A stretch of 64,000 bases of DNA from a bacterium (GTDB taxonomy: Bacteria > Actinomycetota > Acidimicrobiia > Spongiisociales > Spongiisociaceae), in assembly GCA_028821575.1 (NCBI GenBank), contig JAPPFW010000009.1:1-64000 (forward strand), written 5' to 3'. The notes beneath the pieces were generated by a model that saw only the letters and a list, made by a program, of their open reading frames with translations, was not told the origin of the DNA and did no database searches. The position numbers and the translations under genes were made by a program. This document shows positions 1-64,000 of this stretch, in pieces (the stretch's first letter is position 1; every line of letters starts with the position of its first letter).

Positions 1-23
1 CTCCATATGATAATGATATCACA

Positions 24-791
24 TTAGTGTAATTTAGAGTGAACACGCCCTAGTAGGGAGGCGATGGGTAAGCCCGCAGTTGGGTGTAGCGGGCGTCGTG
101 GGGATACCGACGGCGGGGCTTCTCGGGCGGCCAGATCCCACACCAGATGCCGATACAGCACAGACAGTTGACGGTCAAGGACCCCTTGCATGGTGAGGGG
201 GGACATCCACTCCAGCAGGTATCTTTCGTGATGGTCAGCGGGGTCCTGGGTCCACAACTCCAGTACTAATCCCGCAAACTCCCGGAGGCCGAACGTTACG
301 TCTTCGGTCTCCAAAACCGTTGTTGACCCGTCCCAGTTCCGCCGCGACAGCGCCGGTAGCGCTGCTGTGACAGTGGGCGACCACTCCGGGGACCACACCG
401 GTGTGTTCACCTCCCGACCCAGAGTTACCCACTCGGCTCTGACCGCCCGCTCCGCCAGCCACCCGGCATCAACCCCCGTAGCCACCTGGTTGCGCAGCGC
501 CCGGCGGATGGATGTTTCCTCAGCTTCCATCCGAGCGTCGAGACGGGCGAAATACGCCGCCGGGTCCCCTATCCGCGCCAGGCTAAATGGACACCAAGCG
601 GCCATCCACTCCCAAGCCTCTGTACCCCAGAGCAGCTCGGAATCCGGATCCGGCACATACTCGGGAAAAGGCCAGCGGCAATGAGCCACACCCCCAGAAG
701 GCAGAACCATCCGCAACACCATCCTGCAGCCATCGTACAACCAGGCAGGTTCAACCAGCAGCCGAACCGCTGGAGAGCATCCATCGCCCAC
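24..791 (-). CDS. hypothetical protein, 255 aa (island cargo)
   Basis: Not recognised. The protein is Trp-rich and mixed helical, with no signal peptide, no membrane segment and no catalytic motif I can name. The GTG start at 791 is the longest option; internal Met codons near residues 24 and 28 are alternatives. The reading frame begins about 70 bases from the outer end of the ISL3 element, so its 5' end may have been altered by that insertion. Composition is protein-like through the full length, but no family supports it. Confidence 0.45.
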   Translation of the reverse strand: MGDGCSPAVRLLVEPAWLYDGCRMVLRMVLPSGGVAHCRWPFPEYVPDPDSELLWGTEAWEWMAAWCPFSLARIGDPAAYFARLDARMEAEETSIRRALRNQVATGVDAGWLAERAVRAEWVTLGREVNTPVWSPEWSPTVTAALPALSRRNWDGSTTVLETEDVTFGLREFAGLVLELWTQDPADHHERYLLEWMSPLTMQGVLDRQLSVLYRHLVWDLAAREAPPSVSPRRPLHPTAGLPIASLLGRVHSKLH

Positions 792-858
792 AGATCGGGT
801 ATCCCAAGACAGCAGGGCGCTGCCAGCGGGTTGGCTCCGGGCGGCCCCGAACCATAAG

Positions 859-1935
859 GGGCTCTTCGGACTTCACGGGGGAGTGACCGATGGGAGTAGG
901 TTCCAGATGGGTTTCCCGGCGTAGAGGAGCGCGCGGATTCGATAGTTCGCGAAGTTCCGGAACCCGAACGCTGCCCGTTTGATCCTCTTGATCAGGTTGT
1001 TGAGAGCCTCGGTGGGTCCGTTGGTCACCTTCGAGATGTGCCAGTTCGTGATCTGTGGGCACCAGCGGCTGATGGTTCGGCCGAGTTTGTTGATCTCGGG
1101 AGGACAGGACTGGTCTTGGAGGTCGTCGGCGAGCCGGAGGGTGTATCGGAGCGCGACCGCTGGGCTGTCGATCCCGTAGATGTCTCGGACGGTTTCCTTC
1201 GCGTGCCAGGCACAGTGGACCTCGCCGTGGGGGTCGCCGGCGTCGAGGAGGCCACGGAGACGGGTTCGGCCTCGGTCGCTGCATCTTCTCCGAAGCAGCG
1301 GTGAGTAGCCGACGTGCCCCGTACAGGGGGTCGCCCTTGCGGCCTCGGTGCCCGAGGGTTTCGTTCTGGACTCGGCGTCGTACTTCGTCGAGTCGCTGGT
1401 TGGCTAAGCGTGTGACGCGGAATGGTCTGCTACCTGGAGAGCGTGGGGCAGGACCCGGTCGTAGGCTTTCCGGTACGGTCCTGACATGTCGAGTACGGCC
1501 CAGCGGATCCCCTCGAGCCACTCGGCGGGCTGTGAACGGAACCAGGCTTCGGCACTATTAGCTGTTCTACCCGCCACTATATCGAACCGGCTGGTGGCCT
1601 CCCACATCGACGACAGAGGGTGCACCATTGCTTGGTGCGGAACCGGCCCTTCCGCCAGAACAACGTCTCATCCACGCCCACAGCCTCAACCGTCCCTTAC
1701 CCGATCGCCATCCGCCTCCAGGAGTGCTTCACCCCAGAGGCGCACCTCGTCGTTGACCGTGTGCCAATCACAGCCGAGTTCTTCGGCTACTTCCTCGGCG
1801 GGACGGCCTTGACGTCCGACCTGGGTGGTCACCCAGCGGGGCTGACTCCGATTATGGAGGACCCCCCATCAATTTCTGGTGGATTCCAACTCCCCCTGGT
1901 AGACCCCCTACTCCCCCCTAATATCCGAAGAGCCC
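859..1935 (-). mobile_element. ISL3-family insertion sequence, degenerate copy
   Basis: The ends carry imperfect terminal inverted repeats of about 25 bases, 859-883 and 1911-1935. Both begin GGGCTCTTCGGA reading inward and both finish in a G-run followed by AG; I count 21 of 25 matches by eye. Between them lies a broken ISL3 transposase on the minus strand. The element is about 1.08 kb, shorter than usual for the family, consistent with loss of the N-terminal zinc-finger part. I see no clear 8-base target duplication at the ends. Confidence 0.75.
886..1860 (-). pseudogene. ISL3-family transposase, frameshifted remnant
   Basis: Reading the minus strand and switching frame several times recovers the family landmarks in order: an N-terminal stretch with CDWHTVNDEV, then VDETLFWRKGRF (first catalytic Asp), then DMSGPYRKAYDRVLPHA, then TRLANQRLDEVRRRVQ, then TNGPTEALNNLIKRIKR and GFRNFANYRIRALL at the C terminus. 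At least three frame changes and a stop separate these blocks, so no functional transposase can be made from this copy. Confidence 0.85.
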
Positions 1936-1955
1936 GCTTAGTTGGGGGATCGTCG

Positions 1956-2987
1956 TCATCGTCCGATCCTTTCCAGCCATCCGATGGCTGCCTCGGGGCT
2001 GCCCCACGATTGCAGGCCGATCTCTCGCCAGCGTTCGCCGTCCACGATCACCCAGCGCGAGCGGTGGCGGTCAACACGTCGGCGTCGAACGATGTACCGC
2101 CCGCAGCGAGAATGGAACTCGGCAAGGCGGCGACGCGAGAGGAAGCGCCGGCGGTAGACGACATCCCACTCAAGGCGCGGGTCGAACGAGATTGTCTCCC
2201 GCTCCGCCTGGTCTCCCACCATTTTTTCCCCGCAGTGTCCGGGACACGAGTCGGCCGAGGACCCGGTGTCGACCTGTACCGAGCTATCAACACAGGCCCA
2301 GAGACCGCCAGGGCTTCGGGCGAGTGCTGACCCGCACGCGCAACGGTCACCTGACCGGACCCACGAAACCGGACTGAATCCGCGCCCCACCCGGTACAGG
2401 ACGTAGTGGACGGCTCCGCACGTCCCGCACGGGTCCCGCCTGGGTGTCGTGTAGCTCCAATAGAAGCGGTCGAACTTTCGCAGCCGGTCCCAGCAACAAA
2501 GCGTGCAGGACGACGACAGATCCACGTAGTGCCCATCCAAACAGCCTACGTCGCTGCTGCCATCGCCGACGAAGAGCCACTGACTAGTTCGTCGTCCACA
2601 GCCTGCGCACTGACGGGCTGGGCACGGGCAGACTTCGTCGGGGTGTTTGTCGGAGCATGCACAGTGGAACGTCTGACAGGTCGGGCAGATCCACGCGTCG
2701 CTGCCGCAGTTGGAGCAGCGTTTGTCACAGTGCGGACACGACGGATCGTTCCAAGACCACAACACGGAGCAGTCACCGCAGACGCGGACCTGACGGCAGT
2801 TGGGTATGTCATGCCACCACATCGTGGTAACAGCCACGCCGATCTCGTCGTGTGTCGTCACCATGTCAGCCGTGTCAACACAGATCTCACAGTCGAGAGT
2901 ATGGGCCTGGCCGCTGAGCCAGCGACCCGTGGCTTCCGGGTCGTCAGCGTTGGCGATCATGTTGTAGAGGCTACCCCAGGTTGTCAC
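1956..2987 (-). CDS. Cys-rich, multiple CxxC protein, 343 aa
   Basis: Not assigned to a family. Residues roughly 30-220 contain repeated Cys pairs (CEIC, CGDC, CPHC, CSNC, CPTC, CPCP, CAGC, CTLC, CGTC), which suggest several zinc-ribbon or knuckle modules in tandem. The last 100 residues are Arg-rich and lack Cys, with RRRRVDRHRSRW, a possible nucleic-acid-binding surface. No signal peptide. The stop lies 20 bases from the right inverted repeat of the ISL3 element. The GTG start at 2987 has a weak ribosome site; a later Met (MIANADD) is an alternative. A metal-binding protein is inferred; no function can be assigned. Confidence 0.55.
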   Translation of the reverse strand: MTTWGSLYNMIANADDPEATGRWLSGQAHTLDCEICVDTADMVTTHDEIGVAVTTMWWHDIPNCRQVRVCGDCSVLWSWNDPSCPHCDKRCSNCGSDAWICPTCQTFHCACSDKHPDEVCPCPARQCAGCGRRTSQWLFVGDGSSDVGCLDGHYVDLSSSCTLCCWDRLRKFDRFYWSYTTPRRDPCGTCGAVHYVLYRVGRGFSPVSWVRSGDRCACGSALARSPGGLWACVDSSVQVDTGSSADSCPGHCGEKMVGDQAERETISFDPRLEWDVVYRRRFLSRRRLAEFHSRCGRYIVRRRRVDRHRSRWVIVDGERWREIGLQSWGSPEAAIGWLERIGR

Positions 2988-3122
2988 GTCGCCGCTTCTG
3001 AGCGGCCCGGCTGCCTCAACGGATAGATGGTAGATGGCGCACCCAGCCTCCTGAGTGGTGCGGAAGTGGCAGCTAGAGCGGGGGTTGAGGGTTCGGTTTC
3101 TGGGTTCGTTGCCTACGGGGAC

Positions 3123-3166
3123 AACGAGACCGGGCGTACCAACGAGGTAGGTACCCGGCCCTCGTT
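3123..3166 (-). terminator. hairpin, candidate terminator of the 3166-3459 gene
   Basis: An AACGAG/CTCGTT outer stem encloses CCGGG and TACC paired with GGTA and CCCGG. The hairpin begins at the stop codon of the minus-strand small gene. There is no clean U-tract, so intrinsic termination is plausible rather than certain. Confidence 0.4.
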
Positions 3167-3459
3167 TATGGATTGTAGCGTGTTGGGGGGTTGGGGGTGG
3201 GCTGGGGGCAGTTCCGATGCCGCCATTTCAGATACTTGGCTCGTAGCCGGGACACTCGAACGAGATGGCAGTCGATGCCGGGCGTATCGACGATTATGCC
3301 GTAGTCGAAGTCGGGGGGAAGCGGGCATGGACCAATGTGGACGTGTTTCTCTCTGTCCTTGAAGCCGGGTTTTCTGGTTTGTCGGCCTATGTGTGCGCCG
3401 ACGAGGATGCTGACAATGTTTGCTGCGGCGAGTATCTCGATCCAGGGGAGGTCATACAT
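3166..3459 (-). CDS. small predicted membrane-anchored protein, 97 aa
   Basis: Not recognised. Residues about 5-23 (IEILAAANIVSILVGAHIG) form one hydrophobic N-terminal helix; the rest is polar, basic and Pro-rich at the end. A membrane anchor with a cytoplasmic or external tail is inferred. It starts with ATG at 3459 and has a weak ribosome site. It shares orientation with the small membrane ORF at 3511-3636, about 50 bases upstream, so the two may be co-transcribed. Confidence 0.45.
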   Translation of the reverse strand: MYDLPWIEILAAANIVSILVGAHIGRQTRKPGFKDREKHVHIGPCPLPPDFDYGIIVDTPGIDCHLVRVSRLRAKYLKWRHRNCPQPTPNPPTRYNP

Positions 3460-3510
3460 GTCTCGTAGGCTAGAAGCCGGAGAAGATCGCTTGACGTAGC
3501 CTAGGGGTTC

Positions 3511-3636
3511 TCAGGGGAGAAACGCCTTGAGAGCAGTAGCGATCCCTTCTCCGAAGGCTCCCCAGGCGTCAAAGTAGGTGAGGATGATGGGGAGGGGTGC
3601 GAGTGTCCAGATGACGTTTCGGGTTCGACGTTTCAT
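3511..3636 (-). CDS. small hydrophobic protein, 41 aa
   Basis: The ORF begins MKRRTRNVIW, followed by a hydrophobic stretch (TLAPLPIILTYF) and an amphipathic C-terminal helix. The basic start followed by one membrane segment fits a small inner-membrane peptide, for example a holin-like or toxin-like peptide, but there is no direct homology evidence. It is divergent from the plus-strand gene at 3698, with 61 bases between starts. A longer frame on the same strand exists, but this Met gives a sensible membrane topology. Confidence 0.35.
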   Translation of the reverse strand: MKRRTRNVIWTLAPLPIILTYFDAWGAFGEGIATALKAFLP

Positions 3637-3697
3637 GCCCCGGAGAGTAACAGCCACCGGGGTCCAGAGCAAACATGTGTTCGATGGAAGGCTGTTG

Positions 3698-3994
3698 ATG
3701 CAGCAGAGATCGGACCCTGATGGTAGGGTGGTTGGGCCTGTAGGGCAGGCCAGCCACGATCTCACCGTCATGGTTCGTGACCTATGCGAAACGATGGGGA
3801 ACACACCTGCGAACGCTACGATGCGGGAAATCGCAGAGGTAATACCGAACTGGATCGAATCGACAAAGTGGACTCGGGCCACCGATGACGATAAGTTCCG
3901 GGTTGTCGCCTTCGGGCAGTTAGCTCTCTGCCCTCAGTATGATGCCTTCTATGATGCTTGGGCAGCTGCTGGCTGGCCGCCACTGTACGAGTGA
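3698..3994 (+). CDS. hypothetical protein, 98 aa (first gene of a small cassette)
   Basis: Not recognised. I chose ATG 3698 because GGAAGG lies 6 bases upstream; the longer frame from 3578 overlaps the divergent small gene. The C-terminal half is rich in Trp and Tyr (FYDAWAAAGWPPLYE) and helical. Stop at 3994 and the next start at 4000 are 5 bases apart, so translation of the two is probably coupled. GC content is visibly lower than in the chromosomal genes. Confidence 0.5.
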   Translation: MQQRSDPDGRVVGPVGQASHDLTVMVRDLCETMGNTPANATMREIAEVIPNWIESTKWTRATDDDKFRVVAFGQLALCPQYDAFYDAWAAAGWPPLYE

Positions 3995-3999
3995 AACCA

Positions 4000-4647
4000 A
4001 TGAACGCTCTCGACATAACACCCGAAGCCTTGCCGTCCGACCACCGCACAGAAGCGGTGAAGGCTCTTGTAGAGTATCTGAACGCCGGTGGTGTCATCCT
4101 GCGGTACGTGCGATCCCCTTACCGGCACATTGTGGCTGACAGGTTGGAGCAGGCAGAACGGACGATGCGTCTTTACGATGCTGCTCGTGATGCGTGCGAC
4201 GTGTTCTTGCGGGTAGCTACCAGTTACGTAGCTGCTTGCCAAGAGGAATTGCGGTTAGCAGACCTGATCGAAGTCAGGCTTGACCTACTCCGCTATCCGT
4301 ACACCAAAGCATACGAATACTCTAATTCGATGGTTGAGGATTTTGGCACAGCTACCGAACACTATCTGTTCGCCAAAGGTGTAGCATTCGCTGCCCTGAA
4401 GAAGTTTCTAAGAGTTGACCTAGACAACCGAGTCGAGAAGGAGCATCTTAAGCGTAAGCCGGGTGTAGCAAAGTTTGACAGCGATTTCGCTATGACTGCT
4501 ATACGTTTGAGGGAGGCATACCGGGTTCTCTTTTGCATGTATGATGCGGAAAGCCGGATATTGGCGCTGGGTTGTGAGAAGGTGGATGAGATGCTTGTGA
4601 TGCAGAGAGAAGTTGAACGTGACAGGATTGTAGGATTGATAGCATGA
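4000..4647 (+). CDS. hypothetical helical protein, 215 aa
   Basis: Not recognised. It begins MNALDITPEAL at ATG 4000. Composition is strongly helical with heptad-like stretches (residues about 45-75 and 175-210) and no membrane segment or signal. There is no visible enzyme motif. Base composition is much less GC-rich than the core genes and uses A/T-ending codons freely, pointing to recent acquisition. Its ATGA overlap with the next gene (4644-4647) shows a two-gene, possibly three-gene, translational unit. Confidence 0.6.
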   Translation: MNALDITPEALPSDHRTEAVKALVEYLNAGGVILRYVRSPYRHIVADRLEQAERTMRLYDAARDACDVFLRVATSYVAACQEELRLADLIEVRLDLLRYPYTKAYEYSNSMVEDFGTATEHYLFAKGVAFAALKKFLRVDLDNRVEKEHLKRKPGVAKFDSDFAMTAIRLREAYRVLFCMYDAESRILALGCEKVDEMLVMQREVERDRIVGLIA

Positions 4648-4946
4648 CAGAAATAGAGAGAATCCGAGACGACCTAAACCGAGTCCGTCACAAAGTGAAT
4701 GTTGATGGTCTCGAACAGGTCATGTCAGGCATAGACGCCATCAAGTACGAGAACACGCTGATCCGTGCCGAAACCATCCTTAGTATTATGGATGGGAGGG
4801 CATGGTTGAATGGTGACTTCGAGTACCTGATGGACCGACTGAACCTCGAAGTAGGGATTATGCGTTCGGTCTCAGACGTGCCAGGGCCGGACGGGGGGCC
4901 TTACAATCGGGTTCTTGATGAACCCTTAAGCAGCTATGATCGCTGA
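4644..4946 (+). CDS. hypothetical coiled-coil protein, 100 aa
   Basis: Not recognised. It starts in the ATGA overlap with the upstream gene. Residues 1-60 (TEIERIRDDLNRVRHKV onward) read as a coiled coil, suggesting a small partner subunit of the 4000-4647 product. The last 20 bases overlap, tail to tail, the broken IS1595 transposase frame on the opposite strand, so its C terminus may have been set by that insertion. Confidence 0.55.
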   Translation: MTEIERIRDDLNRVRHKVNVDGLEQVMSGIDAIKYENTLIRAETILSIMDGRAWLNGDFEYLMDRLNLEVGIMRSVSDVPGPDGGPYNRVLDEPLSSYDR

Positions 4947-5666
4947 GATTCTGCGGTCAGCTTCAGCCCTTATAGCTTTGATCTTGCGGCGCTTCTCGAT
5001 ATGTAGGTCTAGATTGTGTAGCAGACGATCCGTGTTCACACGGATTCGGTCAGCCTGTTCTTTGCTTATGCTCATACCCATGATTATACTATGATAACCG
5101 CGCCTGTCCGCTCGGGAGCAGAACCCGAGCACTGCCTGTTTGTTCGTGAACGCCCCACCCTGCGAGTAAAGCTCCCTGCGCTTCCAAGCGTGCATACGCT
5201 GATACTTGCCACCCACATATGTTTCGTCTGCTTCCACCGGCTCGGACGTGTCCGGCGCATCCGCCTTCAGGTTGGCCGACTGGCATGTCTCCCGGAGACG
5301 ATGCAGCATGAACCAGGCCGTCTTGTGTGTCACACCGATCTGGGAGGCCAGGCGACTCGCCGCAACCCCTTTGGGGTTGTCCATCAGCATCCACACAGCC
5401 ACATACCACTTGCGGAGCGGCAGCTTGGAGTCCTCGAACACGGTGTGCTTCCGCACGTTGAACTGCCGTCAGCAGTCGGAGCACTTGTACAGGTTCCGGG
5501 ACCGTATCCGGTACACCTTCGTTCCGATGCAGCCCCAGGCGCACTCGGGGCCGTCCGGCCAGCGCTGGGCTGCTTGGTCGTCGATGCAGGCTTGTTCGGT
5601 GGGGAAGGCTTCTAGGAGGTCGTATAGGGTGTCGTTAGCGCAACATGGGGTCTCCGAGCCGGGCAA
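4926..5666 (-). pseudogene. IS1595-family transposase, nonsense-broken and truncated
   Basis: The N-terminal frame (5469-5666) has the zinc-ribbon part ending YKCSDC. A TGA then interrupts where the family normally continues into xRQF, and the same frame resumes with RQFNVRKHTVFEDSKLPLRKWY, an HTH (GVTHKTAWFMLHRLRE) and VEADETYVGGK with the first catalytic Asp. After roughly NKQAVLGFCSR the similarity fades and the remaining 50 residues, up to IIAA, look unrelated to the DDE domain, which lacks its later acidic residues. The copy is therefore inactive twice over: internal stop and lost C-terminal catalytic half. Confidence 0.8.
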
Positions 5667-5746
5667 ACGGGCAGGGAGTGTACAGTGATCGGCACTAGCA
5701 TGTCAACGACCCACATGTCAAATCCACCGAGCCTGGCCCGGATCAC

Positions 5747-5752
5747 TATAAA
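5747..5752 (+). promoter_or_regulatory. candidate -10 box (TATAAA)
   Basis: TATAAA sits 13 bases before the first leader hairpin and about 100 bases before the GTG start of the gene at 5849. I see no good -35 at 16-18 bases, so the call rests on the -10 alone. Confidence 0.3.
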
Positions 5753-5764
5753 CTCTGAGGCTTC

Positions 5765-5812
5765 GGCCCCGGAGGGGCCGTCCAGCCGCTTGTAGCGATC
5801 CGGCTGGACGGC
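5765..5812 (+). promoter_or_regulatory. two overlapping leader hairpins, attenuator-like
   Basis: Hairpin 1 is GGCCCC (5765-5770), loop GGA, GGGGCC (5774-5779). Hairpin 2 is a perfect 12-base stem, GCCGTCCAGCCG (5777-5788) with CGGCTGGACGGC (5801-5812). They share GCC at 5777-5779, so they cannot both form fully. They lie between a candidate -10 and the ribosome site of the gene at 5849. No U-tract follows either stem. A regulatory leader or an inverted-repeat remnant of a mobile element are both possible. Confidence 0.45.
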
Positions 5813-5848
5813 AATGCCCTCCCCCAAAAGAGAAAGGAAGGGCACGAA

Positions 5849-6085
5849 GTGACCTATCACGCCTGTCCCATCCAGCTTTACGAAATCGACTCTGACGCCA
5901 GCCACGTCACCTGCCGAGACTGCCGAAAGGCCTGGCGGATCGACTCCTACCGGCTTGTAGCCGACGGTGAACCCGTGCAGCACTTGATCGAAATGGGAGG
6001 GAACTCCCACAGCCAGTTCTGCCTCGGATGCGCCGTAGAGGCCCAACTTGAGCCCGTTGCAGCCTATGTGGGGCTGGCAGCTTAG
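5849..6085 (+). CDS. small Cys-rich protein, putative zinc ribbon, 78 aa
   Basis: Not recognised at family level. Cys residues at about 6, 22 and 25 (CRDC) and a second pair near residue 58 (CLGC) could bind one zinc ion. The GTG start at 5849 is preceded by AAAGGAAGGG about 8 bases upstream, a good ribosome site. The upstream leader folds into strong hairpins. No signal or membrane segment. It sits between two insertion-sequence remnants and is probably island cargo. Confidence 0.5.
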   Translation: MTYHACPIQLYEIDSDASHVTCRDCRKAWRIDSYRLVADGEPVQHLIEMGGNSHSQFCLGCAVEAQLEPVAAYVGLAA

Positions 6086-6113
6086 GGCTGGGTGCGTCAC
6101 CTACCATCTATCC

Positions 6114-6392
6114 GTCGCGTTCGCTACCGCCACCCACCGGGCTAACCCGCCTCTCCGAAGCCAAACCAGAGGGAACTTCACTCAAGAACTCGCCGGCTCG
6201 CCCGGATCCCGCTCATCGTCATCGATGAAGTTGACTGCATCCCCCTCGACCCGAAGCCGCTTCGCTGTTCTTCTCCCTCATCTCATCCCGCTACGAACGC
6301 CGATCGCTCATGGTCACGTCCAACGAGAACTTCTCCGCTTGGGCAGAGATCTTCGGCGGCGTCGTAGCCGAAGATCTCGCCTTCCCCGCGGT
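6114..6392 (+). pseudogene. istB: IS21-family istB (ATPase helper) remnant
   Basis: Three frames in succession give IstB landmarks: VAFATATHR, then RLSEAKPEGNFTQELA, then LARIPLIVIDEVDCIPLDP (Walker B region), then FFSLISSRYERRSLMVTSNE followed by NFSAWAEIFGG. At least three frameshifts are needed and the N-terminal P-loop half is absent. It is a fossil of an IS21-type element; no istA is visible nearby. Confidence 0.75.
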
Positions 6393-6555
6393 ACCTCCAC
6401 CGGGACCGTGGGGTGGATCCCCCTTCCATCGATCACCTCCAGGTCTTACGCCCTCTGCTCGTAGCTGAATGTCTATCTTTCTCGAGGTTCTGCCTTACAG
6501 ACCGGGTAGGCCCGCGGTTTGCGTTGGCTCTGTTTGAGATCGGGGTTGGGGTTTG

Positions 6556-7770
6556 CTATGCGGTTGGGTCGATGAGGCGGCCGACGAAGAGGAGGGAGTT
6601 GGTGTGTTGGTGGATGATGGCCCAGAGGAAGGGTCGGTCGGCGACGATGGTGAGGTCGGCTTGAGGGGGTGCGGACTCCTGGAAGGCCAGGGCGGTGGCT
6701 CCTGCAGCTTCGGTGCCTCTCTCGTCGACGGTTACCTTGGCGCCATGGAGGGCAGCGGTGATGAAGATACCGGGGGCGATGCGGTCGAAGGGTGCTCCTT
6801 CGCAGAAGCCGAGGGGGCAGAGCCACTCGAACAGATCGGTGGGAGGCAGTGTCTGTTCCCACTTTGGCATCGTGATGTCGACCAAGCCCTGCTGGGCGGT
6901 GTCCTCTAGTTCGCTCAATGCCCCGGCGTCGAGGGATTCCTCTAGTTCAGCGAGGCCTGTGGGGTTGTGGGGAACGATGAGCCACATTGCGAGTTGGCCA
7001 CCTTTGTATGCAAGTTCGACGGCGTCGGCGTCTTCGAGTTGGACGAATCGGCGGTGGATAGGTTCGTGGTCGGACATGAACGGCACGACCACCGATCGGC
7101 CGTCGTCGGTGGTGAACCGGCGGTCGCTGTTGTCGGACAGGAACGGGTGCACCCAATCAGCTTTCAGGTAGAGGGTGTTCGCGAGGACGAGTGCCTGGTT
7201 CTCTACGACCCTTTCGGAGACGATTGTGGGGATCAGCCCGCGGGTGGTTTCCGACACCCATCGGTTGATGGTCTCGGCCGCGGTGGCCGCATCCGCGGTG
7301 TCGATCGGTTGGATAGCCGCCCCGTAGTGGGCGGAGGCCGTTTCGACGAAGTCAGGCAGCGGTGAGAATCCGTCGTCGGGGAAGAGCCGGGTCGCGACCT
7401 CCAAAATGGTGGACTCCTCCGAGGCTTCGGCCACCATAAGAGCGACGGTGTTGGCGGCGCTGTGGACTCCCACCTGAGGGAATCCGAAGATCCAGTCGAG
7501 GACCGCCCCCGGGTCGGCCGACGCGCCCGCCCGGCTCAGGCTGAAAGCCAGACCGATGCTCAGAGGGCTGGAAACCGCGTTACCCCCCAGACGCCGATGG
7601 AAATCCCACCCCGCTGTGTTGACCCCGCTCACCCAATCGCTCGTTGGGGCATCAGGATCAGCCGACAGCCGATCAGCCGCGGCTAGCAACACTTCCGGGG
7701 TCCTGTCCGGTGTGCCGCATGCGCCGGCGACAAAACACACCAACACGACCAATCCGACCAACCTTCTCAT
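6556..7770 (-). CDS. serpin-family protease inhibitor, lipoprotein
   Basis: Serpins trap serine or cysteine proteases by cleavage of an exposed reactive-centre loop. The 404-residue protein starts with a lipoprotein signal (VAGAC, lipid Cys at 18), so it should be anchored on the outer face of the membrane. Serpin hallmarks are N-x-x-S-S-P-L-S near residue 67, LANTLYLKADW in the middle, the loop hinge DERGTEAAGATAL (residues 349-361) and the C-terminal DRPFLWAI with LFVGRLIDP. The hinge has the small residues expected of an inhibitory serpin. Counting 17 residues from the hinge Glu puts the scissile bond near Ser366-Ala367, which would favour elastase-like or subtilisin-like targets; the exact P1 is inferred. 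Monocistronic within the island. Confidence 0.9.
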   Translation of the reverse strand: MRRLVGLVVLVCFVAGACGTPDRTPEVLLAAADRLSADPDAPTSDWVSGVNTAGWDFHRRLGGNAVSSPLSIGLAFSLSRAGASADPGAVLDWIFGFPQVGVHSAANTVALMVAEASEESTILEVATRLFPDDGFSPLPDFVETASAHYGAAIQPIDTADAATAAETINRWVSETTRGLIPTIVSERVVENQALVLANTLYLKADWVHPFLSDNSDRRFTTDDGRSVVVPFMSDHEPIHRRFVQLEDADAVELAYKGGQLAMWLIVPHNPTGLAELEESLDAGALSELEDTAQQGLVDITMPKWEQTLPPTDLFEWLCPLGFCEGAPFDRIAPGIFITAALHGAKVTVDERGTEAAGATALAFQESAPPQADLTIVADRPFLWAIIHQHTNSLLFVGRLIDPTA

Positions 7771-7983
7771 ACCAATCAGACGTTACAAGCGTGCACTCAG
7801 GTTCCCCGGCATCCGGCGACTACCCACCGCGAACTGCCCTACCCCAGCGGCTACCGTCGAGTGCTTCGAGAAAGCACCCGACCGTGACCCCCACCCCATC
7901 GTCGGTGGACGACCTCCAGCCGCCCAAAGAGCGGCTCCAACAAACGCCGAACCATCGAACGTAATCGATCGGTTAGCCCAACC

Positions 7984-8138
7984 CTAGGGGGTATGTATCG
8001 TTGCCAGTTGTGGAAGGCCGCTACGAACGCGGCGCCAGACGAGCGGGTGAACCCTGCTATCGCCAGGACCTCATCGACCCGTAGGATGCGCGGAAGGGTC
8101 GGGTCGGCCACCCTGCTAGTGGCGGTAGTGGTCGTCAT
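7984..8138 (-). pseudogene. AlpA-like excisionase, apparently frameshifted
   Basis: ATG 8138 is preceded by AAAGGAGG at ideal distance. The frame gives PRILRVDEVLAIAGFTRS, the first helix of AlpA/MerR-like excisionase HTH proteins. Continuation in the next frame gives LVWRRVRSGLPQ, the expected second half, ending at a stop near 7984. Staying in the original frame instead gives a 95-residue protein ending at 7851 without the second HTH half. AlpA-type proteins normally control excision by P4-type integrases such as the one just upstream. A one-base sequencing error is an alternative to a real lesion. Confidence 0.5.
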
Positions 8139-8171
8139 TAGTTGCCTCCTTTCGAGGCGCTCAACTTCGGC

Positions 8172-8206
8172 GCGTGAATTATGGGCCCTTCCGGGCTCAC
8201 TCACGC
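8172..8206 (-). terminator. hairpin between integrase and excisionase remnant
   Basis: GCGTGA (8172-8177) pairs with TCACGC (8201-8206), and inside it GGGCCC pairs with GGGCTC around a TTCC loop. It lies between the integrase stop and the AlpA-like ribosome site, so it could terminate int transcripts or structure the alpA leader. Confidence 0.35.
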
Positions 8207-8308
8207 CATTCCTGTTGTTCGCCTCGGTGGAGATGACCACCGAAGATGTCGCCCGGCGGCGTATGCCACCTGGCGAGGAGGGACTGTAGCGGATCCCTCG
8301 CCTCTGGA

Positions 8309-8326
8309 GGCGGTATGGGTACCGCC
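8309..8326 (-). terminator. hairpin just past the integrase stop
   Basis: A perfect 7-base stem (GGCGGTA / TACCGCC) with a TGGG loop lies 9 bases beyond the integrase stop codon. No U-tract follows, so it is only a candidate terminator. Confidence 0.35.
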
Positions 8327-8334
8327 CGCGGCTG

Positions 8335-9525
8335 CTAGACCAGGTAGGCGCCCCAGGCCTCCATGACCTCCCGGCGCCTCTCGAGGAGGTCTGAGCGGGC
8401 GTATGCAAGCTCGACCGCGTTACCGACCTGGTGCGCCAGGCAGGACTCTGCAACCTCACGGGCCACACCCGACTCGCCGCACCAGTCCCGGAATGATGAC
8501 CGCAGACCGTGCGGCGTTCCTTCGATGCCCAGCCGCTTGAACGTGGCGCGCAATGTGCTTCCGGCGATCGGCTTGCCCTTCATCGGGAAGACCAAGCCGG
8601 AGCCGTCGGAGAGCGCCCTAGCTGAGGCCAGCACCTCGACCGCTCGGGGAGAGAGCGGTACCCGGTGCTCCCGACCGCTCTTCATCCGCTCGCCGGGGAT
8701 CGTCCAGAGGTGGGCGCCCAGGTCGATCTCGGACCAGGTGGCGCCGCGCGCCTCACCGTGTCTGGTAGCCGTGAGCGCGACGAACTCGATCGCCAACCTC
8801 ACCGCGCCGGTGCTCGATGACTCCCGAACCTTCACCAGGGCGGCGGCGACCTCGGAGTGAGGAAGGGCGGCGAGGTGTTTCCGCCCGCTGGGTTGCGGAG
8901 GCAAGGCGGCCAGCAGCCGCTCCCCGGCGGGATCGTCCGGGCGGTGGCCGGCACCGACAGACCACCGGAACAGGAGCGAGAGCATGGAGCGGAGTTTCCC
9001 GGCGGTCGCCGCTTTGGTGGCCCATATCGGGTTGAGGCACTCCATGAGGTCGCCGGTGGTGATCCGGTCCACCGGCTTTTGCCCGAGGGCCGGGAGCACG
9101 TACTGGAAGGCGGAGCGCCATATCTTCTCGGTGCTGGCTCCGGCCTTCCAGGTCGGGCGCCGAAGCGCTAAGACCTCCTCGAGAGCCTCGGCCAGGGTCG
9201 GAGTCGGCGGGCGCATGGGATCGCCACCCTCTGCCACCGTCCGAGCATTCCTCAGGGCTCGATCCCTGGCCATCTTGAGGGTTATCACCGGGTAGCTCCC
9301 GAGTCCGAGGTAGCGGTAGCGCCCGGCGATGCGGATACGCTGGCTCCAGTTCTTGGCGACACCTCCGCTCGCCCGAGCTTGTACCCGTAGCGACAGACCG
9401 AGACCGCCCGGTCCGTCGGTGTATCTTCCTGGTCGCTTCGCCGTCTCGACGAACCTCGCCGTGAGTCGTTTCCCGCCTGGCATTCTCTGCCTCTCTTTGA
9501 AGGGTGTACTCATTTGAGTACTCAC
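8335..9525 (-). CDS. P4-type tyrosine recombinase (island integrase)
   Basis: Site-specific integrase of 396 residues, full length for the family. The N-terminal DUF4102-type arm-binding domain (residues about 15-105) is followed by a core-binding domain (SAM-like, about 110-210) and a catalytic domain with Arg in ATRHGEARGATW, His-x-x-Arg in HGLRSSFRDW, His in LAHQVGN and the nucleophile Tyr in ELAYARSD. The gene is transcribed away from the dprA fragment, the usual arrangement of an integrase beside its attachment site. Start ATG 9525; an internal Met near residue 15 (MPGGKRLTARF) is an alternative. Closely related in sequence to the broken integrase at 12657. Confidence 0.92.
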   Translation of the reverse strand: MSTQMSTPFKERQRMPGGKRLTARFVETAKRPGRYTDGPGGLGLSLRVQARASGGVAKNWSQRIRIAGRYRYLGLGSYPVITLKMARDRALRNARTVAEGGDPMRPPTPTLAEALEEVLALRRPTWKAGASTEKIWRSAFQYVLPALGQKPVDRITTGDLMECLNPIWATKAATAGKLRSMLSLLFRWSVGAGHRPDDPAGERLLAALPPQPSGRKHLAALPHSEVAAALVKVRESSSTGAVRLAIEFVALTATRHGEARGATWSEIDLGAHLWTIPGERMKSGREHRVPLSPRAVEVLASARALSDGSGLVFPMKGKPIAGSTLRATFKRLGIEGTPHGLRSSFRDWCGESGVAREVAESCLAHQVGNAVELAYARSDLLERRREVMEAWGAYLV

Positions 9526-9570
9526 TCTAGCACGGGATTTGACGCTACAGAGAGCCGCCTCCTGGGACTG

Positions 9571-9646
9571 GATGAAACAGGTCGAAGGGTCAACTGTTCA
9601 TGCTGTGACCTGGTGTTATAGCACTAACTGAGATGAGATGAAACAG
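9571..9646. repeat. direct repeat near the integration boundary
   Basis: GATGAAACAG occurs at 9571-9580 and again at 9637-9646 between the integrase start and dprA. The second copy extends to GAGATGAAAC, which recurs inverted at 12383-12392 beside the second integrase. These may be recombinase-binding sites. Confidence 0.4.
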
Positions 9647-9672
9647 AGAGACACTCAGAGGGGAGGGGTCGG

Positions 9673-10131
9673 TGGCGTCTCCCTCCCCGCAACCGGATCA
9701 TCTCCGGCATCGCCCACGTCGTGGTGGTCGTGGAGGCCGCGGCCAAGGGCGGGGCGCTGGTAACGGCCCGTATCGCGCTCGAGCAGGGTCGCGACATCTT
9801 CGCCACCCCCGGCGACGTCGGCAGGAACAGCTCGATCGGCTGCAACCTGCTCATCCGAGACGGGGCCCTGCCGGTCCTAGACGCCGAGGATCTCATGGAG
9901 TGCCTGCGGTTGGTGATCGGCGAACCCGCAGAGAAGCCGGTTGACACCCCCGATGCCCCCGACGTCGCCGGATCCGGTCTTCCGGTCGCCGAGTTCCTGG
10001 CGACGCTGGGCACGGATCCGCTGGCCGGCATGGCCGAACTCGGGCGGATGGTGGCAGCCGGAACGGTCGCAATCGACGGCAACGGACTGGTCGAGACACT
10101 TGCAGCGCCTCCCTCCGGGACCGGCACATGA
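9673..10131 (+). pseudogene. dprA: dprA, 3' fragment (DNA processing protein A)
   Basis: DprA loads RecA on single-stranded DNA during natural transformation. Only the C-terminal part is present. It begins with LPPRNRIISGIAH, matching the F-P-x-R-N-R-x-I-S-G motif late in the Rossmann fold, then VVVVEAAAKGGALVTARIAL, GRDIFATPGDV and GCNLLIRDGA, then a C-terminal winged-helix-like tail. The N-terminal SAM domain and the first two thirds of the Rossmann fold are missing. The break coincides with the integrase region, so the island most likely split the gene, and the 5' part should lie at the far end of the island beyond base 1. A short protein from GTG 9721 could be translated but would not be DprA-active. 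Confidence 0.85.
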
Positions 10132-10178
10132 CGCCGGGGACGCCCATGCCCGGAAGGCAGCGTCGCTACCCTGGAGGC

Positions 10179-10922
10179 ATGCAGTTGACGGTCCTCGGGT
10201 CCAACGGGACCTATCCAACCGCGGGGCGTCCCGCATCCGGATACCTGGTCACGGAGGGCGAGACAACCCTGTGGATGGACGCCGGTCCCGGAACCTACCT
10301 GGCCTTGTGCGGCGAGATGGACCCACGGGACCTGAGCGGCGTCTTCCTGTCGCACCGCCACCCCGATCACTGCACCGACATTCTCGCGTTCTTCCACGCG
10401 CTCGCCTACGGGGAACGCCGGATCCCGCCTGTACCGGTGCTTTGCCCGAAGGACCTCGCGGCCACGCTCGGCGAAATGGTCGGTAACTCGGCGGCCTGGT
10501 CGTCCACGTTCGAGTTCCGGACGCTGTCTGACGGCGATACGTTCACGCTGGGATCGATGAAGATCTCGGTCGCGCGGACCAACCATCCGCCGCCCACCCT
10601 CGCCCCGAGGATCAACGCCAACGGACGGTCCCTCACCTACACCGCCGACACCGGGCCGTGCGCGGCGCTCGAACACCATGCGGCAGGCTCGCACGTCCTC
10701 TTGGCCGAGGCGTCCCTGTCCGAGCCTCGTGACAACGCGTCGACCCCCCACCACATGACCGGGCTGGAGGCAGGGGCCATGGCCAGCCGGGCCGGGGTCG
10801 GGCGTCTCGTACTCACCCACATCGTCCCCTACCTGGACCCGGAGAAGTCGCTCATGGAAGCCGAGTCGACCTTCCGGGGCCGGGTCTCGCTCGCGGTGCC
10901 CGGCGCCCGGATGCGGGTATGA
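10179..10922 (+). CDS. metallo-beta-lactamase-fold hydrolase (RNase Z-like)
   Basis: 247 residues. The metal site is His59-x-His61-x-Asp63-His64 (SHRHPDH), with a later Asp in YTADTGPC and His in LTHIVPY. The fold resembles the small ribonuclease Z or arylsulfatase-like branch of the superfamily; the substrate is unknown. ATG 10179 was chosen for the CTGGAGG ribosome site directly upstream and because the hydrophobic first strand starts there; the longer GTG/ATG frame from 10128 is unlikely. It lies 47 bases after the dprA fragment and 21 before rph, an order that keeps recurring in actinobacterial rph-rdgB loci. Confidence 0.88.
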   Translation: MQLTVLGSNGTYPTAGRPASGYLVTEGETTLWMDAGPGTYLALCGEMDPRDLSGVFLSHRHPDHCTDILAFFHALAYGERRIPPVPVLCPKDLAATLGEMVGNSAAWSSTFEFRTLSDGDTFTLGSMKISVARTNHPPPTLAPRINANGRSLTYTADTGPCAALEHHAAGSHVLLAEASLSEPRDNASTPHHMTGLEAGAMASRAGVGRLVLTHIVPYLDPEKSLMEAESTFRGRVSLAVPGARMRV

Positions 10923-10943
10923 CCGAGAGCGGATAGGAGAAAC

Positions 10944-11654
10944 ATGACTTCAGGTCGAACCAGAGCGGCCGACGAGTTGCGTCCGATCAGGATCACCCAG
11001 GGCTACACCGAGATGACCCCGGGTTCGGTCCTGATCGAGATGGGAAGGACCTGGGTCCTCGCCACCGCGTCCATCGGGGACCGGGTACCCAGATGGATGC
11101 ATCAGAGCGGATCGGGTTGGATCACGGCCGAGTACGCCATGATGCCGGGTTCGTCGGATCGCCGCGTCCGGCGCGACCGGTACACGGGCGGCAGGCAGAA
11201 GGAGATCTCGCGCCTCATCGGGCGCTCGCTCCGTTCTGTGGTCAACCTTAAGGCGATGGGCGAGGTGATGATCAACATCGACTGCGACGTGGTGCAGGCC
11301 GACGGAGGCACCCGTACGGCCGCGGTCAACGCGGCCTGGATCGCTCTCCACGATGCCGTCCGGTGGGCGATGGCGAAGGGCATGATCGACACGGACCCGC
11401 TCCTCGATCGCGTGACCGCCATCTCGGTGGGAATCGTCGACGGCGTGTCCCTCCTCGACCTCGACTACCACGACGACGTGGCCGCATCGGTCGACCTGAA
11501 CGTGGTGATGACCGGACGGGGCCTGCTGGTCGAGGTGCAGGGGACGGCCGAAGGACTGCCCTTCAGCCGTGAGGAACTGGACGGGCTACTCGACCTGGCC
11601 GCTCTCGGGATCGACCATATAGGCGCTCTCCAGGACGAGTTGGTGGCCGGATGA
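10944..11654 (+). CDS. rph: ribonuclease PH
   Basis: Phosphorolytic 3'-5' exoribonuclease that trims tRNA 3' ends. The 236 residues match the family's usual length. Motifs include GSVLIEMGRTWVLATAS near the N terminus, RDRYTGGRQKEISRLIGRSLR-type substrate-binding segment near residue 75-95, NIDCDVVQADGGTRTAAVN and SVGIVDG. A ribosome site (GGAGA) precedes ATG 10944. The stop overlaps the rdgB start by ATGA, so the two are translationally coupled. tRNA-Lys follows the pair. Confidence 0.95.
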   Translation: MTSGRTRAADELRPIRITQGYTEMTPGSVLIEMGRTWVLATASIGDRVPRWMHQSGSGWITAEYAMMPGSSDRRVRRDRYTGGRQKEISRLIGRSLRSVVNLKAMGEVMINIDCDVVQADGGTRTAAVNAAWIALHDAVRWAMAKGMIDTDPLLDRVTAISVGIVDGVSLLDLDYHDDVAASVDLNVVMTGRGLLVEVQGTAEGLPFSREELDGLLDLAALGIDHIGALQDELVAG

Positions 11655-12241
11655 CCCGACCGGCGATCAGCCGCGCCGTCGTGGCATCCAAGAACGCCGA
11701 CAAGATCAAGGAGATGGAGACCCTACTGGTGGACGGGCAAGTGGTACGGGAGGTCGTCAGTGGTCTCGACTGGCCGGACGTGATCGAGGATGCTCCAACC
11801 CTCGAAGGCAACGCCCTCCTGAAGGCACGTGCGGTCGCAAGGGCAACCGGTCTGGCGGCCATCGCAGACGACACCGGGCTGGAGGTCGATGCCCTCGACG
11901 GGTCCCCCGGAGTCCACACAGCCCGGTTCGCGGGACCCCATGCCACCTATCGCTCCAACGTGGCCGCCCTGCTCTCAGCCCTCGAAGGCGTGGAGGAGCG
12001 GACAGCCCGCTTCCGGACCGTGGTTGTCGCCATCCTCGAGGACGGGTGCGAAGTCCTGGCAGAGGGCGTGCTGGACGGCGAGATCACCACCGCACCCAGC
12101 GGTTCCGGCGGCTTCGGCTACGACCCGGTCTTCGCGGTGGGTGAGAGGACTCTCGCCGAGATGGATGAAGAGGAGAAGAACCGCATCAGCCACCGCGCCC
12201 GAGCCATCGAAGCCCTCGCCGACACTCTACGGAGCCGCTAG
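11651..12241 (+). CDS. rdgB: XTP/dITP pyrophosphatase (RdgB/HAM1)
   Basis: Removes non-canonical purine nucleoside triphosphates such as dITP and XTP from the pool. The 196-residue protein has the family motifs SKNADKIKEME at the N terminus, ADDTGLEVDALDG with ARFAG, GFGYDPVF and EEKNRISHRARA. Starts inside the rph stop codon. Role and fold are well established for the family and every expected motif is present. Confidence 0.96.
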   Translation: MTRPAISRAVVASKNADKIKEMETLLVDGQVVREVVSGLDWPDVIEDAPTLEGNALLKARAVARATGLAAIADDTGLEVDALDGSPGVHTARFAGPHATYRSNVAALLSALEGVEERTARFRTVVVAILEDGCEVLAEGVLDGEITTAPSGSGGFGYDPVFAVGERTLAEMDEEEKNRISHRARAIEALADTLRSR

Positions 12242-12295
12242 CCGATCGCACCCCCCGGTTCGAAGGTTCACCACGGTACGGATTACAATGGCTGC

Positions 12296-12371
<76 letters not shown>

Positions 12372-12382
12372 CGTTCCTCTTC

Positions 12383-12392
12383 GTTTCATCTC
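12383..12392 (+). repeat. motif shared with the other integration boundary
   Basis: GTTTCATCTC lies 13 bases beyond tRNA-Lys. The same ten bases occur in opposite orientation at 9635-9644, just outside the dprA fragment. In both places the motif lies between the target gene and the 5' end of a related integrase. Confidence 0.45.
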
Positions 12393-12656
12393 GTAGCATG
12401 TGTATGTAAACACCCAGGTAGAACGCTAATTCTGGTGGATAGATACGTAACTTGACCTCGATCCGCTAAGTCACTTGAGGTGCCCAGATGTTCCGGGTAG
12501 TCCCATCCATATGAGGGACAAGATGAGGTACAACATCTAGGCATCTTAAGGTGACCTCCTCCGAATCTTGGGACTCGCGGACCCCTTTTCCGCCTCCTCT
12601 GATTGTCCCGCGATCTGTCCCGCAACGGACCGAGGAATCAGAAACGGAACGGAAAC

Positions 12657-13822
12657 ATGGCCAGAGGTAGAAAGACGCTCACAGCACAGTTCGTGAGGTC
12701 CGTCACCAAGCCGGGAAAGTACTACGACGGACGCGGTGACGGTCTCGTCCTACGGGTCGCGCCGGGAGGTTCGAAACAATGGGTCTGGCGGGGAACCGTC
12801 CAGGGTCGAAGACGTGACTACGGACTCGGGGCTGTCCGCTACACCAGCTTGGCCGAAGCCCGGCGTATTGCCTACGAGTACCGAAAGATCGCAAGGCGGG
12901 GAGGGGACCCGAGATACGAGCGCAACCTTCAACAGATCCCCACATTCGAAGCGACCGCGGAGGTGGTGATCGGCCTTTACGGAGCCAAGTGGAAGCCCGG
13001 CAGTCGATCAGCCGACCAGTGGCGTCAGTCACTCAATGACTACGTGTATCCGGCAATCGGATCGAAGCGCGTCGACCAGATCACCACCGCTGACGTGATG
13101 GCGGTCCTCACACCGATTTGGGCAACCAAACCGTCCACAGCCAAGCGGGTGCGGCAACGAATCTCAGCGGTAATGGCGTGGGCAGTGGCGCAGGGCCATC
13201 GGAAAGACGATCCGGCAGGGTCAGCCATCACTAAGGCCCTTCCAAAGACGAACGGTCCGAGGAAGAATCTCGCATCTGTGCCTCACCGCGAGGCCTCTGC
13301 AGCGCTACGGAGGATCGATACGGCAGGTGGTTATCCGCCAGCCCGGATGGCAACACAGTTCGCGATCCTCACGGCAGCTCGCTCCGGGGAGGTACGGGGT
13401 GCCCGCTGGTCGGAGATAGACCAGCAGACGGCCATCTGGACTATTCCGGCCGAACGGATGAGGCAGGCCGTGAGCACCGTGTTCCGCTCGCCTCAGAGGC
13501 TCTCAGCGTCCTCTCCGAGGCTGCGGAGCTCGGTGACCCGTCCGACCCCGCGGCGTTCGTGTTCCCGAGCGCCAAGGGCGGCGAACTCGGACCCTGGCAA
13601 CTATCGAAGCTAGTGTCCGGTCTCGACCTCGGAGGTACGCTACACGGATTCCGAAGCACTTTCCGGGACTGGGCCGCGGACCAGTCGGTTCCCCGAGAGA
13701 TCGCCGAGTTGTGCTTGGCTCATCGGATCGGGTCGGCAGCCGAGCAAGCCTACGCGCGAGGCGATGTTCTCGAGCGGCGCCGTGAGGTCATGGAGGCCTG
13801 GGCACAATACCTCACCCGCTAG
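12657..13822 (+). pseudogene. P4-type tyrosine recombinase, frameshifted
   Basis: Related to the integrase at 8335-9525 along its whole length. The first frame (ATG 12657, MARGRKTLTAQFV) covers the arm-binding domain, core-binding domain and first catalytic Arg (AARSGEVRGARW), up to IWTIPAERM. Around 13460-13475 the frame shifts by one base. The new frame continues REHRVPL, then LHGFRSTFRDW with the catalytic His-x-x-Arg, LAHRIGS and the nucleophile Tyr in EQAYARGD, ending at 13822. Without frameshifting or sequencing error it cannot make an active enzyme. It follows tRNA-Lys and is transcribed away from it. Two copies of TGTCCCGC just upstream of the start may be arm sites. Confidence 0.88.
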
Positions 13823-14539
13823 CCAGGTAGCCTCCTGGGTTGGTTCTGGCGGTCTCGGAGCAGACTTGTGCAGACGTACACGTCGTTGTGGCGGTCATTC
13901 GATGCACCGCTTTACCACGCTCAGGCACATGCGTAGTCAGGGCGTGGAACTGGTTGGCGATCGGATTCAGTGGGGACGCTGAGTCTCCTGCTGCCACCGT
14001 TCGGAAACACGCCGTCCGTGACACTCCGCAGCGCCCGCTCCGCCGCAGCGGCCCTCATCACGTTCCTTCCGTATCGTGTGTTGAGGATGCGCGCGATCTC
14101 ACAGATTGCACCAAGATTCGAACTCCACTGAAGGAGATATCGACCACTCGCTCGTCGAACAGGTTCGACAAGCCTTCGAGGCGTATCGGACGATCGAGAG
14201 CACTGCGCGCGCTTGTGCGGCTGCCACCATGCGTAGTCGGCAATCGACTCGACATCCACATGGCTATGACCCTGGGTGGCGGTCGGGCTGGAGCGCCTTC
14301 TTCCTAGGTGGACGCTTCAGCGACCTTGATCCAGATGCGGGGCGATAGGGCTGCTAACCGCCTAGGTGCCGGACAACACCCGACTGTTTCCATCGGAAAC
14401 AGTCCCGATCCGGCCAGAAATCGCCCGTGTGATTTGTTACCCGACGTAACCAAGGGGCTGGGAGGCGATTCAAGGGCTGGGAGACTGCCGGTGTGACTAG
14501 ACAGCCTGCCCATGGTGGACTGCACAACTAACTTGGCCC
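13823..14539. other. 717-base stretch without a supportable gene
   Basis: Several overlapping open frames exist on both strands but none has a family match or good ribosome site. The best protein-like segment is on the minus strand near 13970-14130 (GAICEIARILNTRYGRNVM), helical and isolated. This looks like decayed island DNA behind the broken integrase. Confidence 0.4.
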
Positions 14540-14965
14540 TTAGGGGTGGGGTCCGCTGTGGCTGGCGGCGACGGCGTCGAGGGCTAGCAACCGGTGGATG
14601 GCGTGGTTGCAGGTGAGAGCGAGACGGACGGAACCCTGATAGCTAGCCGACCAGAGGAAGGGGATGGCGAGTGGGATGACCCGTCCGACGTAGCGAGGAC
14701 CACGGTAGATGAGCCAGCCGCGGACGTCGTAAGGATCCTGGTATCGGATGACACCGGGTGAGTGCAGGACACCGACCGGACGCCCGCTGTGACGCCCGCC
14801 GTGACGGCGTAACAGGTTGTCGTATTCGGCGAGTGGGTCGTACCCGGCGAGTGGGTCGCTGAGGGTGTCTATGACGGGAGTGTAGCTTGAGAGTGGATAA
14901 GGGGGTAAGAGAACTGTCGCAGGCGATGGCTTCGCACGCTGATCGCCAACGCTGTAGGGGCTCAC
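14540..14965 (-). CDS. hypothetical protein, 141 aa
   Basis: Not recognised. A short internal repeat, DPLAGYD then DPLAEYD, lies near residues 37-50, and the C-terminal half carries GWLIYRGPRYVG and IHRLLALDAV. The GTG start has no clear ribosome site. It may be a decayed cargo gene; composition is only moderately protein-like. Confidence 0.3.
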   Translation of the reverse strand: MSPYSVGDQRAKPSPATVLLPPYPLSSYTPVIDTLSDPLAGYDPLAEYDNLLRRHGGRHSGRPVGVLHSPGVIRYQDPYDVRGWLIYRGPRYVGRVIPLAIPFLWSASYQGSVRLALTCNHAIHRLLALDAVAASHSGPHP

Positions 14966-15187
14966 AGCAGCCGCCGCCGGAAACCGTCAGAACACTGCGG
15001 GGATTCCCTCGGATACAACGTCTACGTCCTGGGTTGTGCGGCTGGGGTTCCACTGCATTGCAACGGCAGCTTCGCCCACGACCACGATTTCGACCGGCGC
15101 CCGGAGTCCTACGCCTCGGAGCCCTTCATTCACCGCTTGGAGTAGCCCCACCGATCCGCTCGGCGTCGAGCACGTTCGGGTCGTCGG

Positions 15188-15631
15188 TCAATCCCAGGGC
15201 AGCCACCAGTCAGGCGTGCCCTTGTCGAGTACCCGGGGGTGGAACCAGACTCGATGCGGATCGCAGACGGCTGGGGAGCGCATCCGCACCCACCGCGCGT
15301 AGGGGGTGTCGAATGCGTAACCGAACAGCATCACGTCGGCGGGTGCGCGGTGCTGGCTGACCCAAGCGGGGACGGGCACGCCGTCGCGGATGGCCAGGGC
15401 GTGGACGACCACGGCGATAGCTGGCAGTAGGTTTGGGTCGTCGCCATCGTAGACCGGGGCCTCGCTGACGAGGGCCGACTTGTCTGGAGCCACGTTCCAG
15501 TCCCAAATGAACTGCAGCACGGGAGCGCGGTAAGGGCCGCGCGGGTCGGGGACCGACATAAGCCGAGGCAGGTCGGTCGCTGTAAACAGCCAGCTCCGCC
15601 TCTGTGCTGTCCGTGTTACCTGGACCACCAC
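15188..15631 (-). CDS. hypothetical protein, 147 aa
   Basis: Not recognised. The sequence is acidic and Trp-rich, begins MVVQVTRTAQRRSW and ends DWWLPWD. It has no signal, membrane segment or known motif. The GTG start at 15631 is preceded by AGAAGGG. The even, protein-like composition throughout makes it the best candidate gene in this accessory stretch. Confidence 0.45.
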   Translation of the reverse strand: MVVQVTRTAQRRSWLFTATDLPRLMSVPDPRGPYRAPVLQFIWDWNVAPDKSALVSEAPVYDGDDPNLLPAIAVVVHALAIRDGVPVPAWVSQHRAPADVMLFGYAFDTPYARWVRMRSPAVCDPHRVWFHPRVLDKGTPDWWLPWD

Positions 15632-16162
15632 GGTCTCGCCCTTCTGTCCAAGGGGTCGATGACCACCCTAACGTTCCGGGCGGGTCTCGGCGTCGGCTTC
15701 GGCCAGCCGAACCCGCCGACGTTCGAGCCGGTTCGAGACTGCTTGTTGGGGTCTGCTGGTCTTTGGCGCCAAATCCGACATTTGGGCTTCGTCTAACGCG
15801 GCAGTTGGTGCGGTGGCGTTCGTTGTGTACTTCCTGATCGTTCGGCTGCTTCGGGAACTGGGTGCTGTACCGTGAATGAAAGACCGGTCCATGGAGTTGC
15901 TGGGTGATGTTATGGCCCTGGTTCGTGTGCGCTCCGTGTGCACGGCCACCATTTTGAGACCGCCGGGCTATCAGCCTGGGATGCCAGCCATCCGATAGTG
16001 GCCTCACGGTTCGAGCTGTTCGCGCTGCGACGAACAACGTGTGTCACGGTCGGGCTCCCTTGTCTCTGGGCACGGACTGGCGAGACGATATTGGTGAGGA
16101 CGCGAGGCGCGAAGTGCCGAGCCGAGATAAGCTTGCTTGAGCCTATCGCGGGATGCTCCCGG
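15632..16162. other. 531-base gap without a clear gene
   Basis: The only suggestive frame is a minus-strand 37-codon stretch at 15668-15781 (MSDLAPKTSRPQQ, then Arg/Glu-rich), directly upstream of the 15188-15631 gene, but it lacks a ribosome site. I see no repeat, RNA gene or strong promoter. Confidence 0.35.
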
Positions 16163-16969
16163 TCAGGAGCGTGCGAACGCGATCTGTCTCATCTCCCACT
16201 CGATGGTCGACTTTGGGCCCGAGCCGCGCGTCATCACGTCGAGTTCGTAGGCCAGCCGACGGATTGCGTCTGCGCCATACGTGTCGGCAATGAACCTTCG
16301 GTGTCGCCACGCCTCCATATTCAGGCGAAACATCTCCGCGGCGCGACTGTCCAGCACGGGCAGTGACCGGACGCCGTTCGCCCTCGTCTGGAGAAACCCC
16401 GGCAACGTGATCGTGTCCAATGTAGGGCCGATGTAGAGGGTTCTTCCCTCGTGGTTCAATAGCGAGTTCACGATGTCCAGGTACCGTGACAGCACGCGGT
16501 TCGAAGTGGTGATCGACTCCACTTCGTCCAGCAGAAGTACGCCACCTCTCACAAGCTGCGATCCCCATGCACCGATTACAGCCTCCGGATCCCGAAGGTG
16601 TGTAGCCACGAATCGTACGTAGAGGACATCCGCCGGGCCTATGGGGAAAGGGACAGCAGTCGCATCATGAACGAGGTACCGCTCACTCCTTCTAGCGGTA
16701 CGCTGCGCCTGGGCCACGTACACCTCGGAGGTGTCCATCCCTACTGTTAGGCGCGGTTTCAGTGTTCTGGCGATGAGGCGCGTCGTGTAGCCGGGTCCGC
16801 ATCCGATGTCTACAGCGAGATTCGGCGGGTCGGGAACTGCCTCGTTGACGAAGCTACGCGAGGACTGGGCAAAGATCCGGGCCAATAGCCTCAACCGGGC
16901 GGAAGCTGTGCTGCCGTCGCCGAACACGTACTCCGCCTCGCCCGGATCGCTTACCCGTCGTTCAGCCAT
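16163..16969 (-). CDS. SAM-dependent methyltransferase, class I
   Basis: 268 residues. Motif I is AVDIGCGPGYTTRLIA near residues 52-67, followed by the acidic motif II in VGMDTSEVYVAQA and the post-motif VRFVATHLRDPEAV. This is a stand-alone small-molecule-type (UbiE/trans-aconitate-like) Rossmann methyltransferase; no substrate can be inferred from the neighbours, which are accessory DNA. The C-terminal 100 residues are helical and may cap the active site. ATG start at 16969. Confidence 0.85.
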   Translation of the reverse strand: MAERRVSDPGEAEYVFGDGSTASARLRLLARIFAQSSRSFVNEAVPDPPNLAVDIGCGPGYTTRLIARTLKPRLTVGMDTSEVYVAQAQRTARRSERYLVHDATAVPFPIGPADVLYVRFVATHLRDPEAVIGAWGSQLVRGGVLLLDEVESITTSNRVLSRYLDIVNSLLNHEGRTLYIGPTLDTITLPGFLQTRANGVRSLPVLDSRAAEMFRLNMEAWRHRRFIADTYGADAIRRLAYELDVMTRGSGPKSTIEWEMRQIAFARS

Positions 16970-17473
16970 GAAGTTGCCATATCAGCCGGAGTAGGCCCAC
17001 ATTGTGTTGCCCAACCCCAAGCTGCTCGCTTGTGGCACTCGTGGGTTCATAGGCTAACTCTATCGGTGCTACCACCAGAGTGTCCACCAAACCGGGTCAA
17101 CCTCACAACCCCCCAGGCGGCTGGGTTCCGACTCGCCTTGACCAAGTGTTGGTGGGTAGGTCCTTGTCCTCTCCGGAAGGCTTGGTCGCTCTGGTCTGAG
17201 CCTAAGTCGCGGGGCATGTCCTGAATCGACCCGTCAACATCGGTGTGCAGGGTACCTAAGTAGGCGGCCCAAAACGGTGCCTCTCCCACGTGTCTACCTA
17301 GTGTCGGGTTTTTGGTAACCTCCGGCGATTACCGCGTGCTGAGTATTCTATGGAAGGTCCTGATCAATCCTCCAAGACTAGACAGACAAGCGATATAGAA
17401 TACTCTCTTACTCTGTCTGATATAGACCATCTATTTCTTTTGCTATCTGCCTATAACTCTGGCAACAAAACGG
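16970..17473. other. intergenic, AT-rich toward the livJ promoter
   Basis: A minus-strand 80-codon frame at 17047-17289 has no recognised domain and I do not call it. From 17340 to 17470 the sequence is unusually AT-rich for this genome and contains two GATATAGA words 34 bases apart, possible regulator sites ahead of livJ. Confidence 0.35.
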
Positions 17474-17502
17474 TTGACGGTTGCGGGCGTCTGTCGTATA
17501 GT
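17474..17502 (+). promoter_or_regulatory. strong housekeeping-type promoter of livJ
   Basis: TTGACG at 17474-17479 and TATAGT at 17497-17502 are separated by exactly 17 bases. Predicted transcription start is near 17509, leaving a leader of about 29 bases before ATG 17538. It is the best -35/-10 match noticed in the window. Confidence 0.75.
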
Positions 17503-17537
17503 CGGCCTATTCTCCGCCTATGTACTGGAGGGAAGAA

Positions 17538-18782
17538 ATGGCCGGGATACTTCCGTCAAGACCGCGAAGGGCAGGAACGTCCGCCTCGGGCCTCCGAGCA
17601 CCACTCCGACTGGTCGGTGTAGTTGCTCTCCTTCTCGTGCTGGTCACGGGGGCTTGCGCTGAAGAGGCCGCCGATGACGAAGGACCGATTGTAATAGGAA
17701 TGGCAATCGGTCTGACTGACTTCATGGCGGCGTTCGACCTACCAGCGCTCAACGGTGCTCAGATCGCCGTGGACGAGATCAACGAGGCCGGCGGCGTGCT
17801 GGGCAGAAGTCTGGAGATCGTCACCGCAGATACCAAGTCCGATATCGATCAGGGTACGGTGGCGGGCCAGGAGGTTATCGACCAGGGCGCCCACGTGATG
17901 ATCGTCTCCCCCGATTACAACATGGGTGGAGGAGCTGCTCGCGCTGCTCAGGATGCCGGGCTGGTCGTCTTTTCATCCTCGGCGGGTTCACCTCTGTTCG
18001 GGATCGAGGGCATCGGCCCCCTAGCATTCACCATGGGTATAGCTGCTACTACCGACGGCGCGGTCGCGGCCGAATGGGCCTTCGAAGATCAGGGCTTCAG
18101 GACGGCCTACCTGCTGCTTGACGACATCGCCGACTACAACAAGGACTACTGCCGCGCCTTCGAGACTCGCTGGATAGAACAGGGCGGGACCATTGCCGGC
18201 CAGGATCAGTTCAACAACAACGACGCTTCGATCGCGAGCCAGGTCACCAGGATCAACGCTCTTTCCGAGCCGCCGGAGATCATCGCTCTCTGCTCCTTCC
18301 CGCCGGGAGGTGCGGTAGCCACGAAGCAACTACGTGACGGAGGCGTGGACGCCCCAATCGTAAGCAACAACGGATTCGACGGGGATTTCTGGTACAAGGA
18401 CTCGATGCCGGACCTCACCGCTTTCTACTACACGTCGCCGGTCTCATTCTGGGGGGATGATCCGAGCCCTGAAGTCGGGGAGTTCCTCCGCAAGTATCTC
18501 GATCGGCACGGACAGCCCCAAGCTGTCAGCGCGATCGGTGCGTACGCGGCGGTGTACGCGCTGGCCGAAGCGATAGAAGAAGCGGGTACAACCGATGGCG
18601 AAGCCGTTACCGAGATACTTGAGCAGTTCGATGGAAGGAACGTCGGTGGCCTGAACGTCACGTTCTCATCCGACCTGCACATCGACAAGGACCGAGAGTT
18701 GCGGATCCTCGAACTCGATGCAGGGGCGCACCGGATCGTGTCGATTCGCTCCGCCAAGGTCCAACCACCACTGTTCGGGTAG
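17538..18782 (+). CDS. livJ: branched-chain amino-acid-type ABC substrate-binding lipoprotein
   Basis: Periplasmic binding protein of the LivJ/Peripl_BP_6 type, 414 residues. The signal ends LVTGAC with the lipid Cys at residue 40. The mature part has PIVIGMAIGLTDF, LNGAQIAVDEINEAGGVLG and the two-lobe architecture of the family. Start ATG 17538 follows GGAGGGAAG; the earlier in-frame ATG at 17520 would put the ribosome site inside the gene. It has its own promoter and converges on the operon encoding the Liv permeases and ATPases, which it presumably feeds. True ligand unknown; the family also takes amides, ureas and aromatic acids. Confidence 0.92.
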   Translation: MAGILPSRPRRAGTSASGLRAPLRLVGVVALLLVLVTGACAEEAADDEGPIVIGMAIGLTDFMAAFDLPALNGAQIAVDEINEAGGVLGRSLEIVTADTKSDIDQGTVAGQEVIDQGAHVMIVSPDYNMGGGAARAAQDAGLVVFSSSAGSPLFGIEGIGPLAFTMGIAATTDGAVAAEWAFEDQGFRTAYLLLDDIADYNKDYCRAFETRWIEQGGTIAGQDQFNNNDASIASQVTRINALSEPPEIIALCSFPPGGAVATKQLRDGGVDAPIVSNNGFDGDFWYKDSMPDLTAFYYTSPVSFWGDDPSPEVGEFLRKYLDRHGQPQAVSAIGAYAAVYALAEAIEEAGTTDGEAVTEILEQFDGRNVGGLNVTFSSDLHIDKDRELRILELDAGAHRIVSIRSAKVQPPLFG

Positions 18783-18800
18783 GGGACTCAGGACCATACG

Positions 18801-18839
18801 GGGTGAGCCCGGCGGGCTCTGGGGCCGCCGGGCTCACCC
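18801..18839. terminator. bidirectional hairpin between convergent livJ and the deacylase operon
   Basis: A perfect 15-base stem, GGGTGAGCCCGGCGG paired with its complement at 18825-18839, encloses a 9-base loop. It sits 18 bases after the livJ stop and 82 bases after the stop of the minus-strand gene. No long U-tract on either side, but stem strength and position suit a shared terminator. Confidence 0.7.
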
Positions 18840-18921
18840 CGGGTAGATGCGTGCACGCGGGGCGACGCACACCCCCGGAACGCTGCGTCCTGCCGTGTCG
18901 CCGCGCAGTAGAGTCGGACGG

Positions 18922-19662
18922 CTACGTTCCTTGCCCGGAAAGACCCGACCGAGCATGAGCGGCCTTGGCTGCGGAGATGATCTCGTCAAGGGTCCCAAGG
19001 CGCTTGTGATAGTCCATGAAGTTGTCGACCCAACGCAGGAACCGGTATTGCCCGTTCGCGACCGCAGGGTGCGAAGCGTCCCGGGATAGCACAACCAGGT
19101 CTCCGTTCGGTTCGGTGAGGTATTCGCATGCCTCAGGTACGTGGAGGCCTGCATCTACCAGCAGCCCGTCGGCCGACCCATCGATAACCCGAGTTGCTCC
19201 CTCGTCGTTGTCCGGCACCGGCACATAACGAGCCTTCGGGAACCGCTGCCTGATGATGTCTTCCTGCAGGGCACCCGCGACTGCGGCCAGCCGGCGCGCG
19301 CCCCGCAGCCAGGCCACCCCCCCTCCGGCCGACTCCCTGCGCACGAGCACGACACCCTCATACTCCAGGAGCACGCCATCGCTGAACATCACGGATAGGG
19401 CCCGGCTGGGAAGGTTGGTGTGCTTCATCAGGAGGTGGACCCTACCGTCTACGAGGGCATCGAGTTGGTCGTCCCACTCCAGGACGACGAACTCGACCTG
19501 GACTCCCAACTCCTCGGCCATGAGCCGCCCTACCCGGCCGACCACACCGTCAGGTTCTCCAGTGTCAGGATTGATGAACTGCTCGAATGTGAGGTCCCAA
19601 CGGGCGGCCACCCGCAACTCACCCCGGCGGAGGATCTCTTCCAGGACGCAGTGGTCAGACAT
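18922..19662 (-). CDS. solute-binding-protein family 3-like protein without signal peptide
   Basis: 246 residues from ATG 19662, where GAGGGAGGAG lies upstream; the longer frame from 19713 adds an Arg-rich stretch that is not a signal either. The sequence follows the SBP_bac_3 pattern: LRVAARWDLTFEQFINPDTGEPDGVVGRVGRLMAEELGV, then LEWDDQLDALVDGRVHLL and FSDGVLLEYEGVVLVRRE. Lack of an export signal is unusual for a transport-binding protein and suggests a cytoplasmic ligand-binding or cyclohexadienyl-dehydratase-like role. The start overlaps the end of the deacylase gene by 8 bases, so the two are coupled. Confidence 0.75.
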   Translation of the reverse strand: MSDHCVLEEILRRGELRVAARWDLTFEQFINPDTGEPDGVVGRVGRLMAEELGVQVEFVVLEWDDQLDALVDGRVHLLMKHTNLPSRALSVMFSDGVLLEYEGVVLVRRESAGGGVAWLRGARRLAAVAGALQEDIIRQRFPKARYVPVPDNDEGATRVIDGSADGLLVDAGLHVPEACEYLTEPNGDLVVLSRDASHPAVANGQYRFLRWVDNFMDYHKRLGTLDEIISAAKAAHARSGLSGQGT

Positions 19663-20719
19663 GATCGGCGTTCTCCTCCCTCGGGTCTCGATCCATCCCG
19701 ATGATGCAGACACACTCGCCTCCGTTACGGGTCGGGGTGGAGAAGATCATAAGAACCCATCCGGCCAGCGGGCTCTTCACCACGGTCCGCGGCAAGCCAA
19801 ACCGGTCGAGGAAGGTTCCGAGCGGCGTCCCGTGCCTCACCCGCTGGCCGGGTTCCACATCCCGCACGAAGTAGCCGGCGGAGTCCGCCGTCACCACGTA
19901 CATTCCGTAAACGTCGGTCTGCCGGTCGTTGAACACGGGTTCCCCCGGATACATGCCCATGTGCCTCATGAAGTTGAGGAAGCCTCGCAACTCCAGATCC
20001 ACCAGCTCCGGATCGAAGCGGCCGGCCCCTCCCACTTCGAGTTGGATGGACGGTATGCCGTGCAGTGAAGCGTGACCGATGTTGTTACGGGCTACTTTGA
20101 GGCCGGTCCACACGTTGCTTCCGTCCTCACTCGTACCGGAGAGTTCGTCGATGCCTGCACCCATGATGTTCCGGAATTCGATGTCGAAGAGAGAGGCGAG
20201 GCGGCGGCTGCTCTTGTCCGTCTCCGGGTTCCCGAGCTCGGGGACGACTACGTGGAGCGGTATCTCTTCGTAATGATCCCCACTGTGGAGATCCATGTAG
20301 GTCGAACTGCGCTCGATTATCTCGATCCCGATCGTCGCTGCGACCTGGGATCCGATCGAACCGAAGGGATCTCCGGGGAACGACTGGTTTATGTTGACGC
20401 CGTCGATCGGAAGGTAGAAGGACATTCTCAACTCAAGGGCTCTCGGATTGGCGCACACCACCCCGATGAAATCCCCGCTGAGCTTCTCCACATCGATCGT
20501 GGACGCGAGTCTTGGAACCGCGACCTGTCCGGTGAACTCGCCTGCGTGGACTCCCGCGGTCATCGCCAACGTGGGTCCCGGACTCTTGCCCCGAACTACC
20601 CATACAGGAACCGTGAGCGGTCCGGCCACCGTCTCCGCTACGACGAGGTCACACGTGTAGCGCTCGGGACGCGAGGCGGGAACCTCATCAAGCGATTCCA
20701 GGACACCAAGGTCTCTCAT
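19655..20719 (-). CDS. succinylglutamate desuccinylase/aspartoacylase-family deacylase
   Basis: Zinc carboxypeptidase-like amidohydrolase of 354 residues. Zinc ligands are expected in GVHAGEF (His-x-x-Glu, near residue 57) and the third in MDLHSGD. PRALELRMSFYLPIDGVNINQSFPGD carries the substrate Arg region (described here by its start and end). The C-terminal third is the beta-rich cap (GYFVRDVEPGQRV onward). Family members remove acyl groups from N-acyl amino acids, including N-acetyl-diaminobutyrate of ectoine breakdown. The gene is downstream of the Liv permease/ATPase genes on the same strand, suggesting that an imported N-acylated amino acid is deacylated inside the cell (inference). 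Confidence 0.85.
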   Translation of the reverse strand: MRDLGVLESLDEVPASRPERYTCDLVVAETVAGPLTVPVWVVRGKSPGPTLAMTAGVHAGEFTGQVAVPRLASTIDVEKLSGDFIGVVCANPRALELRMSFYLPIDGVNINQSFPGDPFGSIGSQVAATIGIEIIERSSTYMDLHSGDHYEEIPLHVVVPELGNPETDKSSRRLASLFDIEFRNIMGAGIDELSGTSEDGSNVWTGLKVARNNIGHASLHGIPSIQLEVGGAGRFDPELVDLELRGFLNFMRHMGMYPGEPVFNDRQTDVYGMYVVTADSAGYFVRDVEPGQRVRHGTPLGTFLDRFGLPRTVVKSPLAGWVLMIFSTPTRNGGECVCIIGMDRDPREENADHV

Positions 20720-20822
20720 TGCGTTCTCCCCTCGATCAAAGCCCTTCCTATGCCGTGTTCAGCAGGCAGATCCGGTCTCCGCTCGGTCCGGCGGTCGGAG
20801 GTGACGGCGGTCGCCGCGACCG

Positions 20823-21578
20823 TCATTGTGCACCCAGGTAGGCGGCGATGACGTCGCTATTGGTTCTAACCTCGTCGGGACTACCGATCGTCAAGGTCCT
20901 GCCGTGGTCGAGTACCTGTACGGTGTCGCAGACCTGCATGACCACTTGCATATCGTGCTCTATCAGGACGATACCGATGTTCCAACGGCGCCGGGCCTCG
21001 TCGATGAGGCGCGCTAGATCCGAACTCTCCGCGTCGTTCAGACCTGCCGCCGGCTCATCGAGGAGCAGGTAGTCGGGTTGGGCGGCCAGAGCCCGGAGGA
21101 ACCCGATCCTCCGCTCGTCCCCCAACGGAAGGGTCGAGGCGCGCCTGTCTGCCTTGTCGGCGAGCCCCAGTGATTCGAGCAACTCGCCAGCCGCACTGCG
21201 GGCCTGACGCTGGCTCATCCGGTTGCGGGCCAGAGCCCCGAGCTGGATGTTCTCGGAAGCTGTCAGTTCGCCGAACACGCGCATGCCTTGGAACGTGCGG
21301 ACGAGACCCGCACGAGCGATGTGGTGTGGGGAGAGACCCGTGAGGTCCTTGCCCTCCAGCGTGACCGTACCCGCCTCGGACACCTGGAACCCGCTCATGA
21401 CATTGACCAGGGTCGTCTTGCCGGCTCCGTTCGGTCCGATCAGTCCCAGGATGTGGCCCCGGCCGACGCGCAGGTCCACGCGGTCGAGCGCTTGGAGACC
21501 TTCAAACCTGACCGAGACCCCACGAGAGACCAGGCCCGCGTCGTGCGTCCCTCCACTGAGGAACGGTCCTGCGGTCAT
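20823..21578 (-). CDS. livG: Liv-type ABC transporter ATPase
   Basis: 251-residue nucleotide-binding subunit with Walker A GPNGAGKTT, Walker B YLLLDEPAAGL and switch His in VLIEHDMQVVMQ. The sequence LIGPNGAGKTTLVNVMSGF and the C-terminal VRTNSDVIAAYLG are LivG-like. A canonical LSGGQ signature is not obvious; the region reads LPLGDERRIGFLRAL, a common LivG deviation. The start overlaps the stop of the upstream livM-livF fusion by ATGA (21575-21578). Confidence 0.92.
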   Translation of the reverse strand: MTAGPFLSGGTHDAGLVSRGVSVRFEGLQALDRVDLRVGRGHILGLIGPNGAGKTTLVNVMSGFQVSEAGTVTLEGKDLTGLSPHHIARAGLVRTFQGMRVFGELTASENIQLGALARNRMSQRQARSAAGELLESLGLADKADRRASTLPLGDERRIGFLRALAAQPDYLLLDEPAAGLNDAESSDLARLIDEARRRWNIGIVLIEHDMQVVMQVCDTVQVLDHGRTLTIGSPDEVRTNSDVIAAYLGAQ

Positions 21579-23488
21579 GAGCCATCGTCCAGTCCGGGAA
21601 GGCCCCCCAAGTAGGCATCGGCGAGATCCCGATCGGCGCGCAAGCGGTCACTGGATCCGTGCCCGACGATCCTCCCGGTCTGGAGCACGTACCCTCTATC
21701 AGCGAGTTCCAACGCCAACTCCGCGTTCTGCTCGACTATCAGCATGGTGACCCCCTCCCTCTTGAGGTCACCGAGGATGCCGAAGACCGTCGCTGTGAGG
21801 ACCGGTGCCAGCCCCAACGAGGGTTCATCAAGGAGAAGCAGGCGGGGACGCGCCATCAGTGCCCGGGCTACCGCCAGTTGCTGCTGCTCGCCACCGGATA
21901 GTGTGCCGGCGCTGCCGCGGTAGTAACGCCTCAGAACCGGGAAGCGGTCCAGGATTGACTCGAGATCAGCCTCGATGCCCTCCTTCGATCGCCGCGCAGC
22001 TGCTCCGAGGCGAAGGTTCTCGGCAACCGTGAGGCTTCCGAGTATCCGCCGGCCTTCCGGAACGAGGCCGATACCGGATCGGGCGACCCGGTCCGGAGCC
22101 ATGCCGAGGATGCTCCGCCCGTCGAGGAGTATGTCTCCTCCGGTCACGTGCAGGAAGCCCAGTATCGCCCTGAGTATCGTGGTCTTCCCGGCGCCGTTGG
22201 GTCCGAGCAGGGCAACGACCTCACCGCTGTCCACCGAGAGTTCGATTCCTCGGATTGCTTTGAGTTCCCCGTAACCACCCGACAGTTGCGAGACCGCCAG
22301 CAGGGGACCGGAGTCACCGGTTGTCGCGGTTGTCGAACCGGTGGACGAGGGGCGGGAGGATCCGTGGGGACGGACCCAGTCGCCGACCGACTGCCAGACC
22401 GGCCGTGCAGCCACGCGAACATCGCCGCGTGCCGGCTCGGCGCTCGATCCGATCCTGAGTCTCGCCTTGACCCACGCGCTCATGCGGGCGACGGTGTTCC
22501 AGGTGAGCTCCACACCGTTCGTTATACCGCGGGGCCGGATAAGGAGCACCACGACCAGTACCACTGCCACCCCTACCTGTTGGAGGCCGCGGACGGGCGG
22601 AACCCGGATGATGCCGAGTGCTATGCCGTCCTCCACCTGCCGAAGCAGGAGGCTGAGCAGGGACAGGAGAACGGCCCCTGTGAACGCACCGGTGAGGCTG
22701 AGCCGTCCCCCGACTACCAGCATTGCAATAGCCAGGAAGGTGGCGGAAACGAAGAAAGCAGACGGGTTGAAGGTGCCGAAGGCCAGGGCGAACAGTCCCC
22801 CGGCCACCCCCGTGACGGCTGCGCTCAGCACGAATGAGACGAGCCGTTCCCAGGAAATACCTATCCCCAGAGCGCGGGCTGCGTCCTCGTCATCGCGCGA
22901 ACCGCGCAGGCGCAGGCAGAGACGGGTCTGCTGGAAGAGCCACGCCGTGACAATCGCCAGGATCGCCCAAGCGGCTGTGCTGGGCAAGGTTGCAGCCCGC
23001 GGTACTCCGGCCAGTCCCGTGGACCCGCCGGTCACGGACTCCCAGTTGGATGCGACGTTGAAGGTGATGTTCAGGAAGGCGAAGGTACCCAGCGAGGCCA
23101 CGATTCCAGACAGTTGCATAAGGGGGGTTCCGATCAGAACGGCTACCAGCGCAGCGACAAGCGCTCCTACCGCAACAGCTAGGTGAGCGGGAAGGGTGAT
23201 CCCCGGAAGGGACGGAAAGAGCGCCGACTTTGTGGACTCGGGAATCACGAGGATGGCGGTCGCATAAGCCCCGATGGCCATGAACCCTATGTGCCCGAAG
23301 GAGAAGACTCCGGAGTTACCGATGAAGACATACATGCCCACAACAAGAATCGCGCTGATCAGAGCGCTCAGCACCGAAGTGCGCACGGCGTTGGATGCTA
23401 CGGCTCCGTACCCTGCCAGGAGAACCACCCCTGCACTTAGAACCAGGGGCGCAAAGTGTGCTCGCGCAACCAGCGCCGTGCGTCTCAT
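21575..23488 (-). CDS. livM-livF: fused Liv-type permease (LivM) and ATPase (LivF)
   Basis: 637 residues in one frame. Residues 1-about 325 are a LivM-type permease with 8-10 membrane helices (first LVLSAGVVLLAGYGAVA) and the GxxFSFGHIGFMAIGAYA loop. A polar linker of roughly 75 residues follows. From about 400 there is a complete LivF-type ATPase with Walker A GPNGAGKTT, signature LSGGEQQQ, Walker B LLLLDEPSLGLAP and IVEQNAELAL. In most genomes these are separate genes. No internal start with a ribosome site is obvious, so one chain is likely made. It pairs with LivH and LivG encoded on either side. Confidence 0.9.
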   Translation of the reverse strand: MRRTALVARAHFAPLVLSAGVVLLAGYGAVASNAVRTSVLSALISAILVVGMYVFIGNSGVFSFGHIGFMAIGAYATAILVIPESTKSALFPSLPGITLPAHLAVAVGALVAALVAVLIGTPLMQLSGIVASLGTFAFLNITFNVASNWESVTGGSTGLAGVPRAATLPSTAAWAILAIVTAWLFQQTRLCLRLRGSRDDEDAARALGIGISWERLVSFVLSAAVTGVAGGLFALAFGTFNPSAFFVSATFLAIAMLVVGGRLSLTGAFTGAVLLSLLSLLLRQVEDGIALGIIRVPPVRGLQQVGVAVVLVVVLLIRPRGITNGVELTWNTVARMSAWVKARLRIGSSAEPARGDVRVAARPVWQSVGDWVRPHGSSRPSSTGSTTATTGDSGPLLAVSQLSGGYGELKAIRGIELSVDSGEVVALLGPNGAGKTTILRAILGFLHVTGGDILLDGRSILGMAPDRVARSGIGLVPEGRRILGSLTVAENLRLGAAARRSKEGIEADLESILDRFPVLRRYYRGSAGTLSGGEQQQLAVARALMARPRLLLLDEPSLGLAPVLTATVFGILGDLKREGVTMLIVEQNAELALELADRGYVLQTGRIVGHGSSDRLRADRDLADAYLGGLPGLDDGS

Positions 23489-23491
23489 TGG

Positions 23492-24376
23492 CTAAACGGT
23501 ACGGTTCTGGAGTCGGGCACCCATTATGCCGTCCGGCTTAGCTACGAGGATGATCACGACGACAAGAAACACCAGAGCATCTCTGAAAGACCGGAGTCCG
23601 AGCGGAAGTCCGGCCTGAAGGGCTACCGAGGTCGCCCCGAGCAGGTACGCGCCGAGAACCGATCCGGGCAGGCTGCCCAGTCCTCCGATGATCACCGCGA
23701 TGAAGGCGGCCAGTACCGGCGTCAGACCGATTGCGGGATGGACAAGACCGGTCTGAGCCGAGAAGAGAATCGCCCCAACCCCGGCTAGGACACCGCTGAT
23801 CGCGAAGGCCCCGGCGATCACCCGGTTTGCGTTTATGCCCAGGATGCGCGCCACGAAGAAGTCCTCAGCCGCTGCCCTCATCTGGAGTCCGAACACTGTA
23901 CGGCTGAGAAACATAACCAGCGACAGCAACAGCACCGCCGTCACTCCGATGGAGACGAGGTCCAACCGGCGGACAGCGATGTCACCGATGACTATCCGGC
24001 CTCGTAAGCCTTCGAGAATACCGACGCTGCGCGGAAGCGCGCCCACCGTTACGACCGCAAGGCTCTGCAGGAAGAAGCTCACCGCGAAGGACGTCACGAG
24101 AAGCGTCTCGATCGCCGCACCCCGAACACGACGGAAGGCAACCCGCTCGGTGGCGAGCGCCAGAAGCACCACGATGAACACTGCCGCGCCGATACGTATT
24201 GCGGTGTTCGGGACGGTGATGAACACCAGCACGTAGCCACCTGCCATTACGAGTTCGCCATGAGCGAAGTTGATCAAACTCATCACGCCGAAAAGCAACC
24301 CAACCCCTAACGCGAAGAGCGCGTAGACACTCCCTAGGCTGAGCGCGTCAAGAACAAGTTGCACAAGATCAGCCAT
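23492..24376 (-). CDS. livH: Liv-type ABC transporter permease
   Basis: 294-residue inner-membrane permease with about eight helices. The N-terminal SLGSVYALFALGVGLLFGVM and NFAHGELVMAGGY are LivH signatures, and GINANRVIAGAFAISG is the conserved cytoplasmic loop region. First gene of the minus-strand operon; only 3 bases separate it from the fused livM-livF. Two ACCATACGG words lie 29-57 bases upstream of the start. Confidence 0.93.
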   Translation of the reverse strand: MADLVQLVLDALSLGSVYALFALGVGLLFGVMSLINFAHGELVMAGGYVLVFITVPNTAIRIGAAVFIVVLLALATERVAFRRVRGAAIETLLVTSFAVSFFLQSLAVVTVGALPRSVGILEGLRGRIVIGDIAVRRLDLVSIGVTAVLLLSLVMFLSRTVFGLQMRAAAEDFFVARILGINANRVIAGAFAISGVLAGVGAILFSAQTGLVHPAIGLTPVLAAFIAVIIGGLGSLPGSVLGAYLLGATSVALQAGLPLGLRSFRDALVFLVVVIILVAKPDGIMGARLQNRTV

Positions 24377-24404
24377 GGCTCACCAACGATTGGCAACGTG
24401 GGAA

Positions 24405-24433
24405 ACCATACGGGGCCAAAACCTACCATACGG
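24405..24433 (-). promoter_or_regulatory. tandem ACCATACGG repeat upstream of livH, candidate operator
   Basis: ACCATACGG occurs at 24405-24413 and 24425-24433, spaced 20 bases, about two helical turns. A third exact copy lies at 18793-18801 beside the livJ terminator. The position fits an operator in the livH promoter region; the regulator is unknown. Confidence 0.45.
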
Positions 24434-24563
24434 AGGCGCGGGATCTCTCTGACTTTGCCGACGTCACGCGGCTAAAGGGAGGTTTGCAGCCTCATTGGTG
24501 TCTGGCAGAAGAAGTATATTAAGTTTGTCTACAGTGTAGTAGGGGTCTTAGTCTCGAGAGGTC

Positions 24564-24850
24564 TTAGTTACAAAGATGGTACCCTAGACGGCGGCTCTTG
24601 TCGATAATCAGATTGAGTGCTTCGGTAGGTCCGTTGGTAGCGCCCGTACGGTGATAGTTGGGCGTCCCTTCCTTTCGGGTCCGCAGCGACCACGACAGCC
24701 GATTCGGCTCCAGGCACACCAACTTCGTTGGCCCAGGCGCGGAACGCTTGAAGCCGCTTCCGAGCGGCTTGGAGGCTCGGCGGCGCACCCGGCCCGGAGG
24801 GGTTCTTTGGCCAACATGCCCAGGCGACTCGTCGTAGAGGTCACGTTCGG
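24564..24850 (-). pseudogene. ISL3-family transposase C-terminal remnant
   Basis: The minus strand encodes TNGPTEALNLIIDKSRRLGYHL at the 3' end (24567-24640), the diagnostic ISL3 C-terminal motif, and in another frame KRLQAFRAWANEVGV upstream. Frames change between them and the catalytic core is missing. A separate fossil from the ISL3 copy near 1 kb. Confidence 0.6.
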
Positions 24851-25650
24851 GGTGTGCCGAGGGCGGCCCGGATGTCCGATTACGTCCGGGCCGGTGCATT
24901 GAAGGACTTGAGTTACGACCTGGTACCCCAACCGGATCATGTGCAAAGGGGTCCACGTCACCGGAGGCCGGGCCAGAAGACCAACTCCCGCGTTTCAGGG
25001 TAGCGGCGGCACTGGGTGAACTGTCGGGGAAGGCCCGTGTAGTCACCGGTCGAGACAGCTTCAACCAACTGTGTAACATCGAACCGATGCCCTCGATCAC
25101 ACCCATTCACCCAGACGAGCGGGTAGCGTAACCCATATGAGCAGAGTCCGCCCCCATGGGCGCCCACCCCCCACATATCCCGCCGGTCGCCGGTGCGCCA
25201 CCGAGAACTGCACGGCGCGCCTGTCCATTTACAACCCGACCGACCACTGCCGCCTCCACTCCCCACTCCGCTACCCGCTGAAACGGAACCGCCGAGGCTG
25301 GTAAGGCCATCGCCGCGTAACCGCTGTCGGCGGCGGGTCGAGGCCACGAGTCCTCTCAGAAGTCGGGGGTTGCGAGGCGAGCACTCGGTCGGTGACGTAC
25401 GGGCTTCGCTACGAGACTTGCAGCTGGAACGATCAGTCTCTGTTTCCACTCCAAACGGCATTCCTACTGCGGGCTTCGTCCGGTGATGGGAGCGGAGTAG
25501 TGGGGGCCTTCGAACAGCCGGGATCATGCCGGCTGCTCGCCGGATGACGCGGGATTAGCCGGGCCGCCGGCGTTAGCATCGCTGAGTCATGATCGGTGGA
25601 TCCACGAGCGTCAGCCACCGCCCGGCGGGAGCCCGGTAGGGACTCCGGTA
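24851..25650. other. 800-base stretch without a supportable gene
   Basis: The minus-strand frame ending at 24958 has a protein-like tail of about 55 codons (YPLVWVNGCDRGHRFDV and following) but its N-terminal part is low-complexity Ser/Gly/Arg. No RNA gene or repeat was recognised. Probably decayed accessory DNA next to the ISL3 remnant. Confidence 0.35.
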
Positions 25651-27885
25651 GTGCTCGCCCTCCTCACCGACTTCGTTTCGAGTCGCCGCGGCAAATGGAT
25701 AACGGTCGCGGTGTGGCTGATCGCTGCCGGCTCGTTGATCTCGCAGCTGCCCATGCTGGCGGATGCCAACGAGAACGAGCAGGCGCTGTTCCTGCCGAGG
25801 GATGCCGAGGCCACCCGGGCGTACCGCCTCGCCCAGGAGCGTTTCCCGGCGAGCGGGACTCCGGTGTTGGTGGTGTTCCGGCAGCCTGAAGGTCTCGGGC
25901 CTGACGCCTATGAGGCTGCGGCTGAGTTGGCGGCCTGGCTTACCGGCCCGTCGGCGCCCGGGAGCGTGGGGCAGGTCCTCAGCCCCGACGCTGCAGCCGG
26001 GCAGCGGACCGGGCTGGTGTCTCCTGACGGCACCACCATGTACGTGTTCGTGGAAGTCGTCGGGGAGCCGGCCGAGCAGGCCTTTCGCGACACGGTCGAG
26101 TCCATCAGGGACCGATCGGCGACGTTCCGACTCCCGGGCGTCGAGATAGCCGCGGGCGGACCCGGCGGCCTAATCGTCGACCTGGTGGGGGTGTTCGCGC
26201 AGATCGACACGCTACTACTGCTGGTGACGGTCCTGCTGGTGATGGTGCTGCTGATAGTCATCTATCGCTCTCCGATCATGGCCGCCATCCCCTTGCTGGG
26301 CGTCGGACTCGTCTTCCAGATGGCCGGAGCCATAGCTGCCTGGTACGCGCTGCGTTACGGGATACCGATCTCCGGGCAGACGACCGGCATCATGACAGTG
26401 GTTCTGTTCGGAACGGGCACCGACTACGTGCTGTTCGTCTCCGCGCGTTTCCGGGAGGAGTTGACCCGCCACGCTGACCGTCACGAGGCGATGAAAGCCA
26501 CCATGCGCGGGGTCGGTGGCGCCGTCGCGTCGGCGGGGGCGACGATCCTGGTCGCCTGCGCTGCGCTGGGGCTCGCGACGCTGCGGTCCTACCAGGCGCT
26601 CGGCCCCGTCATCGCGCTGTCCGTGGGCTTGATGATGCTGGCCGCCGTGACGCTCATCCCGGCAGTGTTGACGATCTTCGGCAGGCTCGCCTTCTGGCCC
26701 TGGCAGCCCCGGATGGCTACCAGGTCGGCGCCGCAGGTCGACTGGCAGCGCAGCATCTACGGCAGGGTCGGCGCGGTGGTCCTTAGGAGGCCGGGCGTTA
26801 CTCTCGCCGTTACCGGGGCGGCCCTCGCGGTGCTGGTCGCAGGCTTGCTGCCATACCGCGAGAACTACGACCAACTCGAGAGCCTGCCCGGCAACGCGGA
26901 GTCCGTCCGCAGCTTCGAGTTGTTGCGGGGTGGGTTCCCGGCAGGCGAACTCTCGCCTACGCAGCTCTACGTTTCGTTGCCCCCTGGCGCCGACGCGGGC
27001 GATCCCGACTCACTCGATACGTTCGACGGGCTCACACTCGCACTCGCCGGCCACCCCGCCGTCGCCGACGCCTCAGGTCCGAGCAGACCGGTCGGTGCCA
27101 GGGGTCCCGACGCCTCCCTGCTGCCCCCTGCCTTGGTGCAGCGGTTCGTCTCGGCCGATGGAAGTGCGGGCCGTATCGACATAGTGCTCGAAGGTGAACC
27201 CTTCTCCGGAGAAGCCCTCGATGTCGTGCCCGAGTTGCGCGCCCTCGCCCGCATGGAAGCGTCGGAGCTAGGCCTGCCCGAGGGGAGCGTCCTGATAGGA
27301 GGGGACACGGCCGAGGCATACGACACGAGAAGGTCGGGCGGTCGTGACTCGCGGACGGTGCTCCCACTGATCCTCCTCGCCATCGGGGTGGTCCTGGCCT
27401 TGCTGCTTCGCTCGCTGATCGCGCCCCTCTACCTCATGGTCACGATCGCTTTCACCTACTTTGCGACTCTCGGCCTCGTGGTGGTGGCGTTCGTCGTTTT
27501 CGCGGGCCACGCCGGGATCGGTCCGTCGGTCCCGTTCTTCCTCTTCGTGTTCCTCAACGCGTTGAGCGTCGACTACAACATCTACCTGATGTCGCGCATC
27601 CGGGAGGAGGCAAGGAGAATCCCGCTCCGGAAGGCGACCCACTATGCATTGGCGCGCACCGGGCCGGTCATCACCTCCGCAGGGCTCATCCTCGCCGGCA
27701 CATTCTCCGCGCTGATGACCCTGCCGCTGCAGGACCTGTTGCAGCTCGGATTCGGTGTAGCGATCGGAGTGCTGATGGACACGTTCATCACCCGCACCCT
27801 CATAGTCCCGTCGCTGGTCTCCCTGCTGGCCCGATGGAACTGGTGGCCCTCCCGGATCAGCGCTCCGAACCCAGGGGAGGATTGA
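25651..27885 (+). CDS. MMPL-family RND transporter
   Basis: 744 residues with the duplicated six-helix arrangement of MmpL exporters: helix 1 at about 18-35, an extracytoplasmic loop to residue 185, five helices to about 355, then helix 7 at about 385, a second loop and the last five helices. The conserved helix-4/5 segments are FGTGTDYVLFVSARFREE and NALSVDYNIYLMSRIREE, each with the Asp-Tyr pair of the proton relay. Substrate is probably a lipid or drug-like hydrophobe (family knowledge). GTG start at 25651; apparently monocistronic. Confidence 0.92.
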   Translation: MLALLTDFVSSRRGKWITVAVWLIAAGSLISQLPMLADANENEQALFLPRDAEATRAYRLAQERFPASGTPVLVVFRQPEGLGPDAYEAAAELAAWLTGPSAPGSVGQVLSPDAAAGQRTGLVSPDGTTMYVFVEVVGEPAEQAFRDTVESIRDRSATFRLPGVEIAAGGPGGLIVDLVGVFAQIDTLLLLVTVLLVMVLLIVIYRSPIMAAIPLLGVGLVFQMAGAIAAWYALRYGIPISGQTTGIMTVVLFGTGTDYVLFVSARFREELTRHADRHEAMKATMRGVGGAVASAGATILVACAALGLATLRSYQALGPVIALSVGLMMLAAVTLIPAVLTIFGRLAFWPWQPRMATRSAPQVDWQRSIYGRVGAVVLRRPGVTLAVTGAALAVLVAGLLPYRENYDQLESLPGNAESVRSFELLRGGFPAGELSPTQLYVSLPPGADAGDPDSLDTFDGLTLALAGHPAVADASGPSRPVGARGPDASLLPPALVQRFVSADGSAGRIDIVLEGEPFSGEALDVVPELRALARMEASELGLPEGSVLIGGDTAEAYDTRRSGGRDSRTVLPLILLAIGVVLALLLRSLIAPLYLMVTIAFTYFATLGLVVVAFVVFAGHAGIGPSVPFFLFVFLNALSVDYNIYLMSRIREEARRIPLRKATHYALARTGPVITSAGLILAGTFSALMTLPLQDLLQLGFGVAIGVLMDTFITRTLIVPSLVSLLARWNWWPSRISAPNPGED

Positions 27886-27949
27886 CAGCGGAACAAGCCT
27901 CCGCAGCCATGTAATGATTGGCGGTCTGTGCCAAGGGATTCTGCCTAGC

Positions 27950-28012
27950 CGTCAGTGGTCGTCTACCGCCTCACGGACCACAAGCCACCATCCACCATCC
28001 ACCAGATCGGCG
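27950..28012. repeat. ACCA/TGGT-rich intergenic repeat
   Basis: Contains CCACCATCCACCATCCACCA preceded by CAGTGGTCGTCTACCGCC. It resembles the repeats at 38866, 50163, 61609 and 63768 and the fragment at 63976. Confidence 0.5.
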
Positions 28013-28045
28013 ATGACTCGGGGCAGACGCTGTATCGTTGCCCGG

Positions 28046-30286
28046 ATGGTGGTTACTGTTCTCGCGGCGACCGAGCCGGGGGGGTTCTCTCTTCTCGACG
28101 AGCACCAGTTGCTTGTCTTCCTCGTGCAGTTGGCGTTGCTGGTGGGTACTGCCCGTCTCGTCGGGGGTATCGCCAACAAGCTACGCCAGCCTCCTGTGGT
28201 CGGCCAGATCATCGCCGGGGTGCTGATCGGTCCCAGCGTGCTGGGCCAGTTGTATCCGGACACCTTCGAGTGGCTCTTCTCCGATGGCACGGTCGGCTCG
28301 GTGGTGTACGGGCTGGCGTGGCTGGCCGTGATCATGGTGCTGGTGGTGATCGGCTACGAGACCGACCTCGGGATCATCATGCGCCTCCGGCGGGCCGCCG
28401 TCAACGTCTCCGCCGGAGCCTTCCTGGCCCCGTTCGTGGTGGTGGGGCTGGTCGCCCTGCTGACGCCTTCCTCGTTCATCGGGGATGCCGGTAGGGGCCT
28501 GTACGCTGCATTCATGGCGCTGGCCTTGTCGGTGGCAGCCCTGCCGGTCGTCGCCAAGATACTGCTCGACCTGGGATTGCTGCGGCGCAACTTCGGTCAG
28601 GTGACCCTGGCCGTGAGCATGACGATGGACTCGGTGGGGTGGCTGATCCTCGCCGGGCTGGCCGGGATGGCCCGCGAAGGTTTCAGTCCCTCGGACCTGC
28701 TCACCTCCCTCGGAGGCCTAGTCCTCTTCGTGGCGTTGGCGGCCACCCTGGGGCGCTGGATGCTCAACCAGGCGATGCGCCTGGCGCTGCGGCAGGGACG
28801 GAACGTGCGGGCAGGCCTCACGGTCAGCCTGGTAGCCGCCCTGGCAGGTGGCGCCGTGACCCACGTTCTGGGTCTCGAGGCCATCCTCGGGGCCTTCATC
28901 GTCGGGATCATCCTCGCGACCCTTCGGTATCAACTCGGTGCTGTGCGGCATGTCCTCGAGACTGTGACCGACTCGTTCTTCGCTCCCATCTTCTTCGCCT
29001 TCAGCGGCCTCCGGGTCGACATCTCGCTGATTGCGAGCCCCGGCGCGGTGATCTGGACGGTCGTGCTCATCGTCCTGGCGGTGGCCGCCAAGGTGTTCGG
29101 AACCGTGGTGGCCGCCCGCCGCTCCGGTCTCGGCTTCCGTGAGAGCCTGGCCCTGGGGTCGGGGCTGTCGGCGCTGGGCGCCATGGGGATCGTGGTCGCC
29201 TTGGTGGGCCTGAGCCTCGGGGTCCTGAGCGACACCGGCTACACCGTCATAGTGCTGGCTGCGATCGTCACCTCGCTCGTCGCTCCGATCATGCTGAAGG
29301 CAGCGGTGCGGGGCATGGAAGCTGCAGAGGAGGAGCGCTCCCGGCTGGAGTCCGAGGCCATCCGATCCCAGGCGCAGATCCTGGGATCGCAGAGGATCCT
29401 CCTCCCCACCCGCGGAGGAGCCAACAGCGTGTACGCGGCCAACCAGGTCAAGACCCTGTTCCCGGACGCCGAAATCACGGTGCTGGCGGTGGTTGCCGGC
29501 CGCGCCGACTGGCGGAAACGGATGACCGGGGTCGGCGCCCAAGAGGACGCGGGCCCGGACGAGGTGATGCGGACGCTCGGATCGGACCGGCACCGGTTGA
29601 TCAGTCGCCGACGGTCGGACCCCGCAGAGGCGATCATCCAGGAGGCCGATCTCGGTTACGACCTGGTGGTTCTGGGGGCCACCGAGCCTACCGACGAAAG
29701 CGAGGTGTTCTCATCGGTGATCGACCGGGTGCTGGCGAGACTCGAATTGCCGACCCTCATCTTCCGCTACCCGACTCCCGGGGAGCCCGATTCGGTCACC
29801 GGCGCCGCCACCCTCGACGTGAACAGGGTGCTCCTGTCCGTGGAGTCGAACCGGGCCTCCCGCGCCGCCGAGGAGGTCGCCTACTCCCTAGCCGCTCACA
29901 ACGACGGGTTGGTGCTCGCCCTGCACCTGATCGCCGAGTCGGCCGGCGGATCCTTCTACGTGGACCTGTTGAGCGGCTCCCCGAATCAGAGGGCGGGCCT
30001 GGAGTTGGTGGAGGAATCGGTGGCGTTCGGGGAGCGGCTGGGGGCGAGGGTCGACGCCAACGTCAAGCCGGCGATGCAACCCGCCGGGGACCTGGTGAGT
30101 GCGGCCAACACCGGAAACTGGGACCTGCTGGTGATGGGCGCTACCAACCGCCCGCTCAGCAGGCGCCCCTTTTTCGGGTACAACATGTCCCACGTCCTCA
30201 AACATGTCACGATTCCCATGGTCGTGGTCGCCATACCCGACATCGTGTCCCGCTACGCGGCGACCGGATCCCAGGACCAAGCCTGA
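28046..30286 (+). CDS. CPA2-family cation/proton antiporter with two C-terminal USP domains
   Basis: 746 residues. The N-terminal 440 residues form a KefB/NapA-type Na+/H+ exchanger with about 12 helices (LRQPPVVGQIIAGVLIGPS is the helix-2 signature). The rest holds two universal stress protein domains in tandem: the first around 455-595 (RILLPTRGGANSVYAANQVK, then LGATEP), the second around 605-740 (NRVLLSVESNRASRAAEEV, then LLVMGATNR). USP domains can bind ATP or cyclic nucleotides and probably regulate transport. ATG 28046 was chosen because the upstream in-frame part covers an ACCA repeat and reads as non-coding. Confidence 0.9.
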   Translation: MVVTVLAATEPGGFSLLDEHQLLVFLVQLALLVGTARLVGGIANKLRQPPVVGQIIAGVLIGPSVLGQLYPDTFEWLFSDGTVGSVVYGLAWLAVIMVLVVIGYETDLGIIMRLRRAAVNVSAGAFLAPFVVVGLVALLTPSSFIGDAGRGLYAAFMALALSVAALPVVAKILLDLGLLRRNFGQVTLAVSMTMDSVGWLILAGLAGMAREGFSPSDLLTSLGGLVLFVALAATLGRWMLNQAMRLALRQGRNVRAGLTVSLVAALAGGAVTHVLGLEAILGAFIVGIILATLRYQLGAVRHVLETVTDSFFAPIFFAFSGLRVDISLIASPGAVIWTVVLIVLAVAAKVFGTVVAARRSGLGFRESLALGSGLSALGAMGIVVALVGLSLGVLSDTGYTVIVLAAIVTSLVAPIMLKAAVRGMEAAEEERSRLESEAIRSQAQILGSQRILLPTRGGANSVYAANQVKTLFPDAEITVLAVVAGRADWRKRMTGVGAQEDAGPDEVMRTLGSDRHRLISRRRSDPAEAIIQEADLGYDLVVLGATEPTDESEVFSSVIDRVLARLELPTLIFRYPTPGEPDSVTGAATLDVNRVLLSVESNRASRAAEEVAYSLAAHNDGLVLALHLIAESAGGSFYVDLLSGSPNQRAGLELVEESVAFGERLGARVDANVKPAMQPAGDLVSAANTGNWDLLVMGATNRPLSRRPFFGYNMSHVLKHVTIPMVVVAIPDIVSRYAATGSQDQA

Positions 30287-30348
30287 CAGGCGGCCACCGG
30301 CTCCGATACGCGTCGATAGAATGCCAAGGTCAGCCTGGCAGCTGGCAG

Positions 30349-30430
30349 GCGGGTGTGGCGGAATGGTAGACGCGCCAGGTTTAGGTCCTGGTGGGCACAG
30401 CCCGTGGGGGTTCGAGTCCCTCCACCCGCA
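30349..30430 (+). tRNA. tRNA-Leu (anticodon TAG)
   Basis: Class II tRNA of 82 bases with acceptor GCGGGTG/CACCCGC. The anticodon stem CCAGG/CCTGG with loop TTTAGGT gives anticodon TAG. A short variable arm follows, then T arm GGGGG-TTCGAGT-CCCTC. CCA is not encoded. TAGAAT about 30 bases upstream may be its -10. Confidence 0.93.
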
Positions 30431-30474
30431 CCGGGCCGGAACCTGTCCGGCCACTCACCACCGACCGGGTGGTC

Positions 30475-32088
30475 TCACTGGAACGAGACGAAGACCGGCA
30501 CCGGGGTGAGTTCCAGTACCTGCTCGGGCGTCGCAGTGGGGAAGTCCTCGTCGTAGAAATTCTTCCAACCCCAGCGGAAGCCACGCTCCTCGGTGCCCTT
30601 CGTGAGCACGTTCCAGGTGTTGTACTTGGCCCCCAAACTACCCTGGCCGTCCATCTGGATCACCATCGCCAACTCCGGGGGCGTCTCGATCAGTTCCCGG
30701 TTGGTGATCATGGAGAACCGGAACTGGTGGACTATCAGCAGCTTCTGCGGCAGACTCTCCTCCTGCACAATTCCGGCCAGCCACGCCACCACCTCGTTGA
30801 TCTCCTCGGCGTCGACGGTTCCTATCTGGCGCAGGTGGACCTCGTTGGGCCTGAGCCGCCACTCGGGATCGAGGGCCAGGCCCACATGGGGCAGGCGCAG
30901 GAACTCCTCGTAATACTTGGCCTGGGTGAGGAAGTGGGTCCGGCCGGGCTGTAGGTCGAGCACCACGTAGACATCGTTGGCCGCCGCCGTCTCTATCCAG
31001 GGGCGTATCACGTCCCGGTCGGTCTCGGCGGAGTAGTCGCCGTCCCTCCCGGCCCCCGCGGACGCAACCGTGGCGATGATCTCGAAGGTGGGAAGGATCA
31101 GGGCGCCGTCCGCCTCGTAGCCGGCCGCTATCTCAGCGAGCCTCTCCACTCCTTCTTCGGGGCCCTGCTCCCCCAGGACCCCCAGCGCTGATGTCACGGG
31201 GTGCCCGTAGATGGCGATCAGGCGCCTGGAGAAGTCCTCGCCGAACATCAGCAGCCCGCCTCCCGGTATCTCGTCGCCACGCCGGACCACATCCAACTGC
31301 CAGGCCGTATCCGGGTCGAAGTACGACATCAGGCGCAACTCCCCGGCCCCGGCGATCAACTGCCGGGCCTCTGCGGGGAGTGCTCGGAAGTCGGGCTCGG
31401 CGACTACCAGGCCGACTCCGAGTTTGGCGGCCAGGATGGCCACCGGACCCACCGCGGCGTCCGGATCGAGCAGCCAGACCTCTTCCGACTCAGGGGCATG
31501 ACCGATGAGAACCGCGTCCGGATCGACCTCCAGGAACCGCACGTCGTATTCGAAGAGCGTCTGCTCGATGCCCTCATCGAGGCCGGCCACGAGCACGGTG
31601 TCAGGCGCCAAGCGCCGCAGTTCGGTCATCAGGAAACCCATGAACCAGTCGCCCACCAGGAGCAAAGGACCGTCGAGACCTGCGGCAGCCAGGGTTGCCG
31701 CGGCCTGCCCGTCCGATGCCGGGGCCAACCCGACCTGGGCGGCGCACTCATAGATCGCTCTCGACAGGGCGACCGCGCCCGCTACCGGATCCCCCGCCGG
31801 CATGCGGAGGTCCGGCGGCACCGACGGCGTGCAGTCGCGGGGTGGCGTCGTGGTCGTCGTCGTGGTGGGAACGGTGGTGGTGGTCGTCGATGGCTCGGCG
31901 CTGGTCGTGGGAGGCTCGACGGCGGCCGTCGTGGGAGCCCGGGTGCCGGTAGTCAGTGATGCCTCGGTGGCGGTCGAGGGGGTGGACGTAGCGGGGGCAT
32001 CCTCATCCGAGACCGCGGTACTGGAGCAGGAAAGCAAGACGAGCAGACAGACCGCTACCGGCAGGAACGGCCGTCGTACGGCAACCAT
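30475..32088 (-). CDS. secreted lipoprotein with Thr-rich linker and TIM-barrel-like domain, 537 aa
   Basis: Function not known. ATG 32088 gives a lipoprotein signal ending VLLSC (Cys21). A linker of about 65 residues follows, dominated by Thr, Pro and Ser, typical of a tether through the cell wall. The remaining 430 residues alternate strands and helices (LLLVGDWFMGF, GLVVAEPDF, DVYVVLDLQPG, VGLALDPEWRL, LLIVHQF), a pattern suggesting a TIM-barrel, possibly glycoside-hydrolase-like, with a cell-wall-binding-like first half. Acidic residues at the strand ends could be catalytic. Related proteins appear in actinobacterial genomes as conserved hypotheticals. An ATG two codons earlier (32094) is equally possible. 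Confidence 0.75.
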   Translation of the reverse strand: MVAVRRPFLPVAVCLLVLLSCSSTAVSDEDAPATSTPSTATEASLTTGTRAPTTAAVEPPTTSAEPSTTTTTVPTTTTTTTPPRDCTPSVPPDLRMPAGDPVAGAVALSRAIYECAAQVGLAPASDGQAAATLAAAGLDGPLLLVGDWFMGFLMTELRRLAPDTVLVAGLDEGIEQTLFEYDVRFLEVDPDAVLIGHAPESEEVWLLDPDAAVGPVAILAAKLGVGLVVAEPDFRALPAEARQLIAGAGELRLMSYFDPDTAWQLDVVRRGDEIPGGGLLMFGEDFSRRLIAIYGHPVTSALGVLGEQGPEEGVERLAEIAAGYEADGALILPTFEIIATVASAGAGRDGDYSAETDRDVIRPWIETAAANDVYVVLDLQPGRTHFLTQAKYYEEFLRLPHVGLALDPEWRLRPNEVHLRQIGTVDAEEINEVVAWLAGIVQEESLPQKLLIVHQFRFSMITNRELIETPPELAMVIQMDGQGSLGAKYNTWNVLTKGTEERGFRWGWKNFYDEDFPTATPEQVLELTPVPVFVSFQ

Positions 32089-32213
32089 CCCCATCACCGG
32101 CCGAGAAACCCGTACATAGCGGTTAGCCGCCACCCAGCACCATTCGCACCAGGTGCTCGACAGCAAGCAAACCCTGCCGGAATCATCTCAGCACCCTCCT
32201 AAACTGTGCCCTA

Positions 32214-32287
32214 CGGGCTGTGGCGCAGCTTGGCAGCGCGCCTGCTTTGGGAGCAGGAGGTCGTCGGTTCGAATCCGACCAGCCCGA
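32214..32287 (+). tRNA. tRNA-Pro (anticodon TGG)
   Basis: Acceptor CGGGCTG pairs with CAGCCCG. Anticodon stem CCTGC/GCAGG with loop TTTGGGA gives TGG. T arm GTCGG-TTCGAAT-CCGAC. CCA not encoded. First of four tRNA genes in front of tig. Confidence 0.95.
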
Positions 32288-32485
32288 CCGGCCCGCTAGG
32301 TCTCCGAGCCGCAGCGTATATCGAGCGAGCCCCGAGTCCGGTGATTTCCTCCCGCCGCCGGCGTTCGATCGCCCCCGCTCCGTCCCGCCGACAGTCGCGG
32401 CAGGCGACTCCCGCCCGCATGGGAAGACCGCGTGGCGCACGAGGGTTCTGACAGGTCCGGCGCCGATGTAATATGGGATGGACCG

Positions 32486-32556
<71 letters not shown>

Positions 32557-32607
32557 CTGACGGGTGAGTCCTGGACCGGGCTCCCGCAGAGCGGAGGGCC
32601 GTGATGA

Positions 32608-32680
32608 GCCCCCGTAGCTCAGAGGACAGAGCAGGAGCCTTCTAAGCTCTTGGTCGGAGGTTCGAATCCTTCCGGGGGCG
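32608..32680 (+). tRNA. tRNA-Arg (anticodon TCT)
   Basis: Acceptor GCCCCCG pairs with CGGGGGC. Anticodon stem GAGC/GCTC with loop CTTCTAA gives TCT, reading the rare AGA codon of this GC-rich genome. T arm GGAGG-TTCGAAT-CCTTC has one G-U pair. Confidence 0.94.
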
Positions 32681-32751
32681 CGCCACGATCGGTACGGATC
32701 CGTATCTGGCGAATCCGCATTACAAGGAGCCGGGCGTGATGCCCGGCGCAC

Positions 32752-32827
32752 GGTGGCCGTAGCTCAGCTTGGTTAGAGCGCCTGGTTGTGGTCCAGGAGG
32801 TCGGGGGTTCGAGTCCCCTCGGTCACC
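32752..32827 (+). tRNA. tRNA-His (anticodon GTG)
   Basis: Acceptor GTGGCCG pairs with CGGTCAC. An extra 5' G at 32752 faces discriminator C at 32827, the G-1 identity element of histidine tRNA. Anticodon loop TTGTGGT gives GTG. Confidence 0.95.
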
Positions 32828-32882
32828 CCGGTGCCGCGTCGGACGGCGCCCGGTCCCTTGGCCGCCATGATTGAGGAGTCCA

Positions 32883-34259
32883 GTGCCCGTCACCGTCACC
32901 GAGTTAAGCCCGTTCGAGCGGAAGCTCACGATCAGATTCGAAGGAACCCCCCTGGATCGCGCCGAGGCGCGAGCCGCGCGACGAATCTCGCAGTATGTCG
33001 ACATCAACGGGTTCCGCCGTGGGCGAGCCCCCCGGAGGATGGTCGAGAACGTGGTGGGGAAGGAACGGATCCGCAACGACGCCATCGAGAACCTGCTCGA
33101 GGACCAATTGCCCTCGACGTTGATGGACACTGGCCTGGCGCCGGCGGTCACCCCCACGGTGGACGCGGTGCGGGACATCGGCCGAGGCGTGGAAGTGGAC
33201 GTGCGGGTCAGCCTCTGGCCGATGCTCGACAGCGCACCCTCCTACCGCGGCCGGGAGTTCGAACTCGACGATGAGGGCCCGGCCGCCGACGAGGCCGCCG
33301 TACAGGCCCATCTCGACCAGTACCGAGACCAGTTCGCCGAACTCGAGACCGTGGAGAGGACCGCCGCGGGTGGCGACTACGTGGCCATCGACCTGCACTC
33401 CTCCTACGGCGGCCGTCCGTTGGAAGCGGTGTCCGTCTCCGACTTCCTGTACGAGGTCGGGTCCGATGTCCTCCTCGAGGGCCTCGGCGACCGGCTGGTG
33501 GGCGCCTCCGCGGGCGACATCGTGCAGTTCGACACCCGGTTGCGTTTCGAGGCGGGAGGACTTGCCGCCGGCACGGAGATTGAAGCCCGGGTACTGGTCA
33601 AGGAGGTGAAGGAGAAGCGACTTCCAGACCTCGACGACGAGTGGGCATCCGACTTCACGGAGTTCGACACCGTCGCGGAGTTGAGCGACGACATCGCCCA
33701 CCGTCTCGAGGACACCCGGCTCAACGTGCTACGCACCAGGTTCGAGAACATCGTGATGGCCAAACTCATGGATGAGATCGAGGTGGACATCCCGGGCGCG
33801 GTCAGGGACGCCACGGCCGCCCGGATGTACGAGCGGTTGCATTCCAGGCTCCAGGACGGGGGGCTATCCATCGACGAGTACCTCGAAGCCGCCCAGGAGG
33901 ATCGTGAGACCCTCGGCGAACGGCTCCGGGAGCAGGCCACCGGCCGGATCCGCAGCCAGGTACTGCTCGACGCCATAGCTGCGGACGCCGGTCTCGAAGT
34001 CGAGGACGCAGAGCTTCGCGAGGCGTACGATCGGGCGGCCACCGAGCTCGGGGAGAACGCCGATGAGATCGCCGAGCGGCTGGCGGGGAGTGTGCAGGAA
34101 ATGAACCTGATGGGTGATATCCTCCGCTCTAAGGCGCTGGCAACGTTGATGCGTGGCGCAGTAGCAACCGACCGCGACGGGAACGTGGTGGACCTCCGTT
34201 ACGAGGACCAGGACGGGACCGAGGTCGTGGAAGCCGAGACCGACCAAGGAGACCAGTGA
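32883..34259 (+). CDS. tig: trigger factor (ribosome-associated chaperone/PPIase)
   Basis: Binds at the ribosome exit tunnel and helps nascent chains fold. 458 residues from GTG 32883, preceded by GAGGAG; the TTG at 32871 is less likely. The N-terminal ribosome-binding domain contains [12 protein letters not shown] (family signature GFRxGxxP) near residue 40. The central FKBP-like domain spans about 160-240 ([15 protein letters not shown] onward), and the helical C-terminal arms follow, ending in an acidic tail. The stop overlaps the clpP start by GTGA, giving the classic tig-clpP-clpX order. Confidence 0.95.
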
Positions 34260-34918
34260 CCGCCATACCATCACCCGAGTCGACCACCGCGGGCGGTCTC
34301 TCCCCCAGCAACTACCTCGTCCCGACGGTGGTGGAGTCGACCAGTAGGGGAGAGCGGGCCTTCGACATCTACTCCCGCCTCCTGAAGGACCGGATCATCT
34401 TCCTGGGGACTGCCATCGACGACGCGGTGGCGAATCTGGTGATGGCCCAACTCCTCCACCTGGAGTCCGAGGATCCCGACCGTGACGTGAACCTCTACAT
34501 CAACTCACCGGGCGGCGAGATCACCAGCCTCTTCGCCATCTACGACACCATCCAGTACATCAAGCCCGACGTCAGCACCGTGTGCATGGGGATGGCGGCA
34601 TCAGCAGCCGCCGTGATCCTGGCCGGCGGAACCAAGGGGAAGCGCTTCGCCCTGCCCCACGCCCGCGTCATGCTCCACCAGCCTCACGGCGGCGCCAGGG
34701 GCCAGGCCGCCGACATCGAGATCCAGGCTCGGCTCATCGTCCAGATGCGCGAGCAACTCAACCAGATCCTCTCACACCACACCGGCCAAGACTACGAGAA
34801 GGTGGCGAACGACACCGACCGCGACTTCTGGATGCTGGCCGATCAAGCGGTCGAGTACGGGATCGTCGACGACGTCCTCAGCCGCAGGGAACTGGCCGCG
34901 GTGCCGGGGGGGATATAG
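34256..34918 (+). CDS. clpP: ATP-dependent Clp protease proteolytic subunit
   Basis: 220-residue serine protease that forms the double-heptamer chamber. Catalytic triad: Ser116 in MGMAASAA, His141 in VMLHQPHG and Asp190 in the DTDRDFWM segment. The first 20-25 residues are a short propeptide-like extension. It is coupled to tig by the GTGA overlap and followed by clpX 3 bases after its stop. This is the only clpP in the window; actinomycetes often have two, so a second copy may lie elsewhere. Confidence 0.96.
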
Positions 34919-34921
34919 GTC

Positions 34922-36190
34922 GTGGCCATCAAGTACGGCGAGGGGAGCGAACTCCTCAAGTGCAGCTTCTGCGGCCACTCCCAGAAACAGGTCAAGAAGC
35001 TCATCGCCGGCCCCGGCGTCTACATATGCGACGAGTGCGTCCTCCTGTGCACCGAGATCCTCGACGACGAGTTCGCCGGCGCCCACACCGAGAGGGTCAA
35101 GGAACTGCCGAAGCCGGCCGAGGTGTTCGACTTCCTCGACGACTACGTGATCGGCCAGGACCGGGCCAAGAAAGCCCTGGCAGTGGCGGTCTACAACCAC
35201 TACAAGCGGGTCCGGGCAACCTCCCCGCGCAAGGACGACGTGGAGTTGTCCAAGTCGAACATCCTGCTGATCGGCCCCACCGGCTGCGGTAAGACGCTCC
35301 TGGCGCAGACACTGGCCCGAATGCTCAACGTTCCGTTCGCGATCGCCGACGCCACCGCTCTCACGGAAGCGGGATACGTCGGCGAGGACGTGGAGAACAT
35401 CCTGCTGAAACTCATCCAGGCGGCCGATTACGATGTCAAGCGCGCCGAGCAGGGCATCATCTACATAGACGAGATAGACAAGATCGCGCGCAAGGCCGAG
35501 AACCCTTCCATCACCCGCGACGTGTCCGGGGAGGGAGTCCAGCAGGCCCTGCTGAAGATCCTCGAGGGGACCGTCGCCTCGGTGCCCCCACAGGGAGGTC
35601 GCAAGCACCCTCACCAGGAGTTCATCCAGATCGACACGACCGATGTGCTGTTCATCTGCGGTGGAGCGTTCGCGGGCCTCGAGAAGGTGATCGGGCGCCG
35701 GGTGGGCAACCGTATCGTCGGATTCGGCGCCGACATCCGTGCTCGAGCCGAACGCCCCAAGGACGATCTGCTGGCGGAGGTCCTGCCGGACGACCTGATC
35801 AAGTACGGGCTCATTCCGGAGTTCATCGGCCGGCTGCCGATGGTGGCCACGGTCGACTCTCTCGATCGCGAAGCCCTGATCCGCATTCTGCAGGAGCCTC
35901 GCAACGCGCTCGTCAAGCAGTACGTGAGGATCCTCGAACTCGACGAGGTCGAGTTGGTATTCGAGCCCGGCGCGATCGAGGCGATCGCCGACCAGGCGAT
36001 GCTGCGCGGTACCGGCGCGCGGGGTCTGAGGGCCATCATGGAGGAGGTCCTGCTCGACACCATGTACGAACTCCCGTCCCGCCCCGATGTCGGACGGGTG
36101 GTGATCGACCGGCGGGTCGTGGAGGAGAAGGTCAATCCGAACCTCCTCCCGCTGCGAGAGGTGGAGAAACGTCGTGAGAGGAGCGCCTAG
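34922..36190 (+). CDS. clpX: ClpX unfoldase subunit of Clp protease
   Basis: 422-residue AAA+ ATPase. N-terminal zinc-binding domain ligands Cys14, Cys17, Cys36 and Cys39. Walker A GPTGCGKT near residue 118, Walker [11 protein letters not shown], pore loop GYVGED and the ClpP-docking loop around LIGF/IVGFGA. GTG start directly after clpP. ClpXP degrades tagged and regulatory proteins; the zinc domain binds adaptors. Confidence 0.97.
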
Positions 36191-36231
36191 CGGCCGGTTC
36201 TCACCCTGAACCGGATCTGGCAGGAGCCGAA

Positions 36232-38877
36232 ATGGAGACCGCCCCCACCGGCCCACTCGCAGGAAGTTACGACCCGGCGCTCGTAGAGGCCCGCTGGTAC
36301 CCGGTCTGGGAGGAGTCCGGCGCCTTCAAACCGGAGGTCAACCCGGACGGTGAACCGTTTGCCATCGTGATCCCACCCCCCAACGTGACCGGGGTGTTGC
36401 ACATCGGCCATGCTCTCGACCACTCCATCCAGGACGCCATCATCCGGCGCAAGCGCATGCAGGGATACGCGGCGCTGTGGCTACCCGGGACCGACCACGC
36501 CGGGATAGCCACCCAGATGGTCGTGGAGCGGGAACTGGCCGACGAGGGGCTCACCCGGCACCAGCTGGGACGGTCCGCGTTCGTCGAGCAGGTGTGGCAA
36601 TGGAAACGGCGCTCCGGTGGCGCGATCACCCAGCAGATGCGGGCCCTCGGAGACTCATGCGACTGGACCAGGGAACGGTTCACCCTCGACGAGGGCCTGT
36701 CGGCTGCGGTCCGCGAGGTGTTCGTGGCCCTCTACGAGAGGGGCCTCATCTATCGCGGCCACCGGATCATCAACTGGTCACCCGGACTCATGACAGCCAT
36801 CTCCGACATCGAGGTCGAGTACGAGGAGGTGGAAGGCCAGATGGTTCACATCACCTATCCCTTCTCGAGCCCCGACCCCGACGCCCGCGACGGCATAACT
36901 GTGGCCACCACACGTGCCGAGACGATGCTGGGGGACACGGGAGTGGCGGTCCACCCCCACGACGAGCGCTACCGGGACCTTGTCGGTCGGACCGTGCGCC
37001 TGCCTCTCATGGATCGCGACATCCCGATCGTGGCGGACGAGGCTGTGGATCCGACCTTCGGCACCGGAGCCGTCAAGGTGACCCCCGCCCACGACCCGCT
37101 CGACTTCGAGATCGCGATGAGAACCGGACTCTCGCCGGTCGAGGTGATCGGCCCCGACGGCAGCATGACCGAAGCCGCCGGCCGGTTCGCCGGCCTGGAC
37201 CGGTTCGAAGCCAGGGAGAGGGTCGTCGAGGCGCTCCGACAGGGCGGCTACCTGGACCGGATCGAGGAATACGTCCACACCGTCGGGCACTGCTCGCGGA
37301 GCGGGGTCGTCGTCGAACCCCTCCTGTCGCGCCAATGGTTCGTCAGGGTGGGCAAGCTGATCGGTCCGGCTGTGGATGCGGTCCGAAGCGACGAGTGCCG
37401 TTTCGTCCCCAAGCGCTGGGAGAAGAACTACTTCCACTGGATGGAGAACCTGCAGGACTGGTGCATCAGCCGCCAACTCTGGTGGGGTCATCGGATTCCC
37501 GCCTGGTACTGCGATCTCGACGGCGCGGTGACGGTGGCGAGGAAGCGGCCCCAGGGCTGCTCCGAGTGCGGTTCGGAGGACCTGCGCGCCGACGAGGACG
37601 TGCTCGACACCTGGTTCAGTTCCGCCCTGTGGCCCTTCTCCACGCTCGGGTGGCCCGGCGACTCCCCGGATCTGGCCCGCTTCTACCCGACCGACGTGCT
37701 CGTTACGGGCTACGACATCATCTTCTTCTGGGTGGCCCGCATGCTGAAGATGGGACTCGAGTTCGTGGGCGACGTGCCTTTCCGGGAGATCGTGATCCAT
37801 GGACTGGTGCGGGCGTCGGACGGTCGCAAGATGTCGAAGTCTCTCAACAACATCGTCGACCCCTTGGAGATGATCGACTCCTACGGCGCCGACGCCTTGC
37901 GTCTCAGCTTGCTGCAGTCGGCTTCTCCCGGCCACGACGTCCCCTTCGACGTCAAATGGGTGGACGCCGCCCGGCGTTTCGGCAACAAGCTCTGGAACGC
38001 CGTCAAGTTCGCCCTCATCCACATCGAGAGCGGGAGCGTCCCCGCGACCGGCGGCTACCCCCAGGCGCCCGGACCCGTCGACTGCTGGGTCCTCGCCCGG
38101 CTCGGCGAGGTCGCAGCCGAGACCGACGCCCTCCTGGACCGCCACCGCCTGTCCGACGCCTACTCGAAGCTGTACTCCTTCGCCTGGTCCGAGGTGTTCG
38201 ACTGGTATCTAGAGATGTCCAAGCCGACGCTCGCAGGTGGCGGATCCGGCGCTCGCGCTGCTCGCCGGACGCTAGGCGTCGTGCTCCGCGACCTGCTCAA
38301 GCTCTTCCATCCGGCGATTCCCTTTCTCACCGAGGAACTCCACAGCCACCTGGTGGGGGACACCCTTCTGATCACCTCATCCTGGCCCGAGGTCCCGCAC
38401 TACGCGGCGCCGCCGGGGATGGAGAACCTCCAGGGCCTGGTCTCGGGACTCCGCCGCTTCCGTGCCTCCCACGGTCTCGGGGCCCGCCGGGACCTTGCCC
38501 CCGTCATTCACGACCCCGGCGGTGTCTGGGAAGATTGGTGGGAACGCCAGGTGAAGGCTCTCGCGTCGAGCACCCCCAAGCTCGGAGAACCGCCGGAGGG
38601 CGGCGGTCACATGAGGGTGGTGGCCGGAACCGTCCACGCCTACATACCCGTGGCCGGCCTGGTGGACGTCGAAGGGGAGAGGGCACGCCTCGCCGGCCGC
38701 GTCGAGAAGGTCGAGGCGGACCTGCGGCGGGCCGAGCGGAAGCTCTCGAACCCCTCCTTCCGCGAGCGAGCCCCCACCGAGATCGTCGCCAAGGAAGAGG
38801 CGAAAGCCGCCGACGCCCGCAGGTCGCTGGAGGCGCTGGCCGAGCAGATGGACTCGCTTCCGGTGGCTGGTGGCTAG
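36232..38877 (+). CDS. valS: valyl-tRNA synthetase
   Basis: 881 residues, normal for bacterial ValRS. Class I signatures: HIGH at His57-Ile-Gly-His60 (TGVLHIGHALDHS) and KMSKS in SDGRKMSKSLNN. A connective-polypeptide editing domain lies between (GDTGVAVHPHDERY, GTGAVKVTPAHDP). The C-terminal coiled coil (VDVEGERARLAGRVEKVEA and on) is characteristic of ValRS. The stop codon lies inside a GGTGGCTAG-type repeat, so the last few residues (PVAGG) come from repeat sequence. Confidence 0.97.
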   Translation: METAPTGPLAGSYDPALVEARWYPVWEESGAFKPEVNPDGEPFAIVIPPPNVTGVLHIGHALDHSIQDAIIRRKRMQGYAALWLPGTDHAGIATQMVVERELADEGLTRHQLGRSAFVEQVWQWKRRSGGAITQQMRALGDSCDWTRERFTLDEGLSAAVREVFVALYERGLIYRGHRIINWSPGLMTAISDIEVEYEEVEGQMVHITYPFSSPDPDARDGITVATTRAETMLGDTGVAVHPHDERYRDLVGRTVRLPLMDRDIPIVADEAVDPTFGTGAVKVTPAHDPLDFEIAMRTGLSPVEVIGPDGSMTEAAGRFAGLDRFEARERVVEALRQGGYLDRIEEYVHTVGHCSRSGVVVEPLLSRQWFVRVGKLIGPAVDAVRSDECRFVPKRWEKNYFHWMENLQDWCISRQLWWGHRIPAWYCDLDGAVTVARKRPQGCSECGSEDLRADEDVLDTWFSSALWPFSTLGWPGDSPDLARFYPTDVLVTGYDIIFFWVARMLKMGLEFVGDVPFREIVIHGLVRASDGRKMSKSLNNIVDPLEMIDSYGADALRLSLLQSASPGHDVPFDVKWVDAARRFGNKLWNAVKFALIHIESGSVPATGGYPQAPGPVDCWVLARLGEVAAETDALLDRHRLSDAYSKLYSFAWSEVFDWYLEMSKPTLAGGGSGARAARRTLGVVLRDLLKLFHPAIPFLTEELHSHLVGDTLLITSSWPEVPHYAAPPGMENLQGLVSGLRRFRASHGLGARRDLAPVIHDPGGVWEDWWERQVKALASSTPKLGEPPEGGGHMRVVAGTVHAYIPVAGLVDVEGERARLAGRVEKVEADLRRAERKLSNPSFRERAPTEIVAKEEAKAADARRSLEALAEQMDSLPVAGG

Positions 38878-38927
38878 TGGCTTGTGGCTGTTGAAGACCA
38901 CTGACCACTGACCACTGACCACTACGA
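38866..38927. repeat. TGGC/ACCACTG repeat on the valS stop codon
   Basis: Left part is copies of GTGGCT(A/T), right part four tandem ACCACTG units ending at the folC start. The halves are imperfect reverse complements: GTGG words pair while the bases between mismatch. The valS TAG is within the left half. Confidence 0.6.
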
Positions 38928-40237
38928 TGTCCTCTCGTGATTGTCGCTTGAACTACGACGAAGCGGTCGCCTTCCTGGATCGCCATATCGAGCTCGGATG
39001 GAAGCCTGGGCTGGAGCGCATACGGCGTCTCGTGGAGATCATGGGTTCTCCGCACCTCGGGTATCCGGCCATCCACGTCGCCGGCACAAACGGCAAGACC
39101 ACCACCACCCGCGCCGCTGCCTCCATCGTGGACTGCCTGGGCCTCAGGACCGGGACCTACACCTCGCCGCACCTGCAACGGATAGAGGAACGCTTCACCG
39201 TCGGCGGTGAGATCGCCAAACCCGAGGACTTCGCCCAGGCCGTGTCAGACGTCGCGCCGTTCGTGGACCTCCTGGAGCGGGAGCGGGGAGAGCGCGCCAC
39301 CTACTTCGAGCTCACCACCGCGGCCGCCTTCGCCTACTTCGCCAACGAGGCGGTGGATGCCGCAGTCGTGGAGGTGGGGATGGGAGGCCGGCTCGACGCC
39401 ACCAACATCCTGGACGCCGGCGTGGCCGTGCTCACCGGGGTCTCGATCGATCATGCCGAGTACCTGGGGGACACGCCAGCGGAGATCGCGGGTGAGAAAC
39501 TCGAGATCGTCAAGCCGGGGAGTGTCCTCGTCACCGGGCACCTCGACCGGGATGTGGCCGCGGTCGCAGATCGCAAGACCGCCGCGACGGGTGTGCACCG
39601 GTACTCTCTGGGGCGCGACTTTCGTGTTGAAGACCTCCGGATGTCGGTCGGCGGCTGGGCATTCGACCTCGACGGTGTCCACGGCTATTACGAGGATCTC
39701 TACCTGCCGCTGCACGGGCGCCATCAGGTGGCCAACGCCGCGATCGCGGTGGTGGCCGTGGAGCAACTCCTGGGCCGACCTCTCGCTCTGGACGCCGTCC
39801 AGGAGGGTCTGGCCGCGGTGCGCGTGCCCGCCCGCATCGAAGTGGTGGCCCGCTCGCCCCTGGTCGTGATCGACGGGGCCCACAACCCGGAGTCCTGCCA
39901 GGCGCTTGCCCGAACACTGCTCGAGGAACTGCCCCCGGTGGCATGGACCCTGGTGATCGGAGCCTTCCGCGACAAGGACATCACCGCCATGCTGGTCCCC
40001 TTCGCGGGTCTCGCCGCCAAGGTGATCGCGACCGCGGTCGACCACGACCGGGCGACCCGGCCCGACGATCTCGTGAGGCTCATCGACCGGGTGCTGCCCG
40101 GGGTGCCGGTCTCGTCCGCCGCCGATGTGGCCCGGGCCTTGGACATCGCGCGGAGTTGGACCGCGGAGGACGAGGCCATCCTGGTGGCCGGCTCTCTGTA
40201 CGTGGCCGGTGAAGCCCGGTCGTGTCTCGTGTCTTAG
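38927..40237 (+). CDS. folC: folylpolyglutamate/dihydrofolate synthase
   Basis: 436-residue Mur-ligase-type enzyme that adds glutamate to folates and, in many bacteria, makes dihydrofolate from dihydropteroate. P-loop VAGTNGKTTTTRA near residue 48, then YTSPHLQRIEERF with the metal/folate loop, and the C-terminal Rossmann-like domain with VIDGAHNPES. The valS-folC order is common in Gram-positive bacteria. Start ATG 38927 lies at the edge of a repeat; a TTG 18 bases later (LNYDEAV) is possible. Confidence 0.93.
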   Translation: MSSRDCRLNYDEAVAFLDRHIELGWKPGLERIRRLVEIMGSPHLGYPAIHVAGTNGKTTTTRAAASIVDCLGLRTGTYTSPHLQRIEERFTVGGEIAKPEDFAQAVSDVAPFVDLLERERGERATYFELTTAAAFAYFANEAVDAAVVEVGMGGRLDATNILDAGVAVLTGVSIDHAEYLGDTPAEIAGEKLEIVKPGSVLVTGHLDRDVAAVADRKTAATGVHRYSLGRDFRVEDLRMSVGGWAFDLDGVHGYYEDLYLPLHGRHQVANAAIAVVAVEQLLGRPLALDAVQEGLAAVRVPARIEVVARSPLVVIDGAHNPESCQALARTLLEELPPVAWTLVIGAFRDKDITAMLVPFAGLAAKVIATAVDHDRATRPDDLVRLIDRVLPGVPVSSAADVARALDIARSWTAEDEAILVAGSLYVAGEARSCLVS

Positions 40238-40938
40238 GAGGAAGCCGAGGAGGGACGGATCCTGCCGGCTCCCCCGTCGCCGGACGCCTGGGCTACAACG
40301 TGGTCGGCGAACGAATACGTCCTGTACGGGTCTCGGTGCCTCCCCGGTGTCACGTCTCCTGGACTCTCACAGTTACCCGGAACGTACCGACCGTCCCGCC
40401 AGGCAACCCCGCGGACCAAGAACGCGAAAAACCCCCGAACGGACCCGTCCGGCGGGCCCACCCCCGACCGCCACCTCCGAAGTCTCCGAACGCGTCCCGC
40501 CATCCCCCGCAAGGAGTCGGCTCCCACAACATGATCCCTGCCCCGGTCCGATCGGCACCGCACACGGACCGTTGGTGTCTGCGGCTACTTACCAGCATGC
40601 AACGGGACCGTGACACGGACAACCCCCTCGGTACGCCGCCTCGGTCCCCGAAAGCGCCGTGAGCGGACCGGGATGCCGATCGATGGACCTCGCGGTGCGC
40701 TTGCCCAGCGAGCCGGAGAGATCGGGACACCGGAGAGGCTGACCACCCGTGCAGCGGGCTTCGCGGACAACCGACCACCTCTTCTACCAGGCGATCTTCC
40801 CAGCAGAGAACCCCGTTAGGTAGTTCTTCGGGTCTCTCCTAGAATGCGTCCCAGGCTTCCGTTGCTCGCGTGAACGCCCGGGGGGACGCACTCGCCTCCG
40901 GCACCGCTCACTGACCGAATAGGGAGGAACGCCTGAGG
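40238..40938. other. 700-base intergenic region between folC and ndk
   Basis: No gene with family support, although long overlapping frames exist on both strands. It holds the conserved element at about 40513-40632. A TAGAAT word at 40840-40845 could be the -10 of ndk; its -35 is weak. Confidence 0.5.
40513..40632. ncRNA. repeated conserved intergenic element, copy A (possible structured RNA)
   Basis: Matches, in reverse orientation, a segment at 56364-56479. In the 38-base core (40568-40605) I count 34 identical positions. CCGTTG (40569-40574) and CAACGG (40600-40605) form the same 6-base stem in both copies. GGTCCG and CGGACC (40551-40571 area) can pair as an alternative. Neither copy lies in a recognised gene. 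Structured RNA, protein-binding site or small mobile repeat remain possible. Confidence 0.45.
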
Positions 40939-41343
40939 ATGCCCCACCAGAGCACTTTCATAATGGTCAAGCCGGACGGCGTCCGGCGCGGTCTCGTAGG
41001 GGAGGTGATCGCACGATTCGAGGCCAAGGGATTGTCGCTCGAACGTATGGAGCTCACGGTCCCCAGCGGGGAGGTCGCTGCACGGCACTACGCCGAGCAC
41101 CGGCAGAAGTCCTTCTACGCCGGGCTCATCGACTTCATCACCTCCGGACCGGTGGTTGCCATGCAGTGGTCGGGGGAGTCCGCCGTGACGGTGGCCCGGA
41201 CCATGATCGGGAGCACCGATCCGGTCGGCGCACCACCCGGAACGATCAGGGGCGACTTCGGACTCGACGTGCAGGAGAACATCGTGCACGGGTCGGACAG
41301 CCCCGATAGCGCTGCGCGGGAACTCGCGATATGGTTCGGTTAG
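40939..41343 (+). CDS. ndk: nucleoside diphosphate kinase
   Basis: 134-residue NDP kinase balancing nucleoside triphosphates. N-terminal TFIMVKPDGVRRGLVGEV is the family signature, and the phospho-accepting His is in ENIVHGSDS near residue 114. GGGAGG lies upstream of ATG 40939. It precedes mreB, as in many actinobacteria, but 92 bases and a new -10-like TAGAAT (41400-41405) separate them. Confidence 0.97.
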   Translation: MPHQSTFIMVKPDGVRRGLVGEVIARFEAKGLSLERMELTVPSGEVAARHYAEHRQKSFYAGLIDFITSGPVVAMQWSGESAVTVARTMIGSTDPVGAPPGTIRGDFGLDVQENIVHGSDSPDSAARELAIWFG

Positions 41344-41435
41344 CCGGTGAGCGCCGCGGATAAGTATCTCTCCTGGATGGGTCATGCCTCCGGACCGGCT
41401 AGAATCAATGTGCACCGTTTACCCGGGGTCTAGAC

Positions 41436-42467
41436 ATGCCCGATAATTTCTTCACTATCGCGGGCCAGGACATGGCTGTGGATCTCGGGACCGCCAACAC
41501 CCTCGTGTACGTGCGGAACCGGGGTGTCGTGCTGAACGAGCCGTCGGTGGTCGCGATCAACACGCACACGAACGAGGCCTTGGCCGTGGGTATGGACGCC
41601 AAGCGCATGATCGGCCGAACCCCCTCCTACGTGAAGGCGATCCGGCCCCTCCGCGACGGGGTGATCGCCGACTTCGACATCACCGAACGGATGCTGCGGT
41701 ATTTCATTCAGCGGGTTCACAGGCGCCGCTGGGCGAAGCCGAGGATCGTCATCTGCGTACCTTCGGGAATCACCGGGGTCGAGCGGCGAGCCGTCGAGGA
41801 GGCCGCCTATCACGCCGGAGCGCGCAGAGCCTTCACCGTCGACGAACCGATGGCGGCCGCCATCGGCTGCGCGCTACCCGTCAACGAACCGATCGGGTCG
41901 ATGGTGGTCGATATCGGGGGAGGCACCACCGAGGTCGCGGTGATCGCTCTCGGCGGCATCGTCGTGTCGAAGAGCATCCGGGTGGGCGGCGACGAGATGG
42001 ACGAGCGGATCGTCGAGTGGGTGAAGAAGGAACACAACCTCCTGCTGGGCTTGCGGACCGCCGAGCAGATCAAGATGACCATCGGCTCGGCATACCCCTT
42101 CCAGGACGAGCCGAGCGCCGAGGTTCGTGGCCGGGACCTCATGTCCGGGCTGCCGAAGACAATCCTCATCAGTGCGTCCGAGGTTCGCACGGCGATCGAG
42201 GAGCCGGTGTCGGCGATAGTCGATGCCGTGCGGGTGACCCTCGACAACACGCCCCCCGAGCTGGCGGCGGACCTGATGGACATCGGCATCGTCCTCACCG
42301 GGGGCGGCGCTCTGCTGAAGGCACTGACACACCGCATTGCATTCGAGACGGGGATGATGGTGAGCACCGCCGAACGTCCGCTCCAGTCCGTCGTGATCGG
42401 GTCGGGGAAGTGTCTCGAGGAGTATGACGTGCTGCACACGGTTCTCGACTCGTCCGGTCGTCCCTGA
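41436..42467 (+). CDS. mreB: rod-shape-determining actin homologue MreB
   Basis: 343 residues. Filament-forming ATPase guiding side-wall peptidoglycan synthesis. Actin-fold motifs: phosphate 1 DLGTANTLVYV near residue 16, phosphate 2 VVDIGGGTTEVAV and the adenosine motif IVLTGGGALLKAL. N-terminal NFFTIAGQDMAVD may be the membrane-binding part. It heads the mreB-mreC-mreD-mrdA-rodA elongasome cluster, implying a rod-shaped or elongating cell. Confidence 0.97.
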   Translation: MPDNFFTIAGQDMAVDLGTANTLVYVRNRGVVLNEPSVVAINTHTNEALAVGMDAKRMIGRTPSYVKAIRPLRDGVIADFDITERMLRYFIQRVHRRRWAKPRIVICVPSGITGVERRAVEEAAYHAGARRAFTVDEPMAAAIGCALPVNEPIGSMVVDIGGGTTEVAVIALGGIVVSKSIRVGGDEMDERIVEWVKKEHNLLLGLRTAEQIKMTIGSAYPFQDEPSAEVRGRDLMSGLPKTILISASEVRTAIEEPVSAIVDAVRVTLDNTPPELAADLMDIGIVLTGGGALLKALTHRIAFETGMMVSTAERPLQSVVIGSGKCLEEYDVLHTVLDSSGRP

Positions 42468-42560
42468 CGGGATGCCGGACCGTAGCCGTCGCCGGCTACC
42501 GGGAATCCACAGGACCTCCCCCCGCCGCTGGTCGACCCCGGACATCTCCAGCCCGCGCCC

Positions 42561-43568
42561 GTGAGATCACGGTACGGATCCGCGCGCCGGGGCATGGGCG
42601 CGGCCGCCTCCGGGCACTCGATCGCCAGACAAAGGTCATCGCGGATCGAGACCGACCGGTCAGCATATGTTGCGATCGGGTTGCTGATCGTATCCCTGCT
42701 GCTGATGACATACGACATCCGGTCCTCCAACCGCGGGATCGGCACAACCCTGCGCAACGCGGCGCAATACATCGTTGCTCCCGTACAGGCCGGGGCCAAT
42801 GCGGTGGTGACGCCGCTGGTCGACTTCACCGACGGGGTCGCCAATCTTGCGGGTCTCCGGGACGAGAACGAACGGCTCAGGATCCGCATCGGGGAGCTGG
42901 AGCGGGAGGTGGTTCGCGTCGGACACCTCGAGGAACAGGTCGATCAACTCAACGTGCTGCTTGGCCTGCGTCTCGAGGACAACCTGCACGAGCTGGCCGT
43001 GAACGCGGAGGTCACCGGTCGGGGAGGCACGCTGGACCCGACCATGCTCATCGATCGGGGAACCGACGACGGCGTGCACCCCGGCCAGCCGGTTCTGGAC
43101 GGCAAGGGTGCCTTGATAGGCGTCGTCTCCGAGGCTAGCGAGCAGACCGCGACGGTGATCCCGATCACATCCCGCAAGGCGCCCGGGGTGACGGTCCGGC
43201 TGGCCAACGGACGGAGAGGGATAGTGGAGGGCGAGGGCACCGACGCCCTGTCCCTGACGATCCTCAATGCGCGGTTCCCGGTTCGCAAGGGCGAGCTTCT
43301 CACAACTTTCGGCCCCTACGGCGAGTCCGTATCGTATCCGAAAGGTCTCGACGTCGGGCTGGTTGCCGACTCGGCTTCACCCCGCTCCGGCGTCCTCAGC
43401 GTCGACGTGGATCCCATCGGCGACATCGAGGACGTCGAGTTCGTGGTGGTGATCCCCTGGCCTCCCGCCCCGGACCAGCTCGAGGACGAGGCCGAGATTC
43501 CCGCCACCTTCGAGGACCCGCTCCCGGGGGATCCATCCACCGGGAGCGAGGAGGAGGGCGGCCAGTGA
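42561..43568 (+). CDS. mreC: rod-shape-determining protein MreC
   Basis: 335 residues. One membrane helix at about 37-52 (AIGLLIVSLLLMTYD), a coiled coil around 95-130 (RDENERLRIRIGELEREVV), then the beta-rich MreC domain with TDDGVHPGQPV and ends in an acidic Pro-rich tail. Links MreB filaments to the periplasmic penicillin-binding proteins. GTG 42561 is uncertain; ATG 42594 would remove 11 basic residues. The stop overlaps mreD by GTGA. Confidence 0.92.
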   Translation: MRSRYGSARRGMGAAASGHSIARQRSSRIETDRSAYVAIGLLIVSLLLMTYDIRSSNRGIGTTLRNAAQYIVAPVQAGANAVVTPLVDFTDGVANLAGLRDENERLRIRIGELEREVVRVGHLEEQVDQLNVLLGLRLEDNLHELAVNAEVTGRGGTLDPTMLIDRGTDDGVHPGQPVLDGKGALIGVVSEASEQTATVIPITSRKAPGVTVRLANGRRGIVEGEGTDALSLTILNARFPVRKGELLTTFGPYGESVSYPKGLDVGLVADSASPRSGVLSVDVDPIGDIEDVEFVVVIPWPPAPDQLEDEAEIPATFEDPLPGDPSTGSEEEGGQ

Positions 43569-44086
43569 CCGTATGGCACCTTGTCGTCTCGCTGACCCTG
43601 GTACTCGTGGCCGTGCTGGTGCAGACCACCATATTCCGCGCGGTCCGCCCGTTCGACGTGAGTCCCGACATCCTGCTGCTGATGGTGATCGCCTGCGGGC
43701 AATGGCTGAAGCCGGAGGCGGCCGTCCTGCTGGGGTTCGTCGGAGGCCTGATGCTCGACCTGTTCGGAACAGCGCCGCTAGGACTCCATGCGCTGGCCTA
43801 CACGCTGGCAGCGTACGCAACCGTGAGGGTGGGCGACCGTTTCAACTACGGGCTGTATTTCGCCGTCTCGGCAGTCGGCGGGATCACGTTCGTCGGGATC
43901 GCCACCGTGGCCCTGATCGGCACGCTCTTCGGCGAGGGCACACTGGCGTCTCCGGGGATCGTCAGGACCCTGGTGCTCGTGCCGGCGTACAACACGGTCC
44001 TGGCTCTCGCCGTGCTCCCGATGACCACCTGGCTGTACGGAACCCGCCTGGCACCCAGGTACTCCCGGCCCGGAACGCCGATATGA
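43565..44086 (+). CDS. mreD: rod-shape-determining membrane protein MreD
   Basis: 173 residues, five to six membrane helices (LVVSLTLVLVAVLVQTTIF first) and the MreD-like segment GFVGGLMLDLFGTAPLGLHAL. GTG start within the mreC stop. Forms the MreCD complex in the membrane; sequence conservation in this family is low, and context strengthens the call. Confidence 0.92.
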   Translation: MTVWHLVVSLTLVLVAVLVQTTIFRAVRPFDVSPDILLLMVIACGQWLKPEAAVLLGFVGGLMLDLFGTAPLGLHALAYTLAAYATVRVGDRFNYGLYFAVSAVGGITFVGIATVALIGTLFGEGTLASPGIVRTLVLVPAYNTVLALAVLPMTTWLYGTRLAPRYSRPGTPI

Positions 44087-44147
44087 GACGTCCACGGCCC
44101 CGCTGTCGCCGCATCCGGCGTCGAACGCGCCGGCCACGGATAACCCG

Positions 44148-46097
44148 ATGAAGCCGACTCTGAGGGTGGGACTGCTGGCCATTCTGTTCACTGCAGGCTT
44201 CACGGTCCTGTTCATCAGGCTCTGGTTCGTCCAGCTGGCGGTGGGACCGGAATGGGCCCGCCAGGCCGACCAGAACATCGTTCGGGTCGAATCGATCGCG
44301 GCGCCCAGGGGCAACATCGTGGACCGGAACGGGATACTGCTGGCCACGTCGCGCCCCCAACTCGTCCTGGAGGTCGATCGGGCCGAGCTGCCGATCGAGG
44401 TCGAGAACGACGTCATCCAGCGGCTGGCGGCCATCCTCGACGTGTCGCCGGTGGAGGTGAGGGGCCAGGTCGAACGGGCCCGGTCCGGCGAGGTGGCTCT
44501 GCTGACCGAGTTCCAGATCGACACCGACACGGCATACCTGGTGATGGAGCAACGTCGCAGCCTTCCCGGCGTTACCGTGAAGGCGCTCCCGGTCCGCGGG
44601 TATCTCCGCGGGCAGTTGATGGGACACGTTCTCGGCCACATCGGGCTACCCTCGGCCGCCGACCTGGAGAGGCTCCCGCAGATGGACGCCAACACGCCCA
44701 TAGGGAAGCTGGGCGTCGAGCGGGAGTACGACGACTTCCTCCAGGGCACGCCCGGCAAGGTCGCCTACCGGATCAACGCCCAGGGCGACGTCCTCGACGT
44801 GGTTGGCGATCCCGTGGAGCCGCTCCAGGGCGCGACGCTGCGGTTGACCCTCGACATACCCATCCAGGAGGCGGTGGAGGAGATACTCGTCGAGGCCATC
44901 GAGCTGTCCAACACCCTGAAGGACGAGCGGGAGCCGACCGACCCGGGTCGTATCCCGGGGCCGGCGGAGAGAGCGGCGGCTCTGGTGATGGAGGTTGAGA
45001 CCGGGGCGATCCTCGCGATGGCCTCCTACCCGACGTTCGAACCCGAGTCGTTCGTCGGGGGCATCGACATCGAGACGTTCGATGAGCTGTCCAGCCGCCA
45101 GGCCTTCAACAACCTGGTCATCCAGGGCCTCAAGCCCCCGGCGTCCACCTTCAAGACGATCACCTACGTGACCGCCCTCGAAGAGGGGATCTTCCCCGAG
45201 GGAGTGTCCTCCCCCGACGAGGTGATCCAGTGTTCACCCCAACTCGAAGCCGACTTCGTCGATCGCTCCCAGCTCGTCTGGCGCAACTGGACCTACCCCG
45301 AGGCGGACGGATACCAGGATCTGCACGATGCGATCCGGCGTTCCTGCAACATCTACTTCTGGGAGATAGCCCTCTCCATATGGCACACCTACAAGCTCAC
45401 AGAGCAGGAGGGAATGGTCCAGGACTGGGCACGGAGCCTCGGCCTGGGAAGGGCCACCCAGGTGGACCTTCCCTTCGAGAACGAAGGAATCCTGGGAGAC
45501 CGGCAACTGTTCGAGGAGTGGCGGGAGAGCCAGCCCTGGCGGGTTCGCCGCGAGGGCTGGTTGGGAGGCGACCTCATGAACCTGGTGGTCGGCCAGGGAC
45601 CGATCCTCGCCACACCCATACAGATGGCCGTGGCGTATGCCTCGGCTGTCAACGGCGGAACCGTCTACCAACCTCGGGTAGCCGACCGTCTCGAGTCCGC
45701 GGACGGCCAGGTGATCCGCACGATGGAGCCCCGTGTGTTGCGTACACTCGACATGCATGCGGACACGGTGGAGAGTCTGCGGACGGACCTGGCCTCCGTG
45801 GTCAGCGGCGGGACGGCCCGGAGAGCCTTCGCCAACATGGGGCCCGTTGCCGGGCAGATCGGCGGCAAGACGGGCACAGCCCAGGCCTTTACCGACCAGG
45901 ACGGGACCTTCCACGACTCCACGGCCTGGTTCATAGGGGTGGCCCCCATCGACGACCCGATGTGGGTGGTGGCCGTAATGGTCGACGAGGGCGGATCCGG
46001 AGGGGCGGTCGCAGCCCCCGCAGCCCGGGCTATCTTCCAGTACCTCTTGGGCGATCCGGTGACCGCCTTGGAGGCCGGCGAGGACACGGAGCGTTAG
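44148..46097 (+). CDS. mrdA: penicillin-binding protein 2, elongation transpeptidase
   Basis: 649 residues. N-terminal membrane anchor at about 8-28 (VGLLAILFTAGFTVLFI), then the dimerisation/pedestal domain with RGNIVDRNG, then the transpeptidase domain. Active-site motifs: SxxK in PPASTFKTITY, SxN in RRSCNIYFWE and KTG in GGKTGTAQAF. Crosslinks side-wall peptidoglycan together with RodA, encoded 46 bases downstream. Confidence 0.96.
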   Translation: MKPTLRVGLLAILFTAGFTVLFIRLWFVQLAVGPEWARQADQNIVRVESIAAPRGNIVDRNGILLATSRPQLVLEVDRAELPIEVENDVIQRLAAILDVSPVEVRGQVERARSGEVALLTEFQIDTDTAYLVMEQRRSLPGVTVKALPVRGYLRGQLMGHVLGHIGLPSAADLERLPQMDANTPIGKLGVEREYDDFLQGTPGKVAYRINAQGDVLDVVGDPVEPLQGATLRLTLDIPIQEAVEEILVEAIELSNTLKDEREPTDPGRIPGPAERAAALVMEVETGAILAMASYPTFEPESFVGGIDIETFDELSSRQAFNNLVIQGLKPPASTFKTITYVTALEEGIFPEGVSSPDEVIQCSPQLEADFVDRSQLVWRNWTYPEADGYQDLHDAIRRSCNIYFWEIALSIWHTYKLTEQEGMVQDWARSLGLGRATQVDLPFENEGILGDRQLFEEWRESQPWRVRREGWLGGDLMNLVVGQGPILATPIQMAVAYASAVNGGTVYQPRVADRLESADGQVIRTMEPRVLRTLDMHADTVESLRTDLASVVSGGTARRAFANMGPVAGQIGGKTGTAQAFTDQDGTFHDSTAWFIGVAPIDDPMWVVAVMVDEGGSGGAVAAPAARAIFQYLLGDPVTALEAGEDTER

Positions 46098-46143
46098 GAG
46101 GGCGCGGGCAGATGAACGGAGGGACAGTCAGGGCGGAGAGCCG

Positions 46144-47313
46144 ATGGCGGTTGTAAGTCGCACTTGGGAAGGCGTAGGCGGGCTCTTCCGGGACCGCCCC
46201 AAACCCACGCCCGACGTGGTCATGTTCCTCCTGATGGCCGGCCTCATGGCCCTCAGCGGGATCATGGTCTACTCGGCCACCTTCGTGCGGCTGGAGGCTG
46301 AGATAGGGGATCCCTCAGCAGCAATGCGGCGGCAATTTGTATTCGCAGGTCTGGCCCTGGCCGCGTTCATCGGCGGATCGCTGTTCGACTACCGCCATTA
46401 CCGGCGCCTGCTGATTCCGATCTACGTGTCGACGGTCGTCCTGCTGGTGGCGGTCCTGTTCTTTCCACCGCACCAGGGCGCCTCCCGGTGGATCCCGATA
46501 GGACCCTTCCAGTTCCAGCCCTCCGAGTTCGCCAAGGTTGCCCTGGTGGTCGTCCTGGCCGCGTTCCTGGCTGCCGAGTCGGAGCGCAGGCTCAAATGGA
46601 GGCGCCTGGGGCTGGCGCTGCTGCTCACCGCCATTCCCGGCTACCTGATCTTCCGGCAGCCCGACCTGGGGACGATGCTGGTGATCGGTTTCATCGCCGT
46701 CGGGATGCTGTTCGTGGCCGGAACCGGCATCAAGCAGGTATTGGTGCTGCTGATCGCCGGTGTGGCCGGTGTCGTAGCCGTGTTCCAACTCGACGTGTTG
46801 CGCAACTACCAGATGCAACGACTCGCCGGCTACTTCGACCAGACCTACGACCTCCAGGGCGTCAACTGGAACCTCTACCAGTCGCAGATCGCCATCGGGT
46901 CGGGCCAACTGTTCGGTCGAGGCCTTTTCCAGGGGACCCAGACGAGGCTCAGCTTCATCCCGTCGCAGACCACCGACTTCATCTTCACCACGGTGGGGGA
47001 GCAGTTCGGGTTCATCGGCGGCTCGGCGGTGCTCATCGTCTACTCGATCCTGGTCTGGCGTGTCCTGATGGTGGCCGCCGGAGCACCCAGCCGGTTCGGC
47101 GTCCTCATCGCCGTGGGAATGGCCTCCCTGCTCTCCTTCCACATCTTCGTCAACGTCGGGATGACGATCGGGCTGGTACCGGTGACCGGCCTGCCGCTGC
47201 CATTCCTGAGCGCCGGGGGTTCGGCGATGATCGCGATGGCGGGCGGCCTGGGCATCGTGAACTCCGTGTGGCGCTCCCGGACGCCGGTGGGAGAGTTCCA
47301 GCAACTGCGCTAG
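46144..47313 (+). CDS. rodA: peptidoglycan glycosyltransferase RodA
   Basis: 389-residue SEDS-family polymerase with about ten membrane helices. Signature segments are QPSEFAKVALVVVLA, FRQPDLGTMLVIGF (with the catalytic-region Asp), YQSQIAIGSGQLFGRG and TGLPLPFLSAGGSAM. Membrane topology and the operon position behind mrdA identify RodA rather than the divisional FtsW. Confidence 0.96.
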   Translation: MAVVSRTWEGVGGLFRDRPKPTPDVVMFLLMAGLMALSGIMVYSATFVRLEAEIGDPSAAMRRQFVFAGLALAAFIGGSLFDYRHYRRLLIPIYVSTVVLLVAVLFFPPHQGASRWIPIGPFQFQPSEFAKVALVVVLAAFLAAESERRLKWRRLGLALLLTAIPGYLIFRQPDLGTMLVIGFIAVGMLFVAGTGIKQVLVLLIAGVAGVVAVFQLDVLRNYQMQRLAGYFDQTYDLQGVNWNLYQSQIAIGSGQLFGRGLFQGTQTRLSFIPSQTTDFIFTTVGEQFGFIGGSAVLIVYSILVWRVLMVAAGAPSRFGVLIAVGMASLLSFHIFVNVGMTIGLVPVTGLPLPFLSAGGSAMIAMAGGLGIVNSVWRSRTPVGEFQQLR

Positions 47314-47842
47314 GTCCGGAGGCGGGACCCTGGCACCGCCCTATCCAAAGATCATCAGTCCCGGAGCGGGCTGCTAGGCTGTTCTAGACCGCTCGCGCGG
47401 TCTGCTATGAGCCTGGCCCGCGATGACCGCCTTGTCCATGCTTGGAGGCCTACTCCGATTCATCGCTGGATGCGGCGCACGCCCGGCAACACGAGAAACT
47501 GTGGAACACGAAGACCTGTGAGCACCCAGAACGGCCCCGACCAGCGTGACGCATCGTCGCTAACTCGCGTCTGTACGGGCGGCATAGTCGGATTCACATA
47601 CGCGGAACCTGCTACAGCAGCGGGACCCGGCGTGGAGTGCAGGCTCAGCAAAACCGTCCGGAGCGAGTCCGGACCACCGGGTACAAGTAGAAGGAACCGC
47701 GCTGACGGGCGACCGAGTCCGGCAAATGCACCCAGAGTGCATGAAGGCAGGTCTGGCGGCTCGTGTCTCGCCGCTCCATCACCCATCGGACCTCCGAGGG
47801 TTTCCCGCGCGGCCACCACACTCACGCAAGGAGTTAGAACGT
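47314..47842. other. 529-base intergenic region between rodA and rng
   Basis: No supported gene. A perfect 7-base hairpin with a TCGC loop is at 47386-47403. The segment 47440-47830 is open on the minus strand for 121 codons (47460-47825) but without a family match or ribosome site. Likely carries the rng promoter, which I cannot place. Confidence 0.45.
47386..47403 (+). terminator. small hairpin, candidate end of the elongasome operon
   Basis: AGACCGC-TCGC-GCGGTCT, 73 bases after the rodA stop. No U-tract, so low confidence as an intrinsic terminator. Confidence 0.35.
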
Positions 47843-49387
47843 ATGCCTTTATTTCGGCGCAGAACAGCCGAAGTACTTCGCCGCGGAGTCGGCAACGAAT
47901 CCACCGAAGAGCGGACTACCAGGAAGATCGGCGGTAGGACGGTCAAGGTCCGGAGAGTACGGGAGCTTCCCTCCCCCAAGTCTCCGGCCAAGGCAGGGGG
48001 ATCCGCCAGCCGCAGGAAGAAGAAGTCGCCGGACCGTCAGAGGAGCAAGCACAAGCAGGGTCCTCCCAGACACCGGAGGGAACACAAGACCGTTGTTCCC
48101 CTGCCCCTGGCCGGTCGCAAGCAGATGCTGGTCAGGGTGTTGCCGCACCAGACTCAGGTGGTCGTCCTGGAAGGTCCGCTGCTGGTGGAGCACTACGTTC
48201 ACCGGTCCGACCAGGAGACCCTGGTGGGCAACATATACGTCGGCAAGGTCCGGAGCGTGCTCCCCGGCCTAGAAGCGGCCTTCGTCGACATCGGCACCGA
48301 GAAGAACGGCGTCATCTATGCCGGAGATCTGAACTCCGGGCGTCGCACCCATGGACGCGGCCCGCGGATCGAGCAGCTTCTCAAGCAGGGCCAGCGTCTG
48401 CTGGTGCAGGTCGACAAGGATGCGATGGGTGGGAAGGGTCCCCGCCTGACCAGCCAGGTGACCCTTCCGGGCCGCCACCTGGTCCTGTCCCCGTCCAACA
48501 ACATGATGGGTATCTCGCGGCGGCTGCCGCAGAAGGAACGTGCCCGCCTCCGCCAGATCATCGAGACGCAGAAGCCCGACAAGTTCGGGGTCATCGTTCG
48601 CACTGCGGCCGCGGGGGCCTCCAAGGCTGAAATCGCGTCCGAGATCGAGCGGCTCGTCTCCCGTTGGCGGAAGATCGAGGAGAGCAGGAAGGGAGGTTCG
48701 GCGCCGCGGGTCGTTCACAAGGAGCCGAGCCTGCTGATCCGCGTTATCCGGGAGCACTTCACTCAGGAGTTCAGGAGGCTCCTGATCGATGACCATGATG
48801 CTTACCAGGCGCTGCTCAAGTACCTAAGAGAGGTGGCGCCGAGCCTCGTTTCGAAGGTGCACTTCAGCGAGGAACGCGACCAGACCTTGTTCGCGCGGTT
48901 CCAGGTCGACGATCAACTGCGGCGGGCGATGGATCGCAAGGTCTGGCTCCCCTCCGGCGGGCACCTGGTGATCGATCGCACCGAGGCTCTGACGGCGGTC
49001 GATGTGAACACCGGAAAGTTCGTCGGCAAGCAGAACCTCGAGGATACGGTACTGCACAACAACCTGGAGGCCGCCGAGGAGATCGCACGCCAGTTGAGAC
49101 TGCGCGACATCGGCGGGATCATCGTGATCGACTTCATCGACATGGAGATCAAGCGGAACCGCGAGGAGGTCCTGACCCGGCTTCGCAGTGCTCTCGCCCG
49201 TGACAAGACCACCACCCAGGTTCACTCCGTGTCGAGTCTCGGTCTGGTGGAGATGACCCGCAAGAACGTGTCGAGTGGGCTGGTGGAGGCATTCTCCGAC
49301 TCCTGCCCGACCTGTGACGGGAGGGGTCTCGTCCTCCACGAGATGGCGGCCACGGCGGGAACCCCGATCAGCAGGGTGGGTAGCTAG
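47843..49387 (+). CDS. rng: ribonuclease E/G
   Basis: 514 residues from ATG 47843, preceded by AAGGAG; a longer frame exists but lacks such a site. The first 100 residues are Lys/Arg-rich and disordered (SASRRKKKSPDRQRSK), an RNA-binding extension common in actinobacterial RNase E. The S1 domain starts around VGNIYVGKVRSVLPGLEAAFVDIG. The catalytic DNase-I-like domain has the metal Asp pair in IVIDFIDME, and the zinc-link is CPTCDGRG. Processes rRNA and tRNA precursors and decays mRNA. Lies upstream of rplU-rpmA. Confidence 0.95.
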   Translation: MPLFRRRTAEVLRRGVGNESTEERTTRKIGGRTVKVRRVRELPSPKSPAKAGGSASRRKKKSPDRQRSKHKQGPPRHRREHKTVVPLPLAGRKQMLVRVLPHQTQVVVLEGPLLVEHYVHRSDQETLVGNIYVGKVRSVLPGLEAAFVDIGTEKNGVIYAGDLNSGRRTHGRGPRIEQLLKQGQRLLVQVDKDAMGGKGPRLTSQVTLPGRHLVLSPSNNMMGISRRLPQKERARLRQIIETQKPDKFGVIVRTAAAGASKAEIASEIERLVSRWRKIEESRKGGSAPRVVHKEPSLLIRVIREHFTQEFRRLLIDDHDAYQALLKYLREVAPSLVSKVHFSEERDQTLFARFQVDDQLRRAMDRKVWLPSGGHLVIDRTEALTAVDVNTGKFVGKQNLEDTVLHNNLEAAEEIARQLRLRDIGGIIVIDFIDMEIKRNREEVLTRLRSALARDKTTTQVHSVSSLGLVEMTRKNVSSGLVEAFSDSCPTCDGRGLVLHEMAATAGTPISRVGS

Positions 49388-49588
49388 CCGCGCAGGACCG
49401 GTTGGCGCGACCGCAGGGATCGTGACGTATGGGAAACGGAAGGGAAAGGCTGGATCCTTGCCGGACCGGGCCGTCCTGCTTTGGACCATCGACGCGGTTC
49501 GGTTATGTTGTCTCCGGATCGGCAGGCTGCTGGATTACGGCCCGTCACTCTCCTAGACTTCCCTCCGGCGAAAGGGCTCGGGTCTGAC

Positions 49589-49900
49589 ATGTACGCAATC
49601 ATCCGCTCCGGCGGCAAGCAGGCGAGGGTTTCGGCCGGAGACGTCCTCGATGTCGAACTGCTCAGGGACGCCGACGGCCACGTGACCTTCACGCCCTTGC
49701 TCGTGGTCGATGACGACGGTACTGCCGTCACGGACAAGGCGACACTCGATAGCCTGCCGGTCACCGCCCGAGTGTTGGGCGAGGTGAGAGGCCACAAGAT
49801 CGACATCTTCAAGTACAAGAACAAGACCGGTTACCGCCGGCGGAAGGGGCACCGTCAGCGTTACACGCGGCTCGAGATCGTACGGATCGGTTCGGCATAG
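49589..49900 (+). CDS. rplU: 50S ribosomal protein L21
   Basis: 103 residues, standard for bL21: [20 protein letters not shown] at the start, [21 protein letters not shown] at the rRNA-binding end (described by motif start [10 protein letters not shown]). ATG 49589 fits the family start; a longer frame does not. Forms the rplU-rpmA-obgE operon. Confidence 0.97.
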
Positions 49901-49916
49901 CCCTAGGGAGGCCAGG

Positions 49917-50165
49917 ATGTCCAAGACAAAAGGCGGAGGCTCGACCAAGAACGGGCGCGATTCGCAGGCGAAGCGGCTCGGTCCGAAGGTTTTCGACGGC
50001 CAGTACATCAACGCCGGGACCATCCTCGTGCGCCAGCGGGGGACGCGCATCCACCCCGGAGACAACGTCGGTCGGGGAGGCGACGACACGCTCTTCGCCC
50101 TCAAGGAGGGAACGGTCAAGTACCACATGCGGCACGGTCGCCGGAGGGTGAGCATCCTCAGCTAG
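49917..50165 (+). CDS. rpmA: 50S ribosomal protein L27
   Basis: 82 residues. Starts [20 protein letters not shown]; the flexible N-terminal tail reaches the peptidyl-transferase centre, and there is no N-terminal cleavable extension of the Firmicutes type. [11 protein letters not shown] and [15 protein letters not shown] complete the family pattern. Ribosome site GGGAGG upstream. The TAG stop is the first part of a CTAGTAGTTG repeat. Confidence 0.97.
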
Positions 50166-50216
50166 TAGTTGCTGGTTGGTAACCGCCAGTAGTATCCACT
50201 ACCAATTCAGACTACC
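50163..50216. repeat. CTAGTAGTTG-type repeat on the rpmA stop codon
   Basis: Begins CTAGTAGTTGCTGGTTGG, nearly the same as the left arm of the hairpin at 61609, and continues with TAGTATCCACTACC. The rpmA stop lies at its left edge. Confidence 0.5.
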
Positions 50217-50247
50217 GGCTGATACCTATCGACCAAGGACTGGCGCC

Positions 50248-51507
50248 GTGTTCGTAGACCATGTCCGCGTACATCTCCGCTCTGGTAACGGCGGGGCGGG
50301 AGCGGTGTCGTTCGTCAAGGAAGGAAGGCGGCCCCGGGGGAAACCGGCCGGCGGCTCGGGTGGACGCGGCGGCAGGGTGATAGTCGCGGCCGATCACCAC
50401 AGGGCAACGTTGCAAACCTACCGGCGCCGGCCCCATCGTACGGCCGGGAGCGGAACCCATGGATCATCCGACCTGCGCCACGGCCGGCGGGGCGAGGACC
50501 TGATCGTCAAGGTACCGCCGGGAACCGTGGTCTTCGACGACCACGGCACCCTGCTCGCCGACCTCGTGGAGCATGGACAGCGGGTGGTAGTGCTGGAGGG
50601 AGGCCGTGGTGGCAGGGGCAACGCAGCACTCGTCAGCCCCCGCAACCGCGCGCCGACCTTCTGCGAGCAAGGAGAGTACGGGGAGCGGAGTTCATTCACC
50701 TTCGAGATGAAGCTCGTCGCCGACGCGGCACTGATCGGCTTTCCGAACGCCGGGAAGTCCACTCTCATCTCCCGGGTATCGGCTGCCCGACCCAAGATCG
50801 CCGACTACCCGTTCACCACCCTGGAACCGAATCTCGGGGTGGTGGTGATCGGCGACCGGGAGTTCGTGCTGGCCGACGTACCCGGCCTGATCGAAGGCGC
50901 CGCCGAGGGGAAGGGTCTCGGTCACGAGTTCCTCCGGCACTGCGAGCGAGCGAAGGTGCTGGTAGTGCTGGTGGATCCCTCCCCACTCCAGGAACTGGCG
51001 CCGGAACACCAGTACGAGGTCCTGCGCCGCGAACTTAGGGCTCATGACCCGGAGTTGGCCAACCGGCCCCGGCTCGTGGCGGTGACCAAGGCGGACCTGG
51101 GCATCGAGGACTCGGTCCTGGGCGGCCTGCGCCGGGCGGTTCCCGACATCATGGTGGTGAGTTCCGTTTCGGGGACCGGCATGAAGGAGTTGCTCCACCG
51201 TATCGCCGACGCCGTCGAACTCGCCGACCGGGACAAGGCGGGCGGCGAGGGCTTCGTCCTGCACCGACCACTCGGTCCGGCGTTTTCGATCAGGCGGGTC
51301 GACGACACGTGGATCGTGGCGGGGCGCGATGCAGAGCGAGCGGTAGCCTTGAACGATCTCACCGTACCGGAGGCCGCCGGTCTGGCCGCCCGGCGCCTCG
51401 CGCGCCTGGGTGTAGATGGCGCCCTCCGCCGGGCGGGGGCTCGGGAGGGGGATGAGGTCCGGATAGGCGATCACTTATTCGAGTTCTGGGAGTCCGAGGA
51501 TGGCTGA
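50248..51507 (+). CDS. obgE: Obg-family GTPase
   Basis: 419 residues. The Gly-rich Obg domain (1-160, RSGNGGAGAVSFVKEGRR) is followed by the G domain with P-loop GFPNAGKST, switch I DYPFTTLEPNLGVV, G3 DVPGLIEGA and G4 VTKADL, then an OCT domain to the end. GTG 50248 follows AAGGA and matches the family start MFVDHVRVHLRSG; the earlier ATG adds 24 repeat-derived residues. Acts in 50S subunit assembly and stress response. Overlaps proB by 8 bases. Confidence 0.96.
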   Translation: MFVDHVRVHLRSGNGGAGAVSFVKEGRRPRGKPAGGSGGRGGRVIVAADHHRATLQTYRRRPHRTAGSGTHGSSDLRHGRRGEDLIVKVPPGTVVFDDHGTLLADLVEHGQRVVVLEGGRGGRGNAALVSPRNRAPTFCEQGEYGERSSFTFEMKLVADAALIGFPNAGKSTLISRVSAARPKIADYPFTTLEPNLGVVVIGDREFVLADVPGLIEGAAEGKGLGHEFLRHCERAKVLVVLVDPSPLQELAPEHQYEVLRRELRAHDPELANRPRLVAVTKADLGIEDSVLGGLRRAVPDIMVVSSVSGTGMKELLHRIADAVELADRDKAGGEGFVLHRPLGPAFSIRRVDDTWIVAGRDAERAVALNDLTVPEAAGLAARRLARLGVDGALRRAGAREGDEVRIGDHLFEFWESEDG

Positions 51508-52618
51508 CATCCGGCCCGGCCGCCGCAAGCCCCCCAGCAGGATGCCGATCGTGCTGAAAGTAGGCTCTTCCAGTCTCACCCTGCCGGACGGCGGGATCGA
51601 CGACGACGCCATCCTCAGGGTCACCGAGCAGGTCGGCACGCTGTGGGATGCCGGATTCCCCACCGTCCTGGTCTCGTCCGGCGCGGTAGCGGCGGGATCG
51701 GCCGTACTGGGCCGGCGGCCCCGTGACACCACCGGGCTGCAGGTAGCCGCCGCGGTGGGCCAGACGCTGCTCATGGCCCGCTACAACCGCGCCTTCGGCG
51801 CGTTGGGACTCACGGTCGGCCAGGTGCTGATAACCCTGGACATCCTGTCCATGCGTTCCCAGTACCTCCACGCCCGAGGGGCCCTTCAGCGGATGCTCGA
51901 GAACTCCATCGTGCCGATCGTCAACGAGAACGACACAGTGGCCGTCGAAGAGTTGAAGATGGGGGACAACGACCGCGTGGCCGCCATCGTCTCGCACCTG
52001 GTGGGAGCCGGGATGCTGGTGATTCTCACCGACACGGATGGCCTCTACTCGGCGGATCCTCGCTCCGGCGAGGGCGAACCGATCTCGGTCATCCGGCACA
52101 GCGATCCGTTGCTGGACCGGCTAGCTCCGGGAACCGCCGGTCCCATCGGGTCGGGAGGGGTGGGAACCAAGATAGAGGCCGCCCGCATGGCAGCCTGGTC
52201 CGGGATCCCCACCGTCATCGCCCGCTCGGATCGTACCGGCGTGATAGACACCATCATCCGAGGCGGGGAGACAGGCACGTACGTGGCACCCGGTGACACC
52301 AAGCTGTCGGCCTGGAAGCTGTGGTTGGCCTTCGGGCAGCAACCCAGCGGCACGCTCCGGATTGATGACGGTGCCGTGCGGGCCCTGGCGCGCCGGGGCG
52401 GCTCGCTACTGCCGGTGGGCGTCACCGGAGTGGACGGCGAATTCCCGGCGGAAGCTTCGGTGGAGGTCAGGAGCCGCACGGGCGTGCTGGTGGGGAAGGG
52501 TTTGGTGACGAGCGACTCGGACCAGGTCAGGGAACGGATGGGTAAGCGCAGCACGGATACGGGGATCCCCTCCGAGGTGATCCATCGCGATCGGTTGGTC
52601 GTCCTGCTGGACGGCTGA
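51500..52618 (+). CDS. proB: glutamate 5-kinase
   Basis: 372 residues: amino-acid kinase domain (MPIVLKVGSSSLTLPDGGI, then LVSSGAVAAGSAVLG, NENDTVAVEEL and IGSGGVGTKIEAARMA) and a C-terminal PUA domain from about 280. Catalyses the first, feedback-regulated step of proline synthesis. proA is not adjacent; the potassium-uptake genes interrupt the usual order. Starts 8 bases inside obgE. Confidence 0.96.
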   Translation: MADIRPGRRKPPSRMPIVLKVGSSSLTLPDGGIDDDAILRVTEQVGTLWDAGFPTVLVSSGAVAAGSAVLGRRPRDTTGLQVAAAVGQTLLMARYNRAFGALGLTVGQVLITLDILSMRSQYLHARGALQRMLENSIVPIVNENDTVAVEELKMGDNDRVAAIVSHLVGAGMLVILTDTDGLYSADPRSGEGEPISVIRHSDPLLDRLAPGTAGPIGSGGVGTKIEAARMAAWSGIPTVIARSDRTGVIDTIIRGGETGTYVAPGDTKLSAWKLWLAFGQQPSGTLRIDDGAVRALARRGGSLLPVGVTGVDGEFPAEASVEVRSRTGVLVGKGLVTSDSDQVRERMGKRSTDTGIPSEVIHRDRLVVLLDG

Positions 52619-52631
52619 CCCTCGGGGCCTC

Positions 52632-54137
52632 CTACCGGCGCCAGAGAGACCGGGTGAAGAGCAGGAGTACCGGGAAGAGCTCTAGGCGCCCGGCGATCAT
52701 CAGCAGCGAGAGCAGCCACTTACCGGGCCACGTCAGGGCGGAATAGTTGCCGGTCGGCCCGAACTCACCGAGCGCCGGGCCGAAGTTGCTGAGAGCGCTG
52801 GCGGTGGCCGATGCGGCTTCCACGAGGCCGAGTTCGGGCCCGAATATGGCGCCCAGGAAGCCCAGCAGGAAAGTACCTGTCATGAACAGGAACATGAAGA
52901 AGAGGAAGAACGACTGGACACTCTGCACGATGGGCTCGTGCACCCGCTTCGAACCGAACCTGATCAAGAAGATCCCGCGAGGGTGGATGAGGCGCCTCAG
53001 GTCGGCCGCCGCCGCCCTGACCAGCACACCCATGCGGTAGATCTTGATGCCGCCGGTGGTCGATCCCGCCATACCGCCCAGGAACATCAGGCCGACCACG
53101 AACAGTTGGAGAGCCGGTATCCAAGCGCCGAAGTCAGCGGTCGCGTATCCGGTGCCGGTGACCAGGGACATAGATGTGAAGACCGAGTCGCGGATGACGT
53201 CGGCTGCAGGCGCCTGCCCCCACAGGCTCAGGATCATGACCAGGCTGGCGACCGCCACGATCCCCGTGAACAACCTGAACTCGGCGTTCTTGAGGTACCG
53301 GCCGGGATCCCGCACGGCTCGGAAATGCAGCGCGAATGAGGTTCCGGAGATCAACATGAAGACGATCACCACCCACTGCACGTAGGGGCTGAAACCGTCG
53401 ATGGAGGTGGCTTCGGTGCTGAACCCGCCGGTGGCCATGTTGGTGAAGGAGTGGTTGATGGCCTGGAAGAGCGTCATGTCCCCCGCCCATAGGAGGAGCA
53501 TCTCCACCAGCGTCAACAAGGCGTAGATGTACCACAGCCTCTTGGCGGTTTCCCGGAAGCGAGGCGTTAGACGATCGGGTTCGGGCCCGGGCGACTCGGC
53601 CCGAGCCAGCTGTACCCCGCCGGTTCCGAGCAGGGGGAGGACGGCCAGCGACAGGACGATCACGCCCATGCCGCCCAGCCACTGGGTGGTGGACCTCCAC
53701 ATGACGATGCCGCGGGGCATTGCGGCCGGATCGGGGATCAAGGTGGCGCCGGTGGTGGTGAAGCCGGACACGGTCTCGAAGAATGCGTCGGTGAGGTTGT
53801 CGATGGTTCCGGTCAGCAGGTACGGGAGCATCCCGAAGCATGCCATGGCGAACCAGGCGAGGCCTACCGAGGCGAACCCCTCCTTCGTGGTGACGGTCCC
53901 GGGACGACCCATCACCCGCCAGCCGAACAGTCCGGCCAGGATCGTGAGTACCCCCGACAACGTGATCCAGGCGGCAACTTCCTGTTCCCGGTAGATGAGC
54001 GCGGTGACCGCTGCCGGAAACATGGCGGTCCCGGCCGCCACCACCACGGCTCCGATCACGTAGAAGAGCCGGCGGAAGGTGGAACCCGGCCGTCGCAGGA
54101 AGAACCGCGACCCGGTCGGAAGGTCGCGGTCGCTCAC
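52632..54137 (-). CDS. trkH: Trk potassium uptake channel subunit
   Basis: 501 residues with four M1-P-M2 repeats and extra N-terminal helices. Selectivity-filter-like segments: SGFTTTGATL, NMATGGFSTE, VTGTGYATADF and SNFGPALGEFG. First gene after trkA in a minus-strand pair convergent with proB. K+ uptake channel gated by the cytoplasmic TrkA ring. Confidence 0.95.
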   Translation of the reverse strand: MSDRDLPTGSRFFLRRPGSTFRRLFYVIGAVVVAAGTAMFPAAVTALIYREQEVAAWITLSGVLTILAGLFGWRVMGRPGTVTTKEGFASVGLAWFAMACFGMLPYLLTGTIDNLTDAFFETVSGFTTTGATLIPDPAAMPRGIVMWRSTTQWLGGMGVIVLSLAVLPLLGTGGVQLARAESPGPEPDRLTPRFRETAKRLWYIYALLTLVEMLLLWAGDMTLFQAINHSFTNMATGGFSTEATSIDGFSPYVQWVVIVFMLISGTSFALHFRAVRDPGRYLKNAEFRLFTGIVAVASLVMILSLWGQAPAADVIRDSVFTSMSLVTGTGYATADFGAWIPALQLFVVGLMFLGGMAGSTTGGIKIYRMGVLVRAAAADLRRLIHPRGIFLIRFGSKRVHEPIVQSVQSFFLFFMFLFMTGTFLLGFLGAIFGPELGLVEAASATASALSNFGPALGEFGPTGNYSALTWPGKWLLSLLMIAGRLELFPVLLLFTRSLWRR

Positions 54138-54171
54138 CGGCGGATACCCCTGCTCGGGCTCCCGGACCGTC

Positions 54172-55503
54172 TCACGTAGTGAACAAGGATTCGACTCTGG
54201 CCATTGCGGTCGGGATGGTGAAGATGATCAGGTGATCGTGAGCCCTGATGGACGTCACACCCGACGGGACGAAGGAACTGTCGCCTCTCAGAATACCCCC
54301 GATCACCGCTCCCGAGGGCAGGGGCAACTCCAGCAGCGTGCGGCCCACCGCCTCCGAATCGGGTTCTACCTCGATCTCGATCACCTCGGCATCCGTGTCG
54401 GAGAAGGTGGCAACCGAATAGATGTTTCCTCGCCGAACGAAGCGCAGTATCTGGGCCGCGGCGGCCAGCCTGGTCGATACGGTCGTGTCAACGCCTATCC
54501 CGGCCAGGAGTCCCACGTAGCTCATCCTGGTCACGCGCGTGATGGTCGTGGAGGCGCCCAGAGCCTTCGCGACCAACGATCCGATCAGGTTCATCGAGTC
54601 GATTCCGGTGAGCGCCACCACCGCGTCGCCCTGATCGATCCCTAGGTCGTTGTACACCTCCGGGTCGGTCGGATCACCGGCGATCACGAGGGCCGACGGA
54701 TGCCGCTCCGCTACATCGCGGCAGCGACCCATATCAGGATCGACGACCACTATGGGAAGGCGTATCTCGACGAGTTGGTCGGCTGTCAAGCGCGCCACCC
54801 GGGTCGTTCCGATGATCAGGGCCCGCCTTATCTTGGGTCCGTGTATCCCGATGAGGGTCTTCGCCCGGTCGACGTTGTGACTCCGCACCATCAGGAGGAG
54901 GTGGTCCCCCTCCCGAATCGTCGTGTCACCATGGGCCACGATCGTGATGCCGTTGCGAACTACGGCGATCGCCAGCCACCGGAACTCGGTGAAGCGGCCG
55001 CGTATTCTCCTCAGCGGGATGCCGAGGAGCGGGGAGAGCGCGGTCGCGGTACCGCCCACGAGGGCGAGCTGCCCTCCTCCGAACTCGATCAACTCGGACA
55101 CTCCCGACTCGCTCACCAGCGCTGCTATCTCGTTGGCGGCCGACTCGACCGGATCGATCACGAAGTCGACGGCGAGACCCTCCAAGCCGTCCTTCAACCC
55201 TGGATCCTGGACGCGTGCCACGGTGCGCGGAACGCCCATCTTCGTGGCGGTATGACAGGCGATGATGTTGGCGCCATCGCTGGTCGAGACGGCCAGCAGG
55301 AGATCGGCTTCATCGGCGCCCGCTTCCGCCAGAATGGATGCGCTGGCGCCGTTGCCGGTAATCACCAAAGCGTCCAAGCGGTCCCGTATCTCCGCGGCGC
55401 GCTTGGGATTGATCTCGATGACCACGACGTCCTGGCCTTCCAGTGACAGGCGCTCGGCGATGTAACCGCCGATCGCGCCTGCACCAACGATGATGATTCG
55501 CAT
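54172..55503 (-). CDS. trkA: Trk system potassium uptake regulator
   Basis: 443 residues: RCK/TrkA-N domain with NAD-binding GAGAIGGYIAERL, a TrkA-C domain, then a second TrkA-N (RALIIGTTRVARLTADQL) and TrkA-C. The duplicated architecture is that of TrkA. Binds nucleotides and controls TrkH; the genes are 34 bases apart, trkA first. Confidence 0.95.
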   Translation of the reverse strand: MRIIIVGAGAIGGYIAERLSLEGQDVVVIEINPKRAAEIRDRLDALVITGNGASASILAEAGADEADLLLAVSTSDGANIIACHTATKMGVPRTVARVQDPGLKDGLEGLAVDFVIDPVESAANEIAALVSESGVSELIEFGGGQLALVGGTATALSPLLGIPLRRIRGRFTEFRWLAIAVVRNGITIVAHGDTTIREGDHLLLMVRSHNVDRAKTLIGIHGPKIRRALIIGTTRVARLTADQLVEIRLPIVVVDPDMGRCRDVAERHPSALVIAGDPTDPEVYNDLGIDQGDAVVALTGIDSMNLIGSLVAKALGASTTITRVTRMSYVGLLAGIGVDTTVSTRLAAAAQILRFVRRGNIYSVATFSDTDAEVIEIEVEPDSEAVGRTLLELPLPSGAVIGGILRGDSSFVPSGVTSIRAHDHLIIFTIPTAMARVESLFTT

Positions 55504-55742
55504 CCTGAGTGACCTCGTCTAACGCGAAAGAATGGCCCGGGTTCCCAGGTTAGTTCAGACCAGGCGCTGATCGATAGCAACGGCAGCCGCCCGGAGATCG
55601 GCCCCCACAGACCCCTTGGCAAGACCGAGCGGGCGGGTTACCTTTCGGCGGTGTGCGGCTGAGCCCGAGCGGCAGTAGACCGGGCGAGGCCGTGGCGGCG
55701 CTGATCTGTTCGGCACGGCGACGGGAGGCAGGGAGTGGCTCT

Positions 55743-56261
55743 GTGCCTGCATTCCGCATGACGATCCTGGGCATCCTCGTCGCGCTACCGATGTCGGTGG
55801 GCCAGTTCCCGGCTGCGTTCGCGGCGGCCGGAGAAGGGAACCGGTCCTGCGTGGGTCTCGATCCACCCAGCGATGGCGTGGTCACCCACCGGTTCGAACC
55901 CGGGCCCGGATACGAGGGCCACTGGGGAATCGACTATTTCGGCGACTCGGACGGATACGCCGACGCGGCTGCCAGGGGCCGCGTTGCCTTCGCTGGCGAG
56001 GTCGTCGGCAACCTGGTGGTCAGCATCGATCACGGTGGAGGGTTGGTGACGAGCTACTCGTACCTGGGCGAGCCCACGGTTACACGAGGCCAACGGGTCG
56101 AGCGCGGTACGCGGCTGGGACACCTGAGTCCGGGACCCATACACGACGACCTGCACTTCTCGGTACGAATCGAGGGGGCCTACGTCGATCCGGAGACCGT
56201 GCTGGGCTGCCAGCCGCGCAGTCCATCGATGGGTCTCCGCCTGGTGCCGGTCGACCCTTAG
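55743..56261 (+). CDS. secreted LytM/M23-like protein, probably non-catalytic
   Basis: 172 residues from GTG 55743, preceded by GGGAG. Signal sequence VALPMSVGQFPAAFAAA. The M23 fold is recognisable: HWGIDYFGDSDGYADAAARGRVAFAGEV, then HGGGLVTSYSYLGEP and DDLHFSV. First His and Asp of the zinc site (HWGID) are kept, but the usual YxHL segment reads YSYL and the HxH pair reads DLH, so zinc ligands are altered. A cell-wall-binding or hydrolase-activator role (EnvC-like) is inferred. Divergent from trkA. Confidence 0.75.
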   Translation: MPAFRMTILGILVALPMSVGQFPAAFAAAGEGNRSCVGLDPPSDGVVTHRFEPGPGYEGHWGIDYFGDSDGYADAAARGRVAFAGEVVGNLVVSIDHGGGLVTSYSYLGEPTVTRGQRVERGTRLGHLSPGPIHDDLHFSVRIEGAYVDPETVLGCQPRSPSMGLRLVPVDP

Positions 56262-56724
56262 AAGGTTGTCGGGTCTTAAGTTCCGAGCGGTCCAGGTTCG
56301 GCTCCGTCCGAGAACGGCACACCCTCCCCTCGCAACCCTCGGAGGTTCCAAGCCTCCCGGCACGAGAGGTTTGCCCTTGTCACAGTGCCGTTGCATACTG
56401 GTAAGTAGCCGTAACCACCAACGGTTCGAATGCGGTACCGGACGGACCGGGTAGGGATCATGCAGCCGGAGCCAACCCATTAGGGGACGGCAGGACGCGT
56501 CCGGGATTCAAGGAGGTGGCGGTGGGGGTGGGCCCAGTGTAGAAGTCCTGTCCTACGATTTTCGCGTTCTCCCGGTTCGTTTGCTCCCGCTCGCCGGGTT
56601 GTCGGCATCTTCCGGTACAGATGACAACTCCTGTATCAGGTAATGGAGGCTTCGATGACTCGATGCCGGGTAGGACGAGCACAGCCACGAACGGGACGGG
56701 GCTTCGAGCGGTAGCCTCTTGCGC
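56262..56724. other. 463-base intergenic region upstream of nadD
   Basis: No supported gene. Contains copy B of the repeated element (56364-56479). Long minus-strand frames exist only because of GC content. Confidence 0.45.
56364..56479. ncRNA. repeated conserved intergenic element, copy B
   Basis: Counterpart of 40513-40632 in opposite orientation. Stem CCGTTG (56388-56393)/CAACGG (56419-56424) is conserved. GGTTCG (56423-56428) can pair with CGGACC (56443-56448); copy A has GGTCCG with CGGACC, so the C-to-T change keeps pairing as G-U. The two stems share GG, as in a switch. It lies upstream of nadD-rsfS on the same strand. Confidence 0.45.
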
Positions 56725-57324
56725 ATGCGGATCGGCCTGCTCGGAGGAACGTTCGATCCACCCCATGTCGCCCACATGGTGGTGGCCGAAGCCGCGTTCA
56801 GACAGCTGGAACTCGACCACGTCACGTTCCTACCCGCCGGCATCCCTTGGCAGAAAGCTGGAACACCGGTGACAGCTGCCCGACACCGATGGGGGATGAC
56901 ACTCGCCACCACCTCGGACATCCCCTATCTGGAGGCTGACAACAGCGAGATCGCTCGCTCCGGATACTCGTACACGATTGACACCCTCATCGAGCTGGAG
57001 GGGGTGATACCAACCTTGATCCTGGGAGCGGATGCAGCAGCCCGCATCCGGTCATGGCACCGGTCCGAGGAGGTGCTGGAACGGGCCCGCATCGCGGTCG
57101 CTCCCCGAACCGGAACAGCTCGAACTGCCGTGGAAGAGGCGGTCGGTGGGTCGCTCGACTGGCTGGAGATTCCGGCCCTGGCCATCTCGGGCACTGAACT
57201 CCGGAGACGGGCCGCCGCCGGACACAGCCTGCGGTTCCTGGTCCGCGAGCCGGTCCGCAGCTACATCCTCGCCCACCGCCTATACATGCCATCGAGGGCA
57301 TCACAGCGGATTGACCGCCAATAG
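56725..57324 (+). CDS. nadD: nicotinate-nucleotide adenylyltransferase
   Basis: 199 residues from ATG 56725; TTG 56719 would add two residues. Nucleotidyltransferase motifs: GGTFDPPHVAHMVVAE near the N terminus and the C-terminal ISGTELRRR. DNSEIARSGYSYTIDTL and LILGADAAARIRSWHR are NadD-like. Adenylates nicotinate mononucleotide in NAD biosynthesis; paired with rsfS as in most bacteria. Confidence 0.95.
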   Translation: MRIGLLGGTFDPPHVAHMVVAEAAFRQLELDHVTFLPAGIPWQKAGTPVTAARHRWGMTLATTSDIPYLEADNSEIARSGYSYTIDTLIELEGVIPTLILGADAAARIRSWHRSEEVLERARIAVAPRTGTARTAVEEAVGGSLDWLEIPALAISGTELRRRAAAGHSLRFLVREPVRSYILAHRLYMPSRASQRIDRQ

Positions 57325-57380
57325 GAAGCCCACGTCACTATGCTGGATGTGTCAGCCAGACAGATGTCGACCAGGAACAG

Positions 57381-57788
57381 GTGAGCATCACAGACCGGCA
57401 ACCAGCGGGCACAGCCATGATCGACCTCCCGCCGGAGGAGTTGGCATCGGTTGCCGCGGATGCGATGGACGGCAAGCAGGGACGCGACATCGTCATTCTC
57501 GACATGGGCGACCTCCTCGGAATCGTCGACACCTTCGTCATCGCGTCGGGCGCCTCCAAGCGGCAGGTACGGACCCTCGCCGAGGAGGTGGACGGGGAGC
57601 TCGAGCGGTACGGTCGGACACCTCTCCGCCTCGAGGGCATGGATACCGCAGAGTGGGTTCTGCTCGACTACGGCGATCTGACGGTGCATATCTTCCAGCC
57701 GGCGGCGCGCGACCTCTACTCTCTCGAACGGCTCTGGGGTGACGCTCCTCGAGTCTCCTGGGCCCCGCCCCGGGGCGCTGACGGGTAG
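57381..57788 (+). CDS. rsfS: ribosomal silencing factor RsfS
   Basis: 135 residues. Core motif KQGRDIVILDMGDLLGIVDTFVIASGAS and DYGDLTVHIFQPAARDLYSLERLWGDA are diagnostic. Binds ribosomal protein L14 and blocks subunit joining under nutrient limitation. The GTG start at 57381 follows GGAACAG; the N-terminal ten residues are uncertain. Confidence 0.93.
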   Translation: MSITDRQPAGTAMIDLPPEELASVAADAMDGKQGRDIVILDMGDLLGIVDTFVIASGASKRQVRTLAEEVDGELERYGRTPLRLEGMDTAEWVLLDYGDLTVHIFQPAARDLYSLERLWGDAPRVSWAPPRGADG

Positions 57789-57911
57789 GCATCCACTGGC
57801 TGAGGACACGCTGACCACCTGACGCCTCCTGGCCGTGCTTCGACCCCTGCAGAGTTGGTAGACTGGGTTTAGCGCGCCATCGTTCCGTAGGAATCTCCGG
57901 TGGGCGTGCAT

Positions 57912-57984
57912 GGGGCTGTAGCTCAGCTGGCAGAGCGCTTGCATGGCATGCAAGAGGTCACGGGTTCAAATCCCGTCAGCTCCA
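57912..57984 (+). tRNA. tRNA-Ala (anticodon GGC)
   Basis: Acceptor GGGGCTG pairs with CAGCTCC (one G-U). Anticodon stem CTTGC/GCAAG with loop ATGGCAT gives GGC. T arm ACGGG-TTCAAAT-CCCGT. The last 19 bases overlap, on the opposite strand, the 3' end of the amidotransferase gene. Confidence 0.95.
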
Positions 57985-58766
57985 CTCTCGGTTACCGGGC
58001 GCGCTTCATGTCCTCCCGCGTGACCGCCTGCCGGGTTCATTGCGTAAGTCGTGGCATCCCCGACGAACGCCTCGAACAACCCGGCCTCCTCCTCGGGCTC
58101 GAGCATCTCCGGATGCCACTGCACCGCCAGCAGCGGCCAGGCCGGGTCGGTGCTCTCGACCGCCTCGATGGCACCGCACGGAGTCTGCCCCACCACGCCC
58201 AACCCGGGAGCGACCCGGGAGATGGCCTGGTGATGGAGGGAGTTGACCTGTCGCTCGGTCGTGCCGTAGATCGACGCCAGGCGGCTGCCGGACAGCAGGC
58301 GAACCGGGTGCCGATGGGCGTTGCGTTGATCGGGCTCCGGGGCGGGCGTCGGGTGTTCGGAGTCCGAATCCGAGAGCATGTGCTGGTGGAGTTCGCCACC
58401 GAGAGCGACGTTCACCGCCTGCAGACCCCGACATATCGCCAGTACGGGCATCCTTCTCCTGTGCGCCTCCAGAAGCAGAGCGATGTCACGGCTGTCGTCG
58501 GGCCCGTAGACCCCCACGCTGGCGGTCTTCGCCTGCCCGTACAGGACCGGGTTGAGGTCCCTTCCGCCTGTAACAACCAAGCCGGCCACCCCGTCCAGCA
58601 CGCGGCGTGCGTCCCCAGGATGCATTCGTCCCACCATCAACTGGGCAGCCCCTGCCCGGTCGAGCGCATCCGCGTACGTCCCGAGCAACGTATGGATTTC
58701 GACGCCACGCCCCAGATAGGTGTCCAGGACCCTCATCGACGTGGTGACCGCCACCATGGGTCGCAA
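57966..58766 (-). CDS. class I glutamine amidotransferase, gamma-glutamyl-GABA hydrolase type
   Basis: 266 residues of the PF07722 (PuuD-like) group. The nucleophile Cys is in PVLAICRGLQAVNVALGG, and the catalytic His-x-Glu pair is in LLAVQWHPEML. GRDLNPVLYG and HHQAISRVAPGL are typical of the subgroup, which hydrolyses gamma-glutamyl bonds in putrescine breakdown or spermidine/glutamylamide metabolism. No polyamine genes are nearby, so the substrate is open. The C-terminal 25 residues run antisense into tRNA-Ala and are Gly/His-rich. Confidence 0.85.
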   Translation of the reverse strand: MRPMVAVTTSMRVLDTYLGRGVEIHTLLGTYADALDRAGAAQLMVGRMHPGDARRVLDGVAGLVVTGGRDLNPVLYGQAKTASVGVYGPDDSRDIALLLEAHRRRMPVLAICRGLQAVNVALGGELHQHMLSDSDSEHPTPAPEPDQRNAHRHPVRLLSGSRLASIYGTTERQVNSLHHQAISRVAPGLGVVGQTPCGAIEAVESTDPAWPLLAVQWHPEMLEPEEEAGLFEAFVGDATTYAMNPAGGHAGGHEARPVTESGADGI

Positions 58767-58887
58767 CTGTCATTCCTCCGCTTGACTCCGCCCGACCGGA
58801 ACAGTACCTGCCCGTCGGCGGGACCGCGACGTGACCGATCGCGGCGAGGCGATCACGAGGGTCCGGCGCTGCGATAGGATCACCGCC

Positions 58888-61608
<2,721 letters not shown>

Positions 61609-61626
<18 letters not shown>

Positions 61627-61653
61627 CGGCTAGATACAACCACCAACCACTAG
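61609..61653. terminator. hairpin overlapping both stop codons of leuS and the ABC permease gene
   Basis: CTAGTAGTTGGCGGTT (61609-61624) pairs with AACCACCAACCACTAG (61638-61653), 14 of 16 positions, loop 13 bases. The leuS TAG begins at the last base of the left arm and the permease stop (minus strand, 61650-61652) is in the right arm. Could end transcription in both directions; no U-tract. Confidence 0.6.
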
Positions 61654-62855
61654 AACTCCGCTGAACGGAACGCCTCCCGTAGCTTCACACGCCGCTGGTA
61701 CTTGAACACGCCCCCGGCGTAGACCCGGCCCGCGGCCCTGATGAGCCACCAGCCGAAGCCGACCGTCAGTGCCGCGGCCAGGAACTGTTCCCAGGCAGCA
61801 ACCGAGTCGGACACCGCCCGGACCGGTATCACGAAGGGAGCTGTCATGGGTACGAGGGATAGCACTACGGAGAGGAGGGCGTCCGGGTGGTTGCCCACAT
61901 AGAGGATCCCGACCAGGTAGCCGACGAGGGCGACCATCGTCATCGGGAAGGCGGCGTTCTGTGCATCTTCGGGTCGGGAGGTGACAGCACCCACCGCCGC
62001 GTACGCGACCGCGTAGACGGCGTATCCCAGGACGAACCAGACGAGCAGGGTGGCCAGCAAGGCGGCATCCACCTCCTGGATCAGGTCTGGGCCGAAGACG
62101 AGGCGGATTCCCAGGACCAGCCCGCCGGCGACGACGCCGAACTGCAGGAGTCCGAGGATTCCAACCCCCACGATCTTGCCCGAGAGCAGGTGCCAGGGTC
62201 GGACGGCCGCCAGCAGTACCTCGACCACCCGGCTGGTCTTCTCCTCAGTCACGCCCAGCAGGACCCAGGATCCGGTCATCATGATGGCCATGAAGAGAAG
62301 CACTAGCGCTGCCTGCCCGATCAGGAACTGGCGGACCTCCGAGTTCTCGCCGGACTCCGGGATGGCCCGGGTAACCTCGACTACCTGACCGGTGAGGAGT
62401 TCGACCACCCGGTCCGTGGCCTCGCCCGACGCCACCATCTCCTCCAGCCGGGCACGGAGCGCGCCCTGCTGCACCAGCCTCTCCAATTGCGTGCCCGCCG
62501 ACTCCCCGACAACCAACTCGGTGTCCTCGACCAGCAGCGCATCGATCTGCTCTTCGGCCAGGGCCCTGGTCCCATCCTCACGATCGTCGAAGGACGACGC
62601 CTCGATGATCCCCGTCCGGCCCGAGTCCTCGAGCACCGAGCGCGCCGCTTCGACGGTCCTCGACCCATCGTCGCCCACCAGGCCGAGCCGGTAGGTGGGG
62701 ACTTCGTCGGCGCCGCCGTCCAACAGCGCGGGTACGGCGAACCCGGCGCCGATCAGAAGGGCCAGGATCAGCCAGCTGACCAGGTACGACTTGCTGAGGC
62801 CCCTCTCGCGAAGTTCGCGTACGGTTACCAGACCGATCGCACGCATACCGTTCAT
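61650..62855 (-). CDS. ABC-2-type exporter permease (NatB-like)
   Basis: 401 residues. First helix at about 25-42 (YLVSWLILALLIGAGFAVPALL), a large extracytoplasmic loop to about residue 185, then five to six helices (QAALVLLFMAIMMTGSWVLLG first). The segment EEKTSRVVEVLLAAVRP is the ABC2_membrane_3 / NatB signature. The start overlaps the ATPase stop by ATGA, so the two subunits are coupled. Substrate unknown (Na+, drug or lipid in related systems). Confidence 0.88.
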   Translation of the reverse strand: MNGMRAIGLVTVRELRERGLSKSYLVSWLILALLIGAGFAVPALLDGGADEVPTYRLGLVGDDGSRTVEAARSVLEDSGRTGIIEASSFDDREDGTRALAEEQIDALLVEDTELVVGESAGTQLERLVQQGALRARLEEMVASGEATDRVVELLTGQVVEVTRAIPESGENSEVRQFLIGQAALVLLFMAIMMTGSWVLLGVTEEKTSRVVEVLLAAVRPWHLLSGKIVGVGILGLLQFGVVAGGLVLGIRLVFGPDLIQEVDAALLATLLVWFVLGYAVYAVAYAAVGAVTSRPEDAQNAAFPMTMVALVGYLVGILYVGNHPDALLSVVLSLVPMTAPFVIPVRAVSDSVAAWEQFLAAALTVGFGWWLIRAAGRVYAGGVFKYQRRVKLREAFRSAEF

Positions 62856-63739
62856 CCGGCGACGGCCTCCTTGAAGAGGTCGGACAGAGTCGGGGGCCGG
62901 TAGGTGAACTCCCGTATCGGTACCCTCTCCGGCACCAGACCGAAGAGCTCGTGAACGTCGGCCTCCGCGGGTACGAGTACCGTGTGCCGGCTGCCCCGGG
63001 ACTGCAGGAGTTCCGCGCCGGGAATGCGCTCAAGGAACCCTGCCGTGCTGTCCGTGTCCAGTTCCAAGCGCCGGTACCTGGCCTGATCCTTGAGCGATTT
63101 GACATCACCGGCCAGCACCACCCGTCCCCGGTTGATGATCGCCACGTCGTCGCACAGGTCCTCCACCAGATCCAGTTGATGGCTAGAGAACAGGACCGCT
63201 GCCCCCGACCGGGCGCTTTGTCGCAGGATACGGGCCATGTCCTCCACGCCCAGTGGGTCCAAGCCGCTGAACGGTTCGTCGAGGACCAGGACTTCCGGGT
63301 CGTGGATCAGGGATGCGGCCAACTGGACCCTCTGCTGGTTGCCGTGGGACAGTTCCTCCAGCCTGGACTCGGCCCGGTCCTCTAGACCCATCTTCCCGAG
63401 CCAGCGATCAGCTGCCTCGGACGCCCGCTTCCTGTCCAGACCGTGCAGGCGTCCCAGGTACGTCAGCTGCGCGCGGACCTTCATCCGGGGATACAGCCCG
63501 CGCGCCTCGGGCATGTATCCGAAGCGGCGCCGGACTTCCGGTCCGACCGGCCTCCCGTTCCACGCCACGCCACCTTCATCAAGGCGCAACAGCCCGAAGA
63601 TCGCTCGCATCGCACTGGTCTTTCCGGCGCCGTTGGGCCCGAGAAACCCCACCATGCGCCCGGACCTCACCGCGAGGTGGCAACCGTCGAGGGCCACGAC
63701 CTCGTCGTAACGCTTTCTGAGCCCTACCAGTTCCAGCAA
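62852..63739 (-). CDS. ABC exporter ATPase (NatA-like)
   Basis: 295 residues from a TTG start at 63739 after GAGGCGGGAA; the open frame continues upstream to 63937 but that part is repeats and not protein-like. Walker A GPNGAGKTS, signature LSHGNQQRVQLA, Walker B LVLDEPFSGLDP and switch His in SSHQLDL. A DUF4162-type C-terminal part (YRRLELDTDSTAGFLER) is typical for ATPases paired with ABC-2 permeases. Confidence 0.88.
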   Translation of the reverse strand: MLELVGLRKRYDEVVALDGCHLAVRSGRMVGFLGPNGAGKTSAMRAIFGLLRLDEGGVAWNGRPVGPEVRRRFGYMPEARGLYPRMKVRAQLTYLGRLHGLDRKRASEAADRWLGKMGLEDRAESRLEELSHGNQQRVQLAASLIHDPEVLVLDEPFSGLDPLGVEDMARILRQSARSGAAVLFSSHQLDLVEDLCDDVAIINRGRVVLAGDVKSLKDQARYRRLELDTDSTAGFLERIPGAELLQSRGSRHTVLVPAEADVHELFGLVPERVPIREFTYRPPTLSDLFKEAVAG

Positions 63740-64000
63740 CCCGATTCCCGCCTCGCCTGTCTCCCAGGGTAGTGGCTTGTGACTCGTGGCTCGTGGCTGG
63801 TGCCAGAGGCAGGTGTTGGGTGTTGGGTGTTGGGTCTCTGGTGTTAGGGGGATGGCGGGAGACGAGTGTCCTCGGTTGCCTCGAGCTCGGTCGTCAAGTG
63901 TCCGTCCCGTATCAGATACCAGGTGGCCGTTGCCCACGAAGCCGTGACCCGTCTCACTACCAATCGAAGGTTGGTCCAGCCACCATCCACCAGAAGCAGG
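63740..64000. repeat. intergenic TGGT/GGGTGTT repeats at the window end
   Basis: 63768-63795 has GTGGCTT, GTGACTC, GTGGCTC and GTGGCTG words; 63814-63835 has three tandem GTGTTGG units; 63976-63995 repeats the CCACCATCCACCAG word found at 27990-28010. No gene is visible here. Confidence 0.5.

Follow-up and report, generated by a model that had tools for sequence, protein, structure and literature searches.

A candidate family of structured RNA genes, probably spread on MITE-like elements, in Acidimicrobiia

The window analysed here, a 64,000-nucleotide stretch of an acidimicrobial contig (JAPPFW010000009.1, positions 1 to 64,000), holds two intergenic copies of one conserved element in inverted orientation. 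Copy A is located between folC (38927-40237) and ndk (40939-41343) and is antisense to both; copy B is located between an M23 peptidase gene, which ends at 56261, and nadD (56719-57324), with which it is co-directional (gene calls from Pfam). The sequence-only reading had placed the two copies correctly, and its 38-base core, identical at 34 positions, was confirmed by a letter check. A 23-base piece of this core is shared by the two copies and absent from the rest of the window, of which none of 100 dinucleotide-shuffled versions gave a hit. The reported similarity is real, but its extent of about 115 bases was too short: the two copies align over 168 query positions with 79% identity (E = 1.5e-31), and the family model spans about 210 nt in each. 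The strand had been assigned wrongly: it is the opposite one that carries the covarying helices, as well as the promoter-like signature and the U-run. The features of both copies are as follows.

40419..40628, minus strand: copy A unit, from the promoter to the conserved 3' end (R1, 166.4 bits, E 8e-49; copy in the seed)
40617..40622, minus strand: copy A -35 hexamer TTGTCC (letters checked; TTG in the family at 82-100% per base and lineage)
40594..40599, minus strand: copy A -10 hexamer CATGCT, with a 17-nt spacer to the -35 (letters checked; family signature)
40423..40589, minus strand: copy A predicted structured RNA (covariance model R2, 142.4 bits; copy in the model)
40574..40585, minus strand: copy A helix P0, 5' strand GCCGC-AGA-CACC (covariation; also in its own minimum-energy fold)
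40467..40475, minus strand: copy A helix P0, 3' strand GGTGGCGGT (covariation; also in its own minimum-energy fold)
40544..40571, minus strand: copy A hairpin P1, CGGTCCG...CGGACCG (family pairing, with both-side changes in 6 of 8 pairs; absent from the single-sequence minimum-energy fold)
40454..40478, minus strand: copy A G block GGAGGTGGCGGTCGGGGGTGGGCCC (close to 2 bits in most columns of the 197-copy alignment)
40419..40431, minus strand: copy A U-run and conserved end TTTTTCGCGTTCT (letters checked)
56366..56571, plus strand: copy B unit (R1, 148.6 bits, E 2.5e-43; copy in the seed)
56371..56376, plus strand: copy B -35 hexamer TTGCCC (letters checked; family signature)
56394..56399, plus strand: copy B -10 hexamer CATACT, with a 17-nt spacer to the -35 (letters checked; family signature)
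56404..56566, plus strand: copy B predicted structured RNA (R2, 131.1 bits; copy in the model)
56408..56419, plus strand: copy B helix P0, 5' strand GCCGT-AAC-CACC (family covariation; absent from the single-sequence minimum-energy fold)
56515..56523, plus strand: copy B helix P0, 3' strand GGTGGCGGT (family covariation)
56422..56449, plus strand: copy B hairpin P1, CGGTTCG...CGGACCG (both-side changes and pairing across the family)
56512..56535, plus strand: copy B G block GGAGGTGGCGGTGGGGGTGGGCCC (column conservation)
56559..56570, plus strand: copy B conserved end TTTTCGCGTTCT (letters checked)

The search for further copies in the genome and its relatives, on which the sequence-only reading had made its case depend, found them in numbers. 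The unit has 46 matches in the genome of the window and from 29 to at least 59 in each of 12 relatives from the same family, and it is also present in one genus of a second family. From 291 nhmmer hits, duplicates and hits not spanning model positions 40-175 were removed, which left 197 distinct, near-full copies from 21 genome labels; the relatives contribute only their best-scoring copies, about 1-15 per genome. When the whole window was compared with Rfam at the gathering score, only tRNAs were found, and a search of the two sites at a relaxed E-value gave nothing beyond one chance-level hit of 14.4 bits.

Inside the unit, a sigma70-like promoter signature precedes the region of predicted structure. 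In each of three lineages the second base of the -10 hexamer is A in 100% of the copies and its sixth base is T in 98-100%, and the TTG of the -35 hexamer is conserved at 82-100% per base. The combined pattern, TTG-N3-17 nt-NANNNT, occurs at the start of 139 of the 197 copies, versus 3 of 197 single-base shuffles.

The region of about 165 nt that follows the promoter contains two covarying helices, P0 and P1. In P0, a 5' segment YCRY/CACC is paired with a near-invariant GGUGGYGG; P1 is the second stem of the sequence-only reading, seen from the other strand. That reading was right in proposing a conserved RNA-like element with a preserved stem, and its GGTCCG/CGGACC pairing holds family-wide: 1086 of 1149 cells are paired, and 139 of 197 copies have the whole stem. 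Its other stem, CCGTTG/CAACGG, does not hold, with 862 of 1175 cells paired and the whole stem present in 35 of 197 copies. For the covariation analysis, a length filter left 173 of the 197 copies and an 85% identity filter left 78, one of which is given by window coordinates; copy A of the window was added to make 79 rows. In this alignment 83.0% of the cells were paired, versus 78.9 +/- 0.5 in shuffles, and 81 both-side changes were counted, versus 38.9 +/- 7.4; neither value was reached in any of 500 shuffles, and slid controls paired at most 51.3% of the cells. The long-range pair 47-159 varies between GC, AU and GU, and pair 45-161 between CG and UG. Some of the measures were unremarkable, such as the number of pairs with a both-side change, for which 90 of 500 shuffles were as high. 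The support from RNAalifold was weaker: on the same 79 rows it recovered part of P1 and paired the G block with ACGCG, not with the 5' end. P0 pairing is partial in one sub-family. The folding energy of the two full RNAs was no better than that of shuffles (z = 0.65 and 1.36), and shorter 141-nt stretches without the 3' part of the RNA folded equally ordinarily.

The G block, GG-GG-GG-GGGGG, is present in 188 of 197 copies and the end TTTTCGCG in 168 of 197. In the segments before the U-run, the hairpin of a Rho-independent terminator gained no support (mean z 0.07 over 166 distinct segments). There may be a resemblance to the end of 16S rRNA. Shine-Dalgarno mimicry by AGGAGG was considered and discarded as a family-wide explanation because the motif is present in only 111 of 197 copies.

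Taken as a whole, both sites probably represent members of a family of structured non-coding RNA genes of about 165 nt, each with its own predicted promoter, which likely spread as cargo of IS630-type MITEs and appears to be held under constraint. Mobility is best seen in a relative from the same genus (G001), where the unit lies inside elements of about 330-390 bp with inverted ends. The end motif occurs 108 and 104 times in this genome, versus 4 and 4 times for a reversed control. Both inverted ends at one mismatch were found around 14 copies (332-390 bp), 13 of them in G001, where another count gave 11 of 25; the elements with both ends are short and contain no transposase gene. TA, mostly within CTAG, stands at the ends of many G001 copies, and no clean empty site was found. 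In genus g4, end remnants at two mismatches flank 89 copies 32 times on the left and 36 times on the right, with 6 and 7 in controls. Around 41 copies in the genome of the window, 0 left and 1 right ends were found at one mismatch, and at two mismatches the counts did not exceed the control. A search of 10 genomes for IS630 transposases yielded one frame-broken fragment, at a contig end of G001, which matched DDE_3 above its cut-off (36.4 bits) and NF033545 below its cut-off (E 1.5e-16). Between the end of the IS630 family match and a frame of 70 aa that itself matches no family there are 8 nt, and the stop codon of this frame falls within CAGGACACTAG; the end beside the fragment matches the ends of the unit's elements, a comparison that covers the right end. 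The mobile, multi-copy nature of the family had escaped the sequence-only reading.

The same observations could be explained by a purely selfish MITE with a functionless interior, the conserved blocks of which reflect recent spread from few masters. The inverted ends, the very similar copies at contig ends of G001, the IS630 relative in that genome and the presence or absence of the unit at shared sites, which differs between genomes, are all consistent with it. Paralogs from the same genome were often as close as the ortholog (32 of 67 pairs); in no more than 35 of the 67 did the ortholog come closer than all sampled paralogs, which leaves room for some concerted change. This explanation is nevertheless unlikely, as the stems covary and the core of the unit changes about half as fast as its arms. 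At 22 shared sites, core divergence was 8.0% versus 14.8% for the arms and was lower in 19 of 22 ortholog clusters (Wilcoxon p 1.6e-5); in the remaining 3 the core was not slower. Selection of copies by score does not explain the slow core, because simulated neutral change with such selection gave 12.7-13.9%. The farther flank, which is partly coding, diverged by 9.9% on average, near the core value. The lower change of the core suggests, at the level of sequence comparison, that the cell keeps the unit for a job.

Rather less probable is a DNA-level element, a protein-binding or chromosome-organising site that happens to resemble an RNA gene. Three features would fit such a site: the promoter spacer contains TGTCACA at roughly the conservation of the hexamers, CGCGTTCT is conserved beyond the U-run, and the loop of P1 contains a palindrome whose variants often remain palindromic (GGTACC, GACGTC, GGCGCC). 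However, the long-range pairs described above covary through G-U steps, which are expected of an RNA and not of a DNA site.

The proposal that the two stems are alternatives, as in switches, would make each copy a leader that controls the next gene, and this we regard as improbable, marginally more so than a DNA site. A promoter, a structured region and a U-run are indeed present, in 16 copies the distance to a following co-directional gene is 7-54 nt, and one orthologous copy stands in a sarcosine-oxidase gene cluster in two genomes (G000 and G014), after a gene of the DAO family and about 40 nt before a SoxD gene; copy B, too, is co-directional with nadD. Nonetheless, of the 168 copies with a callable downstream gene, 56 point the same way as that gene and 112 converge with it, and the first of the alternative stems, which reaches into the promoter, is the one that is rarely complete. 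A riboswitch or attenuator for the next gene was rejected because of this orientation and the state of the first stem; the two window copies, with their unrelated neighbours and with copy A antisense to both of its own, agree with the rejection.

A short protein-coding gene was rejected, since the copies share no common frame, codon phases show no pattern (variability 0.97/0.93/0.87) and indels do not come in threes (94 not multiples of three versus 6 multiples in the transcript part of 67 ortholog pairs). The suggested peptide LLTSMQR is readable in 5 of 197 copies, and a frame open throughout is found in 174 of 180 copies on the RNA strand, where it differs between copies, and in 167 of 180 on the other strand.

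The unit is likely transcribed and used by the cell, with its RNA likely acting in trans. The RNA would fold with its 5' end pinned by P0 to the near-invariant GGUGGYGG and would display GGGAUCA, ACGCG and a run of G; the paralogs, as a pool scaled by dosage, would bind a common partner, be it protein or RNA, and would not switch the neighbouring gene. The G block could form either P0 or a G-quadruplex, which could make the RNA a two-state regulator acting in trans. More speculatively, the family is a possible bacterial counterpart of SINEs: a promoter-carrying RNA gene within a non-autonomous transposon that was co-opted, with about fifty selected paralogs per cell and a two-state G block.

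Most descriptions of bacterial MITEs treat them as debris, or now and then as a promoter or terminator. The MITE reported here holds an RNA-like unit that keeps a covarying fold, a promoter signature and, at sites that different species share, a slower rate of change than its own arms. If the RNA is made, Acidimicrobiia would have a structured RNA class that matches no Rfam family and is present in unusually many copies; it would also be a clear example of a regulatory RNA gene spread by a transposon and afterwards retained by the host. With IS630-type insertion sequences and their MITEs, the unit's element shares TA, mostly within CTAG, at the ends, short inverted repeats and the IS630 fragment beside the same end; it additionally holds the conserved 210-nt RNA-like part. 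HEARO, the omega RNA of IscB, is also a mobile, multi-copy, structured RNA. These traits are common to both, the structure being predicted here, and the Rfam search gave no match; an IscB-type RRXRR protein was found in none of 13 genomes, and in none of the 14 control genomes either.

Three further groups of repeats are comparable, to the extent that they are described in the cited sources. QMITE1 and QMITE2 of Coxiella burnetii are MITEs of about 190-400 bp with about 50 copies per genome each, and they are the source of the small RNAs CbsR3, CbsR13 and CbsR16, of which CbsR13 is a predicted long palindrome, CbsR3 and CbsR13 have promoters upstream of the insert and CbsR16 takes only a -10 from QMITE2; in that case RNA was observed (PMC5896051). 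MITE size, copy number and the link to small RNAs, here a predicted one, are alike, whereas the present unit, known from sequence alone, has an internal promoter, a non-palindromic, long-range covarying fold and signs of constraint. The Correia/NEMIS elements of Neisseria are short repeats, mobile and intergenic, that end in TA and contain sigma70-like promoters; their transcripts form stem-loops proposed to act on adjacent mRNAs (PMC10969869, PMC2229807). The unit has all of these sequence traits; it differs from the elements so described in that its conserved part lies inside the ends and in that it does not favour neighbouring genes of its own direction. CIR repeats of Caulobacter and other alpha-proteobacteria, about 110 bp long, have proposed RNA structures and properties kept between genera, and have a GANTC motif flanked by two long inverted-repeat arms, in an account that does not mention a promoter (PMC2229807). 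Proposed RNA structure and persistence between genera are shared with the unit, unlike the layout of arms and GANTC.

A pattern scan with the G block gave, among the matches listed, loci in a coral MAG (5), a Myxococcales bin (2), a Planctomycetota MAG, Streptomyces, mycobacteria and others, as well as in two viral contigs. The 26 pattern loci (L226-L251) and loci of other organisms are outside the 197-copy set. On the pattern loci from outside groups, R2 scored at best 32.2 bits (E 1.3e-6), over 108 nt of the Planctomycetota locus, followed by 26.3 bits. Since these loci were picked by the G block itself and match the model little beyond it, they were taken as chance, and spread to other phyla was not accepted. 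Two weak matches at phylum level (38.1 and 32.7 bits) sit in frames that read as protein.

IS5-type transposases (12 matches to PF01609 and 7 to PF13340) were considered as movers of the unit in G001 and rejected, with a matching end pair at 0 of 19 loci. Two overlapping loci of this type (L343 and L350) share one left-type end at one mismatch, and two others (L356/L358) adjoin a truncated copy of the unit.

The simplest account that fits the element described below is a predicted structured RNA gene, carried by IS630-type MITEs and retained by the host. A sequence-only reading had reported two inverted intergenic copies in the window, and both are present, in opposite orientation and each between genes:

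40419..40628, minus strand: copy A of the repeated unit (about 210 nt, predicted RNA about 165 nt)
56366..56571, plus strand: copy B of the unit

Comparison of the two copies reproduced the reported 38-base core with 34 matches, of which a 23-base stretch occurs in both copies and nowhere else in the window (0 matches in 100 shuffles). In a BLAST search of copy B against the whole assembly of the genome holding the window (G000; 4.1 Mb, 100 contigs), copy A was aligned over 168 query positions at 79%, and 12 more matches were obtained at E < 0.02. Further copies in the genome and its relatives, which that reading had proposed to seek, were found with a sequence-only model built from 13 copies and scanned at E <= 0.01. 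Matches were detected in 17 of 40 genomes, G000 included: 13 genomes of the same family, with 46 matches in G000 and 29 to at least 59 in the other 12, and four genomes of other families with a single marginal match apiece (E 0.002-0.01). Two same-family genomes of genus g3 (72 and 78% complete) had no match to this model. A class-wide scan, in which at most 6 places per genome were scored with filters stricter than in the 40-genome scan, gave matches at E <= 1e-5 in 19 of 395 genomes, namely the same 13 family members and 6 from one genus (g30) of a second family. A phylum-wide scan of 396 genomes with a structure-aware covariance model returned G000 and two weak matches, both in frames reading as protein. 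In the coral MAG Co_bin.359, five loci (L152, L162, L169, L217 and L249) carry a different repeat-like sequence with the searched G block; they share a long sequence 5' of this block and otherwise do not resemble the unit family.

The anatomy of the unit was derived from an alignment of 197 distinct near-full copies, retained from 291 matches. The oriented copies have a common architecture on the strand complementary to that of the original reading; from 5' to 3' it comprises:

Element 1 (5' end): TTGACC or TTGAAC
Element 2: 17-nt spacer containing TGTCACA
Element 3: CATACT
Element 4: GGTAGCCGTAA-CACC
Element 5: hairpin P1, the second stem of the sequence-only reading on the other strand
Element 6: GGGATCA, exact in 116 of 197 copies
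Element 7: small CCC/GGG hairpin
Element 8: GACGCG
Element 9: G block, GGAGGTGGYGG-GGGGG-GGGCCC
Element 10 (3' end): G/A-TTTTCGCGTTCT, with TTTTCGCG exact in 168 of 197 copies
Long-range helix P0 (5' strand with G block): 44-48 with 158-162, AAR bulge, 52-55 with 154-157 (RNAalifold)

The information content is 1.9-2.0 bits in most columns of both the G block and TTTTCGCG. In CATACT, the second base is A in 100% and the sixth is T in 98-100% of copies in each of three lineages; a -10 box for sigma70 typically has A and T at these positions. In one G000 copy (L020, contig C25) a stretch of about 40 bp is duplicated in tandem.

Evidence for constraint comes from orthologous copies, identified by matching both flanks (67 pairs in 22 clusters). 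Mean divergence was 8.0% in the unit, 14.8% in the adjoining arms of about 100 nt on either side and 9.9% in more distant, partly coding flank, and gaps occupied 0.45% of the unit vs 2.1% of the arms. Of the 22 clusters, 19 had a unit slower than its arms (Wilcoxon p 1.6e-5) and the other three showed the opposite direction; the tenth of the unit with most of the G block diverged by 2.3%. Because the copies had been selected by score, neutral substitution at the arm rate was simulated from 87 copies and only pairs of equally high score were retained, which gave a divergence of 12.7-13.9%. Against constraint stand the three clusters with the opposite direction and the 32 of 67 pairs in which a same-genome paralog was as close as the ortholog or closer, so that some gene conversion may have occurred. 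One cluster spans genera (L056 1533-1745 on G000 contig C74, and L316 in G014): its copy sits in a sarcosine-oxidase cluster (families tested in G000 only), flanked by a DAO-family gene on one side and lying about 40 nt ahead of a SoxD gene on the other, and its arms are not recognisable.

In a mutual-information analysis of the 197 copies, the five strongest pairs included 64-79 (GC/CG), 57-86 and 47-159 (GC/AU/GU); many of the remaining high-scoring pairs are non-complementary and reflect sub-families. RNAalifold on 120 representatives, aligned to the sequence-only profile without structure input, predicted P0 around P1. On A4, a MAFFT alignment of 79 rows compared with 500 shuffles, 83.0% of 1481 cells were paired vs 78.9 +/- 0.5, both-side changes numbered 81 vs 38.9 +/- 7.4, and the covariation score was 0.228 vs 0.173, with 0/500 shuffles as high for either of the latter two; with slid partners, pairing fell to 27-51%. 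Pairs showing at least one both-side change on A4 numbered 11, which was not above shuffles (90/500 as high). RNAalifold on this looser alignment recovered four P1 pairs and matched the GYG within the G block to the ACGCG stretch, not to the 5' end, so P0 may have a competitor. The full predicted RNAs of copies A and B had folding energies no better than those of shuffled sequences (z 0.65 and 1.36). P0 but not P1 is present in the minimum-energy fold of copy A; that of copy B lacks both. A hairpin can be drawn 5' of the U-run in many copies, with a mean z of 0.07 over 166 distinct segments, and the transcript end is therefore a guess.

The stems had been proposed as alternatives, as in switches. 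Neighbouring genes, predicted with a simple codon-usage caller, speak against a switch acting in cis and favour a stand-alone unit, tolerated where genes end: among 168 copies with a called downstream gene (29 had no call), 56 had this gene in the same direction and 112 had it convergent. With both neighbours called (n=158), 61 copies were in convergent, 45 and 34 in tandem and 18 in divergent arrangement, the same classes counting 4, 5, 7 and 5 among 21 window gaps >100 bp; a called frame overlapped the unit in 4 copies. The window also carries seven tRNA genes (12296-12371, 30349-30432, four clustered at 32214-32829, and 57912-57985). The role of the predicted RNA is inferred only: about fifty paralogs share the fold and exposed motifs, which points to one common partner, not fifty private targets. 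The P1 loop (within window 40544-40571 and 56422-56449) frequently retains a 6-base palindrome whose two halves change together (GGTACC, GACGTC, GGCGCC), which could permit loop-to-loop pairing of two RNAs.

MITE-derived sRNAs are known in Coxiella (PMC5896051), a review includes sRNA production among possible MITE roles (PMC10969869), and an older one treats CIR repeats whose RNA folds are conserved (PMC2229807); an internal, covarying RNA unit under constraint is not described in the available portions of these sources. Among the matches listed in the open-access literature no report of the unit family was present, which is weak evidence of absence.

Evidence for mobility comes mainly from the same-genus relative G001, where very similar unit copies occupy many contig ends. 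Recent repeats are found at such ends in short-read assemblies. The elements delimited from these copies carry the inverted ends TAGTGTCCYG...CRGGACACTA, which lie mostly within CTAG. G001 contains 108 + 104 occurrences of the end motif (reversed control, 4 + 4), and both ends were present at one mismatch in 11 of 25 copies with enough flank. With two mismatches allowed, 32 of 89 copies from genus g4 had a recognisable left end and 36 a recognisable right end (controls 6 and 7); among 41 copies in G000, none were above control. Elements with both ends (14 copies, 13 in G001 and one in G009) measure 332-390 bp. A search of 10 genomes for IS630-type transposases (PF13358) yielded a single fragment with a broken frame, at the end of G001 contig C16, which passed the Pfam cut-off (36.4 bits vs 28.6) and, being a fragment, scored 60.8 bits against the NCBI IS630 model, below its 100-bit cut-off. 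The frame 3' of it matches no family, and its stop codon falls within CAGGACACTAG, an end sequence shared with these elements. From their ends, their lengths and the IS630 fragment beside the same CAGGACACTAG, we infer that the G001 elements are best interpreted as IS630-type MITEs. Empty counterparts were seen for one G008 site in G012 and one G000 site in G001, neither clean, since the difference exceeds the element. A second repeat, TAGGAGGGTGCTGAGCAATCCACC..., adjoins many copies in inverted pairs at G001 loci L095-L114 (e.g. L107, L110, L113) and seems to provide CTAG target sites.
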